A DNA stretch of 64,000 bases from Dictyobacter arantiisoli (GTDB taxonomy: Bacteria > Chloroflexota > Ktedonobacteria > Ktedonobacterales > Ktedonobacteraceae), in the NCBI RefSeq assembly GCF_008326305.1, contig NZ_BIXY01000018.1:27040-91039 (forward strand), given 5' to 3'. Shown here in pieces: positions 1 through 64,000 of this stretch (position 1 is its first letter; every line of letters starts with the position of its first letter). The position numbers and the translations under genes are program-made. Below the pieces are notes generated by a model that ran no database searches, was not told where the DNA came from, and saw nothing but the letters and a program-made list of their open reading frames with translations.

Positions 1-73
1 ATAGCCCCAAAAGTATCTTCTGTTTGGCCTTCCATATGCAATATGATATGATATCCATGAAAACTATCACTTG

Positions 74-355
74 ATGGAGCATACAACCGTGGAAGAACAA
101 ATTGAGGATCGCCCACTGGTAACATTTTATACCAAAGCAGGCTGCCACCTCTGTGACATGGCTCGTGACGCACTCGATGAGATCGCTTCCCACCTGGAGT
201 ATGATCTCGACGAAATTGATATTCGGCGTGACATGGATCTTTTTGAACGCTATCGCTATCGCATCCCTGTAGTGATGCTCAATGAAACCATTATCGCCGA
301 GGGACGTATAGAGTATAGTGATCTGGCAGAAGCATTCGCACTTGAAGATGTGTAA
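74..355 (+). CDS. Glutaredoxin-like thiol-disulfide protein
   Basis: A 93-residue protein with one thioredoxin-fold domain. The redox motif CHLC lies at residues 24-27, and the cis-proline segment RIPVV follows about 40 residues later, as in the glutaredoxin-like/DUF836 family of small cytosolic thiol oxidoreductases. The reading frame is open to a TTG at 71, but ATG at 74 is the likelier start; no clear ribosome binding site is visible. It lies 44 nt ahead of the DUF2085 membrane protein and may be cotranscribed with it. The partner protein is not indicated by the sequence. Confidence 0.85.
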   Translation: MEHTTVEEQIEDRPLVTFYTKAGCHLCDMARDALDEIASHLEYDLDEIDIRRDMDLFERYRYRIPVVMLNETIIAEGRIEYSDLAEAFALEDV

Positions 356-399
356 GTAATGAAGCAATAGTCGTAGAGAGAACACACAAGGAAGTCGCA

Positions 400-990
400 A
401 TGGCAACACGATCAATCTTCAAACAAACATACAACGGCTACGCGCCACCGCAAGCACGCCCTATACGCCCTAAATCGCACTTCGAGCGCATCATTGACCG
501 TGGCGGTGACTTCTTAATCGCCTACTGGGCACACATCGTCACCACAGTGCTAGGCATCCTGGTAGGGATCGCCATCGCCATCCCATTCCTCTCTTACATG
601 GGACTCCAAAGTATTTCGAGTCCGCTCTTCTACGTGCTTCATTACGTCTGTGCACAAATCCCCTCACACTCATTCTACATCTGGGGGCATCAGCTAGGAC
701 TATGTGCACGCAACTTCTCCATCTATACCTCAATGTTTCTGGGCAGCCTGATCTTTGTGCTGAGCAAGAAACGCCTTCCCGGCATCCCATGGTGGCTCTG
801 GATCATCATGATCCTGCCAATGGCCTGGGATGGTACCTCTCAGATGTTCGGTCTGCGCGAAAGCGACTGGATATTGCGCATGGTCACCGGCACGCTCTTT
901 GGACTGGGAAACATCTGGTTTGCCCTGCCACTGATGCATAAAAGCATCATGGAAACAATCCCACCCACTCCAATGCATCAACAGGTATAA
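400..990 (+). CDS. DUF2085 family integral membrane protein
   Basis: A 196-residue protein with about four hydrophobic segments (near residues 40-65, 75-90, 105-125 and 130-150). The central block with CAQIPSHSFYIWGHQLGLCA and the later PMAWDGTSQMFGLRESDW match my memory of the DUF2085 family, whose two cysteines and HQ pair recur across bacteria and archaea. The function of that family is unknown. The start has a good ribosome binding site (AAGGAAG, 8 nt upstream). The C-terminal tail is hydrophilic. Confidence 0.75.
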   Translation: MATRSIFKQTYNGYAPPQARPIRPKSHFERIIDRGGDFLIAYWAHIVTTVLGILVGIAIAIPFLSYMGLQSISSPLFYVLHYVCAQIPSHSFYIWGHQLGLCARNFSIYTSMFLGSLIFVLSKKRLPGIPWWLWIIMILPMAWDGTSQMFGLRESDWILRMVTGTLFGLGNIWFALPLMHKSIMETIPPTPMHQQV

Positions 991-1019
991 CCCAGACGCC
1001 CACAACATACTTCAGAATT

Positions 1020-2168
1020 TCATGATGGTTGAAGCGTCCCAAGCTGGTTAGCGGCGGATTCAGTGAACCAGAGGGCATGGTCTGGAGCTATGGCAATACC
1101 AAGTGGAGTGCTATTGGGCGTAGGAATGGGGTAGGAGGTGAAGCTTTTGCTGCTGATATCAAAGCGCATAATGGCGTTAGCGGCGGATACGGTAGCCCAT
1201 AGTTCGTTGTTTGAGGGTCCTGCCACCAGACCATAGATTCCATTAATCCCCTTTCCGGTAGCCGGCGCTGGATAGATGGCGAAATTAGCTGTGTGTGGAT
1301 TGAACTGAATGAGGTTTGAGGTGTTGAAGGTTGTAATCCACAGTGATCCATCGGGGCCACTGATGATTTCCATCGGGGACATGGCGATGGATTGTGCATC
1401 AGCTGGCAGATTGTAGGTGTGAAGTGCGCCAGTCTGAGAATCTAAACTGCCAATTTTGCCAGTTCCCGATTCGGTGAACCAGATAAGACCTTGCTTGTCG
1501 ATGGTGAGGCTATATGGGCTAAGCGTCTGGGTGGTGCGCGGCATTGTCAATGGATAGTGAGTAAAGGTGCCAGTTTTACTATTGAGCATTCCCAATGCAT
1601 CAGCATTCATTTCAGTAAACCAGATATTGCCCTTGTGGTCAGCAATCAGTTCATTGGGGGCAACGGGCAAGCTGAGTGTATGAGCTTTGTTGTTTTGATC
1701 AGTGGTTGTGATCTGAGGCAACTGATAGGTTGTGAAGTGCTTGCGCACGGGATCATAACATCCAATATAGTTGGCACTTTGTTCAACATACCAGATACTG
1801 CTATCGGACGCTACCAGCACCCCCATGAGTCCACCCTGAGCATGCGGAGGATGAATCTGGCTGAACGCTTTGCTACGTGGATCAAAGCTGGTCAGATAGT
1901 TCTGGCCCATTTCACTGAACCAGACCCGCCCCTGCTGATCGATCGCTGGACGCATCAAGCCACTTTTATCCTGCGGAAGAGGATATTCGCTGAATCTTCC
2001 ACTGCCGCTTTCTAAATTGGCAGCCTGATTGCTCTGGACACTATGCGCTACCGGTTGGCTGAGCGTGGCTGCGGTGTCACGGCAAGCCAGCAGTAGTAGC
2101 GCGATTGCCAACAGGCAAATGGATAGATATCCATGCATAAGAATGCGTTTTTTGTTGGGGCTATCCAA
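1020..2168 (-). CDS. Streptogramin lyase-like (Vgb-type) beta-propeller lipoprotein
   Basis: A 382-residue protein. The N-terminus is a lipoprotein signal: KKR at residues 6-8, a leucine-rich core and an LLLAC lipobox with Cys29. The rest is a repeated WFTE/WF-E pattern (six to seven blades), typical of virginiamycin B lyase-like propellers. Most family members are not antibiotic lyases, so only the fold is claimed. The TTG at 2168 is preferred over the internal ATG at 2138 because only the longer form keeps the basic n-region of the signal peptide. It begins 3 nt after the mtaB stop, so the two genes are probably cotranscribed. Confidence 0.75.
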   Translation of the reverse strand: MDSPNKKRILMHGYLSICLLAIALLLLACRDTAATLSQPVAHSVQSNQAANLESGSGRFSEYPLPQDKSGLMRPAIDQQGRVWFSEMGQNYLTSFDPRSKAFSQIHPPHAQGGLMGVLVASDSSIWYVEQSANYIGCYDPVRKHFTTYQLPQITTTDQNNKAHTLSLPVAPNELIADHKGNIWFTEMNADALGMLNSKTGTFTHYPLTMPRTTQTLSPYSLTIDKQGLIWFTESGTGKIGSLDSQTGALHTYNLPADAQSIAMSPMEIISGPDGSLWITTFNTSNLIQFNPHTANFAIYPAPATGKGINGIYGLVAGPSNNELWATVSAANAIMRFDISSKSFTSYPIPTPNSTPLGIAIAPDHALWFTESAANQLGTLQPS

Positions 2169-2171
2169 TAG

Positions 2172-3677
2172 TTATCCAATATAGGTTCCATGAACGCCAT
2201 CGTCAACCAGATAGTCGAGACGAGCGTTAACAAGAGTATGTTGCCAGCCATCCGCATTTTCCGGCAGACCATTGACTTCAACCCGAATATAATTGTCGGT
2301 TAAACCTTCCCATTTGCCACGCTTGAATTGCTCAATCAAAACGGGAATAGTTTGTCCTAAGAATTGTTCGCGAAACTGACGGCTATGAATCTCATGTAAA
2401 TCGAGCAAACGTTGGCTGCGCGCCTTCTTATCAACATCCTTAATCTGACCACGCATACGCGCTGCTGGTGTTCCCTGCCGGGCCGAGAAGCGGAAAACAT
2501 GGGATTTCGCAAATGCTAGCTCCTGAGCCAACTGATAGGTTAATTCAAAATCTTCATCCGTCTCACCAGGGAAGCCTGTAATAATATCCGTGCTGATCGC
2601 AATCCCAGGGACCATTTGCTTGGCAGTCATAATAATGGTGCGATAGCGCTCGCTATTATAGCGACGTGCCATCCGACGTAGAATCACATCCGAGCCACTT
2701 TGCATAGGCAGGTGCAGATGACGGCACATACGTGGATCAGCCCACATCTCCAGCCACTCTAACTGAAAATCTTCCGGCTCAAGCGAAGAGACACGAATAC
2801 GAGGAATCTCGGTCTCGCGTAACAGGGTCGCAATCAAATCACCAAGATCCAGTTTCTCATTCTCATCAGGATGATAGTCTCCCAGATGGATGCCAGTTAA
2901 TACGATTTCCTGGTAGCCCGCCCGCGCTTTGCGCTGTACATTTTCAACTACAGACGCAATACTGCGGCTGCGGGATTTACCACGTACATAGGGCACGATA
3001 CAATATGTGCAGCGATTATCACAGCCATCCTGAACTTTCATTTGTACACGTGTGCGTGAAAAGATGCGGCTGTTTGCCTGTTCGGTCATCTGTGCGCTAT
3101 CGGTAAATGGAGACAATTGAGCGGGATTATCGGGTAGAGGCTCATCCTCTTGAACCTGGAAGCTCAATACATTATCACTTCCGATATGTTGTGTATCCAA
3201 CGCTAAAACAGGTAAAGCTGTCCGTCGTGGAGCTTTTTCCGCGTCTGTTATGGCTGAAGGCTCCATCACCCCTTCCGTAAGGGAAGGCGCGGCTACCTCC
3301 TCCTGACCCAACGTATTCATCTTCTCGCGAATAGTCGTAATTAAATCATCCTTGCCAGTATTGCCCACAACCAGCTTTACACCTGGCAAAGCCGCTACCC
3401 CCTGCGGATTTAATTCGGCATAACAGCCAGTGACCACGAGAAGGGCGTCAGGTTTGCGACGATAAGCCTGAGCAATCAACTGGCGTGAACTCCTATCACC
3501 CAGATGAGTCACAGTGCAGGTGTTCACAATATAAATATCCGCAGACTCCTCGAAGTCGCGTTGTGCGAAGCCAGCAGCACTCATCTGATCGCTGATGGAC
3601 TCACTATCTGCCTGGTTGACCTTGCAACCCAGGGTTGTAACGGCAAACGTCGTTTCCTGTGCTAATTTCTCGGACAT
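2172..3677 (-). CDS. mtaB: tRNA (N6-threonylcarbamoyladenosine) methylthiotransferase MtaB
   Basis: A 501-residue radical-SAM enzyme that would add a methylthio group to t6A37 in tRNA. The N-terminal MTTase domain begins with TTLGCKVNQADSESI, the form characteristic of the MtaB branch. The radical-SAM cluster motif CDNRCTYC lies near residues 215-223, followed by the SAM-binding core and a C-terminal TRAM-like segment. It is longer than usual (family about 430) because of an acidic, low-similarity insertion of about 70 residues between the MTTase and radical-SAM domains. ATG at 3677 is chosen over GTG at 3683. It leads a two-gene unit with the lipoprotein downstream. Confidence 0.9.
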   Translation of the reverse strand: MSEKLAQETTFAVTTLGCKVNQADSESISDQMSAAGFAQRDFEESADIYIVNTCTVTHLGDRSSRQLIAQAYRRKPDALLVVTGCYAELNPQGVAALPGVKLVVGNTGKDDLITTIREKMNTLGQEEVAAPSLTEGVMEPSAITDAEKAPRRTALPVLALDTQHIGSDNVLSFQVQEDEPLPDNPAQLSPFTDSAQMTEQANSRIFSRTRVQMKVQDGCDNRCTYCIVPYVRGKSRSRSIASVVENVQRKARAGYQEIVLTGIHLGDYHPDENEKLDLGDLIATLLRETEIPRIRVSSLEPEDFQLEWLEMWADPRMCRHLHLPMQSGSDVILRRMARRYNSERYRTIIMTAKQMVPGIAISTDIITGFPGETDEDFELTYQLAQELAFAKSHVFRFSARQGTPAARMRGQIKDVDKKARSQRLLDLHEIHSRQFREQFLGQTIPVLIEQFKRGKWEGLTDNYIRVEVNGLPENADGWQHTLVNARLDYLVDDGVHGTYIG

Positions 3678-3815
3678 ACTCACTCTACTAGTTTCTGGCT
3701 TATCTATGAACGCATCATAGCTCTATAACACAATCCCTTATCATATATGGCCTGATTATAACGCATCATGCCCCACTTGGGTAGGCCCTCAGGCTTACCC
3801 AGGTGAGTCTTCAAT

Positions 3816-5843
3816 TTATCGCAGGTAGTTTGCGAACCAGTCGAGAATGTGCTGCAAACGGATCTGACGCAGTTTCGGATGTCCTCCACGCGAGAGGCCA
3901 TGGCTCTGCCCTTCGAAGCGGACAAATTTGACTTCACGTCCCATCCATTTAAGGGCCGCGAAGAGTTGTTCAGCCTGCTCAATATTACAGCGCAGGTCTT
4001 GCTCACTATGCATAATCAGTAGAGGAGTATGAATGTTCTGAACGTACGATATAGGCGACATGTGCATATATTTGTCCAGTCCTTCCCAGGGAGTGGTATC
4101 AAGATTGTTTTCAGATAGATCCCAACCCACGTCACTGCTCCCAAACATAGTTGCCATATTGCTGACACAACGGTCAGTAATCGCGACTTTGAAGCGATCA
4201 TAATGACCAACCAGCCAGTTGGTCATGAAGCCACCGTAGCTGCCTCCAGTGACTGCCAACCGTTGCTCATCGATATATCCCTGGCGAATAACAGCATCCA
4301 TACCCAGCATGATATCAATGGAGTCTTTCTCACCCCAGGCCCCCAGAACAGCGGCCGCAAAATCATAACCATAACCCAGGCTCCCACGTGGATTACAGTA
4401 AAAGACAACATACCCCTGTGCGGCTAATAACTGCATTTCATGGAAGAAGCCATAGCCATATTGTGTATTAGGTCCGCCATGAATCTCGACAACCAGCGGA
4501 TATTTTTGGCTGGGATCAAATTGAGCAGGCTTCATGATCCAACCTTCAATCTCCCAATCATCAACGCTGGCATAGGTGATACGCTCGGGCGACGACAATG
4601 CCAGCTTGTCAAACAGGCGATCATTGGCATGCGAGACACGTTGCAATTCACCATTTACCTGTACCGGGCGCACAAAGATTTCTTGCGCATGGGTCGGATC
4701 ACCAATTAACAGGACCAATTTTTGTGTCGCCCGATCAATGCTGAAGTCGCGTACATGAATGTCTCCTGGTGTCAGGACCTGTGGCTGCACATTCTCGCCA
4801 TGGCTGGAAAGACCAAAAACCTGGGTAGCCCCCCGATAAGAGGCCAGTACATAGAGGTTTTCTCCGTCCAATGACCAGGCCGGAGGCGGAGCCAGATGCT
4901 CATCACCGATATCTGAATTGGTAAAGTCTACACAGGCTCCAGCGAAGTCACCTGATAAACAGGTTGGTGTCACGCGTTGTGCATCGGCAGCTACACGGTA
5001 GACATATGCCTGTCCCGCCGAGTGTAGCTTAGCTTCAGCGAGGAAGGCAAGCGAACGACCATCTGGGGACCAGGACGGCGAGAAACAGGAAAGCTGGCTA
5101 TCAGTCAAACAGCGCAACTCAGCATTTTGTAGAGTCAACACGTAGACATCATTGCCCAAATGCACCCAACGATCATCACTACGATTGGAGGTGAAGGCAA
5201 TACGCGTTCCCTCGGGAGACCAGCACGCTTCGCCATCATCCCAATCCCCATCAGTTAATTGTTTTGGCTCACCGCCGGCACGATCAATCAAAAAAAGATG
5301 GGATCGGCGCTCATTGATAAACCCCACACCATCAAGGCGATACCAGAGGTTCTCTATGACGCGTACTTTCGGTAGAGGTTTTCCATCAATTGTTTCTTCG
5401 TCTTCAGGACCAACTGCTGCATTAAAAACCAGTTGCTGACTATCGGGTGACCAGGCAGGAGCGGATGCGCCATGCTGCATAAAGGTCAACTGCTGCGCCT
5501 CACCACCATCAGTCGGGAGGAGCCAGATCTGAGGCTTCCCTTTGCTCCGCTTCTTCTCACCGCTGGACTCTTTCCCCTGGGCATCGCCAGCACGCTCGGA
5601 TACAAAGGCCAGCCAGCGCCCATCAGGCGACCAGACAGGACTATGTGCATTGGCGGGACCACTTGTAAATTGTCGACTGGCACCATCCGTCAGCGAAGCC
5701 ATCCAGAGCACTGAATGATACTCATGTTTTTGCGCATCAATCTGCGTCTCAACATAAGCGACGCGCTGTCCATCAGGCGAGATACGTGGACGGCTCAGGA
5801 ACTTCAAGGCATAAAGATCATCAACAGTAATGGCTCTTCCCAT
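3816..5843 (-). CDS. S9 family peptidase (acylaminoacyl/prolyl oligopeptidase type)
   Basis: A 675-residue serine peptidase. Residues about 1-400 hold TolB/PD40-like beta-propeller repeats (SPDGQRVAY, SPDGRWLAF, SPDGRSLAF). Residues about 420-675 are the alpha/beta-hydrolase catalytic domain, with the nucleophile in GGSYGGFM, the acid in HSEQDLRCN and the histidine in GQSHGLSRGG. No signal peptide is seen, so it is probably cytosolic and cleaves short peptides. AAGGGGA sits upstream of the ATG. It is a single gene with no obvious operon partner. Confidence 0.9.
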   Translation of the reverse strand: MGRAITVDDLYALKFLSRPRISPDGQRVAYVETQIDAQKHEYHSVLWMASLTDGASRQFTSGPANAHSPVWSPDGRWLAFVSERAGDAQGKESSGEKKRSKGKPQIWLLPTDGGEAQQLTFMQHGASAPAWSPDSQQLVFNAAVGPEDEETIDGKPLPKVRVIENLWYRLDGVGFINERRSHLFLIDRAGGEPKQLTDGDWDDGEACWSPEGTRIAFTSNRSDDRWVHLGNDVYVLTLQNAELRCLTDSQLSCFSPSWSPDGRSLAFLAEAKLHSAGQAYVYRVAADAQRVTPTCLSGDFAGACVDFTNSDIGDEHLAPPPAWSLDGENLYVLASYRGATQVFGLSSHGENVQPQVLTPGDIHVRDFSIDRATQKLVLLIGDPTHAQEIFVRPVQVNGELQRVSHANDRLFDKLALSSPERITYASVDDWEIEGWIMKPAQFDPSQKYPLVVEIHGGPNTQYGYGFFHEMQLLAAQGYVVFYCNPRGSLGYGYDFAAAVLGAWGEKDSIDIMLGMDAVIRQGYIDEQRLAVTGGSYGGFMTNWLVGHYDRFKVAITDRCVSNMATMFGSSDVGWDLSENNLDTTPWEGLDKYMHMSPISYVQNIHTPLLIMHSEQDLRCNIEQAEQLFAALKWMGREVKFVRFEGQSHGLSRGGHPKLRQIRLQHILDWFANYLR

Positions 5844-5922
5844 GTGTAATCCCCTTTGTTAGAAGTTTTTTTAATGTTATCCACTGGCACCCGGGCAAAG
5901 CTTCCACCTATCCCCACACCAC

Positions 5923-5971
5923 AAAAAAAGCCCGCAGTCTACATGCACATTAGCGGCATATATACTACGGG
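5923..5971 (-). terminator. Intrinsic terminator
   Basis: On the minus strand, arms CCCGTAGT and ACTGCGGG (one G-U pair) enclose a loop of about 25 nt and are followed by CTTTTTTT. It lies 90 nt downstream of the acidic protein gene at 6059-6916 and would end that transcript. Confidence 0.7.
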
Positions 5972-6058
5972 TATATTAACATAGCCTATCAATAAACATG
6001 CTTTCGACGATAGCGCTTTACTGACCTGGCAAACAATTCCCTCTTCTAAAAACAAGGA

Positions 6059-6916
6059 TCACGTACGGCGACGACGGCTGCTACGACGATCACGCTCCAA
6101 AGCAAGATCAAGCGTCTCATGCAAACGTTCAAAATCATCCACATCCAACTGAAGCTCCACCGCAGGGAGATCCTCAGGACGAGAGCGTCCCTCCTCGAAC
6201 AACTGCAATACCATCACCAGCTCAACCTCACTCAGTGTCAGCAAGCCATCCTCAGTAGGAATTTCCAGGGCCTGCTCAAGCGTATCATCCTCGTCGTCAT
6301 CTTCATCAGCATCAGTGCTGGCACGTGGAATAAACTCGATATTTGTCCGCGCGCACTTCAAACGGCTCGAAATCTTCAGTGCATCGGTTGACATCTCCTC
6401 AGCCAGCTCCCGTACAACCTCCATCATCTGCACAAAAGCATCCTGCAGTTGCTCCAAAGCATCTTCATCGCTATCGGCATCCAACTCATGCGTTAATTCG
6501 GAGCTATTAGGACTGCCTATTGTCGCATCAGGGAGGCGCTGTCGAGCCAACTCATTTAACTGCTTCAGTGCTTGAGCAAAGGCTGGAGAAAAAGCACTGC
6601 TATCGCGTTCCGCAGGCTTGGCATCTGCCTCATGATTATGATCAGTATGAAGCGCGGCAGACAGATCATCATCTCCATCATCATCGTCGTCATCTTCATC
6701 ATCATCGTCATCAGCATCCAACCCCAGTGCAGCCTCAATTGTGATAATCTGCTGGTGGAGGAGCTCCGCCACTTCGCGTGAGAAGTAAGTGATAACCCGT
6801 GCCTGGCGTGATGCTGCGAGTAATTGAAACTGCGGCCAGTCTCGATAGCGTTCACGGCCACGCAGATAGCGAACTTCAACGATACCTAGCGTGTCCAGCC
6901 GCAACGAAATTTCCAT
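6059..6916 (-). CDS. Hypothetical protein with acidic Asp-rich linker
   Basis: A 285-residue protein I do not recognise. The N-terminus (about 65 residues) looks folded and rich in Arg and aromatic residues. Near residues 72-90 there is an almost pure Asp/Glu tract. The middle is a helical segment with many Glu/Leu, a second acidic patch follows, and the C-terminus ends in a basic RRSSRRRRT tail. The opposite charges at tract and tail could fold back on each other or bind nucleic acid or a basic partner; that is inference. GAGGAGG precedes the ATG at good spacing. A terminator follows at 5923-5971. Confidence 0.7.
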   Translation of the reverse strand: MEISLRLDTLGIVEVRYLRGRERYRDWPQFQLLAASRQARVITYFSREVAELLHQQIITIEAALGLDADDDDDEDDDDDDGDDDLSAALHTDHNHEADAKPAERDSSAFSPAFAQALKQLNELARQRLPDATIGSPNSSELTHELDADSDEDALEQLQDAFVQMMEVVRELAEEMSTDALKISSRLKCARTNIEFIPRASTDADEDDDEDDTLEQALEIPTEDGLLTLSEVELVMVLQLFEEGRSRPEDLPAVELQLDVDDFERLHETLDLALERDRRSSRRRRT

Positions 6917-7478
6917 GACTTCCTCCTCATAGACCGAACGAACCGGCTATTTCATCTCTTTGTAAAGCGCCCACCAGATAATTTTCCTTCTGTATATGCT
7001 GTAGCATCTCATAGGGGCACAGGCGAGTGCGCATCGCAGCAAAAGATATAGATATCATCTATGTGAAATATCACCTCAACAAGTAGTACCAGGATATTCT
7101 CAACAATGCTATACGTCTGCTTATTATCCATCTCATTTCACTTTTCGTACACCCTGCACGCTACCCAGAGAATGAACAGGGTGAAGCACCACCTATGCGA
7201 TCAATAGAACCGCAGAGCACTGGCATCAGGCGAGGCCAGATACGAAGAGAAAGTGAAAAGAATACAGCCTGAACATAGCTTGCTTCAGAATATACGACAA
7301 CATCATATCACAATGGGCATGAATTGATACAATTCTTATCTTCAGTTTCTTTTATTCAGCTCCAAATACGGTTGAGGAAAATTCCAGAGTGGAGAGCCGA
7401 CTCCATGGCTGGCAGCAAGCTGATAAATCAGTGGGGGAATTTTACTATCTTGTCGTAGTTAAGTGTGCAAAGTCATCT
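6917..7478. other. Intergenic region without a convincing gene
   Basis: About 560 bp between the acidic protein gene and the frameshifted membrane gene. Short open frames exist but none has a good ribosome binding site together with coding-like composition. I see no repeat, tRNA or clear promoter beyond what the leftward gene at 6916 needs. Confidence 0.5.
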
Positions 7479-8023
7479 CTATATATATCTTCTTAACAGA
7501 AAACTCCTTCTCGATGCGCTATCAACGCCATGCAACAATCCATTCAAGAAGCACAGCAAGGCCAATAGCAGAAGCGCGATAACACCAGATTGTGCCAGCC
7601 AGCCCCCTTCAGCGGTGATGCTCCCCGCAAAGACTGCGATGCCCACTACCACTAGCTGTCCCAACAGTGCCACAACGCGCATGAGCCGTTGCGCCTTTGT
7701 TCTCTGTGCCTCAGGAATAAGAAACTTCCAGATGAACTGCGCCAGAAAGATGCTGATAAACAGGACACTCCCCAATCACGCCACTGTCCCCACAGTGGCA
7801 CAGTGGCGTGATTGATCGCCCAATACGCCAGGAGGATCGCCAGCAAAATCAAGATTGGCTGACGCTCTATCAGCATCACCAGGAAAGTCAGCAGGACAAA
7901 GAGTACGAGAAAGGAGATCCAGGAGGGATATGGCAGCCGTGTGGATAGAATAATCCCTTGTAGACAGGTGAGGGATATGGCAGTTAGCGCAACAGTATAG
8001 AATAGCAGTGTCAAACGCCCCAT
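7479..8023 (-). pseudogene. Frameshifted small integral membrane protein gene
   Basis: Two leftward frames together encode one hydrophobic protein of about 180 residues. The first (from 8023) gives two to three membrane segments up to the residues WGQWRDWG; the second (ending at 7479) continues with SVLFISIFLAQFIWKF and two more membrane segments. Adding one base to the C4 run at 7770-7773 (G4 on the coding strand) joins them without a stop, so a one-base deletion or a sequencing error is the simplest cause. The family is not recognised. A strong inverted repeat lies inside the gene at 7774-7814. Confidence 0.6.
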
Positions 8024-8060
8024 TTATATATAAATTTGAAATTATAAAATGATGTGCTTC

Positions 8061-8089
8061 TTGACAAAAAACACATCGCCACTTATACT
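8061..8089 (+). promoter_or_regulatory. Consensus promoter of the ABC exporter leader
   Basis: TTGACA at 8061-8066, a 17-bp spacer and TATACT at 8084-8089. Transcription would begin near 8096 and run into the leader ORF at 8140 and the terminator at 8287. Confidence 0.8.
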
Positions 8090-8139
8090 CTTAAGAGCGC
8101 ATCAAGCGTTCAAAAGCAGAAAGAAGGAATCGTCAGTAT

Positions 8140-8259
8140 ATGAACAGTAAAGCATTAAATGGCTGGATGCAGTGTTATGACCGTCGTATCCCCGGTGGTC
8201 TCATCTGTGCCCATAGCCATGCCATGCCCTGTTTACGGAGGCTCCTGAGCATCCTCTAG
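8140..8259 (+). CDS. Putative 39-aa leader peptide of the ABC exporter operon
   Basis: A 39-codon ORF with an AGAAGGA ribosome binding site 10 nt ahead of its ATG. It is placed between a consensus promoter and an intrinsic terminator and 190 nt upstream of the exporter genes. The peptide starts MNSKALNGWMQCYDRRIPGG and is rich in Cys, His and Arg, with no membrane segment. Position and signals resemble antibiotic-sensing leader ORFs such as bmrB ahead of bmrCD in Bacillus subtilis; the sequence itself is not related as far as I can tell. A small secreted substrate of the exporter is an alternative reading, but no leader/core peptide pattern is evident. Confidence 0.5.
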   Translation: MNSKALNGWMQCYDRRIPGGLICAHSHAMPCLRRLLSIL

Positions 8260-8286
8260 CCCCGACAAATAACAGCAGCACGTTTG

Positions 8287-8324
8287 ACTGTGGACACCCT
8301 CAAAGACTGGTCCACGGTTTTTTT
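8287..8324 (+). terminator. Intrinsic terminator in the exporter leader (attenuator candidate)
   Basis: Arms ACTGTGGAC (8287-8295) and GTCCACGGT (8310-8318) form nine pairs including one G-U, followed by seven T residues at 8318-8324. It lies 28 nt after the leader ORF stop and about 125 nt before the first exporter gene, so read-through must be controlled for the operon to be expressed from the upstream promoter. Confidence 0.75.
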
Positions 8325-8450
8325 ATGCCCTCTTTATGACCTTAACCGACCAAATCTTCTAACGACCGTGGCCCCCGTCACATTTCTTTGTATTGTCCGA
8401 AAGCCCTGGCTTTCCATCTACGAAATTGACATGACAGGAAAGGAATACTC

Positions 8451-10196
8451 ATGCGCATCCCGTTTAGAGAATACAAGGATCTTCTCTTACGCTATCTGTC
8501 ACCGCAACGCATGCAGGTCCTATTATTAGGGAGCCTTCTCTGTGCAGAGATTGCCTTGCAACTCATCGATCCCCAATTCTTACGTATCTTTATCGATACG
8601 ATTACATCCGTCGGTCCTCAACCATCGTTGATGGGCATCGCGGCACTCTTTATTGGCATCGCCATTGCACAACAACTGGTCACGGTCGGAGCAACATATA
8701 TCAGTGAGCGCGTTGGCTGGAAGGCTACAAATGCCCTGCGTGCCGATCTGGCCCTTCATCTCATACGTATGGATATGTCCTTTCACAAAGTTCATACACC
8801 AGGAGAGTTGATCGAACGGGTCGATGGAGATGTCAATGAACTGGCAAACTTCTTCGCTCGTTTCGTCACCAAAATTCTCGGCGGAACGCTCCTGCTCCTT
8901 GGTATCCTGATCATCCTCTGGTCAATCGAATGGCATGTCGGCCTGGCCCTGACCATCTTCGCCTTGATCACGCTATTCGGCATCACCAGTACACGCGGCC
9001 TCGCCACGCAGCCCTGGAAAGTATATCGGCAGGTCACGGCTGATCTGTTTGGTTTCCTTGAAGAACGCCTGCGTGGCACCGAAGATATTCGTGCTAATGG
9101 GGCCCGGTCCTATGTGCTGCGGCGTCTGTTTATGCTAACACGTCAACGTCTAGAAACAGGCAAGCGTGCGCGTCTCATCTCATCGATTCCCTGGAGCCTG
9201 CCGACCTTCTTCTTTGCTATGGCCTATATCATCGCCTTTGTCTTGATCGCCTGGCTCTATCCAGCCAGAATCATCAGTATCGGGACAGCTTTTCTCATCT
9301 ATTACTATACGCAACTCCTGGCACAGCCTATTATGTTGATCTCCCATCAGCTCGATGATTTTCAGAAGGCGACTGCCAGCATCGCGCGTATCGGTGAACT
9401 TCTCAATACGCCCAGATACATAACTGACGGACCGGGGGCAATCTTGCCCGCCGGGCCACTCTCAGTATCCTTTGAGGGGGTAGAGTTTGGCTATGGCGAA
9501 ACTGACATGATACTCAAGAATATTAGCTTTGAGATGAAGCCCGGTGAGGTCATGGGAATATTAGGCAGGACGGGTAGTGGCAAAACAACACTCACGCGTC
9601 TCCTCTTCCGCCTCTATGATCCCGCTGCTGGCTGTATCTATCTGGGAGGGCAACCAATCAAACAGGCAGGTGTTGCTGATCTGAGGCGCCATATAGGTAT
9701 TGTGACGCAGGAAGTACAACTATTCCATGCTACAGTACGCGATAATCTCACCCTCTTCGATCATTCTATTGCTGACAGCCTCATTCACCAGGCACTCGCA
9801 GATATGGGACTCACCGGGTGGTATGAAAAGCTCGAGCAGGGGCTGGATACGATGCTGGCAGCCAATGGGGGAGGACTCTCAGCGGGCGAGGCTCAACTGC
9901 TGGCCTTTACGCGCGTCTTCCTGCGTGATCCAGGGCTGATCATACTGGATGAAGCTTCATCCCGCCTCGATCCAGCGACCGAGCATCTGATCGAGACAGC
10001 AATGGATAAGCTCCTCAGTAACCGAACTGGCATCATTATTGCCCATCGTCTGGGGACCATCAAACGCGTTGATACCATCCTGATCATGGAAAACGGTGAG
10101 ATCAGCGAATACGGCCCACAACAAGAACTGCTGGCGAAGCAACACTCACGCTATGCAGCGCTACTCCGTACAGCCAATGAGGAGGTACTGGCATGA
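8451..10196 (+). CDS. ABC exporter subunit 1 (TMD-NBD half transporter)
   Basis: A 581-residue half-transporter with about six membrane segments in residues 20-300, then a nucleotide-binding domain. Walker [10 protein letters not shown] is near residue 372, the signature is LSAGEAQ rather than LSGGQ, Walker B with catalytic Glu is LIILDEAS near residue 500, and the switch histidine is in IIIAHRLGT. The degenerate signature complements the Asp-for-Glu change in the second subunit, as expected for a heterodimeric exporter of the BmrCD/TM287-288 type with one degenerate ATP site. AGGAAAGGAA lies ahead of the ATG. Its stop overlaps the start of the second subunit by 4 nt. Substrate unknown; drug export is an inference. 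Confidence 0.9.
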
Positions 10197-12016
10197 AAGC
10201 CTGGCAATTTTTTAGCAGCCTGATCCGCTTCCGGCCCTGGTATTATCTGCTCAACTGCGTCGCCATTATTGGCGTACTGCTCTTCGAAATGGTTTCGGGA
10301 CTGGTCGGACAATCCTTTTTTGATAGCTTGAGCGCACGCCATCTGGGATCGCAAGAACTCTGGTGGCTCTTCGCGCTCTTAATCGGGTCAGTCGTGGGAC
10401 GTATAACCTGTCTCGTCGGTTGCCAGCTTACGAATATTCCCTTTATTCTGACAAATGCTGCCTTACTACAAAAGAATATCCTCACCCGCATCCTGCAATT
10501 ACCAGGAGCGCAGGCGCTACCAGCGTCTTCAGGAGAAGCTATTAGCCGTTTACGCGATGACGTGGATGAGAATGCTGACTTTTTGATTGGCTTCAATGAT
10601 CTGATTGCGACTACGGTCTTTGTATTATGCGCACTTGTGATCATGTTACGCATCAACACCTTTATCACGCTGGCCGTCTTTCTTCCGCTGGCCGCCATCA
10701 CAACAATCACCAACATTGCAAGCGCCCAGATCAAAAAGCGTCGCAAAGACATGCGCCTGGCGACCGGTGATGTGACAGGGTTTCTCGGTGAACTCTTTGG
10801 CTCAGTCCAGGCGATCCAGGTTGCCAATGCGGAAGAACAGGCCATTGACTATTTCCGTGTGTTGAATGAAAAACGCCTGACTGTCACTATTCGTGATCGT
10901 ATCTTTGACCAGACCCTGCAATCTATTTTCGCCAACACCGTTAGCCTGGGGACGGGAGTGATTTTATTGCTGGCGGGTCAATCAATGCATAATGGTACCT
11001 TCACCATCGGCAACTTCGCACTGTTCATCTACTATTTGAACTGGATCTCTGAAGCGATGACCCTGTTCGGCGCTGTACTGACCAAGTATGCCCAGGCTGA
11101 TGTCTCGATTACACGACTCATCACACTTCTGAGAGGCGCTCCGGCACGCTCGCTCGTACAACATGGTCCGGTCTATACCAGAGGACCATTGCCCGAAGTA
11201 GAGCCCTTGCCAGATAGCGCGAAGAACCGGCTCACCACGCTGGAAGTGAAAGATCTGACCTATCACTATGCGGAGAGTGGACGCGGCATCAAATCCATTC
11301 ATCTCTCTTTACGCCAGGGATCATTCACTATCATCACAGGAAGGATTGGCTCTGGCAAGACGACCTTACTGCGTACATTGCTGGGGCTGCTTCCCAGGGA
11401 ACAGGGAGAAATTTTCTGGAATGGAGTCCTTGTTGATGAGCCTGCCGATTTCTTTGTCCCGCCGTATAGCGCTTATATCTCACAGGTACCACAACTCTTT
11501 AGTGAAAGTTTACGCGACAATATTCAACTTGGCCTTCCCCTGAATGAACAAAAGCTTAACGCAGCCCTTCATCTGGCGGTACTCGAAGGCGATATCGCAA
11601 CACTCGATCAAGGACTGGATACGCTGGTAGGACCACGTGGTGTACGCCTCTCAGGAGGCCAAATTCAGCGTGCTGCCGCCGCACGTATGTTTATTCGGCC
11701 AGCCGAGCTATTCGTGGTTGATGATCTTTCTAGTGCCCTGGATGTCGAGACAGAAGCATTACTCTGGCAGCGGATCTTCGAACAATCCAATAAAACAGTA
11801 CTGGCCATATCACATCGTCACACCGCCTTACAGCGAGCAGATCACATTATTGTCCTCAAAGATGGTTCTATCGAAGCGCAAGGTACCCTGGACGAACTCA
11901 TGATGAGTAGTTCAGAAATGCGCTATCTCTGGCATGGAGGCGACGGCCCGACAAACGACACAGGATTTTTTGCTGGCTCTGAAGAAAGGACGTTCATAGC
12001 TCATGAAAACAACTGA
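10193..12016 (+). CDS. ABC exporter subunit 2 (TMD-NBD half transporter, Asp in Walker B)
   Basis: A 607-residue partner of the preceding gene, translationally coupled through an ATGA overlap. Membrane segments fill residues 15-310. The ATPase domain has Walker [10 protein letters not shown] near residue 383, a canonical LSGGQ near residue 486, and Walker [10 protein letters not shown], in which the catalytic Glu is replaced by Asp. Together with LSAGE in subunit 1 this places both deviations in the same composite ATP site. A long hairpin follows at 12034-12075. Confidence 0.9.
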
Positions 12017-12033
12017 CAATTAGTCACTCAATA

Positions 12034-12075
12034 ATAGCACACAGTCAAACTGAATGAATCCTGACTGTGTGCTAT
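12034..12075. terminator. Convergent hairpin between exporter operon and TetR gene
   Basis: Perfect 14-bp arms ATAGCACACAGTCA and TGACTGTGTGCTAT with a 14-nt loop. It lies 17 nt after the exporter stop and 33 nt beyond the TetR gene end, so it can serve both strands, though neither side has a strong T run. Confidence 0.55.
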
Positions 12076-12107
12076 GACTTCCAGCCCAACGGATAGCCCC
12101 CCTGCTA

Positions 12108-12752
12108 TTACTCAGATATCCCTTCCGTATCTTCCTGAATGTCATGGTTATAGAGATAGGCCAATGCACCCTGTAATGGAACATTTTGATCAGAACAGAG
12201 GGCACGCAAAAGAAGCAGGCTGTAGCGATCAGCGAGTTGGACAAATGCCAGCGCATCACTGGCTTGAAACCATTGATGTGTCCAGTGTAATGCGGAAAGC
12301 ACGAACAGATAAGCAAGCGAGGGATCGGGAACTTGAAACATGTGTGTGCGCGCACCTGCATCAATCACACGATAGAAGTAAGAATCAAATGTCTCACGCA
12401 TAGATTGAAGTTCATTCCGGCGCTTGCCCTCCAGAAAAATCCAGTCCCGTAAAAACACAGCCACTGCAATACGATCCTGGGCCACGACTTCCAGATAGCG
12501 ATGTATCAAAAGATGTAGCTGCTCAGCTGGGGACACGGTACGCGGAACCGAACGAGCCTGATCCAGAAACAAACGTCCAATACGCGAAACAATCGCCCAG
12601 AGCATATCATCCCGAGATCCCAGCAAAGCATGAACATGAGACTCACGCAGATGCAATGTCTGTGCAATGTCCTGCATCGTCGTCACGCCATAACCGCTAC
12701 CATAAAAAAGCTCAGTCACAACTAACAACATATCCTCAGTATTACGTGTCAT
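12108..12752 (-). CDS. TetR/AcrR family transcriptional regulator
   Basis: A 214-residue protein. Residues about 1-50 form a TetR-type helix-turn-helix (the TMQDIAQTLHLRESHVHALL segment), followed by an all-helical ligand-binding and dimerisation domain. The ATG at 12752 is preferred to the longer frame because GGGAGGTG sits 8 nt upstream. It converges on the ABC exporter operon and could regulate it, but it equally lies divergent from the thioesterase gene; the target cannot be decided from sequence. Confidence 0.85.
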   Translation of the reverse strand: MTRNTEDMLLVVTELFYGSGYGVTTMQDIAQTLHLRESHVHALLGSRDDMLWAIVSRIGRLFLDQARSVPRTVSPAEQLHLLIHRYLEVVAQDRIAVAVFLRDWIFLEGKRRNELQSMRETFDSYFYRVIDAGARTHMFQVPDPSLAYLFVLSALHWTHQWFQASDALAFVQLADRYSLLLLRALCSDQNVPLQGALAYLYNHDIQEDTEGISE

Positions 12753-12939
12753 TGCCACAGCACCTCCCGAACCTTCCAACAACCATTAAAGAGGTCACAC
12801 ATATACAATACTGTGTGAACCACGAAAAATGGAAAGAATCAACAGCAGGCCAAACAAACTCAGGTAATCTTGTTGCAAGGGTACGGAATAGAGTATAGTA
12901 ATGGCAAACAACCTTCTATACAAGATTTGAGAGATAGCT

Positions 12940-13482
12940 ATGAATCCATTTGACCGCATATTTACACGTTATAAGAATTTCCCTGAAGTAGATCTGTCGC
13001 AAGGCCGCAGTATCGCCTATTCGCGCAGCTCGACACGTCGAATGATGGAATTGATTGATGCCAATGGACATGGCAATGTTCATGGAGGGGTTATTATGCG
13101 AATGGTAGATGAATCTGCAGCAATTGTCGCCATCAAACATAGCCAGAGCCCGACCGTCGTCACAGCACGCGTGGAACGCTTTGACTTCCTGGCACCAGCC
13201 TTCATTGGCGATGTCGTAACCGTCCACTGCACAATGAATTATGTTGGAAGGACCAGCATGGAGGTGGGTGTTGAAGTCACGGCAGAGGATTTAATTGCCA
13301 GAGAGACACGTAAGATCGCCAGCAGTTACGTTATCTATGTGGCCCTGGACGAAGATCGCAAACCACGTCAGGTTCCACCTCTTGTCCCTGCAGACGAAGA
13401 AGAAGCCAAAGTCATTGAGCTGGCTCGCCAGCGTCGCGAACGCCGCAAGAAGATTGATGAAGAATTCAAGCACCTTCTATAA
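12940..13482 (+). CDS. Acyl-CoA thioesterase (hotdog fold)
   Basis: A 180-residue single hotdog domain. The motif GNVHGGVIMRMVDESAA holds the HGG and the downstream acid typical of YkhA/BFIT-like acyl-CoA thioesterases that release free fatty acids from CoA. The C-terminal 35 residues are a charged helix rich in Arg, Lys and Glu. Copy A of the MITE-like repeat starts 18 nt after the stop. Confidence 0.85.
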   Translation: MNPFDRIFTRYKNFPEVDLSQGRSIAYSRSSTRRMMELIDANGHGNVHGGVIMRMVDESAAIVAIKHSQSPTVVTARVERFDFLAPAFIGDVVTVHCTMNYVGRTSMEVGVEVTAEDLIARETRKIASSYVIYVALDEDRKPRQVPPLVPADEEEAKVIELARQRRERRKKIDEEFKHLL

Positions 13483-13500
13483 TGGATAGACAATATAGAA

Positions 13501-13688
13501 GGTGTCAGGCTCCCCTGCGCTCTACCATCTCTGTGCATGAGATTTCGCACCTGCGGTGCTCAAAACAATTTTAGTGTGTTGTGCAGGAAAGGTGCACGAC
13601 ACCTTTCCTGCACAACACACTAAAAAAGGGTGCAGGCTCTACCTGCCAGCGAGCAACACGATCCCGCTGGGGATGGGAGTCTGACACT
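13501..13688 (-). repeat. MITE-like palindromic repeat, copy A
   Basis: An element of about 188 bp whose ends are GTGTCAGGCTCCC and, inverted, GTGTCAGACTCCC (12 of 13 match). Its centre is a perfect 26-bp inverted repeat (13569-13594 with 13600-13625) around a 5-nt loop. It aligns along its whole length, in reverse orientation, with copy B at 14240. No coding capacity, so it would depend on a transposase elsewhere. No clear target duplication was found. Confidence 0.8.
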
Positions 13689-13718
13689 TTGTAAATGTTC
13701 AGGCTCTAACAGAAAAAA

Positions 13719-14219
13719 TCAAGAGAGATGCAGCGCATCAACAACTTCGAGCACTTCGGTCGCATGCTCATCAGGCTTCACTTTATGCCAGATCTTGCGC
13801 ACCACGCCCTCTTTATCAATTAAAAATGTCTGGCGATCCACGCCCATATATGTCTTCCCGTACATGCTCTTCTCTTTCCAGACATTATACTGCTGTACGA
13901 CCTTCTTCTCGGTATCTGCTAAGAGCGGGAAGGGTAGCGAAAACTTATCAATGAACTTCTGATGCGACTTCAAATCATCAATGCTAATCCCCAACACTAC
14001 CACACCACGCTGCTGTAGCACATGGTTCGCGTCCCGGAAACTACAAGCTTCTTTGGTACAACCCGGGGTATCATCTTTAGGATAGAAATAGAGTACGACG
14101 GGATGACCCTTCAAATCGCTCAAATGGACCTCACCATTTTTCACGATATCTTCGCTTCCCAGAGCAGGAAGAGTAAAATCAGGAGCAGGCTGCTGTTCAG
14201 CCACGAGGGTATCACTCAT
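13719..14219 (-). CDS. bcp: Thioredoxin-dependent peroxiredoxin (Bcp/PrxQ)
   Basis: A 166-residue cytosolic peroxidase that reduces hydroperoxides with thioredoxin electrons. The peroxidatic Cys is in DDTPGCTKEACSFRD, and the second Cys five residues on is the usual PrxQ-type resolving residue. Length matches the family. A good AGGAGG-like site (AGGAGGC) lies just ahead of the ATG. The gene stands alone between inverted copies A and B of the repeat family. Confidence 0.93.
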   Translation of the reverse strand: MSDTLVAEQQPAPDFTLPALGSEDIVKNGEVHLSDLKGHPVVLYFYPKDDTPGCTKEACSFRDANHVLQQRGVVVLGISIDDLKSHQKFIDKFSLPFPLLADTEKKVVQQYNVWKEKSMYGKTYMGVDRQTFLIDKEGVVRKIWHKVKPDEHATEVLEVVDALHLS

Positions 14220-14239
14220 AAAAAGCCTCCTTTACGAGA

Positions 14240-14431
14240 GTGTCAGCCCCCCATTCCCATCAGGATCTTACTGTTTGATCTGCTGGCAGGCGCGCATGCG
14301 CCTGTGCCTTTTTTAGTATGTGGTGCAGGAAAGGTGCTATGCACTTTCCTGCACCACATACTAAAACTGTTTTGAGCACCGCAGGTGCGAAAACTCATGC
14401 ACAGAGATGGTGGAGAGCATGAGAGTGACAC
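14240..14431 (+). repeat. MITE-like palindromic repeat, copy B
   Basis: About 192 bp, bounded by GAGAGTGTCAG on the left and the inverted GAGAGTGTCAC on the right. It has a central long hairpin at 14311-14365 with one bulge and a smaller hairpin with arms CAGGCGC and GCGCCTG near 14288-14303. Same family as copy A (inverted relative to it) and copy C at 63888. Confidence 0.8.
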
Positions 14432-14608
14432 TCTCTAAGACAAATGTATACACATCTAAAATCAAATTGTCAGAACCAGAATTCTTCATGCACAATTCAG
14501 GCCCCTTACACGCATAGGAACAGAACAGGATGACTATTTATTCCTGTTCTGTGCATCCAGTCCTATGCTGAAGAATATCAACATCAATACAGGCGCAAGG
14601 TCTTTTCG
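14432..14608. other. Short intergenic spacer
   Basis: The 180 bp between copy B and the ATPase gene contain no reading frame or clear hairpin; they may hold the 3' untranslated end of the importer operon. Confidence 0.4.
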
Positions 14609-15982
14609 TTACGCAGCCCCATGATTGGCAGTTTCGGGTTCCTCAAGACGGAAAACGCCACGCTCTTCCTGATAAGAAAAAAGCTCGGCATAGCGTCCCC
14701 AGTTGATCGCTGTTTCCAGTTGAGACCAGGCTTCGCTCTCGCTGAAATGTTCCTGTAGTTCACTTAAGAAGTGTTCTTCAGGGAGGGTATGGCTGAGCTC
14801 ATGCTGTAAATCTCGCACGATATGTCTGATCATCGTGGCATGGGCCAGGGCTTGCAAACGGAAGATTTCCTTTTCCTCCAATACACCAGCCTCAGCAAAG
14901 CGCTTGCCGATCTCGGTCAGCACAAGATCGCCTTCCTGCGTTTCGGCAAAACCCAGAATATTAGCGGCATCGACCATGGGCAAGAGATCATCAACCTCGA
15001 GTTGTAGATCGCGACCCAGTTGATACAGATCATCCCGGTCACCTTTAGAATGGACCAATTCAAGCAGGCCCGTGACATCACCAATCGAGACATGCGGTAA
15101 TGCCTGGTAGGGACGCGGCTTCGCTGGAGCATGCTTATTTGGATGGGGCTGCTCCTGTGGCATCAAAGTAGGAATATCCACATGAGGGCTGGTCATAATA
15201 CGATAGATCAGATCAACGGTCTTTGTATAATTCTCATTGGTGGACTCACGCTGATGCAATGGCAAACCGGCGATCTCCACACGAATCTGCCCTGGATTGG
15301 CACCCAACACGACAATCCGATCCGCCATCAGTACAGCATCATCAATATTATGGGTAACCATGACAATAGCACGTGTTGGCATTTTACGCTCACGCCACAA
15401 ACCTAACAACTCCTTGCGCAAATTAGCGGCAGTCAACACGTCCAGGGCACTAAATGGCTCATCCATAAACAGCAGTTCAGGCTCAACGACCAGAGCGCGA
15501 GCAAAGCCAACACGCTGCCGCATGCCACCCGATAACTCTTTGGGATAGGCATCCTCAAAACCATCCAGACCAATCGTATCGATGGCGGCTAGAGAACGAC
15601 GCATACGCTGGGTGGGAGGAACTTCCTGCGCCGCCAAACCTAATTCTACGTTTTGTAGTACGGTCAACCAGGGGAACAATGCAAACGACTGAAAGACAAT
15701 CGATAAATGCGGATTAGTGCCATATTGTGGCACATCCTTGAATAATATCTCACCTTCAGTTGGGCGCAATAGGCCAGCAAGCAGACGCAACAGCGTTGAT
15801 TTGCCTGATCCCGATGGTCCCAGCAAAGCGACGAACTCGCCAGCATAGATACGTAGATTAATATCGTCCAACACCACCGGAGGATTTGTGCCGCGCGCAC
15901 GCTTGCCGTCCTTATCGTAGACCTTCTTCACATGGCGTGCCTCCAACAGCACATCCCCGGTCTGCATATCAAAATTGGTCAT
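14609..15982 (-). CDS. ABC importer ATPase, nitrate/sulfonate type, with AAA-associated C-terminal domain
   Basis: A 457-residue ATPase. Residues about 10-260 are an ABC domain with Walker A GPSGSGKST, signature LSGGMRQR and Walker B LLFMDEPF. Residues about 290-450 are an additional helical region of the type called AAA-associated C-terminal domain (Pfam AAA_assoc_C), found on some NrtD/SsuB-like ATPases. It follows the fused permease by 20 nt and must energise it. No solute-binding protein is encoded nearby, so the substrate stays open. Confidence 0.85.
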   Translation of the reverse strand: MTNFDMQTGDVLLEARHVKKVYDKDGKRARGTNPPVVLDDINLRIYAGEFVALLGPSGSGKSTLLRLLAGLLRPTEGEILFKDVPQYGTNPHLSIVFQSFALFPWLTVLQNVELGLAAQEVPPTQRMRRSLAAIDTIGLDGFEDAYPKELSGGMRQRVGFARALVVEPELLFMDEPFSALDVLTAANLRKELLGLWRERKMPTRAIVMVTHNIDDAVLMADRIVVLGANPGQIRVEIAGLPLHQRESTNENYTKTVDLIYRIMTSPHVDIPTLMPQEQPHPNKHAPAKPRPYQALPHVSIGDVTGLLELVHSKGDRDDLYQLGRDLQLEVDDLLPMVDAANILGFAETQEGDLVLTEIGKRFAEAGVLEEKEIFRLQALAHATMIRHIVRDLQHELSHTLPEEHFLSELQEHFSESEAWSQLETAINWGRYAELFSYQEERGVFRLEEPETANHGAA

Positions 15983-16002
15983 TGCTTCTCACTATCCTTC
16001 CG

Positions 16003-17832
16003 TTAGCTCAATGTATAGCGACGCTCAGCCAGATCATAGAGACGCTTCCACAACACGCGATTCAGCAACACTACCACAAACGCCATCAAAAGCGTGCCCG
16101 CCAGGAGTACTGAAAAATTGCCTGCCGCACCTGCAGACGCAATAGCGGCACCCAATCCCTGGGTACTGACGGTTCTATTATTGAATGTGACATATTCAGA
16201 AACAATGCTGGCGTTCCAGGCACCACCGCTCGCGGTCAACAAGCCCGTCACCAGATAAGGAAAAATAGCAGGCAAAATCAAAGTTCGCCAGCGTCGCCAG
16301 CGCGTCACATGATAAATTGTGCTGGCTTCCTTCAAATCAGAAGGAATAGACATCGCACCGGCAATCACATTAAAAAGGATATACCACTGTGTGCCCAGTA
16401 ACATTAAGAGAATCGCCGCCAGCGACAAGCCACCGGGCAGATCAATCAGAGCAACCAGAAGAATGGGAAAGAGAGCGGTAGCGGGTATCGAAGCTATCAC
16501 CTGCACAACAGGCTGCAAACGCTTCGACCACTTAGGCGAGGTACCAATCATCACACCGACAGGAACAGTCCAGACCACGCCAATTAATAAAGCGACCAGC
16601 GTACGCAATAAAGTTGCCCCTGCCGCCAGCACTAATTGTCCCCACGTTGCGAGAGAAACGCCCCCCAGCAAGCGCACCATATACCATAGCCCAAACACAA
16701 GCAGCACCAGCACCAACAATCCAAAAACACTACTGACAATTCTTCGGAGCGAAAACCAGCTTGTATGCTGAGATTGTCCTTTATGTGCAGCGACCAGATG
16801 CGCCTCACCAGGCAGAGGTTGCATGCGATTAAGTAAAAACGCAATCGAAGCACCAATCGGGCGGAAGATACGAGTGGTCATAGCTGCAATCAACGCAGAA
16901 CGGCGTATAATATTGAGAACAGGAGATGAAGGAGCATCCCCTTCGCTATTCATCTCCAGCTTGAATTTATCCGCCCAGGCAACCAATGGACGCCAGAAGA
17001 AGAAATCGAGCAGAATGATCAAAGCAATCAACGTTGCCAGACCTAATACCAAAGCACTGGCATTCCCTTTGTTAGCCGCCGCCTGAAGATAGGAACCCAG
17101 ACCTGGCAGTTGGAAAGAGCGTGAACCCAGTACAAACTGTTCTGATGCCATGAGAAAAAACCAACCACCAGCCCAACTCATCATACTATTCCAGATCAGG
17201 CCAATCATGGAAGCAGGAATTTCCAGTTTAAACAGGTGCTGCCAGGGGCGCAATCTCGCGACTGTAGAAAATTCTTGTAAATCTTGAGGCACACTACGAG
17301 CAGAATGATAATAGCTAAAAGTCATATTCCAGGCCTGACTGGTAAAGATAAGGATAACGCTCGATAATTCCAGGCCAACATTTGAATGGGGGAAAGCAGC
17401 CACTAAAGCCAGCACCACACCTGGTAAAAATGAAAGGATAGGAATACTCTGCAAGATGTCTAGTAGCGGCACCATCACCACACTGGCACGACGACTCGTA
17501 GCTGCAACGTGACCATAGACCAGTGTAAAGATCAAAGACAAGAGATACGCTAGCAACATGCGTAGCAAAGAATAGCCAGCATAAACAGGCAAAGCCGTCG
17601 GCGCAAGATCAATCTTAATTGACGATGTCAGAGGGGCAGTCCAACGTGAAGCGGCTACCACCACCAATGAAATGAGTGCGATAACAACCAGGGCAATAAC
17701 CAGATCAATCAAACCCAGGCGTCGCCTCTGCGAAGGTTCGCTGTGCGGCGAACGATTTTCATTTGGGGAATGAGATCCCCCCTGGAGCTGCTCACGCTCC
17801 TGCACATTCTCAGGAATAAATATCTGAGCCAT
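16003..17832 (-). CDS. Fused double-permease of a nitrate/sulfonate-type ABC importer
   Basis: A 609-residue membrane protein made of two binding-protein-dependent permease modules in one chain (about residues 30-290 and 360-600), each with about six membrane segments and a cytoplasmic loop of the EAA type (for example LKEASTIYHVTRWRRWRTL in the second half). ATG at 17832 is chosen because GGAGGT lies 6 nt upstream; the open frame extends 24 codons further. A single polypeptide thus provides both membrane halves for the ATPase downstream. A long structured spacer lies upstream. Confidence 0.85.
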   Translation of the reverse strand: MAQIFIPENVQEREQLQGGSHSPNENRSPHSEPSQRRRLGLIDLVIALVVIALISLVVVAASRWTAPLTSSIKIDLAPTALPVYAGYSLLRMLLAYLLSLIFTLVYGHVAATSRRASVVMVPLLDILQSIPILSFLPGVVLALVAAFPHSNVGLELSSVILIFTSQAWNMTFSYYHSARSVPQDLQEFSTVARLRPWQHLFKLEIPASMIGLIWNSMMSWAGGWFFLMASEQFVLGSRSFQLPGLGSYLQAAANKGNASALVLGLATLIALIILLDFFFWRPLVAWADKFKLEMNSEGDAPSSPVLNIIRRSALIAAMTTRIFRPIGASIAFLLNRMQPLPGEAHLVAAHKGQSQHTSWFSLRRIVSSVFGLLVLVLLVFGLWYMVRLLGGVSLATWGQLVLAAGATLLRTLVALLIGVVWTVPVGVMIGTSPKWSKRLQPVVQVIASIPATALFPILLVALIDLPGGLSLAAILLMLLGTQWYILFNVIAGAMSIPSDLKEASTIYHVTRWRRWRTLILPAIFPYLVTGLLTASGGAWNASIVSEYVTFNNRTVSTQGLGAAIASAGAAGNFSVLLAGTLLMAFVVVLLNRVLWKRLYDLAERRYTLS

Positions 17833-18091
17833 CTTAATACCTCCATCATGCATCCCTGTTCGCCCGGACAGCATGGAGGAGCAACGTAGAACACTACCCA
17901 TCAAGAGGCGGTGTGCACCCTAATAAAAGATCTTACAGGTTCGTCGCACAAACTGTCCAGAGAAACGCTAAAGAAAACAACCATACAACGTTGTTCAGAA
18001 TCGGCATTCATGCCAGAGAACCTTCTCTTTCCATCATTGGTATAAAGTATAGAGAATAAAAATTAACTGAAACTGCTCTGCAAAAAGGCAT

Positions 18092-18114
18092 AAAAAAACC
18101 ACCTCTCAAGGTGG
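18092..18114 (-). terminator. Intrinsic terminator upstream of the permease operon
   Basis: Minus-strand arms CCACCT and AGGTGG around a TGAG loop, followed by seven T residues. It lies 260 nt before the permease start and 330 nt after ecfT. Confidence 0.75.
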
Positions 18115-18385
18115 CGCAACCTAAATAAACGGAAGTAAGCAATAGTAGCGAGAGATGTACTAACTATTCCTTCCGTTGCAAGTCAGCCACAGAACCAGAG
18201 AAAACACCACTGTTTTCCCCACCGAGAATATTCTCATTTCTGTCCAAACAACCACATTGATAAGGACTGGCAGGGCCATCGTCCATAGGGAACAAACCTA
18301 CTTTCATAACTCAAAATACACACACCGACAAAATCTTTTTCCACTATACTGTTGTTGTCTTGCCTTTGTCAAGCATGCAAACAAA

Positions 18386-18427
18386 GCAAGCGTAAGAAGG
18401 ATCAAACGGCACCTTACCTACGCTTGC
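18386..18427 (-). terminator. Hairpin after ecfT
   Basis: Minus-strand arms GCAAGCGTA and TACGCTTGC (9 bp) followed by TTTGTTTG, 16 nt after the ecfT stop. A moderate intrinsic terminator for the ECF operon. Confidence 0.6.
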
Positions 18428-18442
18428 TATTCAATAAATAGA

Positions 18443-19273
18443 TTATGCGGTGAGGATATTGACTGTGATGAGAAGAATGCATACAACAATAGTCAAAGCG
18501 AGCGCAAAGAGATCGAAGCGTTTATAGTGAAGGGCACGCAATTTTGTACGGTGCCAGCCTCGATGGCTCCCATAACAACGGGCTTCCATCGCAACGTTGA
18601 GCACTTTTACTTTTTGAAAACCACTGACAAAGAGCGGAATGAGCAAGAGCGCCATCTTAGAGATGCGTTGCAAAAGGTTGCCCTGATCAAAATGAAGCCC
18701 ACGAGCCGCCTGAGCTTTCATCAAGCGCTCAACTTCATTGACAAAAATAGGAACAAATTTCAAGGCAATGACCAATACCATTACTAGCGCATTAACAGGA
18801 ATGCCAAGCTTCTGCAAAGGAGAAACCAGCGACTCCAGGCCATCAGTCAGATCGACTAATGAGGTTGTAAAAGTAAGCATGGTGGCTAGATAATACAGAA
18901 ATATTACGCGTATCATCGTCAACAGGCTGGCAGTGATACCCGCCCAGGAAAGCCCCAGGAACCACCAATGCCAGATCCAGTGTGGAGCTCTGGCAGGCGC
19001 ATAGAATAAGACCTCAAAAATGAAGGCAATAATAAGAAAGAGAAAAAAAGGCTTTAAACTACGCAGGATATACCCAATCGAGATGCGCGAGGCCAGATGC
19101 AAAATAGTACAAAAGATCAGGCATAGAAAGAACACGGGGAAAGTATTCAGAAAAGATACCAGCACGATTAAAAGTATCGCACATACTAATTTGGCCCGTG
19201 GGTCCATACGCGCCAGAATAGAATCATTATTTACGTATTGCCCAAAGGTAACATAACGGGAAAGTTCAAACAT
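18443..19273 (-). CDS. ecfT: ECF transporter transmembrane component EcfT
   Basis: A 276-residue membrane protein of the energy-coupling-factor T family, which links the vitamin-binding S component to the ATPases. It has about five hydrophobic segments and the two short Ala-Arg-Gly coupling motifs, seen here as KAQAARGLHF and VAMEARCYGSH. The N-terminal DPRAKL is characteristic of the family. ATG at 19273 has GGGAG 7 nt upstream. Third gene of the operon S-A-T. Confidence 0.88.
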   Translation of the reverse strand: MFELSRYVTFGQYVNNDSILARMDPRAKLVCAILLIVLVSFLNTFPVFFLCLIFCTILHLASRISIGYILRSLKPFFLFLIIAFIFEVLFYAPARAPHWIWHWWFLGLSWAGITASLLTMIRVIFLYYLATMLTFTTSLVDLTDGLESLVSPLQKLGIPVNALVMVLVIALKFVPIFVNEVERLMKAQAARGLHFDQGNLLQRISKMALLLIPLFVSGFQKVKVLNVAMEARCYGSHRGWHRTKLRALHYKRFDLFALALTIVVCILLITVNILTA

Positions 19274-19344
19274 AGTGGTGCTCCCTGGCAAGCATGCGTC
19301 TTGATATGATAACAGGATACACAGACAGAGATCCCTTTCAGCAT

Positions 19345-21114
19345 TTAAAGCGTCACAGAATGCACTTTCAGCAATGCTGTTTCGAGTTCGGCTAGATCCA
19401 ATACATCAGTACGCAGGGATGGAATAGCGTGGCGTAAAGACAGAGCAAGTTGGGAGGCTTCGGGCAAGGCGATATCTAATTCAGCCAGTTGTTGAGCATG
19501 GGTCAGAATCTCACGTGGTGTGCCACTTAATACAATACGTCCTTTATCAAGGATATGCACCGTATCTACCAGTTCACTGACCTCTTTCAGGCTACTGGAG
19601 GCATAGCAGATCGTCAAGCCCTCGCGCTGCCGCAAAGCGCGAATCAAAGCGAATAGCTCGGCCCGGCCGCGTGGATCTAAACCTGCCATCGGCTCATCAA
19701 AGATGATTACTTTCGGCTCTAAAGCCAGTACGCCCGCAATCGCAACCCGGCGCTTCTGTCCACCACTCAAGGCATAGGTATAACGCGAACGGAAATCTTC
19801 ATAGGGTAAGCCAACCGCCTCCAGTGAAGACTGGACCAGACGGCGTGACTCATGCAGCGGAAGCTTTTGTTGACGTGGGCCAAACGAAACATCCTTCCCG
19901 ACGGTCTCCTCAAAAATCTGAGACTCGGGAGACTGAAAAACCACCCCAACACACGCACGTAGACGCGTCATCTTAAATGTATTCACGCCCGTGTTCTCGC
20001 CCCCAAAATAAAAACGTCCTGACGCCGGTTTAATCAAGCCTGCCAACAAGTCGATCAAGGTAGATTTTCCAGAACCCGTAGCACCCACCAGAGCAACAGC
20101 TTCGCCAGTGCGCACAGATAACGTAAAATCATGCAATGCTTCCTGTGCAAACGGCGTATTGTTACGATGAATATAGGAAATGGCGCGCAGGTCAAAAAGA
20201 GGTGTACTGTCTTCTGAATGTATTTCTGACGAAGGAAGGTTGGATAAAGCATCCAGGCCAGGCTCTGCAGAAGTCGTTTGATCGCTCTGGAAAGCTGCCA
20301 CCAATTGTTCTGATGACAGTACGATAGGCGGAATTTGCGTCCAACCCTGCTGAGATAAATCATGCCCCAACTGCGTCACTACGGGCACATCTAAGCCAAC
20401 TGCGCGTAACTCATCAGCGCGTGCAAACACGGTAGCGGGCGAGCCATCCATCAAGACATGACCACCATCCATGGCGATCACACGTTCAAAATCAGCAATC
20501 TCCTGCATGAAGTGGGTAATATAGATAATTGCCATGCCGCGTTCGCGTGCCAGACGGTGCAAGGTAGCAAGAAGTTGACGCACTGTCTGACCAGAGATCA
20601 TCGTTGTAGGCTCATCCAGTACCAGATAGCGAGGGCGCATCGCCAGAACACCAGCAATCGCAACACGTTGCTTCATACTCACTGAGAGCTCGCTGAGCGA
20701 CAACTGTGCAGCATCAAGCAGATCCATGGTAGCCATCGCTTCGTGAACACGTTCTGCAATCTCGGACCGTGGTAGGCCCAGATTTTCAGGACCAAATGCC
20801 ACCTCGTCAATGACGGTGCCGGCGATTAACTGATCATCGGGATTTTGAAAGACCACGCCAACACGCTCACGAATAGACCAGAGATCCTTTCCCCCGGCCT
20901 CTACCCGCAATCCGTCAATTGTAATGCTACCCGATTGTGGAAAGACAATTGCGGAAATCAATTTCGTCAGGGTACTTTTACCAGAGCCATTATGCCCGAT
21001 GATGGCTACGGTCTGACCTTCAGGAATACGCAAAGAGATATCCTGTAACGCAGGGGCAACATTCCGTTCCCCCTGCGCGCTATAGTTAAAAGTAACGTTT
21101 TGCAGTTCTATCAT
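19345..21114 (-). CDS. ECF transporter fused ATPase (EcfA-EcfA' in one chain)
   Basis: A 589-residue protein with two complete ABC domains. The first (residues about 1-240) has Walker A GHNGSGKST and an unusual signature region SVSMKQRVAIAG in place of LSGGQ. The second (about 320-570) has GATGSGKST and LSGGQKRRVAIAG. The fusion replaces the usual EcfA1/EcfA2 pair. The start at 21114 follows the S-component stop by 4 nt with no strong ribosome binding site, which suggests translational coupling. Confidence 0.9.
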   Translation of the reverse strand: MIELQNVTFNYSAQGERNVAPALQDISLRIPEGQTVAIIGHNGSGKSTLTKLISAIVFPQSGSITIDGLRVEAGGKDLWSIRERVGVVFQNPDDQLIAGTVIDEVAFGPENLGLPRSEIAERVHEAMATMDLLDAAQLSLSELSVSMKQRVAIAGVLAMRPRYLVLDEPTTMISGQTVRQLLATLHRLARERGMAIIYITHFMQEIADFERVIAMDGGHVLMDGSPATVFARADELRAVGLDVPVVTQLGHDLSQQGWTQIPPIVLSSEQLVAAFQSDQTTSAEPGLDALSNLPSSEIHSEDSTPLFDLRAISYIHRNNTPFAQEALHDFTLSVRTGEAVALVGATGSGKSTLIDLLAGLIKPASGRFYFGGENTGVNTFKMTRLRACVGVVFQSPESQIFEETVGKDVSFGPRQQKLPLHESRRLVQSSLEAVGLPYEDFRSRYTYALSGGQKRRVAIAGVLALEPKVIIFDEPMAGLDPRGRAELFALIRALRQREGLTICYASSSLKEVSELVDTVHILDKGRIVLSGTPREILTHAQQLAELDIALPEASQLALSLRHAIPSLRTDVLDLAELETALLKVHSVTL

Positions 21115-21118
21115 AATA

Positions 21119-21724
21119 TTAATACGGGAGTTGCTCACGAGGCTTCTTGTCAGGAGCATGAACGACACGTTCTTCTAAAACATAGAAAATACGTACCAGG
21201 ATAACGGTTAGGATAGCAGCAATCACCGCCTCGAAGATCGCTTGTACGATGACTGTGGGAATAATCACGGCTGCCGGAAAATACCCGCGAATAATTAAAG
21301 CACTCACCACCAGAATGGTGTTGGTCGCAGCACCAGCAAAACCAGCGACGGCAGCGGCCAGATCACGATTGATGCGCACTAGCCCTGCAAATACAGCCCA
21401 TGAAACCAGCCCGATAAATAGACGCGGCACAATAGAGACCGTAGGATCTTTAAAAAAGGGATCGGTAGCACGAAAAAAGGCAAGGACACCAAAGATCAAA
21501 CCAGAAATGATGCCGATGATTGGGCCTGCCACAATACCACTCACAATGGTCGGAATATGCTCAATAGTGGCATTACCAACCGCATTGGGAAGCGGGATAA
21601 AGCCAAGGTTGGGTACAATCCCTAAAATAATAGTAATCGCGGCCAGAACGCCTGCAATGATGATGCGTTCTGTTGTCAATGTCCAGGGGCGTATCCTGGG
21701 AGTCTCAATACTATCGTTGCTCAC
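21119..21724 (-). CDS. ECF transporter substrate-binding S component
   Basis: A 201-residue membrane protein with six hydrophobic segments. The block NATIEHIPTIVSGIVAGPII resembles the ATxxHIP region of ECF S components in the PanT/HmpT/FolT group; the actual vitamin cannot be named. GTG at 21724 is preferred to TTG at 21730 because AAGGAG then lies 7 nt upstream. It heads the S-A-T operon, so the transporter has a dedicated energising module. No TPP-type or other known riboswitch sequence is visible in its leader. Confidence 0.8.
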   Translation of the reverse strand: MSNDSIETPRIRPWTLTTERIIIAGVLAAITIILGIVPNLGFIPLPNAVGNATIEHIPTIVSGIVAGPIIGIISGLIFGVLAFFRATDPFFKDPTVSIVPRLFIGLVSWAVFAGLVRINRDLAAAVAGFAGAATNTILVVSALIIRGYFPAAVIIPTVIVQAIFEAVIAAILTVILVRIFYVLEERVVHAPDKKPREQLPY

Positions 21725-21784
21725 CCTCAAACTCCTTCTTATTCCTTCGCGAAGAAATCAGTCCATCCATAAGGAACTCTACAA

Positions 21785-21799
21785 TTACTAATAGTAATA
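21785..21799. promoter_or_regulatory. Palindrome in the ECF operon leader
   Basis: ATTACTAATAGTAAT (15 bp, central base unpaired) lies about 60 nt ahead of the S-component start, inside the predicted leader. It could bind a regulator; nothing else supports this. Confidence 0.3.
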
Positions 21800-21917
21800 C
21801 AAGATCAAGCCAATTACAATCATAAAAGTCCGTTTGATGCATCAACTGAGACCAATACAGCCTGCTACAAAAAGAACAATGGGGAAAATAACTTTCTGTA
21901 TCGTAACTGTTGTTACA

Positions 21918-21959
21918 ACAATACACAACCAATAAAGCCTTGTCAATGGTTGTTGACAA
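21918..21959 (-). promoter_or_regulatory. Promoter of the ECF operon with overlapping inverted repeat
   Basis: On the minus strand TTGACA (21946-21941), 17 bp, TATTGT (21923-21918). The -35 box is half of an inverted repeat TTGTCAA-N6-TTGACAA (21940-21959), and more TTGACAA copies follow upstream, so a repressor or activator site is plausible. The leader to the S gene would be about 185 nt. Confidence 0.6.
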
Positions 21960-22163
21960 AATTGACAAACTTAGTCAATAATAAGGCTACATGAGAGAGT
22001 TTCAATGATCGCGAGAGTGGTTGCAGCACATATGAGAGAAAACAGCGAGCACATTGGAAAAGGAGCTTTCCTGCATACGATCAGAATATTTTCAATTGTG
22101 TTTCGGTCTTCTATATTTATCAGGTAACATGCGTTACTCTAGCTAATGGGAGAGATAATTACA

Positions 22164-23093
22164 ATGCCAACAAATAAGACACGCATAGGTCCAAAGCTGA
22201 AACAGGAAGATGATTTGCTGATACGTGAAACACTTTTGCGCGTAGAGCCCAGGGTTGATCTCTATTTGTGTGAAAAGTGGCTTGAACAAGCAAGTATACC
22301 CGCTACAACCCTACCAGTAATCCTACTGCATGGCGCGGGTATGGACAGCACTGGCTTTGATGTACCGGTCGGAAACACCTCTCTGGCTGATGCTCTGGCC
22401 CGCCAGGGTTCCCATACATTTGCCTTTGATTTCCGTGGACATGGACGCTCCAGTCGCGCGGCCAATGGTCTTGATGTCACAATCGAGAGTAGTATTACAG
22501 ATACTCTCGCGGTCCTCGATTACGTGCAGGAGATTACAGGAGCTCGTCAATTTATTCTGGTAGGCGTAAGCTATGGCAGTATCGTCTCTTCAGTGGTAGC
22601 AGAACGCTATCCTGAGCGCATCGCTGGTATCGTCCTGCTAGGCTTTATTTATAAAACAACAGGCACACCGCTGGAAGATTCTTTTGCAGAAGCTGCTCTG
22701 GCCCCGGCAGGCTATGCGTTTACAACCGAGGAAGAATGGCCGGAACTCTTCATTCCCACTGCCTCCCCCGAAGTTACTGCCTGGCATCAAGCACAATTTG
22801 GGACCGCTTATGCGTATCCAGTTGGTCCCTATCTCCAGGTTAAAGGGCTTCCTCATGCACGACATCCAGAACGCTATCAGGGCCGTGTGCTGGTTGTTAC
22901 TGGAGAGTTAGATCCACTGGCAACTGCCTCTGATGTGGCGGATTATTTACAGGCGGTCGGCACGCCAGAGGCAAAGAAGCAGCATCTCAGGCAAAATAAC
23001 GTTGGTCATATGCCTTATGTGGAGGCTCAGGCACAACAAGTACAGCAAGCCATCAACGAATTCATCGCTATTACCAATGCTGAAGTGCAATAA
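22164..23093 (+). CDS. Alpha/beta-fold hydrolase
   Basis: A 309-residue cytosolic hydrolase. The oxyanion-hole strand is LLHGAGMD, the nucleophile is in GVSYGSI, the acid in GELDPLA and the histidine in NNVGHMPY, all in the usual order. The substrate is not evident. ATG at 22164 is preferred to 22146 because GGGAGAG lies between them at good spacing. It is 14 nt ahead of the next gene and clearly cotranscribed with it. Confidence 0.85.
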   Translation: MPTNKTRIGPKLKQEDDLLIRETLLRVEPRVDLYLCEKWLEQASIPATTLPVILLHGAGMDSTGFDVPVGNTSLADALARQGSHTFAFDFRGHGRSSRAANGLDVTIESSITDTLAVLDYVQEITGARQFILVGVSYGSIVSSVVAERYPERIAGIVLLGFIYKTTGTPLEDSFAEAALAPAGYAFTTEEEWPELFIPTASPEVTAWHQAQFGTAYAYPVGPYLQVKGLPHARHPERYQGRVLVVTGELDPLATASDVADYLQAVGTPEAKKQHLRQNNVGHMPYVEAQAQQVQQAINEFIAITNAEVQ

Positions 23094-23107
23094 GGAGATG
23101 AGGTTTC

Positions 23108-24439
23108 ATGAGCCAGGAAGAATTTAATCACAACCAATCGAAGGCAGATCACGAAGAGAAAGCCCTGCAGGATTTATTGCGCTTTCCCTTTGTGGATGCC
23201 TTATTCGGCCGGCGCTCACGGCGCTTCTTGCTAGGGGCCGAGATCCCTGATGGTCCAGTAGCCTTTAAATCGAAACATGATCCAGTGCCATTGACTGAGT
23301 TAGAGAAATTATTGATTCTCACCGCAGTAGGAGGCGATACAGGCTGGCACCACGCCATCACGCGCCACGACCGTTACGCGCCACATCTCTCAAACTATGC
23401 TGGGTCTGCCAGTGGACGTACCTTTCCCTCAGCGGCTGGCTTCCATACCAGCGAGATATTTTTTACCGACGATAGCGGCACATATATCTATAAGACACGT
23501 GATACCCCACCACCGGTACAACACGCGGATGATGGCTCAATCTCAGCACTAGAGCTTGTTAAAGCACAGCATTCGCAGATCCACAAGCTATCGGATCAGC
23601 GCATCTATTTGCCCACGCAAGAGCCATATATGGAAGGACATAACACCTGGGTTGCCAACCGTCCGGGCTCACTACTCGTAATCCCTACCGGTGATCTGGC
23701 ACAACACACTATTGCCAATCTCTGCTTCTATGTCCAAAATGGTTTTAGCATCTACGACGATATTAATCATCGACGCATTCCTGGGATTGAAAATTTCGCC
23801 GACATCGTCGATATCGAAAATCCCTATCCCCTCACCTTCCTGGATCAATACTCGCTCACCGAGTTAACTGCTGAACTATCCACAGCAGCCTATGCAGGCG
23901 CATTAATGCAGCAGGCACTCGGGCTGGGAGGCTGGATGTTTGATGGCATTGATCGTCTGAGCATCCTGGGGGCCAGTGGAGATCCAAATGTACCCGGCTT
24001 AGGCTTCCGCTATGATACTGATGCACGCTGGCCCCTTCCCAATCCTACTGGCCTGGAAGGCATCTTCGAAGCCTTTACCATTCCTCACTATCCCACTATG
24101 CGTGCCGCCGTAGATGCATTCTGCGAGCGCAAATTTGGATCTGGTGGTCCCTTCAATGCCGAGACACCTGGAGCCTGGAAGAACACCCCCAGAGTCCGTG
24201 CTAGCGCCCAGGTTCACGACGAACGCTTCCGGGAGGTTGTTGCGTTACAAGCACAATACATGTATGACACATTTGGGAAATTCCCAGCCACCGTCCCATC
24301 AATCCAGATCTTAATGTATCTTCAAACACACCATCTCGACCTGGAATACTACGATACCCTGTTCAAGCCAGGAGCTTATCTAAAAACGCATGCGGAACAC
24401 TTCACCAAATGGCATCAGCCAGAGCAAGCACAGCACTAA
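23108..24439 (+). CDS. Unrecognised 443-aa protein, possibly nitroreductase-like
   Basis: A soluble protein with no signal peptide or membrane segment. The N-terminal RRSRRFLLGAEIPDG and the segment LTELEKLLILTAVGG recall the FMN-binding Arg-Ser-x-Arg motif and first helices of the nitroreductase fold, and the LMQQALGLGGW block fits the family's second half. However I cannot place it in a known subfamily and the match is weak. It is the second gene of an operon with the hydrolase and ends before a strong terminator. The pair may act on the same small molecule. Confidence 0.6.
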   Translation: MSQEEFNHNQSKADHEEKALQDLLRFPFVDALFGRRSRRFLLGAEIPDGPVAFKSKHDPVPLTELEKLLILTAVGGDTGWHHAITRHDRYAPHLSNYAGSASGRTFPSAAGFHTSEIFFTDDSGTYIYKTRDTPPPVQHADDGSISALELVKAQHSQIHKLSDQRIYLPTQEPYMEGHNTWVANRPGSLLVIPTGDLAQHTIANLCFYVQNGFSIYDDINHRRIPGIENFADIVDIENPYPLTFLDQYSLTELTAELSTAAYAGALMQQALGLGGWMFDGIDRLSILGASGDPNVPGLGFRYDTDARWPLPNPTGLEGIFEAFTIPHYPTMRAAVDAFCERKFGSGGPFNAETPGAWKNTPRVRASAQVHDERFREVVALQAQYMYDTFGKFPATVPSIQILMYLQTHHLDLEYYDTLFKPGAYLKTHAEHFTKWHQPEQAQH

Positions 24440-24471
24440 ACACAGGCGTATAAACAGATAGACCAGACCAT

Positions 24472-24524
24472 AAAGGGAGGAAGCGCTCTCTGTGAGCAGT
24501 TCACAAAGAGCGCTTCCTCCCTTT
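24472..24524. terminator. Bidirectional terminator
   Basis: Perfect 18-bp arms AAAGGGAGGAAGCGCTCT and AGAGCGCTTCCTCCCTTT with a 17-nt loop, between convergent genes ending at 24439 and 24541. Confidence 0.75.
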
Positions 24525-24540
24525 ATTCATTCACGCGTAG

Positions 24541-25245
24541 TTAAATGGCGCAGGAATCATCGGTACAGGTACCAGCACCTACTGAGACGTCACCAAAGGC
24601 GACCAGCGGATGCGACTCAGTCCAGGACTGCTTCAACGCGCGCGAGAATACATCGGTCGGCTGCGCGCCAGAAATGCCATATTTCTCATCAATCGCAAAG
24701 AAAGGAACACCAGTGATGCCAAAGACATGAGCACGCTCCTCATCGGTGCGCACCGCATCGGCATAGGTATCACTACTGAGTGCAGTACGAGCCTCTTCAG
24801 CATCCAAACCGATCTCAGAGGCAAGCTGAACGAGTGTATCGATCTCACCGACATTCCGAGCCTCGACAAAATAGGCTTTCAACAAGCGCTCCTTCGCCAC
24901 ATCCTGTAAACCATGGTGGGCAGCCAGATGGATTAAACGATGGGCATCAAAGGTATTGGTCATCTGAATCTGATCGAGATGGTACTCCAATCCCTCCTTA
25001 GCAGCCAACTGAGTAATAGTGCGGTTCGACTCGGCTGCCTGCTCTCGTGAGAGACCATATTTTTTCGCCACCACTTCTTCCATTGAGCCCTCTGTCTTTA
25101 ACGCCGCATCAGGAGCGAGCTCAAAGCTGCGCCAGATGATCTCAACCTGATCACGATGCTCAAATTGAGCCAGGGCAGACTCAAAACGGCGCTTACCAAT
25201 ATAGCACCAGGGGCAAGCTATGTCAGACCAAATTTCAATTTTCAT
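24541..25245 (-). CDS. DsbA family oxidoreductase (FrnE-like)
   Basis: A 234-residue thioredoxin-fold protein with inserted helical domain. The active site is CPWC at residues 11-14 in SDIACPWCYIGKRRFE, and the cis-proline region is GITGVPFFAID. This is the FrnE/2-hydroxychromene isomerase-like branch; family members act as cytosolic disulfide or polyketide-related oxidoreductases. The C-terminus carries two further Cys in GTCTDDSCAI, an unusual tail that might cycle with the active site. No signal peptide. Confidence 0.85.
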   Translation of the reverse strand: MKIEIWSDIACPWCYIGKRRFESALAQFEHRDQVEIIWRSFELAPDAALKTEGSMEEVVAKKYGLSREQAAESNRTITQLAAKEGLEYHLDQIQMTNTFDAHRLIHLAAHHGLQDVAKERLLKAYFVEARNVGEIDTLVQLASEIGLDAEEARTALSSDTYADAVRTDEERAHVFGITGVPFFAIDEKYGISGAQPTDVFSRALKQSWTESHPLVAFGDVSVGAGTCTDDSCAI

Positions 25246-25389
25246 TTATCTATCACTTTCTTTCTTATTCGATTCATGAATTGCAATTACATCAAGGAAG
25301 GCATAGTTTCACCACCATCAATGAATGTTCATTGCTTTATATAGAAACAGTAACGCGATGCTCAGTATTCCCACAGTGCAGCATAATAG

Positions 25390-25442
25390 AAGCCAGCCTG
25401 GCTGCTAAAAAATGGGATAACATTTAGCAGCCAGACTGGCTT
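25390..25442 (-). terminator. Hairpin terminator of the nad operon
   Basis: Arms of about 18 paired bases (25390-25409 with 25423-25442, one bulge) lie 28 nt beyond the nadA stop on the minus strand. The T run is inside the loop side rather than after the stem, so it is a moderate call. Confidence 0.55.
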
Positions 25443-25470
25443 GTGGCGATAAGCGTTTCTGGTTAAAAGC

Positions 25471-26652
25471 TTAAAGGGATAACATGCGTTCGAGCGCGAC
25501 CCGTGCCCAATGCGTTGTCTCTTCGTCGACGCTGATCTGATTAAGTACCTGCCCATCTAAGAGGGCATCCAGTATCCAGGCAACATAGGCAGGATGAATA
25601 CGATACATCGTCGAGCAGGGACAGACAATCGGATCGAGGCAAAAGATGAATTTGTCAGGATTCTCCTGGGCGAGGCGATGGACAAGATTAATTTCGGTCG
25701 CTACCCCCCACTGGCTGCCGGCTGGTGCCTTCTCGATCTGCTCAATAATGTATTCGGTTGAACCATAGAGATCAGCGGCCTCAACGACTTCCTGGCGGCA
25801 CTCAGGATGCACGATAATGTTGATGCCGGGATAGTCCTGACGCGCCTTCTCGATCTGCGGCACAGAAAAACGCATATGGGTTGAACAATGACCTTTCCAG
25901 AGGATAATCCTGGAATTTTCTAAGACCGTCTCTGCATCATCAAAGGCCATCGGATCTTTCGGGTCCCAGACCACCATTTGATCGGCATGAATACCATAAT
26001 GGGAGGCGGTATTGCGGCCAAGATGCTGATCAGGGAAGAAGAGCACACGTTTGCCTTGCGTAAAGGCCCAGTCAATCACTTTAGGAGCATTGGAAGAGGT
26101 GCAAACAATGCCACCATGTTCGCCACAAAATGCTTTCAGGTTAGCTGCCGAATTCATATAGGTGACTGGAATAATTCCAGCATCCTCACCCAATGTCTCA
26201 TGCAGTAACTCCCAGCACTCCTCAACCTCGGCAATATTTGCCATATCCGCCATAGAACAGCCAGCAGCAGGATTAGGCAGGATCACCTTTTGGTGCGGCT
26301 CGCTCAGGACATCAGCACTCTCAGCCATAAAGTGAACACCACAGAAGACGATATAATCAGCATTTTTACGCTTCGAGGCTAATTGGGCCAGTTTAAATGA
26401 ATCACCGCGATAATCAGCATACTTGATAATCTCATCGCGCTGATAATGATGTCCCAGAATAACCAGACGCTCACCCAGGGCGGCTCTGGCAGCCGTAATA
26501 CGACGATCCAATTCTTCGCCATCCATCTCTGCATAGAACAGAGGAATCCCATCAATACGCTTCGATACATCGCGTTTGGCGCGCGTCTGGGGATTGAGCA
26601 ATGGCAAGATGTGGGTTTCCTGGCTCACAGCACACTCGGTTTTAACGGCCAT
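25471..26652 (-). CDS. nadA: Quinolinate synthase NadA
   Basis: A 393-residue iron-sulfur enzyme that condenses iminoaspartate with dihydroxyacetone phosphate to quinolinate. Expected features are present: GHHYQRDEI, YIVFCGVHFMAESA, NPAAGCSMAD, VHPECRQEV and a final CPCSTMYRI, which together supply the cluster cysteines. It is last in nadB-nadC-nadA, 23 nt after nadC. AGAAGGAG precedes the ATG. It is cytosolic and oxygen-sensitive in the known family. Confidence 0.95.
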   Translation of the reverse strand: MAVKTECAVSQETHILPLLNPQTRAKRDVSKRIDGIPLFYAEMDGEELDRRITAARAALGERLVILGHHYQRDEIIKYADYRGDSFKLAQLASKRKNADYIVFCGVHFMAESADVLSEPHQKVILPNPAAGCSMADMANIAEVEECWELLHETLGEDAGIIPVTYMNSAANLKAFCGEHGGIVCTSSNAPKVIDWAFTQGKRVLFFPDQHLGRNTASHYGIHADQMVVWDPKDPMAFDDAETVLENSRIILWKGHCSTHMRFSVPQIEKARQDYPGINIIVHPECRQEVVEAADLYGSTEYIIEQIEKAPAGSQWGVATEINLVHRLAQENPDKFIFCLDPIVCPCSTMYRIHPAYVAWILDALLDGQVLNQISVDEETTHWARVALERMLSL

Positions 26653-26675
26653 GACTTCGCTCCTTCTATTGTGCT

Positions 26676-27524
26676 TTATGCAAACTCGAGAGAGACATTA
26701 AAATTAGGTGCAGAATGAGTCAGAGCTCCAATTGATATAAAATCTACACCTGTCCCGGCCACCATACGCAGGCGCTCAACATTATTGCCCATATCGCCCG
26801 ATGCCTCGATCAAGACGCTGGGAGCCTGCTGGTGAATAAACTCAACCGCTTGTTGCATCATCTCTACATCCATGTTGTCAAGCAACAAAACATCTGCATT
26901 GGCGGAAAGTGCCTCTTGTACCTCATCCAGAGTTTCGCACTCAACCTCAATCTTAAGCAGATGTGGGGCAAAACGGCGTGCAGCAGTAACCGCCTGCGCA
27001 ATCCCTCCTGCCGCTTTAATATGATTATCTTTGATCAATACTCCATCGTTCAAACCAAAGCGATGGTTCTGGCCGCCTCCCGCCTGGACCGCCAATTTCT
27101 CCAGGGCACGCAAGCCAGGAGTCGTTTTACGGGTATCCAGTATCCGTGTGTGCGTCCCCTCGATAGCCTGCACGCACTGCGCGGTGAGGGTTGCAATCCC
27201 TGAAAGCCGCCCCAGGAAGTTCAGGGCGACCCGTTCAGCACTCAACAGAGAACGGGATGGGCCAGACAGAAGTAGCAAATTCTCATTAGCCTGCACATGA
27301 GCGCTATCCTGAACTAATTGCTCGATCTGAATCCGCTCATCCACCAGACGGAACGTCTCGACAGCCATACTCAGGCCAGCGATAACCCCCGGCTTACGCG
27401 CCAGAATACGTCCCTTAGACCATTGATCCTCAGGCACAGTGCTCAGGGTGGTAATATCTGCAAATGCACCATCCTCTTCCAGCGCTTGCTTAACCAGATC
27501 AATGGCAGGTCTATACATGGACAT
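26676..27524 (-). CDS. nadC: Nicotinate-nucleotide pyrophosphorylase NadC
   Basis: A 282-residue quinolinate phosphoribosyltransferase that makes nicotinate mononucleotide. The segments RVALNFLGRLSGIAT, TRKTTPGLR and IEVECETLDE are family hallmarks. The frame is open much further upstream into nadB, but ATG at 27524 has GGAGG 6 nt ahead and gives the usual length. It overlaps the end of nadB by 14 nt. Confidence 0.95.
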   Translation of the reverse strand: MSMYRPAIDLVKQALEEDGAFADITTLSTVPEDQWSKGRILARKPGVIAGLSMAVETFRLVDERIQIEQLVQDSAHVQANENLLLLSGPSRSLLSAERVALNFLGRLSGIATLTAQCVQAIEGTHTRILDTRKTTPGLRALEKLAVQAGGGQNHRFGLNDGVLIKDNHIKAAGGIAQAVTAARRFAPHLLKIEVECETLDEVQEALSANADVLLLDNMDVEMMQQAVEFIHQQAPSVLIEASGDMGNNVERLRMVAGTGVDFISIGALTHSAPNFNVSLEFA

Positions 27525-29187
27525 GAACTTCCTCCAGTGGCAACATTGATCCCATTGGATCAGTATATAAGGGTTCAAAAACAAGATGGTGAGCTGTCTG
27601 ATCAACCGCAACAGTTTGATAATCCGCACGCCAGTGGCTACCGCGGCTTTCACGTCGTTCCAGAGCCGCAGTTACAACCAACTCAGACACACGTAACATA
27701 TTTTCGGTCTCGCGCCATTGTGGATCTTGATCTGCTTGCTGCAACAGAGCCACACGCATCGTACGTATTTGTCGACGAGCGGTCAATAAGCCATCCTGAT
27801 CGCGGCGGAGAGAGACATACTGCCACATCAACTGGCGTACCTCTTGACGCACCTGAGCTACCGACGGAAGCTCCCCAACATTGCTTAAGAACGAAGCCTT
27901 TGTATCCAGTGTATCGTCATAGTGCAGATAGGAAACTGCTTTTTGTGTGTTAGCAACGTCTCGACTATCGGCCATAAGTACGCCACCCAGCACATCAGCA
28001 ATGCGAATTCCATAGACCAGACCTTCTAACAGAGAATTGCTGGCCAGACGATTCGCCCCATGGACACCGGTACAGGAAACCTCACCAACAGCATATAGAT
28101 GAGGAATCGAACTACGTCCGTAGGTATCTACCTTCACACCGCCCATACAATAATGAGCCGCTGGAGCGATAGGCAGAAGATCAGCAGCCAGATCCAGGCC
28201 ATACTGCTGACAACAGGCTGAAATAGTAGGGAAACGTGCGTGCATCTTCTCAGCTGAAAGATGGCGCAGATCCAGGTATTGGCAATCCGTCTGTTCAGCC
28301 AACATCTCGCTCAAAATCGCACGTGCGACGATATCACGAGGAGCCAGTTCAGCTTGCTCGCTATAGCGAGGCATAAAGCGCTCACCGGCATGATTGCGCA
28401 GATACGCGCCCTCACCACGGACCGCTTCAGAGATCAAATGCGAAGAACCATTCAACGCCAACACCGTTGGATGAAATTGCATAAATTCTAGATCGGTTAA
28501 TGCTGCACCGGCATCCCAGGCCAGAGCCAGTCCATCAGCCGTCGCGCCCTGTGGATTAGATGTATGGAGCCAGAGACCTCCAGCGCCACCATTTGCCAGC
28601 ACTACCGCGCCAGCTTCCACTTCAAGCGCCTCACCAGTGCGTCGTGTCGCCTGCAAACCCACGCAACGACCATCGCGCATCATCAACTTATAAACAAACG
28701 TCTCTTCATATAATGCAATTGAAGGCCGTTTCTGTACGGCAGTCATCAATGCACGCTCAATCTCAGCCCCGGTCGCATCGCCACCTGCATGTAACACACG
28801 CCAGCGACAATGAGCACCCTCACGGCCTAACAGCAGCCCATCGGGTGTCGCATGGGTATCAATCCCAGCTTGCGCACGATCAAACTGAACTCCTACCTCG
28901 ATCAACCAGCGTACGGCAGCAGGAGCCTGTTCTACCAGGATGCGCACAGCATCCTCATCACAGAGCCCTGCCCCGGCCGCCAGAGTATCCTGCAAATGCA
29001 GCTCGGGATTGTCATCTGCCCCCAGCGCCACTGCTAAGCCACCCTGGGCATAGCGTGTATTACTCTCGCCGAGTTGCCCTTTCGTGAACAGTGCGACCCG
29101 CACATGTTCAGGCAAACGGAGCGCCACCGAGAGGCCCGCGATGCCGCCACCTATTATTGCGACATCAAACGGTTGGCTGTGAGTCAT
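27511..29187 (-). CDS. nadB: L-aspartate oxidase NadB
   Basis: A 558-residue FAD enzyme that oxidises aspartate to iminoaspartate, the first step of the pathway completed by NadA and NadC. The N-terminal FAD motif is VAIIGGGIAGLSVAL, and the substrate-site segment HPTVLALNG and the GRSSIPHLYAVGEVSCTG block are typical. ATG at 29187 has AAGGAG upstream. It heads the operon. A 19-bp palindrome lies 20 nt upstream and an integrated element begins 62 nt upstream, so its promoter is now supplied by the element's end. Confidence 0.95.
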   Translation of the reverse strand: MTHSQPFDVAIIGGGIAGLSVALRLPEHVRVALFTKGQLGESNTRYAQGGLAVALGADDNPELHLQDTLAAGAGLCDEDAVRILVEQAPAAVRWLIEVGVQFDRAQAGIDTHATPDGLLLGREGAHCRWRVLHAGGDATGAEIERALMTAVQKRPSIALYEETFVYKLMMRDGRCVGLQATRRTGEALEVEAGAVVLANGGAGGLWLHTSNPQGATADGLALAWDAGAALTDLEFMQFHPTVLALNGSSHLISEAVRGEGAYLRNHAGERFMPRYSEQAELAPRDIVARAILSEMLAEQTDCQYLDLRHLSAEKMHARFPTISACCQQYGLDLAADLLPIAPAAHYCMGGVKVDTYGRSSIPHLYAVGEVSCTGVHGANRLASNSLLEGLVYGIRIADVLGGVLMADSRDVANTQKAVSYLHYDDTLDTKASFLSNVGELPSVAQVRQEVRQLMWQYVSLRRDQDGLLTARRQIRTMRVALLQQADQDPQWRETENMLRVSELVVTAALERRESRGSHWRADYQTVAVDQTAHHLVFEPLYTDPMGSMLPLEEVHVHV

Positions 29188-29206
29188 GCCTTCTTCTCCT
29201 TCGAGA

Positions 29207-29225
29207 AAGTGTACATTGTACACTT
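29207..29225. promoter_or_regulatory. Palindromic operator candidate ahead of nadB
   Basis: AAGTGTACATTGTACACTT, a perfect palindrome around one central base, sits just upstream of the nadB ribosome binding site. The half-site AGTGTACA recurs in the attachment core (minus-strand TAGTGTACAGAAAACAC). A repressor of NAD synthesis genes is the natural candidate; which family (NiaR, NrtR or other) cannot be told. Confidence 0.55.
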
Positions 29226-29248
29226 ACGACTCAGACAAAAAAGAAAAG

Positions 29249-29265
29249 GTGTTTTCTGTACACTA
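29249..29265. repeat. Left attachment site core (attL)
   Basis: The 17-bp sequence GTGTTTTCTGTACACTA, identical to 43150-43166. It marks the left edge of the integrated element in the nadB leader. Confidence 0.8.
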
Positions 29266-29282
29266 TTACAACCTTTCCACAG

Positions 29283-29311
29283 AGTGTAACAGATTTTTTT
29301 GCCTTTGTCCA
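29283..29311 (-). promoter_or_regulatory. Element-borne promoter reading out into nadB
   Basis: Minus strand TGGACA (29311-29306), 17 bp, TACACT (29288-29283), just inside the left end of the element. The surrounding 23 bp (29271-29293) match 19 of 23 positions of the native promoter region at 43167-43189. Confidence 0.6.
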
Positions 29312-29568
29312 TGCTAAATTGCGGAATTTATCTCTGCTCGCTTGATTCTTTTCGCTCGTGTTTTTGTTCAGTTTTGTCTAACAAAATCTAACTCCTATGA
29401 TGTCAGAAATGATGTCAAAGTTCGTGGTCTTTAGTGCAGAGATCTGTTGCATTGTTGTCCTTGCTTTTTCGTAAGAGTTTAACCGTCGTTCTTGCTATGG
29501 TATAATTGCAGACATATGGATCTGTGATTATCTGTCTTTATTCTCAATTGAAAGGGGTCGTTTATTCT

Positions 29569-29916
29569 ATGACAACACAAGAAGATAGATTGGCTGCGCT
29601 TGAACAGAAGGTGGCCGATATAGAGTTAGAACGTCTCTATGAGAAGAATCAGGCGTCGCGTGGTCTTGCTTCTGATCAATTATATGATGCCAAACAAGTT
29701 AATTATCGTCTTACAATGCTCCTCGGTATTGCATCGGGTCAAGAACAAAGTATTAAGACAATAGTGCAAGATGTGTCTGAGGTGAAGCAGAACATTAATG
29801 ATTTGCATATGAGGTTTGCATCCCTGGAACAAACAATAAATGATCGTTTCAAAGCACAGGATGAACGGTTTGATCGCTTAGAAAAATTGCTCCTTGATCG
29901 CCTTCCTCCTGCCTAG
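29569..29916 (+). CDS. Small coiled-coil protein
   Basis: A 115-residue, mostly helical, charged protein with heptad-like spacing over nearly its entire length (for example LAALEQKVADIELERLYEKN and later FKAQDERFDRLEKLLLDRL). No catalytic motif. ATG at 29569 has AAAGGGG upstream; the open frame starts further 5'. It is the first element gene after attL and ends at a terminator. Not recognised by name. Confidence 0.7.
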   Translation: MTTQEDRLAALEQKVADIELERLYEKNQASRGLASDQLYDAKQVNYRLTMLLGIASGQEQSIKTIVQDVSEVKQNINDLHMRFASLEQTINDRFKAQDERFDRLEKLLLDRLPPA

Positions 29917-29933
29917 ATTTTTTTGATACAAAG

Positions 29934-29971
29934 ATAAGCGCCTAAGCTATTTGCTCCAGGTGCTTATTTTT
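29934..29971 (+). terminator. Intrinsic terminator
   Basis: Arms ATAAGCGCCT and AGGTGCTTAT (10 pairs, one G-U) followed by TTTTT; it lies between the coiled-coil gene and the convergent transporter gene. Confidence 0.7.
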
Positions 29972-29980
29972 GTGTTACTA

Positions 29981-30325
29981 CTATTCGATTGAGAGAAAGG
30001 CAATTGCGGCAACTCCTAGTACAAGACCGATGATTTGGTAAGTTGATACTTTTTCGTGATAAATGAGCACAGCTACTATAACTGCGCCAATAGCCGAGAG
30101 AACAGAAAAAAGGACTGCACCTTTTCCTAATTCTGCGCCAGTTCTCAGACTTATCAACCATGCAGTGTTAGCTGCAATGAATCCGACAATTGAAAGCAGA
30201 GCAAAGACATACTTACCGCTAATGGCAAATTGTTTAGCCAGGATATCTGCAACTAATTCAAAAGCTACTAAGATCAGTAAAAAGTAAAGCCATTTAGGAA
30301 TAGATGTAAAGAATTGTTGTAGCAT
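29981..30325 (-). CDS. Small four-helix transporter of the DMT/SMR type
   Basis: A 114-residue membrane protein with four hydrophobic segments and the pattern IPKWLYFLLILVAFELVADI ... LGLVLGVAAIAFLSIE that recalls EamA/small multidrug resistance proteins, including an acidic residue in the first helix. Such proteins act as dimers exporting cationic compounds or metabolites. It follows the HTH regulator gene by 5 nt and is surely cotranscribed, so the regulator probably senses its substrate. Confidence 0.7.
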   Translation of the reverse strand: MLQQFFTSIPKWLYFLLILVAFELVADILAKQFAISGKYVFALLSIVGFIAANTAWLISLRTGAELGKGAVLFSVLSAIGAVIVAVLIYHEKVSTYQIIGLVLGVAAIAFLSIE

Positions 30326-30330
30326 CTTGC

Positions 30331-31194
30331 TTAAACCTCTTCACTTGTTTCCTTTAATCTCTTTTGGAATGTTTGAATGATTGGAGATGGATTATAGTAA
30401 CTTAAGTTCAGTTCCCAAGCATTTTTATCTATGTCATATCTGGGACTGAAGAATAACTTTTTTACTAATCTCATTCCATCATTTATTTCAGACATGTCTT
30501 CTGTTGTTCCTGATGCAAAACCATATAGTTTACTGATTTTTATTTCAGGATGGTTTATCCAATGTTCTAGCACACTATTCAAAAGCAAATTGAATGAGTT
30601 GCTTTTGTCTGGTCTAATAACGCAAGAAGATACATAACAATTGTATTCTTTCCCTGGTTCATAGGTTAAGATGTGATCTGCTGTTATTTGCTGTTCGCTT
30701 AAGTCACCTTTTAATAAATCAAAGATCGTTTCCTCTTCCATCGGTAAAAGAGTCAAACATCCCCATATGTCCTTACGGTTTTCTTCATTGTAGAGTACTC
30801 TAATTGCTGTTTGATTTTTTTGCCACCAGTGGATTGTTTTGGTTGGTGGTACGGAATACTCAAGCCCATATATATCACAATCTAGAGCATATATATATGG
30901 TAGATCTTCAGATGTTGCCCATGATGTTTTACCTGATGGTCGCTTGTGCTTTTCTGTTACCTTGCTGACGACATTGTTGTTAATAACACTTTTTTTCCTG
31001 CTTGATGTTTTAGACTTGACTTCATCCTGAATTTTTAAGAGGTCTTCATAGTTATATTCGTATTGATCTTTTCCTCCATCATTAAGTTCCCGCCTTCTAA
31101 TCCCTCTTGACTCTACATAGTAAAAGAACGATTGACGTTGCACACCTAAAAGGGCAGCCCCTTCTTTTGATGATATGTATTTTTCTTGACTCAT
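30331..31194 (-). CDS. HTH regulator with GNAT-like C-terminal region
   Basis: A 287-residue protein. Residues about 5-60 form a winged or MerR-like DNA-binding domain (YISSKEGAALLGVQRQSFFY), a basic linker follows, and residues about 110-287 look like a GNAT acetyltransferase fold (strand-helix pattern around IWGCLTLLPME and YNCYVSSCVIRPD); acetylation activity is not proven. ATG at 31194 has AAGGAG upstream. The promoter region carries several GTCAAAT repeats, suggesting autoregulation. It forms an operon with the small transporter. Confidence 0.6.
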   Translation of the reverse strand: MSQEKYISSKEGAALLGVQRQSFFYYVESRGIRRRELNDGGKDQYEYNYEDLLKIQDEVKSKTSSRKKSVINNNVVSKVTEKHKRPSGKTSWATSEDLPYIYALDCDIYGLEYSVPPTKTIHWWQKNQTAIRVLYNEENRKDIWGCLTLLPMEEETIFDLLKGDLSEQQITADHILTYEPGKEYNCYVSSCVIRPDKSNSFNLLLNSVLEHWINHPEIKISKLYGFASGTTEDMSEINDGMRLVKKLFFSPRYDIDKNAWELNLSYYNPSPIIQTFQKRLKETSEEV

Positions 31195-31225
31195 GATTTG
31201 ACTCTCCTTTTTAGCCTCTCGCATA

Positions 31226-31254
31226 ATTATAGTCAATTTGAATAAAATAGTCAA
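31226..31254 (-). promoter_or_regulatory. Promoter of the HTH regulator operon
   Basis: Minus strand TTGACT (31254-31249), 17 bp, TATAAT (31231-31226). The -35 box is embedded in a TATTTGACTA repeat unit. Confidence 0.7.
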
Positions 31255-31378
31255 ATAACTTGGTTCATATTAATATTTTATTAAAATTGACCATATTCCT
31301 AATATTTCAGTCAAATAATGTTGACAGGATTAATTTGACTGACTATAATGATTCATGTAAGGTGTTTTTAGTCAAATA
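31231..31378. repeat. Cluster of GTCAAAT operator-like repeats
   Basis: Copies of AGTCAAAT or its complement occur at about 31196, 31249, 31309, 31333 and 31370, with partial copies at 31231 and 31385. They overlap both divergent promoters, as expected for a common regulator. Confidence 0.6.
31321..31349 (+). promoter_or_regulatory. Perfect consensus promoter reading into a structured non-coding region
   Basis: TTGACA, exactly 17 bp, TATAAT. The spacer contains one ATTTGACT operator-like copy. The transcript would start near 31356 and has no good ORF for at least 600 nt. Confidence 0.75.
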
Positions 31379-31424
31379 AAAATACTGACTAGAATAGTTC
31401 TTTAACAATCGAATTTGGTCCTAT

Positions 31425-31715
31425 AAGGGATTTGGCACATCGAGGGAAGCCAAGGTATAAGCCTCTGACGCATGGTAACGCATAGCGTGAACGCTCCTAA
31501 CTGCGGCCTAGCTACAAAGTTCATAAGATGTGCTTAAAGGGACTGAATGCCTAGCAACAAGTTAGCGAGCGATCGGTGTTTCGAAGGTGAAGTAAGGAAC
31601 ATTGATGCGGCTCTTCTGGCTTGTACGCCTTATGGGTGGCGTGTAAAAGATATCCCTGTGAACATATGGCTGCTATGAGGGAAGGACGGTAGAAAAAGAT
31701 CATGCTGCCATATGA
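31425..31715 (+). ncRNA. Structured RNA candidate (possibly a group II intron domain I remnant)
   Basis: No coding potential but several helices: GCACATC (31434-31440) with GATGTGC (31528-31534) closing a multi-branched region; AGCG-UGAA-CGCU near 31483; ACGCC with GGCGT near 31624-31642; CATATGGC (31664-31671) with GCCATATG (31707-31714). Stretches such as GAGGGAAGCC and AAAGGGACTGAATGCCTAGC remind me of domain I of chloroplast-like group II introns. No GTGYG 5' end, no reverse transcriptase and no domain V were found, so it would be a remnant. An unrelated element-specific RNA is equally possible. Confidence 0.4.
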
Positions 31716-31990
31716 AGCACTTACTATTATCTTTGTAGACCATCCTGGTAGATTGTCCTTATTCTCTGGTTCGCTCCTCTATTCCTTCTCCCTGGTCCCT
31801 CACATCGCCTTCTGCGATAGTCTTTGTAGTGTGTTGTTTATCCTCTGTTTCTCCCCTCGTTCTTCCTCTTTGTTTCTTCATCAACTACAAAGGTTGACGG
31901 CTGGTGGTCGGGTTCGCTTGATCACTAGACGCTAGCTCTGGTAGTTGAGTTAGAGATTTCCTGATGGTTGATAGTGAATGAGGAGGTTTC
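31716..31990 (+). other. T-rich spacer, no convincing gene
   Basis: A pyrimidine-rich stretch with a 9-bp inverted repeat CTTTGTAGT/ACTACAAAG (near 31822 and 31885). A 77-codon frame at 31702-31935 is open but lacks a ribosome binding site and has odd composition; it is not called. Confidence 0.4.
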
Positions 31991-32212
31991 ATGTCTCGTT
32001 TGATGATCAGGCTGGTTGTACTTTTGCCTCTTGGGTTGGTTGTACTTCTTGTGTGGGGTTTGCTTGTATCGGGTTTGCCTGTTTGGCAATTGATTGTGTT
32101 CTCCACTATGGGTGCGGTGCTTCTTTTAAGATTATCTGTCCTAGTGACTGATTATCTTATCTGCTGGTCTATTCGTCGTGGTGGTCGTGTTAAGGTGAAT
32201 AAAAATTTTTAA
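31991..32212 (+). CDS. Small two-helix membrane protein
   Basis: A 73-residue protein with two hydrophobic segments (residues about 6-28 and 33-55) and a basic C-terminal tail (SIRRGGRVKVNKNF). AGGAGG lies 6 nt ahead of the ATG. No family recognised. A terminator follows directly, so it may be a single-gene unit fed from the upstream consensus promoter. Confidence 0.65.
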   Translation: MSRLMIRLVVLLPLGLVVLLVWGLLVSGLPVWQLIVFSTMGAVLLLRLSVLVTDYLICWSIRRGGRVKVNKNF

Positions 32213-32217
32213 GAATG

Positions 32218-32255
32218 GAGGACAACTTCTTTGTTATCCTCACGGGTTCTTTTTT
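32218..32255 (+). terminator. Intrinsic terminator
   Basis: Arms GAGGACAAC and GTTATCCTC (one mismatch) with a 6-nt loop, then a short spacer and TTCTTTTTT. Confidence 0.6.
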
Positions 32256-32271
32256 AGATTAACCGTTGTCT

Positions 32272-32616
32272 TTAACTGTCAACCTTCACATTTTTACTCG
32301 ATGTGACAGCTAGAGTGTAATACTTTACAAAGTTGGTCGCATACGTTTTTTCGATATGTTCTCGCGTTGCAATCAGTATCATTCTCCTGGCAAAAGGTCG
32401 TGTATACTTTTCCGCTTCGCTCTTGGCTAAGACTTGGATTTCTTCTGGTTCATTGATAAGCGTGTTCTCGTAGAGTTGCTTTTTGAAAATGTCTTGACTG
32501 CGAAAGCCTGCCTTCATCTTGACAAACTGTTCTGGATAGATGTCAAAAAGAAGGTTTCTTAAGGCATTAAGAACAGTTTTAACAGTTCCTCCGGCAGTGA
32601 CGTTTGAAAAAAGCAT
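32272..32616 (-). CDS. Hypothetical protein
   Basis: A 114-residue soluble, mixed-charge protein, transcribed against the neighbouring genes. AAAGGAAC lies at good spacing ahead of the ATG, and the sequence (NALRNLLFDIYPEQFVKMKA and so on) has the look of a real folded protein. No motif recognised. It could be a regulator or toxin-type accessory, but nothing shows this. Confidence 0.55.
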   Translation of the reverse strand: MLFSNVTAGGTVKTVLNALRNLLFDIYPEQFVKMKAGFRSQDIFKKQLYENTLINEPEEIQVLAKSEAEKYTRPFARRMILIATREHIEKTYATNFVKYYTLAVTSSKNVKVDS

Positions 32617-32728
32617 GCTTGTTCCTTTCGCATTTGTAAGGTGCTACAACTTCTATGAGGATTATACACTTTTGGATCTCGTTTTGCTTAATGTTAGAAT
32701 ACTTTCTTCAAAAGGGAGGTTCGTATCA

Positions 32729-32914
32729 ATGGCTAATTATTGTAACTGTTGCAATGAAGAGTGCAATGAAACCTTTCCGGTTCCAGACCTGGATGATCCA
32801 CATATGGAGTTAAACATTTACGTCTGCGTCGAGTGTGCTGATCTCATTCTGGAAGAACAGCCAGACGTGCTACTTGCTACTACTGTTTCTCAGCTTATAC
32901 AGCTTGTCGCGTAG
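32729..32914 (+). CDS. Small Cys-rich protein (zinc-binding candidate)
   Basis: A 61-residue protein with CNCCNEEC near the N-terminus and CVEC about 30 residues later, a spacing that fits a zinc ribbon. GGGAGG precedes ATG at 32729; the longer open frame upstream is not used. First of a run of small rightward genes with short gaps (14 nt to the next). Confidence 0.6.
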   Translation: MANYCNCCNEECNETFPVPDLDDPHMELNIYVCVECADLILEEQPDVLLATTVSQLIQLVA

Positions 32915-32928
32915 GAGAATAAGTCGAT

Positions 32929-33147
32929 ATGTTTCCTCTAATGTTACCGTGGTTGATTATTGCGTGTCTGGTTGGGGTTGTCCTGGGCTTGGTGATTGGC
33001 ATTTATATTGCATCGTCATTAGTCCAACGTCACTATCATCATTTTCAATCAGTGCAGACACAACCATCGGCGCAACCCTTGAGCGGTTATCGTCGTGCAC
33101 CTGTTCAGTACTTAGATGATGAGCCTTTTGGACGGCTTCGGCGGTGA
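32929..33147 (+). CDS. Small single-pass membrane protein
   Basis: A 72-residue protein with one long hydrophobic segment (residues about 5-30) and a hydrophilic tail ending in FGRLRR. AGGAGA lies upstream. The topology would leave the tail in the cytosol or outside depending on orientation; no family recognised. Confidence 0.6.
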   Translation: MFPLMLPWLIIACLVGVVLGLVIGIYIASSLVQRHYHHFQSVQTQPSAQPLSGYRRAPVQYLDDEPFGRLRR

Positions 33148-33193
33148 TGTTCCGCTTTGTCTAGATGTTATCTGAGTGAGAGGAATAAGGTAA

Positions 33194-33433
33194 ATGTTTC
33201 GAAACTCTGATCTTGAAGTTGATCATGGTCGGTGCTGTTCAGGTTGTCACCAACCACTTAGTGATTGGGCTGCATCTTGTATGCATTGTGGGGTGGTTCT
33301 CTGTACAAGGTGTCGGGCTTGGCCTTTTGCATTGCAAGGAATTGCAATTTCCTGTCAGAGATTGGAATGTCAGAAGGTTGTTGATGCATGGAATGATCGT
33401 GTCTGGGGTGGTCCTGAGTGGCGAAATATGTGA
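33194..33433 (+). CDS. Small zinc-finger-like protein
   Basis: A 79-residue protein with cysteine pairs CCSGC, CMHC, CTRC and a single late Cys, consistent with one or two zinc sites. GAGAGGAA lies 10 nt ahead of the ATG. It sits 19 nt ahead of ssb, so a role in DNA metabolism of the element is possible but not shown. Confidence 0.6.
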   Translation: MFRNSDLEVDHGRCCSGCHQPLSDWAASCMHCGVVLCTRCRAWPFALQGIAISCQRLECQKVVDAWNDRVWGGPEWRNM

Positions 33434-33452
33434 TAGAAAAAAAGAGGTGTCT

Positions 33453-33824
33453 ATGCTGCTTAATCAATGGATGGGAACGGGTCGTCTTGGTCGTGATCCT
33501 GAGATGAGTTATACCCCACAAGGGACGGCGGTCACAAAGTTTAGTATTGCCGTCGATCAGGGCAAAGATAAACCTGCAATGTGGCTAAACATTGTGACCT
33601 GGGAACGGCTGGCAGAACGTATTAATGAACAAGCCTGTAAGGGAAGTGAAGTTTTTGTACAGGGGAAATTGATGATGCGTTCGTACACTGATCGCAATGG
33701 ACAAAACCGGCAAGCTTTCGAAGTGTCTGCATCTACGGTCCAGTTGACGCAACGTCCACAAGTTGCTGCTACCAGTTCTGCCGATTTTGAAGAACTTGGT
33801 GATCCTTCTGATCATCCATTTTAG
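33453..33824 (+). CDS. ssb: Single-stranded DNA-binding protein
   Basis: A 123-residue OB-fold protein: GTGRLGRDPEMSYTPQGTAV at the N-terminus and later WLNIVTWERLAERINEQACKG and VFVQGKLMMRSYTD. The acidic tip ends SDHPF rather than the usual DDDIPF, so partner binding may differ. The open frame starts at 33213, but ATG at 33453 has AGAGGTG upstream and gives the usual domain start. It would protect the element's single strand during rolling-circle replication or transfer. Confidence 0.88.
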   Translation: MLLNQWMGTGRLGRDPEMSYTPQGTAVTKFSIAVDQGKDKPAMWLNIVTWERLAERINEQACKGSEVFVQGKLMMRSYTDRNGQNRQAFEVSASTVQLTQRPQVAATSSADFEELGDPSDHPF

Positions 33825-33836
33825 TTCATCCTCTTA

Positions 33837-33864
33837 AAAGTCCCCGTTTAAACGCTCACTTTTG
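33837..33864 (+). repeat. Leader repeat, copy 1
   Basis: AAAGTCCCCGTTTAAACGC followed by TCACTTTTGA, directly ahead of the DUF488 gene's ribosome binding site. It repeats at 39702-39730 with two adjacent substitutions. Confidence 0.65.
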
Positions 33865-33876
33865 AAAGAGGTGCGG

Positions 33877-34272
33877 ATGAGCAAGGTTTTTACACTTGGC
33901 TATGCAGCTCGTAAAGCTGATGAACAACTTGACAAGCTTATGGTTGATCCATCAATGATCCTTATTGATATTCGCTTGAGTCCAAAATCACGGTTCCATC
34001 CTCGTTTCCGTGGTCCTGCCCTGGCACAACGGTTCGGCAACCAATACCACCATGTTCGTGAACTTGGTAATTTGAATTATCAGGATCATGCATTGCCGAT
34101 TGTTCTCGCTGATGCTCCTGGCGGGTTATCGTTGGTTTCATTTTGGATGGAACGTGGGTATCCCGTGTGTTTATTGTGTGCTTGTAGTAATGCTGCTTCT
34201 TGTCATCGTTCGGTTGTGGCTCGTCTTCTGCAAGAAAAGTTTGTTTATGATTGTGAGGTAGTTCACTTTTGA
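33877..34272 (+). CDS. DUF488 family protein
   Basis: A 131-residue protein. FTLGYAARKADEQLDKLM, LIDIRLSPKSRFHPRF and the late CLLCACSNAASCHRSVVARLL match the DUF488 fold, whose Cys-x-His-R end is shared by many small proteins on mobile elements; function unknown. ATG at 33877 has AGAGGTG upstream. The start region repeats at 34265 ahead of the next gene. Confidence 0.75.
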   Translation: MSKVFTLGYAARKADEQLDKLMVDPSMILIDIRLSPKSRFHPRFRGPALAQRFGNQYHHVRELGNLNYQDHALPIVLADAPGGLSLVSFWMERGYPVCLLCACSNAASCHRSVVARLLQEKFVYDCEVVHF

Positions 34273-34285
34273 AAGAGGTGATCCT

Positions 34286-34528
34286 ATGACCTTTCACTAT
34301 ATCGTTTCAGTTTGGCCGGACGGCTGTCCTGATCCTAATGTTTATCCTCCTAAATTAGTTGTCGCGTTAGAAGTGCGTGTTTCAACCAATGAGGCTCCAA
34401 CGGTACAATCATTGGTACAGATGGTGCTGTCTTCCTATGATATTCCTGTTGCTAAGGTAGTGCGTGTTGTCGATAGTGCTGGCGCTGTAGCTCATGTTTG
34501 GAACCCTCTCAATACTTCCACCTTTTAG
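34286..34528 (+). CDS. Hypothetical protein
   Basis: An 80-residue soluble protein without recognised motif, 13 nt after the DUF488 gene and 9 nt ahead of the transglycosylase gene. AAAGAGGTG provides the ribosome binding site. The composition (many Val, Ser and Pro) is compatible with a small beta-rich fold. Confidence 0.55.
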   Translation: MTFHYIVSVWPDGCPDPNVYPPKLVVALEVRVSTNEAPTVQSLVQMVLSSYDIPVAKVVRVVDSAGAVAHVWNPLNTSTF

Positions 34529-34537
34529 GAGTGTTTC

Positions 34538-35134
34538 ATGCTGCCTCCACTTTACCAGTGGAGCTTATGCGGTGCGGTGTTTCTCACCTCTGGCTTGGCG
34601 GTCCTGGTCACGAATAGACGGTATACACCTCGGCTCCTGCGTATCCTGGCGCGAAACCTTTTCCTCATAAGTATCGGTGTGATCATGTACCAATTTGTGA
34701 CCGTGGCAATGATGCATTCTGTTTCCTCCGTACCGAAAGCTCCACCTCCTACCGCTTCCAATTATGTCAGTATAGCTCGTGCTGATGCGATAGCTGCTGG
34801 CATTGATCCTACCTTGTTTGTTCGGCAAATTCGGCAAGAAAGTAATTTCAATCCTCGTGCAATCTCACAAGCTGGTGCCCTTGGCATTGCTCAATTCATG
34901 CCAGCAACAGCAAGAGGTCTGGGTATCGATCCTTCTAATCCTGAGCAAGCATTGAAAGGTGCTGCGCGATTGATGGCTTCGTATGTTCGTCGATATGGGA
35001 GTGAGTCGGCTGCCCTGGCTGCGTATAATGCGGGGCCTGGAGCTTTAGACGGTGCGGTAGCGCGTTGTGGTCAAGCGTGGAAGACCTGCTTACCTTCAGA
35101 GACACAAGCATATATTGCTGTGATTGTGGGCTAG
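34538..35134 (+). CDS. Lytic transglycosylase (SLT type, VirB1-like)
   Basis: A 198-residue peptidoglycan-cleaving enzyme anchored by one or two N-terminal membrane segments (residues 8-25 and 38-58). The SLT domain starts near residue 78: catalytic Glu101 in RQESNFNPRA, then GALGIAQFMPATA and SAALAAYNAGPGA. Such proteins open the cell wall for conjugation machines or phage entry; here it is the clearest hint of cell-to-cell transfer by the element. Confidence 0.88.
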   Translation: MLPPLYQWSLCGAVFLTSGLAVLVTNRRYTPRLLRILARNLFLISIGVIMYQFVTVAMMHSVSSVPKAPPPTASNYVSIARADAIAAGIDPTLFVRQIRQESNFNPRAISQAGALGIAQFMPATARGLGIDPSNPEQALKGAARLMASYVRRYGSESAALAAYNAGPGALDGAVARCGQAWKTCLPSETQAYIAVIVG

Positions 35135-35147
35135 GAGTTGCCTGTCA

Positions 35148-35444
35148 ATGAAAGATAAATGCCAACATCTCGGTCATGAATGGACCGTTACTGCGTCTCG
35201 TGGTTGGTTTAGTTGTCGGCGGATTGTTGATAACAAAGTCACGAAACGCAATCCTATCGGCCAATCAGTGTATTGTAATGCTGTTTCGTATTGTCCTGGT
35301 TGCTTAGGGTATCGCCTTGATCGGTACGAGGTTGTGATGTGTCGGGATCACTCGTGTATGAATATACAGCTTCTTCCATTGATGCTTGCCACACCTCGCG
35401 CAACCTATGCTTCATCCACAGGTGAACAAAAATCTCTGTGGTAA
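35148..35444 (+). CDS. Hypothetical Cys/His-containing protein
   Basis: A 98-residue protein with Cys at CQH, SCRR, YCNAVSYCPGC and MCRDHSC, consistent with one or two metal sites. AGGAG precedes ATG at 35148. No name can be given. Confidence 0.55.
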   Translation: MKDKCQHLGHEWTVTASRGWFSCRRIVDNKVTKRNPIGQSVYCNAVSYCPGCLGYRLDRYEVVMCRDHSCMNIQLLPLMLATPRATYASSTGEQKSLW

Positions 35445-35491
35445 TGTCTGCTTGTTGTCCGCTTGTCCTACAGACAATGGAGGGTTCGGTT

Positions 35492-35647
35492 ATGTCAGCA
35501 TTCCTTGCCGTGTTGTTCTTTCTTGTGGCTCTGTTTTTCTTGTGGCGCTCGTTCGCAATAGGTGGTGTATTCCGTGGTCTGTTGGTCGTGCTTGCATTGA
35601 TGTTTCTTTTTAGTGGGTTGGTGATATCTCATATTCTCGTTTTGTAG
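35492..35647 (+). CDS. Small membrane protein
   Basis: A 51-residue protein consisting of two hydrophobic segments (AFLAVLFFLVALFFLW and LLVVLALMFLFSGLVI). GGAGG lies 9 nt ahead of ATG. Not recognised. Confidence 0.55.
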   Translation: MSAFLAVLFFLVALFFLWRSFAIGGVFRGLLVVLALMFLFSGLVISHILVL

Positions 35648-35732
35648 CCTTCCTTCTGGCGTGTTGTTCCTGGCCTGATGCACTGTGCGTTGGGCCACAT
35701 CTTTTTACATTCATTTCGAGGAGAAAACAACT

Positions 35733-36371
35733 ATGATGAGCTTTTTCGGAACAGTCAAAAATGGCGGTGTCTTTGATGTCAAAGGTAAAGATGGTTCTTC
35801 AAAACAATTGATTTCTTTTACCTCGGTCGATGCTTTGGGCAATACCTTAAGTTGTCAGATGTGGCCTGACGATCCTCAACATGCACAATTGGCTCCGGTG
35901 ATCGCTTCGGCTCGTCGTCAACGGGTCCAGTTTGAGATTGCTGGTTACTCGGTACGAATGCGGGTGTTTAAAGATGGCCGGACTGAGCCACAAGCCAATT
36001 TTATTGTTACCAACGTCTCCTTCCCTGGCACAGAACAACCTGCGACGCAATCCGGCATGTACTTTTCAGGGACGGTCAAGGGTGGTAACGCTTTTGATAT
36101 CAAGACCAAAAACGGGCCGTCAAAGCTGATATCCCTCACGGCTATTGATGAAGTCGGCAATTCCTGGCCGTGTCAGATGTGGCCGGATGATCCACAGCAT
36201 ACACAACTGGTTTCCGTGATTGCATCGGCTCGCCGTCAACCTGTCCAGCTTGAGGTGGTGAACTATTCCCTCCGTATGCGCAAGTTCACCGATGGACGGG
36301 CTGATCAGCCACAGGTCAACTTTATTGTCAGTCGTGTGTCGTTGCCTAGTCTCAATGTCTCCGTTGCATAG
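35733..36371 (+). CDS. Tandemly duplicated domain protein, unknown function
   Basis: A 212-residue protein made of two similar units of about 100 residues (about 4-104 and 113-207). Each unit starts FFGTVKNGGVFDVK or YFSGTVKGGNAFDIK, has CQMWPDDPQH in the middle, IASARRQ and a final NFIV block. The beta-rich pattern and length suggest a small barrel, possibly OB-like, but I cannot assign a family. GAGGAG precedes two possible ATG starts (35733 and 35736). It lies midway in the element's rightward gene block. Confidence 0.65.
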   Translation: MMSFFGTVKNGGVFDVKGKDGSSKQLISFTSVDALGNTLSCQMWPDDPQHAQLAPVIASARRQRVQFEIAGYSVRMRVFKDGRTEPQANFIVTNVSFPGTEQPATQSGMYFSGTVKGGNAFDIKTKNGPSKLISLTAIDEVGNSWPCQMWPDDPQHTQLVSVIASARRQPVQLEVVNYSLRMRKFTDGRADQPQVNFIVSRVSLPSLNVSVA

Positions 36372-36442
36372 CTTTTATCGGTCGTTGCTCTGGCCTGGGG
36401 CGTCTGCTCTGGGCCGTATCATTTCACAAGATGAGGTGTTCT

Positions 36443-37423
36443 ATGTTCGATAACTTGCAAAATGCGGTGCGATTCGACCTCAAGCGCATGATTGGTATTC
36501 ACCAGGGGCGTGAACGCTCGGATGTGTTATTGGCAATTGTGTTGCCTGCGGTCCTGATGCTGGTGTCTGCATATACAAATGCCTGGGCCTTTACTGGTGG
36601 CAATCTGAGTTTTTCAGGGCCGAATATGATCAATACTATTGATGCGATCTGTCGGGGCCTGTTCGTAGAAGCGTTGGTTTTTTCCTGCTTCAAGATCGTC
36701 AAAATGTTATGCTCGTCTGGCAAGTGGTATAACTATCCGGCTGCGCTCGTTCCTGCCCTGGTCGGACTGGTTGGTGTGGTTGTCTCGTCTGGGTGTGGGC
36801 TGGCCTGGGTTGCCAAATCGGGGTCAATGGATTGGATGATCAAAACCGTAAGTGCGTACTTGCCTGGATGGATGACAGGTGTGTTTCAGGCAGGTATTGG
36901 TCTCCTCTTTCCGGTCGCGCTTGCGGTCCTGGCGATCTATGATATTAGTAGCCTGATCGAGGAACACATCTCGCGTGGTGCGCAATTGGGCGGTCTGGCG
37001 CTGCGGGTTCAAAGTGCTGAGCATCATCAAACAATGTTGTTGCAAGCGCAAAAAACGGCAAACAATGATCCCAACATCAAGAATGCGTACCAACAGATGG
37101 CACAAACAAATGCACAGCAAGCCGTAGATGCTGCGCGTCGTGGTGATTATACCTTCGGGTTATCAACAGAACCGTTGAAGCTGACTCCTCAACAACAGTC
37201 ATCGGTCACACGCATTAGCCCACCTGCGGCGTATCCATCGTTGGCTGCGCCTGCTGGTGCTCCACCTATGCCTATGGGTCAACCTCCCTTTATCAATGGT
37301 CAAGTCACGAATAACCCTCCCTTCATGGGAAACACACAACAGTTGAACGTTGGCGGTCCAGCTCCTCTGCCTGCTGCTCCCCCACAGAAAAACGGCCTAT
37401 TCAGTTGGATGACCGGGAAATAA
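36443..37423 (+). CDS. Multi-pass membrane protein with Pro-rich tail
   Basis: A 326-residue protein with about four hydrophobic segments (residues 28-50, 70-88, 98-120 and 143-165) followed by a cytoplasmic-looking helical region and a proline, alanine and glutamine-rich tail of about 100 residues ending in FSWMTGK. ATG at 36443 has GAGGTG upstream; an upstream in-frame ATG at 36431 is possible. The layout resembles TrbL/VirB6- or holin-like element proteins only in a general way. No ATPase motif. Confidence 0.6.
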   Translation: MFDNLQNAVRFDLKRMIGIHQGRERSDVLLAIVLPAVLMLVSAYTNAWAFTGGNLSFSGPNMINTIDAICRGLFVEALVFSCFKIVKMLCSSGKWYNYPAALVPALVGLVGVVVSSGCGLAWVAKSGSMDWMIKTVSAYLPGWMTGVFQAGIGLLFPVALAVLAIYDISSLIEEHISRGAQLGGLALRVQSAEHHQTMLLQAQKTANNDPNIKNAYQQMAQTNAQQAVDAARRGDYTFGLSTEPLKLTPQQQSSVTRISPPAAYPSLAAPAGAPPMPMGQPPFINGQVTNNPPFMGNTQQLNVGGPAPLPAAPPQKNGLFSWMTGK

Positions 37424-37620
37424 ACCCAAACTTCTTGCACGCCTGCACGCCCGCACACCTTGCAAAAGGATAAAGGCGTGCATCGCTTTGCAAAGAAGCA
37501 TTCTCTTTTTCATCTTTTCAAATAGCACAAATGTTCGATCAAAAACAACCAAGCAAAAACACCTGCGGTTGATCCTGGCTTCCTGAGGCATAAAACGTCC
37601 ACTTACTCTCAATGTTCCCC
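37424..37620. other. Spacer with a hairpin
   Basis: An 8-bp inverted repeat GCACGCCT/AGGCGTGC (near 37437 and 37473) follows the membrane protein gene and may end its transcript. No ORF. Confidence 0.4.
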
Positions 37621-37767
37621 GTAACGGTGCGAAGCAAGCGTACTACCTTGATACCTGATTTAAGCTCGGAGTGGCGACGGTGCTAAGGATGCAACCTGCG
37701 TATATCACCTTGGCACCGTCGGCATGTAGTGCGTAAATCAGAGTGTCAAGGTGGAGACGCTAGTTAC
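37621..37767 (+). ncRNA. Long nested hairpin: structured RNA or replication/transfer origin candidate
   Basis: Six helices stack in register across 147 nt: GTAAC/GTTAC, AGCGT/ACGCT, CCTTGA/TCAAGG, CTGATTTA/TAAATCAG, ACGGTGC/GCACCGT and AAGG/CCTT (37685-37688 with 37708-37711), 35 pairs in all, around a 19-nt loop. The largest internal loop is symmetric at 14 + 14 nt (37663-37676, 37720-37733). Such regular nesting is unlikely by chance. It may act as RNA, or as DNA (single-strand origin or oriT) for the Rep_trans protein encoded at 40347. Confidence 0.6.
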
Positions 37768-37827
37768 AACAAATCTCGGCTTTGGGTGGGGGGCCTCTCT
37801 CCCTTAAAAAGACACATGAGGTACTGC

Positions 37828-38067
37828 ATGATCCAACGACAAACCGTGTTCCAGCAAGCACTTCAAATGAAAGATCCCTTTGCACACTACATCGTAAACT
37901 TTGCTCCTTATCTAACAGACACAGTGAATGAAGATCTAAGCTTAATTGATGAGGTATTAAATAATCCCTTATCAACGACTATTGCTCGTGTGCTGCTTGC
38001 TGTGGCTGCTGCTTCTCGGCTACAAGGTATCGCACACACTATTCAGCTAGAACAGACAGCTAATTGA
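37828..38067 (+). CDS. Hypothetical small helical protein
   Basis: A 79-residue soluble protein, mostly helical (QTVFQQALQMKDPFAHYIVN and so on), no motif. GAGGT precedes ATG at 37828; the longer frame reaches into the structured region and is not used. It lies 60 nt after the long nested hairpin, so the hairpin could be its 5' leader. Confidence 0.5.
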   Translation: MIQRQTVFQQALQMKDPFAHYIVNFAPYLTDTVNEDLSLIDEVLNNPLSTTIARVLLAVAAASRLQGIAHTIQLEQTAN

Positions 38068-38152
38068 TATCAATCCATCTGTCTATGTTTTATGAACCGT
38101 GTGTGTGATATCAATTATTCCCGTCACAACAATGTGGGATAAGGAGAGAACT

Positions 38153-38377
38153 ATGGATGATATTCGTCAACAGATGATTGAGTTTTTGATCACTTCCCTT
38201 ATAGCTTCAGGTATATGGCCTGCCTCTTTAAGTGGTGGGCAAGCCTGGGCGGAATTTGAACGCATTGCTCGTAGCATGTCCACTGATACCGATATTGCGA
38301 AATACTACTGGTATGCCACTCAAGCAGAATATAGTGCCTTTGTCCATGCGTACAATACACGCTTTTCTGGTCGTTAA
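38153..38377 (+). CDS. Hypothetical small protein
   Basis: A 74-residue soluble protein with mixed helical segments (DDIRQQMIEFLITSLIASGI; AEFERIARSM). AAGGAGAG lies at good spacing upstream. Next gene begins 13 nt later. Not recognised. Confidence 0.55.
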   Translation: MDDIRQQMIEFLITSLIASGIWPASLSGGQAWAEFERIARSMSTDTDIAKYYWYATQAEYSAFVHAYNTRFSGR

Positions 38378-38390
38378 GGGAGATGATCAT

Positions 38391-38690
38391 ATGACGCAAC
38401 GTTTTTGTTGTTCTGGTTGTCCTGGCGGGTGGTGTGATGGTTGTGTGCCTGATGAGCAAGTTGTGAGTTCACATGTCATGTCTAATCAATCTTGTCCATA
38501 TTGCGCACCTGCTGGTCGTCCGGTATGCGCTGTGGGTATTCAACTTTATAATGCTGCTCGTGAGGTTGGTATCCCTCTCTACGAGGGTTATAGTAGTTCA
38601 AAGCAAGAGCAAGATGCATTATTGGCTTCTTGGTATCAACGTTCTGATGCGTACTACGAACATATTGGCAAGTTGAATAGAGGCCAATAG
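38391..38690 (+). CDS. Cys-rich small protein (two zinc-knuckle-like pairs)
   Basis: A 99-residue protein beginning CCSGCPGGWCDGC, with a second cluster CPYCAPAGRPVC, followed by a helical C-terminus. The spacing is typical of zinc binding. GGGAG lies upstream of ATG at 38391. Next gene starts 9 nt later. Confidence 0.6.
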   Translation: MTQRFCCSGCPGGWCDGCVPDEQVVSSHVMSNQSCPYCAPAGRPVCAVGIQLYNAAREVGIPLYEGYSSSKQEQDALLASWYQRSDAYYEHIGKLNRGQ

Positions 38691-38699
38691 GAGTGATAT

Positions 38700-38942
38700 A
38701 TGCCAGTGTCATACATTGTGATCGCCTATGATATGCGATTAGCTGATGGATGCCTTGGGATAGTGGCATCTGCAACAACAATGGAACAAGCAAATATGAT
38801 CGTCAAGGCATTTGCGTTTGTTGCGTTGTCTTATCAGCAATCATGGTTGGGGTACTTTGTCCGTGATGCCTCCTCCGCATCGCTCTATGGGCCTGAGTGC
38901 GCCGTCAATTTGTTGAAGCAGTGGCAATTGAGCGTGTATTAA
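38700..38942 (+). CDS. Hypothetical protein
   Basis: An 80-residue soluble protein without recognised motif. AGGAG lies 6 nt ahead of the ATG. It is the last gene of a tight four-gene run starting at 37828. Confidence 0.55.
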   Translation: MPVSYIVIAYDMRLADGCLGIVASATTMEQANMIVKAFAFVALSYQQSWLGYFVRDASSASLYGPECAVNLLKQWQLSVY

Positions 38943-39144
38943 TCAGTGTTTTGGACAGGCGCACACAAGTAACACGCGCCTGTCTATTTACATCCGCTGT
39001 GAGTTTTGCTGTTGTTGTAGATGAATGGTTTCTTTTTCTCCTCGATGTTCTCTGTATTTCTTCTGCTCAATGCTTGAGCTTTTCTGAAGGGTATTGTTGT
39101 CTTGTTTGTTCTTGGGGTGTCTCTCAAGAGAAGGGGATGTTGCT

Positions 39145-39258
39145 ATGTATTCAAATAATCGGTTCTACTTCTGGATCTTGTTGCTTTTATGGTCTGTTTG
39201 CTTTCTTGCTTTTCTCTTTCATTATGTATTACTTCCTCTCCTTGGTTATGTCGTGTAG
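39145..39258 (+). CDS. Very small membrane protein (37 aa)
   Basis: A 37-residue ORF with an AAGGGG ribosome binding site; residues 9-34 are almost wholly hydrophobic (FWILLLLWSVCFLAFLFHYV), so it would be a single-pass membrane peptide. It overlaps by 30 nt the end of the convergent membrane gene. Moderate support only. Confidence 0.4.
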   Translation: MYSNNRFYFWILLLLWSVCFLAFLFHYVLLPLLGYVV

Positions 39259-39597
39259 GAATGAAGCAAGCAGGTTTCTCTTTGTAAGTATCTCGGTAAT
39301 TCGAGCAATGAGTAAGAGAAGTGCAAGTATTCCTACAGTGACGGGGAGAAAGATATACAGGTTTGAAGAGGGAAAAGGGTGTTGTAGCGTGTTAATGCTA
39401 TCGAAAACGCACCATGCAAGCAAGAGGATGCTACAGGGAAGAATGAGCAAGGCGATAATCTTTTCTCGTCTCTTTCTCTCTTGTACTTCTTCTGCTGCTT
39501 GCGGCATGGATGTTGTGATATATCCTCCAATAATAGCAGTGATAGCAATAAAGAGGAGTGCTACCTCAATACTGATAAAAATAGGATTCGGTATCAT
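39229..39597 (-). CDS. Three-helix membrane protein
   Basis: A 122-residue leftward gene with hydrophobic segments near residues 8-28, 48-68 and 80-105. ATG at 39597 has GAGGAAC upstream. The opposite frame on the plus strand is open but has the composition of a shadow. No family recognised. Confidence 0.5.
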   Translation of the reverse strand: MIPNPIFISIEVALLFIAITAIIGGYITTSMPQAAEEVQERKRREKIIALLILPCSILLLAWCVFDSINTLQHPFPSSNLYIFLPVTVGILALLLLIARITEILTKRNLLASFLHDITKERK

Positions 39598-39701
39598 AGG
39601 CGGTGTTCCTCTTTTCTTGTTATTTTTCCTTCTTTCCACTAAGAAAAGTATACCACAAGCATTTGCTGCTTGTGAAGGAATAAATGTTCGTAATAGAAAC
39701 C

Positions 39702-39730
39702 AAAGTCCCCGTTTAAACGCCTACTTTTGA
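39702..39730 (+). repeat. Leader repeat, copy 2
   Basis: AAAGTCCCCGTTTAAACGC followed by CTACTTTTGA, directly ahead of the SprT-like gene; see copy 1 at 33837. Confidence 0.65.
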
Positions 39731-39739
39731 GGTGCTTTC

Positions 39740-40342
39740 ATGGATGAAAATCTTCAACAATTCCGTGAGGCTTGGCTGTATCATGCAACGCTTTTTCTTT
39801 TTGAGCATATGCAACGCTCTGGCCTGACTCCGGTTCCTGTTCGTGTCTCCTGTGGTTGGCCTATGACTGGCGGTGGTGGACAGAAGAATGTCACCATAGG
39901 AGAGTGTTTCCCGCCTACCATGTGCGCTGATGGGGTCGCACAGATTTTCATTTCTCCTCGTATCTCTGACTCAATTCATGTGCTCGGTACACTGCTCCAT
40001 GAATTAATCCATGCTCACTTTCAAGGCCGCTTTGGACATCGCAAGGAGTTTTCACAAGCAGCAAAGAAAGTGGGCCTGGATGGTCCTCCGACTGCTACCG
40101 TTGTTGGTCCTCAATTGCTGCCAGTCCTTCAACAGTACATATCTGGTGTTGGTTCTTATCCACATGCGGCAATTGTCCCACGAACAAAAGAAAAGGCTCC
40201 TGGTTCCCGCCTGCGCTTGTATGAGTGCTCGTGTGATCCTCCTATCAAAGTTCGGGTCGCAAGTAAGGAGTTTGACGCAACATGTAACCGTTGTGAAGAA
40301 TTGTTTGTGCTGATTGAAAAATCTGAAGAGAAGGATGAGTAG
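39740..40342 (+). CDS. SprT-like zinc metalloprotein
   Basis: A 200-residue protein. The HELIH motif at residues 87-91 with a following H in FQGRFGH is the SprT-type metal site, and the C-terminal third carries CSCDPPIK and CNRC, a zinc ribbon. In eukaryotes SPRTN-type relatives cleave DNA-protein crosslinks, while bacterial SprT roles are little known. GAGGTG lies upstream, directly after leader repeat copy 2. It precedes the replication gene and may help resolve covalent Rep-DNA complexes; that is inference. Confidence 0.8.
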   Translation: MDENLQQFREAWLYHATLFLFEHMQRSGLTPVPVRVSCGWPMTGGGGQKNVTIGECFPPTMCADGVAQIFISPRISDSIHVLGTLLHELIHAHFQGRFGHRKEFSQAAKKVGLDGPPTATVVGPQLLPVLQQYISGVGSYPHAAIVPRTKEKAPGSRLRLYECSCDPPIKVRVASKEFDATCNRCEELFVLIEKSEEKDE

Positions 40343-40346
40343 GTCT

Positions 40347-41657
40347 ATGTGTAGATATTCCTTTGATCCAAGCGGTTCTGTACAAGAGGGTGGTTTATCT
40401 CCATCCTCTTTTTCTTTTGTGTCCACGTATGACGCTCTGATTGAGAATATCAAGCTGGTTGGCTTTGGTGTTGATACGCTGATCCTCAATGTTCGCTATG
40501 CTGATGAATCTCTTGAGCCTATTCAGCGAGAACTTGATGAAACACTGATGCAAGAATTGGACTACTTGCAGGGTGAAGCAAAGGTAGCAGAAACGGCGGT
40601 GGCTTCTCCCTGGTCGTTCTTGCGTGCCCTTCTTTTTATTGAACCACATGGAGCTGGTCGTCAATGGCGCTGGCTGCTCACCTGTCAATGGTTGTCTCTC
40701 GTCGTCTCACGTGGCACATTTAATGATGTGATAGCACAGGTCCGGTTCTCTTCTGAGTACCTGTGGTCACAACCTGATCCTGGTGATTCGCTGGCAAAGA
40801 TGCATGAGCTTCTTATGTCGATCTTTGGTCAACATATCCATTTACAAGTCTCTTCTGTGGATCTCTGCGCTGATGTGATGGGTTATGATTTCTCGTTGGC
40901 AAACTATCAACAAGATTTCGTATCACGGGGCCGGAAACAATCAGTGATCTATGGGCCTGATGGAGTCAATCTTGATAGTCGTACGTTGTCCTATCTCCGC
41001 TTTAGCTCCAGTGCCTCGCCGATATCATGTCGCATTTACAACAAGACACAAGAAATTACACAGAAGTCTGATAAGACATGGATGTATGACGTTTGGAATA
41101 GAGGTACGTCCGGTCCCTATGGTGGAAAATGGGATGGTACAACTCCGGTCTGGCGCAATGAGTTTCATCTGACTCGCGCATTTTTACATAACCTCAAAAA
41201 TCCTATCGAGGGTGCCTATGATCTCCTGGGTCAATTTCAATCATTGTGGGCATATGCGGCTGGTCGCGTCGAGGGTGATACTGACGGCCTTCCTGATGGT
41301 TGGCTGCGTTACACACTACCTACTGAGGATAGTAACCGTTCTCGCTGGCCTGTACATCCTGCCTGGGTCGTTATTCAATCGGCTTTTAGTGAACCTGTAG
41401 AACCTGACCTGGGGCCTGTGGTCCGTCGGCGTATCCGAGAGAAAAACCTGGAACGTGGTATAGCGGCTATGGTTGGTTATGCCTCAACGTTGGCGGCGTG
41501 GAAAGGTGGTGAATGTGCCGCTCCTGATGCTGATCTCTCCCTGATTTTGCAGTACCTCTATGAACATGGTACGAATTACCTGGAAGAAATAGGCCGTGAT
41601 TTTCTAGCAGAAGTCCAACGTAAACAGTTGCTCTACAATTCTGAAGATATTCAGTAG
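40347..41657 (+). CDS. Rep_trans family replication initiator / relaxase-like protein
   Basis: A 436-residue protein with the pattern of the Rep_trans family (RepC of pT181, NicK of ICEBs1): VSSVDLCADVMG, then SCRIYNKTQEI, then VWRNEFHLTRAFL, in the right order. The family nicks one DNA strand at an origin for rolling-circle replication or transfer through an active Tyr, likely the Tyr of RIYNKTQ. Start is uncertain: ATG at 40335 is very close to the AAGG site, ATG at 40347 is better spaced. It overlaps or abuts the SprT-like gene. Confidence 0.8.
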   Translation: MCRYSFDPSGSVQEGGLSPSSFSFVSTYDALIENIKLVGFGVDTLILNVRYADESLEPIQRELDETLMQELDYLQGEAKVAETAVASPWSFLRALLFIEPHGAGRQWRWLLTCQWLSLVVSRGTFNDVIAQVRFSSEYLWSQPDPGDSLAKMHELLMSIFGQHIHLQVSSVDLCADVMGYDFSLANYQQDFVSRGRKQSVIYGPDGVNLDSRTLSYLRFSSSASPISCRIYNKTQEITQKSDKTWMYDVWNRGTSGPYGGKWDGTTPVWRNEFHLTRAFLHNLKNPIEGAYDLLGQFQSLWAYAAGRVEGDTDGLPDGWLRYTLPTEDSNRSRWPVHPAWVVIQSAFSEPVEPDLGPVVRRRIREKNLERGIAAMVGYASTLAAWKGGECAAPDADLSLILQYLYEHGTNYLEEIGRDFLAEVQRKQLLYNSEDIQ

Positions 41658-41667
41658 GGGGTGTTTT

Positions 41668-41874
41668 ATGGCAAAAAAACAAGAGAAAAAACCAATCCTT
41701 TTGCTAGAAGATCTATTAGATATAGACAGCTTGATGGGGGTTTTGAAAGTTCGTAGCAGGCAAACAGTGTACAAACTCATGAAGACTTCTGATCTACCTG
41801 CTGTTTATATCGGTGGTCATTTAAGGTTTGTTCCGTCTGAGGTTGCTGAATGGGTATGTGAACAACGCGCATAG
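41668..41874 (+). CDS. Excisionase-like helix-turn-helix protein
   Basis: A 68-residue DNA-binding protein of the MerR/excisionase type: MGVLKVRSRQTVYKLMKTSD then LPAVYIGGHLRFVPSEVAEW. Placed 13 nt upstream of the integrase gene, it probably directs excision and may repress int. GGGGGTG precedes the ATG. Confidence 0.85.
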   Translation: MAKKQEKKPILLLEDLLDIDSLMGVLKVRSRQTVYKLMKTSDLPAVYIGGHLRFVPSEVAEWVCEQRA

Positions 41875-41887
41875 AAAGGGGTGATTT

Positions 41888-43114
41888 ATGGCTCGTCCAA
41901 GAAAAGAAGGATATGAGCAACCTGGGCGTCGAGGTCGAGGCAAGGGGTCGATTGTATGGCGTGATAGTAGACAGAAGTTCCAAGTAAGTCGTTCCATTGA
42001 TGGCAAAAGAAAATATGTCTATGTTGATACAAAAAAAGAAGCAGAAAGTATTTTAAAAAAATGGGATAGGGAGGTAGAACAGGGACTTAAATTTGATCGA
42101 CGTGCATTTACTGTGGCTGAGTATATTGATTATTGGCTTGAGGTTAAACGCCCAACAATAGAACCTACAACCTACCTTATGTACAAAAATAAGACAAAAC
42201 CTTTTTGTAGTGAGTTAGGTAAGATCAAGCTGGAAGATTTGACAACAGACAAACTACAAAAAGCGGTCAACGCATTGAATAAAACTGGTAAATATGCTCC
42301 GTCAACGCTTCGTACCATGCTAGGTGCATTTACTGTTGCTTTACAAGATGCTGTTTCCTGGGAGTTACTTGTGCGCAATCCTGTAGCTTTAGTTAAGTTA
42401 CCAGTAGGATATAGAGAAAAAGAAAAAGTTGAAATTATTCCTCCTGATCAAGTTGCATTGCTCCTGAATATTGCCTATGAATGGGGGCAACGGAAAGTAT
42501 GGGCCTTGCAATCTTGGGCCTTGATTTCCCTTGCTGTAGGTTCTGGAATGCGTCATGGTGAATTAGCTGGTTTGTTGTGGTCGGATGTTGATTTTGTCAA
42601 AAAAGAGATTACCGTCAGTCGTCAGGCTAGTTATTATACCTTAGATGGTGAAACAAAGTTCCATGAGGGTAAGCCTAAAACACGTAGCTCTATTCGTAAA
42701 ATTTCACTTCCTGATTTTGCAATAGCTGCGTTAGTTATCCATAGAAAAGCGCAATTAGAAAGGCGATTAAAATCTGGTTTAAAGTGGAGTGATCAAGATC
42801 TGGTGTTTACCAACTCACGGGGAACTAATCTTACTCCTGCTGGCATTTTACGGCCTTATAGAAAATTGCTAGAGAAGGCTGGCATCCCTGTTACAACAAG
42901 ACTTCATGTGCTCCGTCATACTGCGGCGTCAATTATGTTGAAATTAAAGATACCTGTAACTACAGTGAGTAGTATTCTCGGTCATTCTAATCCTGCGATT
43001 ACCTGGGCGGTTTACGCACATACAGTCCCTGGTGATCAAGAGGAGTCAATGATAACGTATAATGAATTCTTAGCACGTTATGGTGTCGGAAATGATGTCA
43101 ACCGTTCTGTTTGA
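41888..43114 (+). CDS. int: Tyrosine recombinase integrase
   Basis: A 408-residue site-specific recombinase with a basic N-terminal arm-binding region, SAM-like core-binding domain (about 75-165) and catalytic domain (about 185-380). Catalytic residues are Arg222 (GSGMRHGELAGLL), His340 and Arg343 (LHVLRH), His366 (LGHSNP) and Tyr376 (WAVYAHTV). The gene ends 36 nt before the right attachment core, whose arms AGGTTAGTGT and ACACTAACCT form an inverted repeat around GTTTTCTGT, the expected core layout. Confidence 0.95.
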   Translation: MARPRKEGYEQPGRRGRGKGSIVWRDSRQKFQVSRSIDGKRKYVYVDTKKEAESILKKWDREVEQGLKFDRRAFTVAEYIDYWLEVKRPTIEPTTYLMYKNKTKPFCSELGKIKLEDLTTDKLQKAVNALNKTGKYAPSTLRTMLGAFTVALQDAVSWELLVRNPVALVKLPVGYREKEKVEIIPPDQVALLLNIAYEWGQRKVWALQSWALISLAVGSGMRHGELAGLLWSDVDFVKKEITVSRQASYYTLDGETKFHEGKPKTRSSIRKISLPDFAIAALVIHRKAQLERRLKSGLKWSDQDLVFTNSRGTNLTPAGILRPYRKLLEKAGIPVTTRLHVLRHTAASIMLKLKIPVTTVSSILGHSNPAITWAVYAHTVPGDQEESMITYNEFLARYGVGNDVNRSV

Positions 43115-43149
43115 AGATAAAATGAGCTTGATTTATCGTGTAGGTTAGT

Positions 43150-43166
43150 GTGTTTTCTGTACACTA
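43150..43166. repeat. Right attachment site core (attR)
   Basis: GTGTTTTCTGTACACTA, identical to the left copy. It lies inside inverted arms AGGTTAGTGT and ACACTAACCT (43142-43170). Confidence 0.8.
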
Positions 43167-43178
43167 ACCTTTGCACGG

Positions 43179-43207
43179 AGTATACCAGACAAATTTCTGA
43201 AAAACAA
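43179..43207 (-). promoter_or_regulatory. Displaced native nadB promoter
   Basis: Minus strand TTGTTT (43207-43202), 17 bp, TATACT (43184-43179), just right of attR and pointing into the element. Before integration it would have read through the core into nadB. Confidence 0.55.
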
Positions 43208-43534
43208 GAGCCAGGGAAGCATCATTCAAGAGCTGAACAATGCAGAACCAACGGAGGGAGCGTATCCGCCAGAACTATATCTGACAAGATCATAAAAATT
43301 GGATCGAGCAAACTCCACAGCTTCAGGCAATAGAAGATCCCTGACAGCAAGGCGTGTAAGGGATCTTTCATTAGGAGTGACCAGCTAAATTTGCTCGATA
43401 GTAGCTCGATATACTTTAGCTATCTCTTTAGGGCCCATGTGCCATATTTATGTCACAATACATAGTTGAAAAATAGTTCGAGGAAGGGCAGTGAGTATCG
43501 ATCAAAAAGAAAGCAGCTAAACTATTGAGTCCCT
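43208..43534. other. Chromosomal spacer between attR and the ROK gene
   Basis: No convincing gene. One hairpin with arms AAGATCCCT and AGGGATCTT (43334-43367) could end the ROK transcript or protect the nadB promoter from read-through. Confidence 0.45.
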
Positions 43535-44728
43535 TTAAAAAGGATCAGGTGAGGAGAAAAAATCCTGGAGAATAAGGCAACCAGCACTTTGGGCCCATAG
43601 CTCCTGGGTAGCGCGTGTCATGATAACGATATCCAGATCTTTTCCTAGCTGTGAAAATATATGCTGCATGAGCGTCTCTTTCATTGCAGGCATGATCAGG
43701 TCAACTGGGAATTCATCGCTTCCGTTGATTAAAATACACTCTGGATTAAATACATTCACCAGACCGGCGATCCCGGCCCCTAAATATGTTCCAGTTAATG
43801 TAAACGCCTGGCAGGCCATTTCGTCTCCTTCCAGCGCGCGTTGCGCCAGATCGCACGTCGTAAGACTGGGATCCCATGCAGAAGGATGAAGTTCCTGATA
43901 GGTCCGTAAAATACCATGATTAGCTACATATGCCTCATAACATCCCTGGTTGCCACAGCCACAGGTACGACCAAATATGTCAAAGGGAGCATGTCCAAAC
44001 TCCGCTCCCATCCCTTGCGCCCCACGAAATGGCAGATCATGAATCAAGGCAGCCATACCCAGTCCACGGCCTACGGATATTAACAACAAATCATGATAAT
44101 CCCGGCCATGACCATACATCTTCTCATAACACAGCAGGCAATCCACATCGTTAGCAACAATTACGGGAAGGCCAAAATGCCGTTGTAATGGTGGTCCCAG
44201 CTCCACATTATGCCAGTGCAGAATCCAGGTATCTACCGAACGCCCACTTTGTTGATGGACCGGTCCAAATACCGCACAGCCAATCCCTAAAATCTTCTCG
44301 CGCGGCACTGAAATATGTAAGAAAAAAGATTCCATACAATTTATGATAAGTTGCACTGCATGCGCAGCATTGTCATATAAAGTTGTAGCATAAGATTCTT
44401 TATAAATAATCTCTCCATGCATGTTTAGAAGTACAATGGTTACTGCATATTCACTCAATTTTATGCCAATAGAGTAGCGCCCATCAGGGTCTATTTCTAA
44501 TAGTTCTGCCTTGCGCCCACCGGTTGATTTAGCCATACCTTTTTCAACTATTAATTGTTGTTCAAGCAAGGTCATCGTCATACCAAAAATGGTTCCCTGG
44601 CTTAACCCCGAGAGACGTTTCAAGTCCGTACGCGAGATAGGCGCATGAATACGAATGAGATTGAGAAGAGTATTCTGATTGATCTTCTGCATTAACTTGC
44701 GATCCACAGGTGGTACATTCCTATACAC
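43535..44728 (-). CDS. ROK family transcriptional regulator
   Basis: A 397-residue NagC/XylR-type regulator. Residues about 10-75 hold a winged helix-turn-helix (ISRTDLKRLSGLSQGTIFG), the rest is a sugar-kinase-like ROK domain with GRKAELLEIDPDGRYSIGI and the zinc motif CGCGNQGCYEAYVA. It probably senses a sugar or sugar phosphate. GTG at 44728 has AAAGGATG upstream. It is divergent from the sugar importer operon and is the natural candidate for its repressor. Confidence 0.88.
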   Translation of the reverse strand: MYRNVPPVDRKLMQKINQNTLLNLIRIHAPISRTDLKRLSGLSQGTIFGMTMTLLEQQLIVEKGMAKSTGGRKAELLEIDPDGRYSIGIKLSEYAVTIVLLNMHGEIIYKESYATTLYDNAAHAVQLIINCMESFFLHISVPREKILGIGCAVFGPVHQQSGRSVDTWILHWHNVELGPPLQRHFGLPVIVANDVDCLLCYEKMYGHGRDYHDLLLISVGRGLGMAALIHDLPFRGAQGMGAEFGHAPFDIFGRTCGCGNQGCYEAYVANHGILRTYQELHPSAWDPSLTTCDLAQRALEGDEMACQAFTLTGTYLGAGIAGLVNVFNPECILINGSDEFPVDLIMPAMKETLMQHIFSQLGKDLDIVIMTRATQELWAQSAGCLILQDFFSSPDPF

Positions 44729-45553
44729 TATATTACATCCTTTGTTGCTAAAAACATCATGCTACCTCGCATCCAGCGCAAAAGACGTGCTATAAAAGCT
44801 GCTTCTACAGCGATTATAGCTTCTCATCTTCGCAAAATATCTATCGATATGCTCTGCATGATAGCCATAGAAAGACGTTTACAAATGAGGATAACTGTAA
44901 ACAACCGTAAGATTTTTTATTGTAGGAACGTACTCGCAAGTCTGCTTGCTTTCTCCTACCTCTGCGTATGGGAAAGAACATACAACAAGAAAAATCGTTA
45001 TCATACCAACGTACGACGCGACACAGCGCCAGAATGGCAGGTCTGGATATGCAAAAATAGCAGCACTCATAGCCAGGTATCACTTCCTTGTTCACAAACA
45101 CTTCGTTGTACTAATAATTCTAATGATTAATCATTGACAAAAAAAAGTATAGATGGTATGCTTGCATTTGACAAGTGGCAAATATGTTTATGGAGTCGTT
45201 ACTTGTTAACTGGTCTAACTCGCATGAAGACGTGCAATTCTCAATAGGCCATGATCATTGAGGGTTTCCCTCGTATGATTGAAAAGGCAGCAGAGAGTAA
45301 GAAGATGGCATTATCGCCATCGTGTTCCCTCTGAAAAAGAAAGTAGCCAGGACTTTTCGTCCAATAAAAAGCCATGTTATCCTACATTATATATAAGTAA
45401 GATCGCATGCTTTTATTTAATTCCCAGACACCAATACATATGACAATTGCGTCGTAGGGACAGATGGCCTGGATCAATGGAACTTTTCGCTTTTTATTAT
45501 TTGGACATCATTAGGTAATACATAGCAGTATTACGAGGCAAGGAGAACTCATA
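44729..45553. other. Long intergenic region between ROK regulator and sugar importer
   Basis: 825 bp. It holds one good rightward promoter (45134-45162) and otherwise short AT-rich frames without ribosome binding sites. Operators for the ROK protein are expected here but I found no clear long palindrome. Confidence 0.45.
45134..45162 (+). promoter_or_regulatory. Promoter candidate of the sugar importer operon
   Basis: TTGACA, 17 bp, TATGCT. The untranslated leader would be about 385 nt, long enough for regulation, but no recognisable riboswitch is present. Confidence 0.5.
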
Positions 45554-46873
45554 ATGAGCCAGAATCAATCCTCATCTAATTCATTTACCCGTCGCCGATT
45601 TCTTCAATATAGCGGCGGCCTTGCACTCAGTGGTTCACTACTCGCCGCCTGCGCAGGAACTGGAGCTGGAGGTGGTGGTACCGCCAATGGTAACTCTAAT
45701 CTGCCAAACTTGACCCAGTGGTATCATCAATATGGTGAAAAAGGCACAGAGCAAGCAGTCAGAAGCTATGCAAAAAATTATACCAAGGCGAATGTCACAG
45801 TAAAATGGGTAGCCGGCGTCGGCAACGCTTATGGTAACTCAGTCAACACTGCATTGCTGGGTTCAAGTGCACCTGATATTTTCGAGCAATCCGCACTCAG
45901 CGTCGACCAGGTCAAACAAGGTCTGCTAGCTCCATTGGATGACATCTTTGCAGCCCATAAAGATGATTTCTTGCCAGCATCCGTCAAACCATTTACCGTG
46001 AACGGTCATGTCTATGCAATTAAAATGCTCAATGATCCAACCTTTATCTACTATCGCAAGAGCATGTTCCAGAAAGCGAACATCACCAAAATACCAACCA
46101 CCATCGATGAGTTAATCGATGCCGCCAAGAAAGTATCTGCAGCCAATAACGTCAAGAGTATTTACATTGGCCCGGATGCTGGTGTCGATGCACTCCATCA
46201 AATTGCCATCTGGGCATCTGGTCCCCAGCAAGATCTTCTCTCTGCAGATAACAAAGTCATCTTTAATACCGACCGCGTGGCCAATATGTACCTGAAAATC
46301 CATGAGCTCAATGCTACTGGCAATGTCTTGCCAGATGCAACTGACTTCTGGTGGAGCATCAACCCATTCCTCAATGGGAGCGTTGCTATGCAGTGGTGCG
46401 GCCTCTGGGCTATGCCTCAGGTAGTAACAGCCTTAAAAGATGATTTTGGTATCTTCCCACTGCCCGGCCTTGACGCGCAGAGCGATCCCGCAACCGTTGA
46501 CGGCGGCTGGGCCGAAATGGTCTATGCCAAAGGCAAAAATGTGGCGGCAGCTAAAGCTTATGTCGAATCCCTCTGGATCGATAACGCCACAGTTCAGAAA
46601 GACTGGAACGTTGCTTACGGTTTCCACATCCCACCTCGCGTCAGCACTTCAGCCCAGACTGATAAGCTGAAAACAGGGCCTGCCGCAGATGCTGTAAACA
46701 TCTTGAATAAATACGGTCACTCGGCAACGCCTTATTGGAACGCAGCCATGGAAACGTACCTGGAGGATGCCGTGAGTAAGATTCTGAAGGGTGGTGGCAC
46801 TGCCAGCAATGCCAAAACCCTGCTTGACCAGGCAGCCGAAAAGTGCAACACCGAACTGCAGAAAGAGCTCTAA
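45554..46873 (+). CDS. Sugar ABC transporter solute-binding lipoprotein (Tat type)
   Basis: A 439-residue extracellular family 1 binding protein. The N-terminus has the twin-arginine motif TRRRFLQYSG at about residues 12-21, a hydrophobic stretch and an LLAAC lipobox, so it is exported folded and lipid-anchored. A Gly/Asn linker follows, then the two-lobe binding fold with the typical LPNLTQWYHQYGEKGTEQAV start. Likely ligand is a sugar or oligosaccharide. AAGGAG precedes the ATG. First gene of an importer operon lacking an ATPase. Confidence 0.9.
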   Translation: MSQNQSSSNSFTRRRFLQYSGGLALSGSLLAACAGTGAGGGGTANGNSNLPNLTQWYHQYGEKGTEQAVRSYAKNYTKANVTVKWVAGVGNAYGNSVNTALLGSSAPDIFEQSALSVDQVKQGLLAPLDDIFAAHKDDFLPASVKPFTVNGHVYAIKMLNDPTFIYYRKSMFQKANITKIPTTIDELIDAAKKVSAANNVKSIYIGPDAGVDALHQIAIWASGPQQDLLSADNKVIFNTDRVANMYLKIHELNATGNVLPDATDFWWSINPFLNGSVAMQWCGLWAMPQVVTALKDDFGIFPLPGLDAQSDPATVDGGWAEMVYAKGKNVAAAKAYVESLWIDNATVQKDWNVAYGFHIPPRVSTSAQTDKLKTGPAADAVNILNKYGHSATPYWNAAMETYLEDAVSKILKGGGTASNAKTLLDQAAEKCNTELQKEL

Positions 46874-46941
46874 GTAAACGGAAGCTCCCAATGAGCGAAA
46901 AACCTCAAATAACGTAAGAATTCCAATCATTCGCCAGTAAA

Positions 46942-46980
46942 GGAAGGAATTACTGACCAAATTGGTCAGTAATTCCTTCC
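46942..46980 (+). terminator. Near-perfect palindromic hairpin after the binding-protein gene
   Basis: A 39-nt palindrome with one central base; in RNA 17 pairs with a 5-nt loop. It lies 69 nt after the stop and 125 nt before the permease gene and lacks a strong T run, so it probably lowers read-through or stabilises the binding-protein mRNA. Confidence 0.6.
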
Positions 46981-47104
46981 ATCCCCTTTCTATACCCACT
47001 TCGTATGGAATTCAAAAAACTACGACTGTAGGTTTGGGCATCCGTTCGTACCAGAAAAGTACGCAGGAAGCCTCCGTGTGTATAGTGAAAAAAAGGTTGA
47101 ACCA

Positions 47105-48073
47105 ATGAAGTCCCTGAGTACTCCTTCACAACCCGAGATCATATCTCTGCGTAACGATACAAAAGCAAGTCGGCAGAGAATAAAACAGCAGAATCGCAAA
47201 GCTGCGCTGGTCTTCTGGTGTTTTGCCGGGCCCTTAATCCTTGGCCTGACAGTATTTTTCTATATTCCGATTATCTGGGCAGTTGTCCTGAGCTTTGCTA
47301 ACGCTCGAGCGACACTCACTCCAACCGGTTTTGTCGGTTTTCAAAACTATATAGACATGTTCAAAGATAGCGCATTCACCAGCTCACTGGGAACATTTCT
47401 GCTTTTCGCGCTCTTTATCGTGCCGACGACCTTTGCTGCTTCATTAGGCATGGCCTTACTGGTCAATAGTGTCAAAAAAGCACAGGGCTTCTTCCGCTCT
47501 GTTTTCTTTTTGCCAACCGCATGTTCTTATGTATTGGCCTCAGCAGTCTGGAGAATGGGCATCTTCTCAGGTACCGATTCAGGACTGGCCAATACTGTCC
47601 TCCATCTCTTTCATCTGAATTCCTTTGACTGGATCACCACTCCCACCCCTCCCTGGTTCTGGTTAGTATTGGTAACCGTGCGGCTGTGGCTACAGGTTGG
47701 CATCTATATGATTATCTTCGTTGCAGGGCTACAGGAAATTCCGCGCGAGCTCTACGAAGCATCCTATGTCGATGGCGCTAAAAAAGGTTGGGAAACCTTC
47801 CGCGCTATTACCTTCCCACTTCTGCGCAACGCATCTATTTCCGTCTTACTGCTCAATATCATCGCAGCCTTCCAGGCATTTGACGAATTTTATAACATCA
47901 TGTTTGGTGGTAACCTCAGCCTGGCCCGCCCACCCCTGGTTTATATCTATCAGGTCGCCATGTTCAATCAGGACTTTGGCCATGGCAGTGCTGGAGCACT
48001 GATACTGACGATTATCATTATCGCATTCACCTTGTTACAAGGACGTTTCCTGGGCTTTGGTAAAAAAGATTAA
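47105..48073 (+). CDS. Sugar ABC transporter permease 1
   Basis: A 322-residue membrane protein with six hydrophobic segments and the cytoplasmic EAA loop ELYEASYVDGAKKGWETFRA, as in MalF/UgpA-type permeases. ATG at 47105 is chosen over the upstream GTG at 47078. It pairs with the permease 85 nt downstream. Confidence 0.88.
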   Translation: MKSLSTPSQPEIISLRNDTKASRQRIKQQNRKAALVFWCFAGPLILGLTVFFYIPIIWAVVLSFANARATLTPTGFVGFQNYIDMFKDSAFTSSLGTFLLFALFIVPTTFAASLGMALLVNSVKKAQGFFRSVFFLPTACSYVLASAVWRMGIFSGTDSGLANTVLHLFHLNSFDWITTPTPPWFWLVLVTVRLWLQVGIYMIIFVAGLQEIPRELYEASYVDGAKKGWETFRAITFPLLRNASISVLLLNIIAAFQAFDEFYNIMFGGNLSLARPPLVYIYQVAMFNQDFGHGSAGALILTIIIIAFTLLQGRFLGFGKKD

Positions 48074-48158
48074 GCAGCCACGATGGCCGTGATCAATGGC
48101 TTTTACCATCTGTTTCAAAACTAACCAGTATGCACATAGATAAAAAAGGAATGATGTT

Positions 48159-49043
48159 ATGGCAACCCTTGTTTCACAATCAATGCGACCACGCCCGCAC
48201 AAACCAAAATTAACCACAGGCAAAGTAGTAAGTGCTATCCTACGCTATGGGACACTGATCATCATGGCTCTCTTTTTCTTGCTGCCTTTCTATCTGATGG
48301 TTCGAAATGGTCTGGCTACGGAGATGGATATTTCCTCTCCACAGTGGTCGTTCTTTCCTGGTTCACTCCATTTTGAAAACATCACAGAACTATTCAGCGA
48401 TCCCGATGTTCCATTTGTCGATGGTATGATCAATTCTACGCTGGTCGCTGTCTTACAAACAACGGGACAAATTCTCGTCTGCATGTTAGCAGGATACGGT
48501 CTGGCTCGCATTCCCTACCGCTGGTCCAATACTATTTTCTATTCAGTATTGCTCACCTTGATGATCCCATTTGCGGTCATTTTCGTCCCGGTCTATGTGA
48601 TTGTTTCCTCTTTCCAGTGGGTCAACACCCTACAGGGTCTGGTTGTACCTGGCATTTTCAGTGGCTTTACAACCTTCCTTTTCCGCCAGTTCTTCCTGAG
48701 CTTCCCTCACGAACTAGAAGAGGCCGGACGCGTGGATGGTTTAGGCTACTGGGGTATTTTCTGGCGCATCGTGGTTCCCAACTCAGGTGGCATTATTTCT
48801 GCCCTGAGCGTAATTACCTTTATTGCTGCCTGGAATGCTTTCCTCTGGCCTCTAGCCGTTGGACAAGACTCATCTGCCTATACTATCCAGGTTGTGATTT
48901 CAGCATTCATGAACTCACAAAATGTCAATATGCATGAGCTCTTCCTGAGTACAGCGATTGCTATTCTTCCACTGGTGGTCATCTTCTTCATCTTGCAACG
49001 CTTTATCGTTGAAGGTTACAAACAAAGCGGCTTAAAAGGCTAA
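48159..49043 (+). CDS. Sugar ABC transporter permease 2
   Basis: A 294-residue MalG/UgpE-type permease with six hydrophobic segments and EAA loop LEEAGRVDGLGYWGIFWRIV. It completes the membrane part of the importer. No ATPase gene follows; a shared MsiK/MalK-like ATPase elsewhere is the usual solution. A strong terminator follows. Confidence 0.88.
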   Translation: MATLVSQSMRPRPHKPKLTTGKVVSAILRYGTLIIMALFFLLPFYLMVRNGLATEMDISSPQWSFFPGSLHFENITELFSDPDVPFVDGMINSTLVAVLQTTGQILVCMLAGYGLARIPYRWSNTIFYSVLLTLMIPFAVIFVPVYVIVSSFQWVNTLQGLVVPGIFSGFTTFLFRQFFLSFPHELEEAGRVDGLGYWGIFWRIVVPNSGGIISALSVITFIAAWNAFLWPLAVGQDSSAYTIQVVISAFMNSQNVNMHELFLSTAIAILPLVVIFFILQRFIVEGYKQSGLKG

Positions 49044-49065
49044 TCTCCCCATGCATTCTTCTCTC

Positions 49066-49115
49066 AAACAAAAGCGACCAGGTTCCCTTACTAAGGGAAC
49101 CGGTCGCTTTTGTTT
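49066..49115. terminator. Bidirectional terminator
   Basis: Arms AAACAAAAGCGACC and GGTCGCTTTTGTTT flank an inner GGTTCCCTTA/TAAGGGAACC stem; T-rich on the plus side. It lies between the importer operon and the convergent YjbQ gene. Confidence 0.8.
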
Positions 49116-49150
49116 ATACATACATAAAGCAGCACCTGCAAAAAAATAGG

Positions 49151-49564
49151 TTACTCGCCAATCACTTTAACCAGCATACGCTTATCACGTTGCCCATCAA
49201 ACTCAACATAGAAAATACGCTGCCATGGACCAAAATCTATCTCACCTTTGGTGATGGGAACAATCACTTGATGATGCATAAGCAGATTCTTCAGGTGCGC
49301 GTCACCATTATCTTCCCCGGTCCGATGGTGCTTATAATTGGGATTTTCCGGTGCAACCTTTTCAGCCCACTCCATAATATCTTGCCAGAGCCCTGGCTCT
49401 TCATCATTGACAATCACTGAGGCAGTGATATGCATCGCTGATACCAGAGCAAAGCCTTCCTGCACACCACTTTCAGCGATAATCTGCTCAACACGATCTG
49501 TGATGGGGACAATTTCTTTACGCTTTTGCGTATGGAAGGTCAGATAGACGGTATGGGATTTCAT
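49151..49564 (-). CDS. YjbQ family protein (UPF0047)
   Basis: A 137-residue protein with the conserved [37 protein letters not shown] and [20 protein letters not shown]. The family fold binds a metal near the conserved histidines; a weak thiamine-phosphate synthase activity was reported for relatives, but the physiological role is unclear. GAGAAGGA precedes the ATG. Confidence 0.9.
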
Positions 49565-49726
49565 GGGCTTATCCTTCTCTTTTTCTAGTAATACAATGTT
49601 TTGGTATTACTGACAATATAGTAGTCACAAAGCTCTCATTTACTACAACCCATTTTACGGCTACATTATCAATGCATCAGTAAACCGAAATAAATACACA
49701 ATATATAGATCTTGAATACTGTTTTT

Positions 49727-52459
49727 TTAGCCCACCTGCGGGACCGGACCAGGCGAGCGTTGGCGGGCTAGCAAACGGCGGATAAGTTTTTCAAGCTCTA
49801 CGACGACAAAGATGATTAATCCAACGCCCACAATACGCAACCAATCATCTCCGCGTATGGGTTGGATACGGAGAACATATTGAGTAGGCCCAAAGTAGAG
49901 TGCTCCAAAATGGAGCAGAAAGGCGATAATTGTAGAGAGCAACAGGTAAGGATTGCCTAAAAACTTGAGCTGGAAGACGGACTTTTTCTCAGAGCGAGCG
50001 TTAAAGGATTGAAAAGCGTTACAAAAGACCAACGTTGTCAATGCAATAGTCTGCGCATATTCCAGCGAGACCCCACGCGCTAACGTGTATCTGAACATAA
50101 AGAGCGCCCCGGCCGCCATTATGATACCAGTCAGGATAGAGCGTTGCCAGAGTGTCCTGGAGAGAAGTCCTTCACTACGCGGACGTGGAGAACGCCTCAA
50201 TTCATCACCTTCTGCTGGCTCCAGAGCTAAAGAGATATCCTGTACGCTATTCGTGACCAGATTCATCCAGAGCAACTGGGCAGGCACCATTAAGAGTGGA
50301 TCTCGCAAGGCGGTATTCGCAATAATAGCAATCAGGGTTGCAATGCCTGTGGATATAAGAAAGAAAGTAGCTTTACGCAAATTGGCAAATGTTACACGCC
50401 CTTCCTTGATTGCTCCGACAATAGTTACAAAGTTATCATCGGTCAGAATCATATCGGAGGCATCTCGCGCCACATCGGTGCCTGCCTGTCCCATTGCAAC
50501 CCCGATTGAAGCAGCTTTAAGCGCCGGCGCATCATTTACTCCATCACCCGTTACGGCCACCACTTCACCGCTTGCCTGCAATTCTTGTACAATACGCAAT
50601 TTATCTGCGGGCGAAACCCGTGCAAAGACAGCTGTATGTGGCAATTGCTCACGCAACGTCTGATCATCCATACGGGACAATTGCACGCCTGTGATCGCAG
50701 GTGTATAGGCATCCGCCAGGCCGAGCCGCCGCCCAATTGCACTGGCGGTCAGAGGATGATCACCGGTAATCATCTTGACGGCGATACCAGCCTGTCCACA
50801 TGCTTCTATGGCTTCGCGCACGCCCGCACGGGGAGGATCAACCATACTCTGCAAGCCCACCAGAGTAAGCTCTTGAGGTTCAGGTAAAATTTTTGATGTC
50901 ACCTGTCGGTCAGGCAGGATACGATACGCCATCGCCAGCACACGCAGGCCACGGGAGGCCATCTCTTCGTTGGCTGCCCTGACTTGCGCCATATCAACTG
51001 GTACAACACCTTGCGACCCCTGCATCGTTGTAGAGGATGCCAGTATGCGATCTGTCGCACCCTTCACAAACAATACCTGCTCATCTCCAAACAGGCGCAA
51101 GGTCTGGGAATAGCGCAAGTCAGGCTCATAGGGAGTTTCAGCCAGAATGGGAGTCATATGCTCGGAATCAGGAGTAGTAACGCCTGCATTGCGCGCGGCT
51201 ACCAGTAACGCGATATCGGTTGGATCACCTTCGGTCTTCTGCTCTCCATCTCCATCATAGACCTTTGCTTCATTAGTAAGAGCACCCACAGCAAGCGTTA
51301 GATCCATTGGAGAGGCATACTGCAACGTACCCAGTGGATGCGCAGCCCGTGGCAATGCCTGTATCTGCCGCGTGCCACCGGGAGTCCACACCTCCTCAAC
51401 CGTCATACGATTCTGGGTCAAAGTGCCTGTCTTATCCGAACAGATGATGGTGGCGGAACCGAGCGTCTCAGCGGCGGCAGGATGGCGTACAATCGCATGA
51501 TGCTTGCTCATGCGAGCAATGCCACGGGAAAGAGATACGGTAAAAATAATTGGCAGAGCTTCAGGTACTACGGCTACAGCTAATCCAACTACAATCAAAA
51601 ACATCGCCTGCATGGCCTTCCCTTGCAGAATACCCAGTAGAAATATCAACACACTCGCGATCCCCACTACAATCCCAATACCGCGCTCGAGTTGATGCAT
51701 TTTCTGCTGCAACAGAGTGCCCTCTTTAGGAATATGCATCATATCACTGATCGCGCCTAACTCTGTCTTCTCGCCAGTTGCCACTACAATCCCTTTACCA
51801 CGACCACTCGACACCACAGATCCCGTATAAGCCATACATCTGCGATCAGCCACCGTAGCCGAAGGCTCTACTAACTCCAGATGCTTCCCCACAGGCACCG
51901 ACTCTCCAGTTAGCAAGGACTCATCAATCTGCAACGACTTCTCAGCCAGCAAACGCAAATCTGCAGGGACGCGAGCGCCTGATTCCAACAAAACAATATC
52001 ACCTGGCACAAGTTCACGGCTGTCGACTTGCCCCTCAAAACCATCTCGCAACACGCGCGTTGTAGGCACCATCAAACTCTTTAGAGACTCCACCGACGCA
52101 GCCGCCTTCATCTCCTGGACAAATCCAATCAGCGCATTCAGCAACAGAACAAATAATATTACGCTGGCATCAATATAATCTTGCAGAAGAATCGTGACAA
52201 AGGTACTTAACAACAAAATATAGATTAAAGGACTCTGAAATTGCCGCAGGAATACCAACACTGGATGTACTTTATCAACCGCTTCCAACTCATTCAGGCC
52301 ATAGGACTGTAATCTTCGTTCTGCCTCCCGGGTCGTCAAACCGTGGACAGTCGCATGCAGCTGCCGCAATACGGTATCAATATGAAAGGCATGCCAGAGA
52401 GGCGCATGCTGACCCTGCTGCTCAGGAAAAACAGGATTGGATTGATCCATCGTGCTCAT
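49727..52459 (-). CDS. P-type cation-transporting ATPase
   Basis: A 910-residue pump with N-terminal cation-ATPase domain, ten membrane segments, phosphorylated Asp in CSDKTGTLTQN (about residue 341) and hinge TGDGVNDAPALK. It resembles SERCA/PMR1-type pumps. Two changes affect ion choice: M4 has VVPEALP instead of PEGLP, and M6 has NLVTNSVQD in place of the NxxTD motif of calcium pumps. So calcium, although the default annotation, is uncertain. It stands alone. Confidence 0.88.
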   Translation of the reverse strand: MSTMDQSNPVFPEQQGQHAPLWHAFHIDTVLRQLHATVHGLTTREAERRLQSYGLNELEAVDKVHPVLVFLRQFQSPLIYILLLSTFVTILLQDYIDASVILFVLLLNALIGFVQEMKAAASVESLKSLMVPTTRVLRDGFEGQVDSRELVPGDIVLLESGARVPADLRLLAEKSLQIDESLLTGESVPVGKHLELVEPSATVADRRCMAYTGSVVSSGRGKGIVVATGEKTELGAISDMMHIPKEGTLLQQKMHQLERGIGIVVGIASVLIFLLGILQGKAMQAMFLIVVGLAVAVVPEALPIIFTVSLSRGIARMSKHHAIVRHPAAAETLGSATIICSDKTGTLTQNRMTVEEVWTPGGTRQIQALPRAAHPLGTLQYASPMDLTLAVGALTNEAKVYDGDGEQKTEGDPTDIALLVAARNAGVTTPDSEHMTPILAETPYEPDLRYSQTLRLFGDEQVLFVKGATDRILASSTTMQGSQGVVPVDMAQVRAANEEMASRGLRVLAMAYRILPDRQVTSKILPEPQELTLVGLQSMVDPPRAGVREAIEACGQAGIAVKMITGDHPLTASAIGRRLGLADAYTPAITGVQLSRMDDQTLREQLPHTAVFARVSPADKLRIVQELQASGEVVAVTGDGVNDAPALKAASIGVAMGQAGTDVARDASDMILTDDNFVTIVGAIKEGRVTFANLRKATFFLISTGIATLIAIIANTALRDPLLMVPAQLLWMNLVTNSVQDISLALEPAEGDELRRSPRPRSEGLLSRTLWQRSILTGIIMAAGALFMFRYTLARGVSLEYAQTIALTTLVFCNAFQSFNARSEKKSVFQLKFLGNPYLLLSTIIAFLLHFGALYFGPTQYVLRIQPIRGDDWLRIVGVGLIIFVVVELEKLIRRLLARQRSPGPVPQVG

Positions 52460-52576
52460 AAGCCATCTTTTTCAATCGCGTAAAGGACAACAATAACCAG
52501 GGAAGTGCTCTCTTATACCATCCTTCACGTTTGTCAGTCGGCTCATGAGACAGTTATCTCCATCACCATTGGAATA

Positions 52577-52612
52577 AAAAGGCACTCATTTTGATGAACA
52601 TGAGTGCCTTTT
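52577..52612 (-). terminator. Intrinsic terminator
   Basis: Perfect 13-bp arms AAAAGGCACTCAT and ATGAGTGCCTTTT, 54 nt after the end of the DUF3761-like gene and followed by TTTTTATT on the minus strand. Confidence 0.75.
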
Positions 52613-52665
52613 GTTTACGTGATATTCAATTACAAAAAGAAGCCCTAAAAAGCTGAAACAAAAGT

Positions 52666-53730
52666 CTAATGCGAATAGAGTGGTCGTAGTTCTCCACCAT
52701 GGCGACTACAAGCTCCACTCACACCACCTGAATGAGAATATGTGCCATCATAGCATTCATCCACATACCCATTCGTATGCTCCCAGAAACTGGCAATACA
52801 GTTAAAGTACGAACAGATGTTGGCGGGAGGATTATAAATCAGATTCCCTGGATTAAAATCATAACCCCATGGGTTGCCATTGACACCTGTAACCACAGGC
52901 GGTTGGGTTGGCGCGGGAGGCTGCGGTGCTGGCGGTTGGGTTGGCTGTGGTTGAGGAGCCGGCGGCTGGGTCGGCTGTATTTGCTGGATCTGCGGTTGCG
53001 GTGTAGGCGTTGGAGGTATCGGCGTCACCGTTGGCCTGGGGGTTGGCGTCACTGTTGGTCGAGGCCTGGGTGTCGCCGTTGGTTTAGGTCTGGAGATTGA
53101 GGTTGGAAGCGGCTTGATGATCTTTTTTGTACTCGAAGAACTACTCGCATTTACAATCAGACTTGTTTGACCTGTGGTTGTGCGGCTGACAGGTGCTGTA
53201 GCCCCTACTGCAATGATAAAGATAAAGAGTGTGATCAATATACCTGTAATGACACTGATTGGAGCACGTCGGGAAGCTTTCTTAATAGGAAAGATAACAG
53301 GTAAACTCTTTGCCTGTTGATAAGCACGATAAGCTCTAAATAAATATATTCCAGGTAAAAACAAGTAAAGTCCCAGTAAAAGCATCGCCAGGACAATTCT
53401 TAATCCTATATTAATTCTTCTCCACTTGATCAATCCATACAAATTTACAAATCCACGATGGTCAATCAATAAAAGACAGATGATTAACCCCCAGATAATG
53501 CTATATCCAAAGGCGCCTAGCAGTGGAGCACTGGTTGCTACGGCTCCCCATAAAATGAAAACCCAGGCCAGCACATAAGGAATGATTAACCATAAAAGCA
53601 GTTTTCGGGAATAGCGATATGGTTCGCGCGGTTGCTTATTTGTCGGCAGATAAGGAGGTGGTGGTGGAATCATTTGTCCGGGAACCGTCTGAGAATCATA
53701 CAAGGTGGTATCATCAGGGTTATTATACAT
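52666..53730 (-). CDS. Membrane protein with Pro/Thr-rich linker and DUF3761-like C-terminus
   Basis: A 354-residue protein: a proline-rich N-terminus, about four hydrophobic segments (residues 40-165), one more near 180-200, then a long Pro/Thr/Gln linker of about 90 residues and a C-terminal Cys-rich domain. The end DECYDGTYSHSGGVSGACSR followed by HGG matches the pattern I know as DUF3761 (function unknown). The linker and cysteines suggest the C-terminal domain is outside the membrane. ATG at 53730 has GGAG upstream. Confidence 0.65.
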   Translation of the reverse strand: MYNNPDDTTLYDSQTVPGQMIPPPPPYLPTNKQPREPYRYSRKLLLWLIIPYVLAWVFILWGAVATSAPLLGAFGYSIIWGLIICLLLIDHRGFVNLYGLIKWRRINIGLRIVLAMLLLGLYLFLPGIYLFRAYRAYQQAKSLPVIFPIKKASRRAPISVITGILITLFIFIIAVGATAPVSRTTTGQTSLIVNASSSSSTKKIIKPLPTSISRPKPTATPRPRPTVTPTPRPTVTPIPPTPTPQPQIQQIQPTQPPAPQPQPTQPPAPQPPAPTQPPVVTGVNGNPWGYDFNPGNLIYNPPANICSYFNCIASFWEHTNGYVDECYDGTYSHSGGVSGACSRHGGELRPLYSH

Positions 53731-53968
53731 ACATTCATTCTCCATATAATACATATAAATTTAAGTTCATGCATTTAGTTAAACGTGTATATATAAAGTT
53801 AGTAACGCATGTATAGATGGTATTGTTTGACATGAAGTAGTAGCATAGAGATAAACGGGATCATTGTGTTGATATTCAATTATCACCTTGCTCTTATGCT
53901 GTAGCAAGATAGGGTAATCTTCACCAGGTTTTGTCCTGCATGTAGGGCATTGCGTGTGTATTACTGTC

Positions 53969-54010
53969 AAAAAAACACCTGCGTCCTCCCAACAGAAGGA
54001 AGGCGCAGGT
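53969..54010 (-). terminator. Intrinsic terminator
   Basis: Minus-strand arms ACCTGCG/CGCAGGT with an inner TCC/GGA pair, followed by GTTTTTTT; 8 nt after the 37-aa membrane protein gene. Confidence 0.75.
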
Positions 54011-54017
54011 AAGAAAG

Positions 54018-54131
54018 CTAGTTTGCTTTTTGTTTATCCATCAGGCGCTTCAATACACCCAGGAGGGCAATGGTGCCAAACCAGGCTCCCGTAATGAGCC
54101 ATGAACGTTTCTTCGCTTGCTTATCATTCAT
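54018..54131 (-). CDS. Very small membrane protein (37 aa)
   Basis: A 37-residue ORF with basic start (MNDKQAKKRSW), one hydrophobic segment (LITGAWFGTIALLGVL) and basic end. GAGGAG precedes the ATG, which overlaps the stop region of the upstream gene by 8 nt, and a terminator follows at once. These signals make it a likely real gene despite its size. Confidence 0.6.
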   Translation of the reverse strand: MNDKQAKKRSWLITGAWFGTIALLGVLKRLMDKQKAN

Positions 54132-54816
54132 TCTGAAGCTCCTCGTTCGTATTCGCAAGATCATGAGATGTAATCTGCCTGCCAAGCGTATTCATGAGCA
54201 GTATGTTGCGTTCTGCCAATATTTGGTGCGGCATATATGCATAGAGTGGACTTTGCATGGCTGCCCGTTGTTGTTCAATCTGCTCAGGCAAGTGCCCATA
54301 GCGTTGACAGGCAGCGTGTACAGATTTCGTCAGTTCCTGTGGGGATAATGAGAAGATGGCATCTAGCATCAAAAGCAAGTTCATGCTGCGATTCAGCATT
54401 ACCCGCTGACCATGGACAAGTCGCTGAACCGGGCCGTTCTCTCCTTGCTGCGTGCGTGCCTCTTGCATACGGCGTGTGATTTCCACCAAAGACAACATAT
54501 CCAGTTTATGTGTCAGAAAATCAACCACAGAGGCCGTATCTCCATTTATCTGCCAGTGTTGTAAGAGATCCAGGCATCGTTGTCCAGCATACTCTTTCAC
54601 TGTCTTCGAGATGCTTAAAAGACTGGTCCGGCATTCTTCCATCCATAAGGCATGCAGATAGCGCACGACATCTGCGACCGTTAAGGTAGCAAAGCGTTGC
54701 TGTCCCTGCACCTGCTCGGCAAAAAGAAATAGCTGCTCGAATTCAGGTTGGAGTTGCTCAAAAATCTCCAATTTCTGGGCCACAAGTGGAGGAAATGGGG
54801 TATGCGTCTCCATCAT
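54124..54816 (-). CDS. Hypothetical helical protein
   Basis: A 230-residue soluble, mostly helical protein rich in Gln, Leu and Glu, with no recognised motif. AAAGGA lies upstream of ATG at 54816. It is cotranscribed with the 37-residue membrane protein, which may serve as its anchor or partner; that is inference. Confidence 0.65.
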   Translation of the reverse strand: MMETHTPFPPLVAQKLEIFEQLQPEFEQLFLFAEQVQGQQRFATLTVADVVRYLHALWMEECRTSLLSISKTVKEYAGQRCLDLLQHWQINGDTASVVDFLTHKLDMLSLVEITRRMQEARTQQGENGPVQRLVHGQRVMLNRSMNLLLMLDAIFSLSPQELTKSVHAACQRYGHLPEQIEQQRAAMQSPLYAYMPHQILAERNILLMNTLGRQITSHDLANTNEELQNE

Positions 54817-54972
54817 AGTTAATCCTTTCATCTAGCTCATGTATAACGCTCACGATAAATAGCAGAGATCGGATGGTTGGAAATACTTGACATGTCTGAA
54901 TAAAAACTTCATATACAGCACGTTTCAAAGTGGAGGCAAAGAGACAGGTAAGGATCAGACGTGCTGTTCCAT

Positions 54973-55021
54973 ACAAACGAAGAAGCACGCCTTTTTTAGA
55001 AAGACGTGCTTCTTCGTTTGT
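54973..55021 (-). terminator. Intrinsic terminator of the cysteine cluster
   Basis: Perfect 17-bp arms (54973-54989 with 55005-55021) close a 15-nt loop, 13 nt after the JAMM protease gene. Confidence 0.75.
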
Positions 55022-55034
55022 ATTTGCTTAGATG

Positions 55035-55460
55035 CTAGTCAATAGCAATCTGACCTTCGGTGACCTGGCCCTGAGGATTGATTTTAAACACACGGGCATA
55101 GGGTGGCTCTGGATGAAGTCGGTGTGAGAAAATAATGTATACATAGCCGCTACGTTTGGCCCAGTCGATATCACGGGCGGAAGGATAGGCCTCGGTGATA
55201 GGATGTGAATGATAATAGATCATATCACCATCGTACTCATCGATGTCATTATAAATACGTACGATATCGACCTCGCTGATGATCGAGAAATCATCAGGAT
55301 GCTCAGCGGCGTTAGCCGTCGGATAATTCTTGATGACGCGCTCATCAAGGCTTCCCAACGCCCCACAGGTCTCATTGGGATATCCTGCGCTCACATGTGC
55401 AACCATCTCTTGATAGATGCTCGCAGGGATATGAATGACAAAACTTGCTTCAACTACCAT
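55035..55460 (-). CDS. mec: JAMM/MPN+ metalloprotease (Mec-like, CysO-cysteine peptidase)
   Basis: A 141-residue zinc peptidase. Catalytic Glu30 in NETCGAL and the metal motif HSHPITEAYPSARD (His84, His86, Ser94, Asp97) are complete. In Mycobacterium tuberculosis Mec releases cysteine from the CysO-cysteine adduct. It overlaps the cysM end by 7 nt, and the order MoeZ-like, CysO, CysM, Mec gives the entire pathway. It might also trim the CysO C-terminus, which here ends GGR. Confidence 0.9.
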   Translation of the reverse strand: MVVEASFVIHIPASIYQEMVAHVSAGYPNETCGALGSLDERVIKNYPTANAAEHPDDFSIISEVDIVRIYNDIDEYDGDMIYYHSHPITEAYPSARDIDWAKRSGYVYIIFSHRLHPEPPYARVFKINPQGQVTEGQIAID

Positions 55461-56389
55461 ACTACTTTTGCCTCAAATGCATCAGCGATCTGTTCAACAT
55501 CGCGTGTCCAGAGATCCTCGCTGAGATATTTCCATCCGCCATCAGCCAGCAGGGTAACAATTTTGCCATGCTCCATACTCTCAGCTACACGCAAAGCAGC
55601 ATGTAAAGCAGCACCGCACGATGGACCAGAAAAGATACCTTCTTGATCCTTTAGCTGGCGCGTACGGCGGATTGATTCAATACTGGGCACCAATATCTTT
55701 GCATCCAACACTGAGCGATCCAATACTGGAGGAACAAAGCCATCCTCCAGGCTACGCAGTCCCTGAACGGCATCTCCCTGCAAGGGTTCAGCAGCCACGA
55801 TTTTGATGGCAGAATTATATTCTTTTAAGCGTCGACCCGTCCCGGTCAAAGTACCACCAGTACCAAGGCCAGCGACAAAAACATCAACATCAGGCAAGTC
55901 CTGAATAATCTCTAGCGCGGTACCTTCGTAATGAGCCTGTGGATTGGCCAGGTTACCATACTGATAGAGCATCACATAGCGGTCGTCCTGTTGCGCTAAC
56001 TCTTTCGCAAGTTTGACTGCTCCATTACTCCCCAGGCTCCCATCGGAATTGATAATCGTTGCGCCATACAACTCAAGCATCTTTCGACGCTCACTGGTCA
56101 CATTATCGGGCATCACTGCGACAAACTGATAGCCCTTCACACGGGCAATCATCGCCAGAGCAATACCAGTATTGCCACTTGTTGGTTCCAATAGAATAGA
56201 GCCCGGTTGCAATCTTCCACGCGCCTCCGCCTCCTCAATCATCTTCTTCGCCACACGGTCTTTGACGCTCCCGGTGGGATTGTTCCCTTCGAGCTTGGCA
56301 TAGATCTTTACCCCTGGTCGAGGGCTGAAGCTCTTCAGCTCAACAAGCGGCGTATTTCCAATCGTTTCCAATAAGCTGCCATAGCGCAT
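55454..56389 (-). CDS. cysM: Cysteine synthase CysM (CysO-dependent type)
   Basis: A 311-residue PLP enzyme that adds sulfur to O-phosphoserine or O-acetylserine. PLP Lys43 lies in NNPTGSVKDR, the phosphate loop is TSGNTGIAL, and the C-terminal half ends ADGGWKYLSEDLW, as in CysM enzymes using a protein thiocarboxylate. AGGAGAA precedes the ATG, 10 nt after the cysO stop. Confidence 0.93.
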   Translation of the reverse strand: MRYGSLLETIGNTPLVELKSFSPRPGVKIYAKLEGNNPTGSVKDRVAKKMIEEAEARGRLQPGSILLEPTSGNTGIALAMIARVKGYQFVAVMPDNVTSERRKMLELYGATIINSDGSLGSNGAVKLAKELAQQDDRYVMLYQYGNLANPQAHYEGTALEIIQDLPDVDVFVAGLGTGGTLTGTGRRLKEYNSAIKIVAAEPLQGDAVQGLRSLEDGFVPPVLDRSVLDAKILVPSIESIRRTRQLKDQEGIFSGPSCGAALHAALRVAESMEHGKIVTLLADGGWKYLSEDLWTRDVEQIADAFEAKVVW

Positions 56390-56399
56390 ACAAATTCTC

Positions 56400-56672
56400 C
56401 TAACGCCCGCCTGCCATAGCAGGTAAGAGTGTTACAGTGGCACTCTCACTGACAGGCGTCTCTAAGCCCTGCAGATAGCGCACATCCTGATCATCAACAT
56501 AGACATTGACAAAACGACTTAGCTCTTGCTCCGGCTGAATCTGCTCTTTTAAAGAGGGATAGCTCTGATACAGATTGGTCAACAATGCGCCCAGCGTGTC
56601 ACCCTGCGCGTTGACAATTTTAGAACCGCCCGCGAACGAACGTAAGACTGGAGCTAAACGAACCTTGGCCAT
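56400..56672 (-). CDS. cysO: CysO-like ubiquitin-fold sulfur carrier protein
   Basis: A 90-residue MoaD/ThiS-type protein, between the activating enzyme and CysM genes. The C-terminus reads LLPAMAGGR, so a final Arg follows the diglycine that should carry the thiocarboxylate. In M. tuberculosis CysO ends with GG itself. Activation therefore probably needs removal of the Arg. GGAGG precedes the ATG. Confidence 0.85.
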   Translation of the reverse strand: MAKVRLAPVLRSFAGGSKIVNAQGDTLGALLTNLYQSYPSLKEQIQPEQELSRFVNVYVDDQDVRYLQGLETPVSESATVTLLPAMAGGR

Positions 56673-56781
56673 AACTCTATTCCTCCACTTATATCGTGTT
56701 CATATCAATCAATATGACGCTAACCGACCCGGGTCAGCGCCATAGATACAATGCCAGTTCCTGCTATCTAACAGAAGCCGC

Positions 56782-57960
56782 TCAGGCCGGAATGGCACAG
56801 ACATCGGCATAGGTAGGTAGATCCTCAGGATGACCATGCTCGCCACAAGCCGGACAATTGGGATCGCGGAAGAGACGCAGTTCATTGAACTCGCCAGAGA
56901 GAGCATCATACGTCAACAAGCGACCAACCAGAGGCTCGCCAATGCCCAACAGGACTTTGATCGCCTCGGTGGCCTGCAAGAGACCAATAATCCCCGGTAA
57001 AACACCCAGGACGCCCGCCTCAGCACAACTGGGGGCCAGCGCAGGAGGTGGTGGCGATGGATAGAGGCAGCGATAACACGGGCCCTGATAAGGCTGAAAG
57101 ACGGTTACCTGTCCCTCAAAGCGGAAGACGCTACCATGCACAACTGGCTTGTTATAGATAAGAGCAGCATCGTTAAGTAGATAACGGGTTGGGAAGTTAT
57201 CAGTCCCATCGATGATCAGATCATATTCGGAGACCAGTTGCTTTACATTTGTCTCATCCAGACGCTCAATATACGTGTTCACTTTGACATCTGGATTGAG
57301 GGCCGTCAAGGTAATGCGTGCCGACTCGGCTTTATACTGCCCAATCCGCTCAGTATTATGCAAAACCTGACGCTGTAAGTTACTATCATCAACCACATCA
57401 GCATCAATAATGCCGATTGTTCCAACGCCTGCGGCAGCCAGATAAAGCGCGGCGGGAGAACCCAGACCACCAGCACCAATAAAGAGTACCTTGGAGTCCA
57501 AAAGTTTCAACTGCCCCTGCTCGCCAACCTCAGGAACCAGCAGATGACGGCTATAGCGCTTCGATTGTGCCTCGTTTAGAATACGGGGCAATTGAAAATC
57601 GAGCCCACTCCCTTTCCATTGTCCAAAGCCGCCAGCCATAGATACCACATCATCGTAGCCCATTTGCTGCAATGTATTCGCTGCCATGAGTGAGCGCACC
57701 CCGCCAGCACAATAGAGAATTACGCGCTTTGATTTATCTGGAACCGTCTCTTCAATCTGCGATTCAAGATGTCCACGCGGCACATGAATCGCACCAGGAA
57801 TGTACCCTTCATTCCATTCAGTCTTCTCACGCACATCTACCAGAGTGAAGTCCGAATCATTTTGCTTACGCTGCTTCAGAGCTTCATTTACCTGTGCCGA
57901 AGACCACTCAGGTACATGCTGTCGTGCTTGCCGCAATATTTCGCGAAAAGCCTCACCCAT
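56782..57960 (-). CDS. MoeZ-like adenylyltransferase/sulfurtransferase with N-terminal rhodanese
   Basis: A 392-residue E1-like enzyme that adenylates and sulfurates the carrier protein. Residues about 20-118 form a rhodanese domain with Cys84 in LYCAGGVRS. Residues about 135-380 are the ThiF/MoeB domain with nucleotide loop FIGAGGLGSP (about 160-169) and zinc Cys pairs CYRC and CPAC. Known MoeZ proteins carry the rhodanese at the C-terminus; here the order is reversed. First gene of the cysteine cluster; a promoter lies 60 nt upstream. Confidence 0.9.
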   Translation of the reverse strand: MGEAFREILRQARQHVPEWSSAQVNEALKQRKQNDSDFTLVDVREKTEWNEGYIPGAIHVPRGHLESQIEETVPDKSKRVILYCAGGVRSLMAANTLQQMGYDDVVSMAGGFGQWKGSGLDFQLPRILNEAQSKRYSRHLLVPEVGEQGQLKLLDSKVLFIGAGGLGSPAALYLAAAGVGTIGIIDADVVDDSNLQRQVLHNTERIGQYKAESARITLTALNPDVKVNTYIERLDETNVKQLVSEYDLIIDGTDNFPTRYLLNDAALIYNKPVVHGSVFRFEGQVTVFQPYQGPCYRCLYPSPPPPALAPSCAEAGVLGVLPGIIGLLQATEAIKVLLGIGEPLVGRLLTYDALSGEFNELRLFRDPNCPACGEHGHPEDLPTYADVCAIPA

Positions 57961-58020
57961 GTTTCTTCACCTCAATGTTGACTATGTATATCAAATTTGT
58001 TGTAAACCAACTAACCAAAG

Positions 58021-58048
58021 AGTATCATGTACTTTTTTTTCTTGTCAA
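58021..58048 (-). promoter_or_regulatory. Promoter of the cysteine cluster
   Basis: Minus strand TTGACA (58048-58043), 16 bp, GATACT (58026-58021), about 55 nt upstream of the MoeZ-like start. Confidence 0.55.
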
Positions 58049-58175
58049 GGGAACTGAGCAAAACCATCCTTTACAACCACCGTTAGCACCGTGGCACGTT
58101 TTCTCAAGGATACCGTCTTGTCAATCATACAAACAGCGTACCCTACTGAATTATTCCAAAAGGGCTGGATCAGAT

Positions 58176-58224
58176 AATAAAAAGCGAGGCCTACCATTCA
58201 ACTCTTGTCAGAGGTGGTAGGCCT
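58176..58224 (-). terminator. Intrinsic terminator
   Basis: Perfect 10-bp arms AGGCCTACCA/TGGTAGGCCT, then CGCTTTTTATT on the minus strand; 22 nt after the HEAT-repeat gene. Confidence 0.75.
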
Positions 58225-58245
58225 GTTGCGCCGATATTAAAAACT

Positions 58246-59343
58246 TCAGCTTTCATGGGCTAATTCTTGCAGTGTCAGGCTCAGGATATGGTCTGCTTCC
58301 AATTTTTCTAACGTCTGCCATGCCAGCAATCCTGTCATCCTATGGAAAGTCGTGCTATTCAATTCCTCAACGAGAGGAGACAGATAAGGCTTTAAGCGCC
58401 CATAGCGTTGATAGAGTTGGTGAAACACATAGCCAGCCGTCTCAGCCAGCCATGGCGATGGTTCTTTCGCCATTAACGCCTGCAAAATAGGCTTAACACA
58501 CCTGGGGCCAAAGGGAGGAAGGTTCTTGGCCGCCATCCAGGCCACTCCATGATCGGTATCATTTAAGGCCTGTGCCAGGGTTGGAAGTGCCCGCTCATCG
58601 TTAATTTCACCCAGGGCACGAATGCAATACCAGCGAATCCAGGCTGAATTATGAGTGCTGGCTTCGATAATACCTGGCACGGCAACGCTTCCCAACTGAA
58701 CTAATGAATGGAAGATTAAGGACCCCATGTGCTCATCGGCACGTGGAAATGCTCCCAACAGAGGAGCTACTGCCTCAGGATCACCCGTATAACCCAACGC
58801 TTTCGCCGCCTGCATCCGCACCGCTGTGATTGGATCTCGCAAGGCCGCGATCAAATCTGGCACAACCGAACGCTTACCCACCTGACCTAGAATATAAGCG
58901 GCATTGGCACGCATCAAAGGGCGATAATCATGCAATCCAGCTAAGAGCACTCGCTGCGCTCGATCACTATCCATACCAGCTCCAGGCATAAACAAGGTCC
59001 GTAAGCGTGTACGTGTATAGGCAGAGCGCAACGGCAGTGGTACGACAAAGGGCTTCTGAGCCCATGTGCCTAGCGCGATAAACTCAAGCAAATGCTCTGC
59101 CAGGCGATCATCATCCATCGAAGAAACAGCAACCACAGCCCGAGGATCATTCTTTAAAATCCAAATCATAAAGCGCCAGGCCGCACCACGATGTCCATCC
59201 GCCGCCTGATGAGCCAACTCCTGTGGTGGCGTTTCTCCAATAGGGGGTGTCTCAACTGCAGAGGATGGTGGTGGTGAAGTCGGAGGCAGTTCCAACGGCA
59301 TATCCTGGAAACGCTGCGCAGAAGGATCTGTATTAGACATCAT
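58246..59343 (-). CDS. HEAT-repeat protein
   Basis: A 365-residue soluble protein. After a Pro-rich N-terminal 45 residues it is all-helical with HEAT/PBS-lyase-type repeats (ANAAYILGQVGKRSVVPDLI, MQAAKALGYTGDPEAVAPLL, WYCIRALGEINDERALPTL). Such solenoids bind protein partners; no enzyme motif is seen. AGGTG lies 5 nt ahead of the first of two ATGs. Confidence 0.8.
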   Translation of the reverse strand: MMSNTDPSAQRFQDMPLELPPTSPPPSSAVETPPIGETPPQELAHQAADGHRGAAWRFMIWILKNDPRAVVAVSSMDDDRLAEHLLEFIALGTWAQKPFVVPLPLRSAYTRTRLRTLFMPGAGMDSDRAQRVLLAGLHDYRPLMRANAAYILGQVGKRSVVPDLIAALRDPITAVRMQAAKALGYTGDPEAVAPLLGAFPRADEHMGSLIFHSLVQLGSVAVPGIIEASTHNSAWIRWYCIRALGEINDERALPTLAQALNDTDHGVAWMAAKNLPPFGPRCVKPILQALMAKEPSPWLAETAGYVFHQLYQRYGRLKPYLSPLVEELNSTTFHRMTGLLAWQTLEKLEADHILSLTLQELAHES

Positions 59344-59609
59344 TGTTACACCTCACAAAGGTTGCGCTTTTAAAATCAACACACTCGATAAAGTAGAGAA
59401 GAGGCGTAAAGTAAACTCCTTAAAGGAGATTAAAAATGCACATGGGTAGGAAAGAATATTGAAAGAGACAATATAAAAGTATATCACATAGCAAGAAAAC
59501 AGTGTTGATACTAACCTGGAGCATTACCATGGAAGCGCTGCTTATCCATAGACAAGCAGCGCTATAGGTATTTCTTGAGCTTGTTGCTACGGCATCAGGA
59601 TATTCAGTA

Positions 59610-60509
59610 TTAGCTCTGCTGGGATGTGACAAAGTGCGGCACAACAGCGTTCACAAAATGCTTCAACGACTCTACATCCAGAATGCGGAACATAAAATGA
59701 GAGACGCCGATGGCTTGAAATTGCTCAAGCTCCCGCATGACCTCAGCTGCGCTACCCGCGATAAAGTGCTTATTGGGATTGCGCTTCACCTGCTCTGGCT
59801 GTTCCGAGACGCTGAGGGTGCTCAGATAGGAAAGCTTAATTTCTGAAGGATCACGTCCTACGCGTTCACAATGCTGCTTGAGGATCGACAGCTTACGCCC
59901 ATATTCCTCAACAGTACACGAATTAAAATTCCACCAATCGGCATAGCGTGCCACAATCGCCAGAGTTCGTTGTTCTCCACCACCACCAACCACCAGGGGA
60001 ATAACCGTTTCAGGGCGAGGTGCACAATAAGCCTCATGCACCTGGTAATGCTGGCCCTCAAAGGTTGCAGGCTGTGTACCCCACATGGCCCGCAAGACAT
60101 GAATTGTTTCTTCTAGCTGCTCCATCCGTATCCTGGTAGAGGGGAAAGGATAATTATAGGCATGGTATTCATCCTCTTTCCATCCAGCACCCAGACCCAG
60201 TATCAAACGCCCGCGGGTTAAAAATTGAAGATTCGCCGCCATCTTCGCCAGTAATGCGGGATTGCGATACGACTGTGACAGCACCATCGAACCAACGTTA
60301 AACTGTGGATATTGTGCCGCCAGATAACTCAAGGTCGTCAGGCACTCCAATTCATCCGTCGCCCCGACCTGCAAATGATCTTCCAACCAGAGCGTACTGA
60401 AACCAGCCGTCAGGGCATCAATACACTGGTGATTAAAATCCAACACCGTCTGCAAAGGGTGTCCGGGATCATTCTGTCGCAACATCAGACCAAATTCAAC
60501 AGCAGCCAA
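59610..60509 (-). CDS. LLM class F420-dependent oxidoreductase
   Basis: A 299-residue luciferase-fold protein: EFGLMLRQNDPGHPL, LTRGRLILGLGAGWKEDEY and PLVVGGGGEQRTL are standard for F420-dependent (not FMN-dependent) family members. TTG at 60509 is the chosen start because GGGAGG lies 8 nt upstream; upstream codons in frame lack a ribosome binding site. Substrate not evident. Confidence 0.85.
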   Translation of the reverse strand: MAAVEFGLMLRQNDPGHPLQTVLDFNHQCIDALTAGFSTLWLEDHLQVGATDELECLTTLSYLAAQYPQFNVGSMVLSQSYRNPALLAKMAANLQFLTRGRLILGLGAGWKEDEYHAYNYPFPSTRIRMEQLEETIHVLRAMWGTQPATFEGQHYQVHEAYCAPRPETVIPLVVGGGGEQRTLAIVARYADWWNFNSCTVEEYGRKLSILKQHCERVGRDPSEIKLSYLSTLSVSEQPEQVKRNPNKHFIAGSAAEVMRELEQFQAIGVSHFMFRILDVESLKHFVNAVVPHFVTSQQS

Positions 60510-60647
60510 GGGTATAACCTCCCAATTTCTTGAATATATGCAGGTATGCTGATGCATATTTTACATAACATGACAATTCAGCATAACACACAATCAAGGA
60601 GGCGGGGAAAGTTATAGTCGGCAAGAAAGAAGGAATAAGGGGGCTTT

Positions 60648-60676
60648 ACCAGGAAGAAAATGCATTTCTTCCTGGT
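60648..60676 (-). terminator. Hairpin after the small gene at 60732
   Basis: Arms ACCAGGAAGAAA and TTTCTTCCTGGT (12 bp) around ATGCA, 55 nt downstream on the minus strand; the T run is weak. Confidence 0.5.
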
Positions 60677-60731
60677 CACACCATGAAATTCAACGAGAAC
60701 GAGCCACCACGAGCGAAGATATCCTCCACTC

Positions 60732-60974
60732 CTAAGAAGGATGCTTTTCTTTCGCCTTTTCATCGCCCTCCAGCACAATCCGAGGCAGGCGAGGTTCAGT
60801 TTCTCGCTCATCATGCTCCTGTAGTGCCTGCAGAGTTTGTCGATAGGCATGAATAAAATCAAATAATCCCAACGTTTCATCGGGGGTTAAATCAAAATTA
60901 ATACCCGATGAGTGCCTGAGAACTAAGCCGGATTCTTCCATACGAGCACGATAGCGCCCGACGATAGCATCCAT
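60732..60974 (-). CDS. Hypothetical small protein
   Basis: An 80-residue soluble protein with a helical middle (LFDFIHAYRQTLQALQEHDE) and a charged tail. GGAAGGAG precedes the ATG at good spacing. No family recognised. Confidence 0.6.
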   Translation of the reverse strand: MDAIVGRYRARMEESGLVLRHSSGINFDLTPDETLGLFDFIHAYRQTLQALQEHDERETEPRLPRIVLEGDEKAKEKHPS

Positions 60975-61277
60975 AGTTGGCTCCTTCCCTGTAAAGAATA
61001 GTCAAGCTCACGACATGACAATAAAATAGTTCTCTTAGGGAGTGTGATCTCGCTATAACCTTCATTCTATGTCTTTACCTGTTACGCGTCAACAGACAAG
61101 CGTCTTTTAGAAAAACACATCCCATAGGAACATCTCTTATAAAGATACGAACGTCCCCCCTCTCTCGTTCCCAATCCAGCAACAAGCATCCAAAATAATC
61201 CACTAATTATTCAAACACTAGCATTACAAAAAACGACTTGAATCAACGCTATTCTGACACATCACGCGCCAGAGTAA
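60975..61277. other. Intergenic region
   Basis: About 300 bp, AT-rich, without a frame, repeat or hairpin I would call. Confidence 0.4.
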
Positions 61278-62288
61278 TTAGATAATCGGCCAATCCATTC
61301 CCGCTGCTTCGTAGATAGCTTCGATAGTTGTAAGATTTTCCAGTGTCTCATTTAAAGACAATTGTGGATCTTGCCGGGTACGGATACATTGTGCGAAGTG
61401 TTCCACCTCTAACTGATATTGATCAACTCCAGTAAAGCTCTGTTCAGTCATCTGTCCATCCTTCATTATGAAGGCGGTCATATCATAATTCCCGGGCGTA
61501 AAAGGCACTGGCAACGTAATGCTACCAGCATCACCAACGATCTCAGCCCCCTGGCGGGAAGGCAAACCTAAACTGGTATCAAGTATCCCAAAACAGCCGT
61601 CACCATAATCAAGCACCGCATTAGTGGTCTGATCAACGCTGGTTGGACTGGATGTATGGACCCGCGCTGCGACCGACTGAGGCGCATGACCATAAATAGC
61701 ACGGAACAGATTCACTGGATAACATCCCACGTCCATTAATGCCCCACCAGCAAGCTCTGCCTGCAAACGAATATTTTCAGGATGGGAACGGATATCAAAG
61801 GAAAACGAGGCCCGTACCAGGCGCACAGTTCCAATCGCACCTGCTCGTACCTGCTCCAACGCCCAGATGATTTGCGGATGAAAGCGATACATAAACGCCT
61901 CCATCAATAAGATCTGCTGAGCTTGCGCGACAGCAACCATCTCTTCCGCTTCCTCACGCGTTGGTGCCAACGGCTTCTCGCATAAGACATGCTTGCCAGC
62001 CTGAAGCGCTTTCAGCGTCCACTCAGCGTGCAAGCTATTGGGTAGAGGAATGTAAACAGCCTCTATCTCAGGGTCCTCAAGAATAGCCTCATAACTATTA
62101 TAAATACGAACATTAGAGGCAAATGAATATACTTCTGCCGCATGCTGCTTATCGCGACTTCCCACAGCCATCAGTCGGCCATTGGCTGATGCTCGGATAG
62201 CTGGTGCGACGCCTCGCACACCAATATTGGCTGCGCTGATAATTCCCCAGCGCACGGGATCTTTTCTCACTAAAATTCTGGGTTGCAT
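61278..62288 (-). CDS. Gfo/Idh/MocA family oxidoreductase
   Basis: A 336-residue NAD(P)-dependent dehydrogenase. The N-terminal Rossmann start is VRWGIISAANIGVRGVAPAI, the conserved catalytic-region motif is VLCEKPLAP near residue 100, and the second domain has the GGALMDVGCYPVN signature. Close relatives act on sugars, inositols or dihydrodiols; the substrate cannot be named. Divergent from the frameshifted small gene. Confidence 0.9.
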   Translation of the reverse strand: MQPRILVRKDPVRWGIISAANIGVRGVAPAIRASANGRLMAVGSRDKQHAAEVYSFASNVRIYNSYEAILEDPEIEAVYIPLPNSLHAEWTLKALQAGKHVLCEKPLAPTREEAEEMVAVAQAQQILLMEAFMYRFHPQIIWALEQVRAGAIGTVRLVRASFSFDIRSHPENIRLQAELAGGALMDVGCYPVNLFRAIYGHAPQSVAARVHTSSPTSVDQTTNAVLDYGDGCFGILDTSLGLPSRQGAEIVGDAGSITLPVPFTPGNYDMTAFIMKDGQMTEQSFTGVDQYQLEVEHFAQCIRTRQDPQLSLNETLENLTTIEAIYEAAGMDWPII

Positions 62289-62470
62289 ACTATCGAGATC
62301 CTTTCCGTCAAACTCACATAGATTATAGCGAAAAAAATCACATCATTGCATACAAGCAAAACCTTCCTTGCTTCCAACTTGGATTACAACACCACAACCA
62401 CTATAGTTATAGACAAATCAGGCGGATAGAGTCTAATCATTCTCTCCAGAGAGAAAAGGGAACAGAAGAA

Positions 62471-62895
62471 ATGAACATCCATGAACATGTCGGGGGCATG
62501 AACGAAAAGGGAAAAAGCCCTATTACAAATGAAATGTCATTAGACATGGCGCAACCTGTTATTGGACAAGAAATGCCAATGGAGATTGACACTCTAGAGC
62601 AGGTAGAAAATCACATTGCCAGCCAACGTTTGATGCAACCCAACGTTCATTAGAAGGCAGTACACGACTCGCATCATTAATTTACAATGTTCGCCTTCCA
62701 GATCAAGATATGCGTACAGCTCTGTATTCAGGCGCATCACGTCAAATAAAAGATGCCAAAGATGCGCTTTTCTCTATATCTGCGATACAGGATTATTTAC
62801 ATGCCGCTGAAGTCTACACGGTTTTGGCAGAACGCACTCCAGGTCTAGGAGATGCCCTCGCAGAACTGGTGTCAATGTTTGAAAAAATGAAATGA
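62471..62895 (+). pseudogene. Frameshifted small helical protein gene
   Basis: Two frames form one protein of about 140 residues: the first (62471-62653) ends IASQRLMQPNVH, the second continues ATQRSLEGSTRLASLIYNVR through to SMFEKMK at 62895. Restoring one base near the CCC at 62639-62641 joins them. The second part is open upstream of its first ATG, which supports a single gene. AGAGAAAAGGGAACAG lies ahead of the first ATG. Family unknown; genuine decay and sequencing error cannot be separated here. Confidence 0.5.
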
Positions 62896-63087
62896 AGGTA
62901 GATGCCAAATTCGGTAAGTTTGAAGATATCAATATTCCTAATTAAAGCGCGGATAAACCATATTACCAGTAAACATCCCTTGCCAATTAATGCGTCAGGT
63001 GCGTACAATCAAAACGGATGGAATAAAACCATCATAAAAAACAGAACAATATTGTTATATCAATTGTAGAAGAAAGGATATCTATCC

Positions 63088-63876
63088 GTGACACAACAGT
63101 CAACGTCCCCTATAAAAGTAGGTGTTCAACTGCATCCGCAACACACAACGTATAAAGACTTTGCGGATGCGGTACGCCGGGTCGAAGACCTGGGTGTTGA
63201 TAGTATCTGGAACTGGGATCACTTTTTCCCACTCTATGGAGATCCGCAGGGTAATCATTTCGAGGGCTGGACACTGCTGACCGCCATGGCTACGTTAACC
63301 ACACGTGCCCAGATCGGTTGTCTGGTAACCTGCAACACCTATCGCAATCCCGCCTTACTGGCTGATATGGCAAAAACAGTTGATCACATTAGCGATGGTC
63401 GCCTGATCCTGGGTATTGGTGCAGGCTGGTTTGAGCGTGATTATACAGAATATGGCTATGAGTTTGGCACTGCCGGTAGCCGCCTGGCAGCGCTGGAAGA
63501 GTCGCTGGTTGTCATCAAGAAGCGTTGGGAAATTGATGTGCCGAAGCCAGTGCATGGCACGGTGCCGATCTTAATCGGTGGCGGCGGTGAAAAGAAGACC
63601 CTACGCCTTACCGCCAAGTATGCTGATATGTGGCATGGCTTTGGGGATGTCGAAACTTTCAAGCATAAAATGCAGGTACTCGATGAGTGGTGTGCCAAAG
63701 AAGGTCGCAATCCTAAAGATATTACACGCACCATCGACACCAAAGCGGATGATAGCGATGAGAAACGCAATGCTCTGATCCAGGCCGGTGCCAGCCAACT
63801 GATTCTTGGCGTAGGTGCCCCATGGGATTTCAAGGCCATCGAGAACCTCGTACGCTGGCGTGATTCCCATAAATAG
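63088..63876 (+). CDS. LLM class F420-dependent oxidoreductase
   Basis: A 262-residue luciferase-fold protein, shorter than the one at 59610 but sharing SDGRLILGIGAGWFERDY and PILIGGGGEKKTLRL. GTG at 63088 has AAAGGA upstream. It is typical of actinobacterial and chloroflexotal F420 enzymes; substrate unknown. Copy C of the MITE-like repeat starts 12 nt after the stop. Confidence 0.88.
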   Translation: MTQQSTSPIKVGVQLHPQHTTYKDFADAVRRVEDLGVDSIWNWDHFFPLYGDPQGNHFEGWTLLTAMATLTTRAQIGCLVTCNTYRNPALLADMAKTVDHISDGRLILGIGAGWFERDYTEYGYEFGTAGSRLAALEESLVVIKKRWEIDVPKPVHGTVPILIGGGGEKKTLRLTAKYADMWHGFGDVETFKHKMQVLDEWCAKEGRNPKDITRTIDTKADDSDEKRNALIQAGASQLILGVGAPWDFKAIENLVRWRDSHK

Positions 63877-63887
63877 TTTTTGACAAA

Positions 63888-64000
63888 GTGTTTGATTCCC
63901 GCTCCCATCGGGATCTTAATGCTCACCTGCTGGCAGGCGCGCATGCGCCTGCGTCCTTTTTAGTGTGTGGTGCAGGAAAGGTGCTGTGCACCTTTCCTGC
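63888..64000 (+). repeat. MITE-like palindromic repeat, copy C (cut by window end)
   Basis: The left 113 bp of the family: end GTGTTTGATTCCC, the CAGGCGC/GCGCCTG hairpin and most of the long central hairpin, same orientation as copy B. The right half lies beyond the window. Confidence 0.75.

What the first reader, a model, noticed from the sequence alone, without database searches (positions are those of the whole stretch)
29187..43210. Integrative element inserts in the nadB leader and brings a replacement promoter
Seen: a 17-bp direct repeat (29249-29265, 43150-43166) bounds the element. Right of attR a leftward promoter TTGTTT-N17-TATACT (43207-43179) now points into the element. Just inside attL the element has TGGACA-N17-TACACT (29311-29283) pointing at nadB, and 23 bp around the -10 boxes agree at 19 positions (29271-29293 vs 43167-43189). 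Inference: the attachment site lies between promoter and start codon of the nadB-nadC-nadA operon, and the element restores transcription by carrying a promoter mimic, as elements in tRNA genes restore the tRNA 3' end. It could also alter NAD regulation of the host. I know of no described element using a biosynthetic operon leader in this way.
Basis: partly seen in the sequence, partly recalled or inferred. Interest (0 to 1): 0.82.

Follow-up and report, generated by a model that had tools for sequence, protein, structure and literature searches.

The report
Mobile element replaces NAD operon promoter
In a Dictyobacter-type bacterium, a 13.9-kb DNA segment with an integrase gene lies between the NAD-synthesis genes and a promoter-like sequence of the kind related species keep directly in front of them, and carries its own look-alike promoter that likely keeps those genes switched on; its insertion site is a predicted on/off switch of those genes, and remnants in two sister species suggest that such promoters can stay after the element has gone.

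Summary
The observation checks out: a 17-bp direct repeat, two promoter-like sites, 19/23 identity between them (0 of 20,000 shuffles). Joined through the core, the right flank reproduces the leader of relatives: promoter, palindrome 1, palindrome 2 and ATG lie together in 26 of 26 other family genomes with nadB. So the site lies between promoter and start codon, and a promoter-like sequence of the element now holds the promoter position.

(2) The element belongs to a Ktedonobacterial family; two sisters sit in tmRNA genes. (3) Putative integrase arm sites lie at both ends. (4) brp13 keeps the left end (promoter, arm sites, first gene), D. aurantiacus a fragment of the second gene, both without an integrase of this kind in 19 kb: likely permanent promoter replacement.

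Elements that enter a gene's 5' end and bring a promoter are known (SXT/prfC, dusA). New here: the target is a regulatory operator in a leader. Transcription and excision are untested.

The parts
   Evidence: ATG at 29187
29207..29225 (.). palindrome 2 (op2) AAGTGTACATTGTACACTT, predicted NrtR operator, stays with nadB
   Evidence: motif also precedes nrtR-pncA, pncB and transketolase genes
29249..29265 (.). attL core = palindrome 1 (op1), GTGT-N7-ACAC plus TA
   Evidence: palindrome 1 present in the main nadB leader of 26 of 26 other family genomes
29271..29293 (-). 23-bp block resembling 43167-43189 (19/23), offset by 5 bp relative to the core
29283..29311 (-). element-borne promoter-like site facing nadB, TGGACA-N17-TACACT
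   Evidence: second-best match in the window to a 13-species nadB promoter profile
29397..29418 (+). two putative integrase arm-type sites ATGATGTCA, 12 bp apart
   Evidence: also in brp13; similar GATGTC repeats at both ends of the D. vulcani tmRNA element
29569..29916 (+). small coiled-coil-like protein (by reading), left-end gene in several elements of the family ('coil')
   Evidence: relic copy beside nadB in brp13
29981..30325 (-). EamA/SMR-like membrane protein (matches just under the curated cut-offs); 92% identical copy in the D. vulcani tmRNA element
   Evidence: 35-residue relic near nadB in D. aurantiacus
30331..31254 (-). element gene of unknown function (weak match to an excisionase/regulator family, phrog_66, E 0.00095)
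33453..33824 (+). single-stranded DNA-binding protein
33862..34272 (+). DUF488 protein
34538..35134 (+). lytic transglycosylase (SLT)
35733..37423 (+). two conserved element genes (35733-36371; 36431-37423, membrane protein by reading)
   Evidence: no confident family
39740..40342 (+). SprT-like protein (just under the curated cut-off)
40359..41657 (+). Rep-like protein (sub-threshold Rep_trans match, E 0.056)
41668..41874 (+). HTH_17 protein, excisionase-like position
41888..43114 (+). tyrosine recombinase (integrase), open, with the motifs GMRHGEL, HVLRH, LGHSN and VYAHT in place
   Evidence: 8 relatives at 69-84% identity in protein collections
43089..43101 (+). right-hand arm-type site GAAATGATGTCAA, inside the 3' end of the integrase gene
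   Evidence: the residues NDVN encoded there recur in 6 of the 7 close integrases whose C-terminus was printed
43150..43166 (.). attR core (second copy of palindrome 1)
43179..43207 (-). displaced native-type nadB promoter, TTGTTT-N17-TATACT, now pointing into the element, antisense to the integrase gene

Best explanation
A 13.9-kb segment with an integrase gene lies between the nadB coding sequence and a promoter-like sequence of the kind that relatives keep directly upstream of nadB, its insertion core is a predicted NrtR operator, and the element carries a promoter-like sequence that likely replaces the displaced one and would keep the NAD operon expressed. Inferred mechanism: the integrase recombines a 17-bp core, centred on the GTGT-N7-ACAC palindrome, with the same core on the circular element. 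The native promoter is carried to the far end and points into the element. The element's own copy, likely once taken from a host nadB leader, sits beside the regenerated operator in front of nadB. Both operators and the ribosome-binding region stay with nadB, so NrtR control would be kept. When the element decays, its promoter can remain, as brp13 and probably D. aurantiacus suggest. Shown by sequence: positions, the leader architecture in relatives, the element family, the remnants. Inferred: recombination at the core, transcription from the new promoter, NrtR binding, excision.
For: Leaders: promoter-like hexamers, palindrome 1, palindrome 2 and ATG follow one another in 26 of 26 other family genomes with nadB; 22 of the 26 lie outside the genus. 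Of the 29 family genomes the window's is one, and G007 and G019 gave only weak or paralog-like matches. Joining the window's right flank to the nadB side through the core gives the same arrangement. The right-hand promoter is the best match in 64 kb to the native profile (E 2.3e-8). Relatives of the element share genes, mostly in the same order; two have 44-bp and 31-bp end repeats that overlap tmRNA genes. A 13-bp run is shared between the two ends, 41 of 2000 simulated pairs shared even 11. The 19/23 similarity is out of register with the core by 5 bp, as expected of promoter conservation rather than of a longer core. NrtR: the motif precedes nrtR-pncA in 8 of 8 genomes searched (one mismatch in D. 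vulcani and D. kobayashii), pncB in 5 and transketolase in 5 of these (one mismatch; loci opened only); the nrtR product has NrtR_WHD and NUDIX domains; the NiaR family matches 0 of 29 genomes searched. Remnants: brp13 is collinear with 29150-29757 and 29867-29982, with both arm sites and the coil gene; D. aurantiacus has a 35-residue piece of the second gene upstream of nadB (E 1.5e-10). None of the 20 upstream loci (0.5-19.4 kb each) holds an integrase of this kind.
Against: No transcript, footprint or excision data. The carried promoter scores only modestly against native profiles (11 bits; not singled out by the 10-species TTG-type profile), and roughly 10-bit hits also turn up at unrelated places. 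The 13-species profile scarcely recognises the genus mates' own nadB promoters either (4.2 bits for D. aurantiacus; none listed there for the other three). The operator motif is not enriched genome-wide: 109 matches on both strands in 8 genomes against 113 for the reversed control, and one of the two perfect match sites in the window's genome (G000:C83, L242) lies before genes with no evident NAD link; the NrtR assignment rests on conserved places. The four genus mates have the element-like TGGACA/TACACT promoter rather than the type at 43167, which would also fit a native TGGACA promoter in the genus; D. vulcani and D. kobayashii show no element remnant in the first 6 kb or in 19 kb, and G010, G012 and G014, outside the genus, have TGGACA too. 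No second genome with an intact element at this site was found.
Confidence: 0.78

Rival explanations
1. The region just right of the left core (TGGACA promoter, coil gene, SMR gene) is native Dictyobacter chromosome, and the right-hand TTGTTT/TATACT copy arrived otherwise; the element then brought no promoter.
For: All four genus mates carry the TGGACA/TACACT type in front of nadB, three of them matching 83-84% through 29314-29321; brp13 also has the coil gene there and D. aurantiacus a piece of the SMR gene. Three relatives outside the genus have TGGACA as well.
Against: The coil-SMR-regulator block is the left end of a sister element elsewhere, next to a tmRNA att site (SMR 92% identical in D. 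vulcani). Arm-type sites matching the one at the integrase end lie in the same stretch. The right-hand copy is an intact family-type nadB promoter abutting the core, for which this reading has no source.
Confidence: 0.1
2. The similarity beside the core is only part of the attachment site (integrase or accessory-protein binding), and nadB is transcribed from some other promoter or left poorly expressed.
For: Extended homology between attP and attB is common in tyrosine-recombinase systems (recalled). Promoter function is untested and the profile score is modest.
Against: The similar block is shifted by 5 bp relative to the core and lies around the -10, with the -35/-10 spacing of 17 kept. In brp13, where most of the element is gone, both hexamers sit in the same place with the same spacing.
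Confidence: 0.17
3. The repeat is a chance duplication or a short transposition and there is no site-specific element here.
For: A 17-bp repeat alone is short, and a few other repeats of that length occur in the window.
Against: Open integrase gene ending 35 bp from the right core, HTH_17 gene beside it, family-wide shared genes, arm repeats, and restoration of the family leader on joining.
Confidence: 0.03

Closest known systems
IMEVchUSA3 and other elements in the 5' end of dusA (PMC8409611: abstract and passages; PMC4482086: listing with start of abstract only)
   Same: An integrative element separates a gene from its promoter and supplies a new promoter; expression shown by a lacZ fusion there.
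   Different: There the site is inside the coding sequence and a new N-terminus is also supplied; here no coding base is touched, and the site is an operator-like palindrome in the leader.
SXT/R391 elements in the 5' end of prfC (as described in a passage of PMC8409611)
   Same: Provides a new promoter for the interrupted gene.
   Different: Conjugative element of about 100 kb (abstract start), intragenic site, new N-terminus; no operator in the core mentioned in what I saw.
Sister elements of the same Ktedonobacterial family at tmRNA genes (D. vulcani L196, G013 L203)
   Same: Shared genes (six in L196, four in L203) and repeats at both ends.
   Different: End repeats overlap the tmRNA gene; their integrases are only 34% and 31% identical to this one.
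NrtR regulon of mycobacteria (PMC6800001: passages)
   Same: NrtR represses nad genes through a palindrome with a 7-bp spacer; ADP-ribose releases it.
   Different: Different half-sites (GTTTTCGA there); no mobile element mentioned in what I saw.

Membership tests
Integrative element of the tyrosine-recombinase type | Integrase gene with PF00589 core domain | tested here: met
   PF00589 E 2.1e-24, PF14659 E 4.1e-10
Integrative element of the tyrosine-recombinase type | Direct repeat at the ends that equals the site in relatives without the element | tested here: met
   17-bp core; palindrome 1 in 26 of 26 other family leaders. No empty site of the same species was available
Integrative element of the tyrosine-recombinase type | Arm-type repeats at both ends | tested here: met
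   assignment as integrase-binding sites is inferred
Integrative element of the tyrosine-recombinase type | Excision and circular form | not testable with these tools
   needs PCR
Elements that restore the target gene's expression with their own promoter (SXT/dusA kind) | Target separated from its native promoter by the element | tested here: met
   by comparison with other species
Elements that restore the target gene's expression with their own promoter (SXT/dusA kind) | Element carries a promoter facing the target | tested here: inconclusive
   promoter-like sequence present; activity not testable here
Elements that restore the target gene's expression with their own promoter (SXT/dusA kind) | New N-terminal coding sequence supplied | tested here: not met
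   61 bp lie between core and ATG; coding sequence intact. So it works like these elements but is not one of that subclass
NrtR operator | Same palindrome upstream of nrtR and NAD genes, conserved across species | tested here: met
   nrtR-pncA in 8 of 8 genomes; pncB in 5, transketolase in 5 of the loci opened; not enriched genome-wide
NrtR operator | Binding by NrtR | not testable with these tools
   needs EMSA or footprint
Conjugative element (ICE) | Coupling protein / VirB4-like ATPase / relaxase in the element | tested here: inconclusive
   no VirB4 or coupling protein among the element proteins scanned; Rep-like protein only sub-threshold to Rep_trans; not every small ORF was scanned

The most novel reading that the evidence does not exclude
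The element uses the operator of the host's own NAD repressor as its attachment site, so NrtR and integrase compete for the same palindrome and the cell's NAD state gates integration and excision, while the displaced NAD-controlled promoter now makes antisense RNA against the integrase; when the element dies, its promoter mimic stays as the host's permanent nad promoter, as in brp13.
Probability: 0.25. Interest if true: 0.85.

Novelty: new variant of a known kind. Interest (0 to 1): 0.62.

Why it matters
Elements often hide in tRNA or tmRNA genes by carrying a copy of the gene's end. Here the same trick is applied to a regulatory region: the copied part is a promoter, and the shared core is a repressor's predicted operator. 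If true, that offers a conserved, palindromic, non-coding target class for integrases, a possible direct link between NAD sensing and mobility, and a route by which a mobile element can permanently exchange the promoter of a core biosynthetic operon. All three are testable in laboratory strains.

Tried and rejected
NiaR as the regulator was rejected: 0 of 29 genomes, 18 of the family and 11 of the order. Considered and rejected: element boundary elsewhere with native TGGACA promoter (see rivals); promoter similarity as pure attachment homology (kept as a rival at 0.17). That no element in a nad operon leader is in print rests on (8 of 8 papers listed; 12 of 1,595; 15 of 28; 0 papers; 12 of 293), read as listings only; most subscription journals are not held. 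Labels such as trbL in my scripts and xis for the HTH_17 gene are working names from recall, not database hits.
Full report
What was checked. nadB starts at 29187 and reads leftward. In 20,000 Markov shuffles of the 60 bp beside the core none reached 19 of 23, and nowhere else in the 64 kb is there a 17-of-23 match.

The empty site. I read the nadB leaders of the family: 20 loci of 19 genomes and 7 more genomes, so 26 genomes besides the window's; of the 29 family genomes held, G007 and G019 gave only weak or paralog-like nadB matches. In all 26 the main nadB copy has, by my reading, a -10 (TATACT or TACACT), then the palindrome GTGT-N7-ACAC, a T-rich stretch, a second palindrome and the start codon. 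The -35 is of a TTG type in 19 and TGGACA in 7 (G001-G004, plus G010, G012, G014). K. racemifer has a second nadB copy with a degenerate leader (row G025b; not counted above). Joining the window's right flank to the nadB side through the core gives CTTGTTTTTC...TGGTATACTCCGTGCAAAGGTT + AGTGTACAGAAAACACC + the leader, that is the family arrangement. A profile of 13 non-Dictyobacter promoters ranks 43208-43168 first in the 64 kb (E 2.3e-8). The displaced-promoter half of the finding is therefore well supported, though by other species and not by an empty site of the same species.

The carried promoter. The same profile ranks 29301-29270 second (11.0 bits, E 0.025; E 0.005 within the element). 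This is modest: the 10-species TTG-type profile gives it only E 5.4; two roughly 10-bit hits of the 13-species profile lie at unrelated places of the brp13 locus, and that profile scarcely recognises the genus mates' own promoters. A profile of the four genus mates puts the carried promoter first in the window (E 0.017). By pairwise alignment it scores best against the native promoter of Tengunoibacter (G010, 32 of 46 identical), has 29-30 of 46 with the genus leaders, and 25 of 46 with the right-hand promoter. Its similarity block is 5 bp out of register with the core, which fits conserved promoter function better than a longer crossover core. It has spacing 17 and TG one base before the -10.

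The core is a predicted operator. The palindrome occurs before nrtR-pncA in 8 of 8 genomes searched (G000-G004, G008, G010, G025; one mismatch in G001 and G004), before pncB in G000, G001, G003, G004 and G008, and before a transketolase gene in G000, G002, G004, G008 and G010 among the loci opened (one mismatch). The nrtR product has NrtR_WHD (E 7.2e-29) and NUDIX domains. NiaR (PF02829) was found in 0 of 29 genomes (18 of the family, 11 of the order), while B. subtilis and T. maritima among the controls rang. Against over-reading: the pattern is not enriched genome-wide (109 matches against 113 for the reversed control), not all matches were opened, and one perfect match in G000 (L242) lies before genes with no evident NAD link. 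In mycobacteria NrtR binds a palindrome with a 7-bp spacer, represses nadA-nadB-nadC, and is released by ADP-ribose (passages of PMC6800001). A 7-bp spacer between inverted half-sites is also a common form of a tyrosine-recombinase core (recalled), which may be why the site suits an integrase.

The element. From left to right: coil, SMR-like, a regulator-like gene, SSB, DUF488, SLT transglycosylase, two conserved genes, SprT-like, Rep-like, HTH_17 and integrase. Twelve loci of relatives were compared: each holds one or more of these genes, mostly in the same order (in L194 SLT comes before SSB, in L203 SprT comes early, L201 has only coil). End repeats were sought in ten of them: 44 bp in D. 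vulcani (L196) and 31 bp in G013 (L203), both overlapping the tmRNA gene; several repeats of up to 38 bp in L195; 15-16 bp in L198 and L205; none of 14 bp or more in L194, L199, L200, L202 and L204. A tRNA-Leu gene lies close to the integrase end in L194 and L199. The D. vulcani copy shares a 92% identical SMR-like gene while its integrase is only 34% identical. So the family seems to keep its body and change its integrase and site. Putative arm sites: ATGATGTCA occurs three times in the 64 kb, at 29397 and 29409 near the left core and at 43092 near the right; the D. vulcani element has similar GATGTC repeats at both ends and G013 has a different repeated word at both ends. The integrase's close relatives (8 at 69-84%) are in protein collections without reachable context.

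Remnants. brp13 (G002) is collinear with the window from nadB through the core, the promoter, both arm sites and the coil gene (69% over 622 bp and 73% over 131 bp; sequence), then runs into other genes. No integrase of this kind lies within 19 kb, blastn found no copy of the 43150-43212 stretch there, and the only native-profile hits of note are the two 10-bit ones, against 20-30 bits for the native promoters of G010, G012 and G014. Because site-specific integration puts element DNA on that side of the core, its present nadB promoter would be of element origin. D. aurantiacus (G003) keeps a 35-residue fragment of the SMR gene about 1.4 kb upstream. D. vulcani and D. kobayashii have the same promoter type but no remnant was found. 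The NadB tree places brp13 outermost and the window between it and the other three (supports 83/64 and 93/81, moderate). The simplest order is an old insertion in the genus, kept in the window's lineage and eroded in the others with the element's promoter left behind; independent insertions, or a native TGGACA promoter in the genus, remain possible.

How it likely works. Integration at palindrome 1 carries the native promoter to the right end, where it points leftward into the element, antisense to the integrase. The element's copy takes its place. The core is regenerated at both ends and palindrome 2 stays with nadB, so NrtR control would be retained, with the core now 17 rather than 12 nt from the -10 (from coordinates). 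None of this has been measured.

What is known. [quoted passage not shown] Work on ICEBs1 discusses why site choice is kept in tRNA genes (passages of PMC3715440). I saw no described case with a repressor operator or nad leader as site in the listings (one search listed nothing). I therefore call it a new variant of a known kind.

Noticed in passing
G000:C26 (L241), G000:C9 (L246), G000:C5 (L236) and relatives: A likely NrtR regulon in Ktedonobacteria: the same palindrome precedes nrtR-pncA, pncB, nadB and, unexpectedly, a transketolase gene.
   Followed up: partly
window 33837-33855 and 39702-39720: A 19-bp direct repeat inside the element (AAAGTCCCCGTTTAAACGC); possible replication or transfer site.
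   Followed up: no
window about 14280-14338 and 63927-63985: Two copies of a repeated stretch with 17-mers in common, outside the element.
   Followed up: no
G004:C1:699397-701051 (D. kobayashii): nadB lies in two overlapping frames, a frameshift or sequencing error.
   Followed up: no
G025:C7:592517-594145 (K. racemifer): A second nadB copy with a degenerate first palindrome and a long inverted repeat around its second one.
   Followed up: no
window 43089-43101 and proteins P0001-P0007: The right arm site is embedded in the integrase 3' end, and the residues it encodes (NDVN) recur in 6 of 7 close integrases, hinting at a doubly constrained stretch.
   Followed up: partly
L196 (D. vulcani) and window 29981-30325: SMR-like gene 92% identical between elements with only 34% identical integrases, pointing to module exchange.
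   Followed up: no
window 43535-49043 and L051: ROK regulator and sugar ABC transporter genes lie upstream of nadB in the same orientation in D. kobayashii too, with an exchanger-like gene (name by reading) between.
   Followed up: partly
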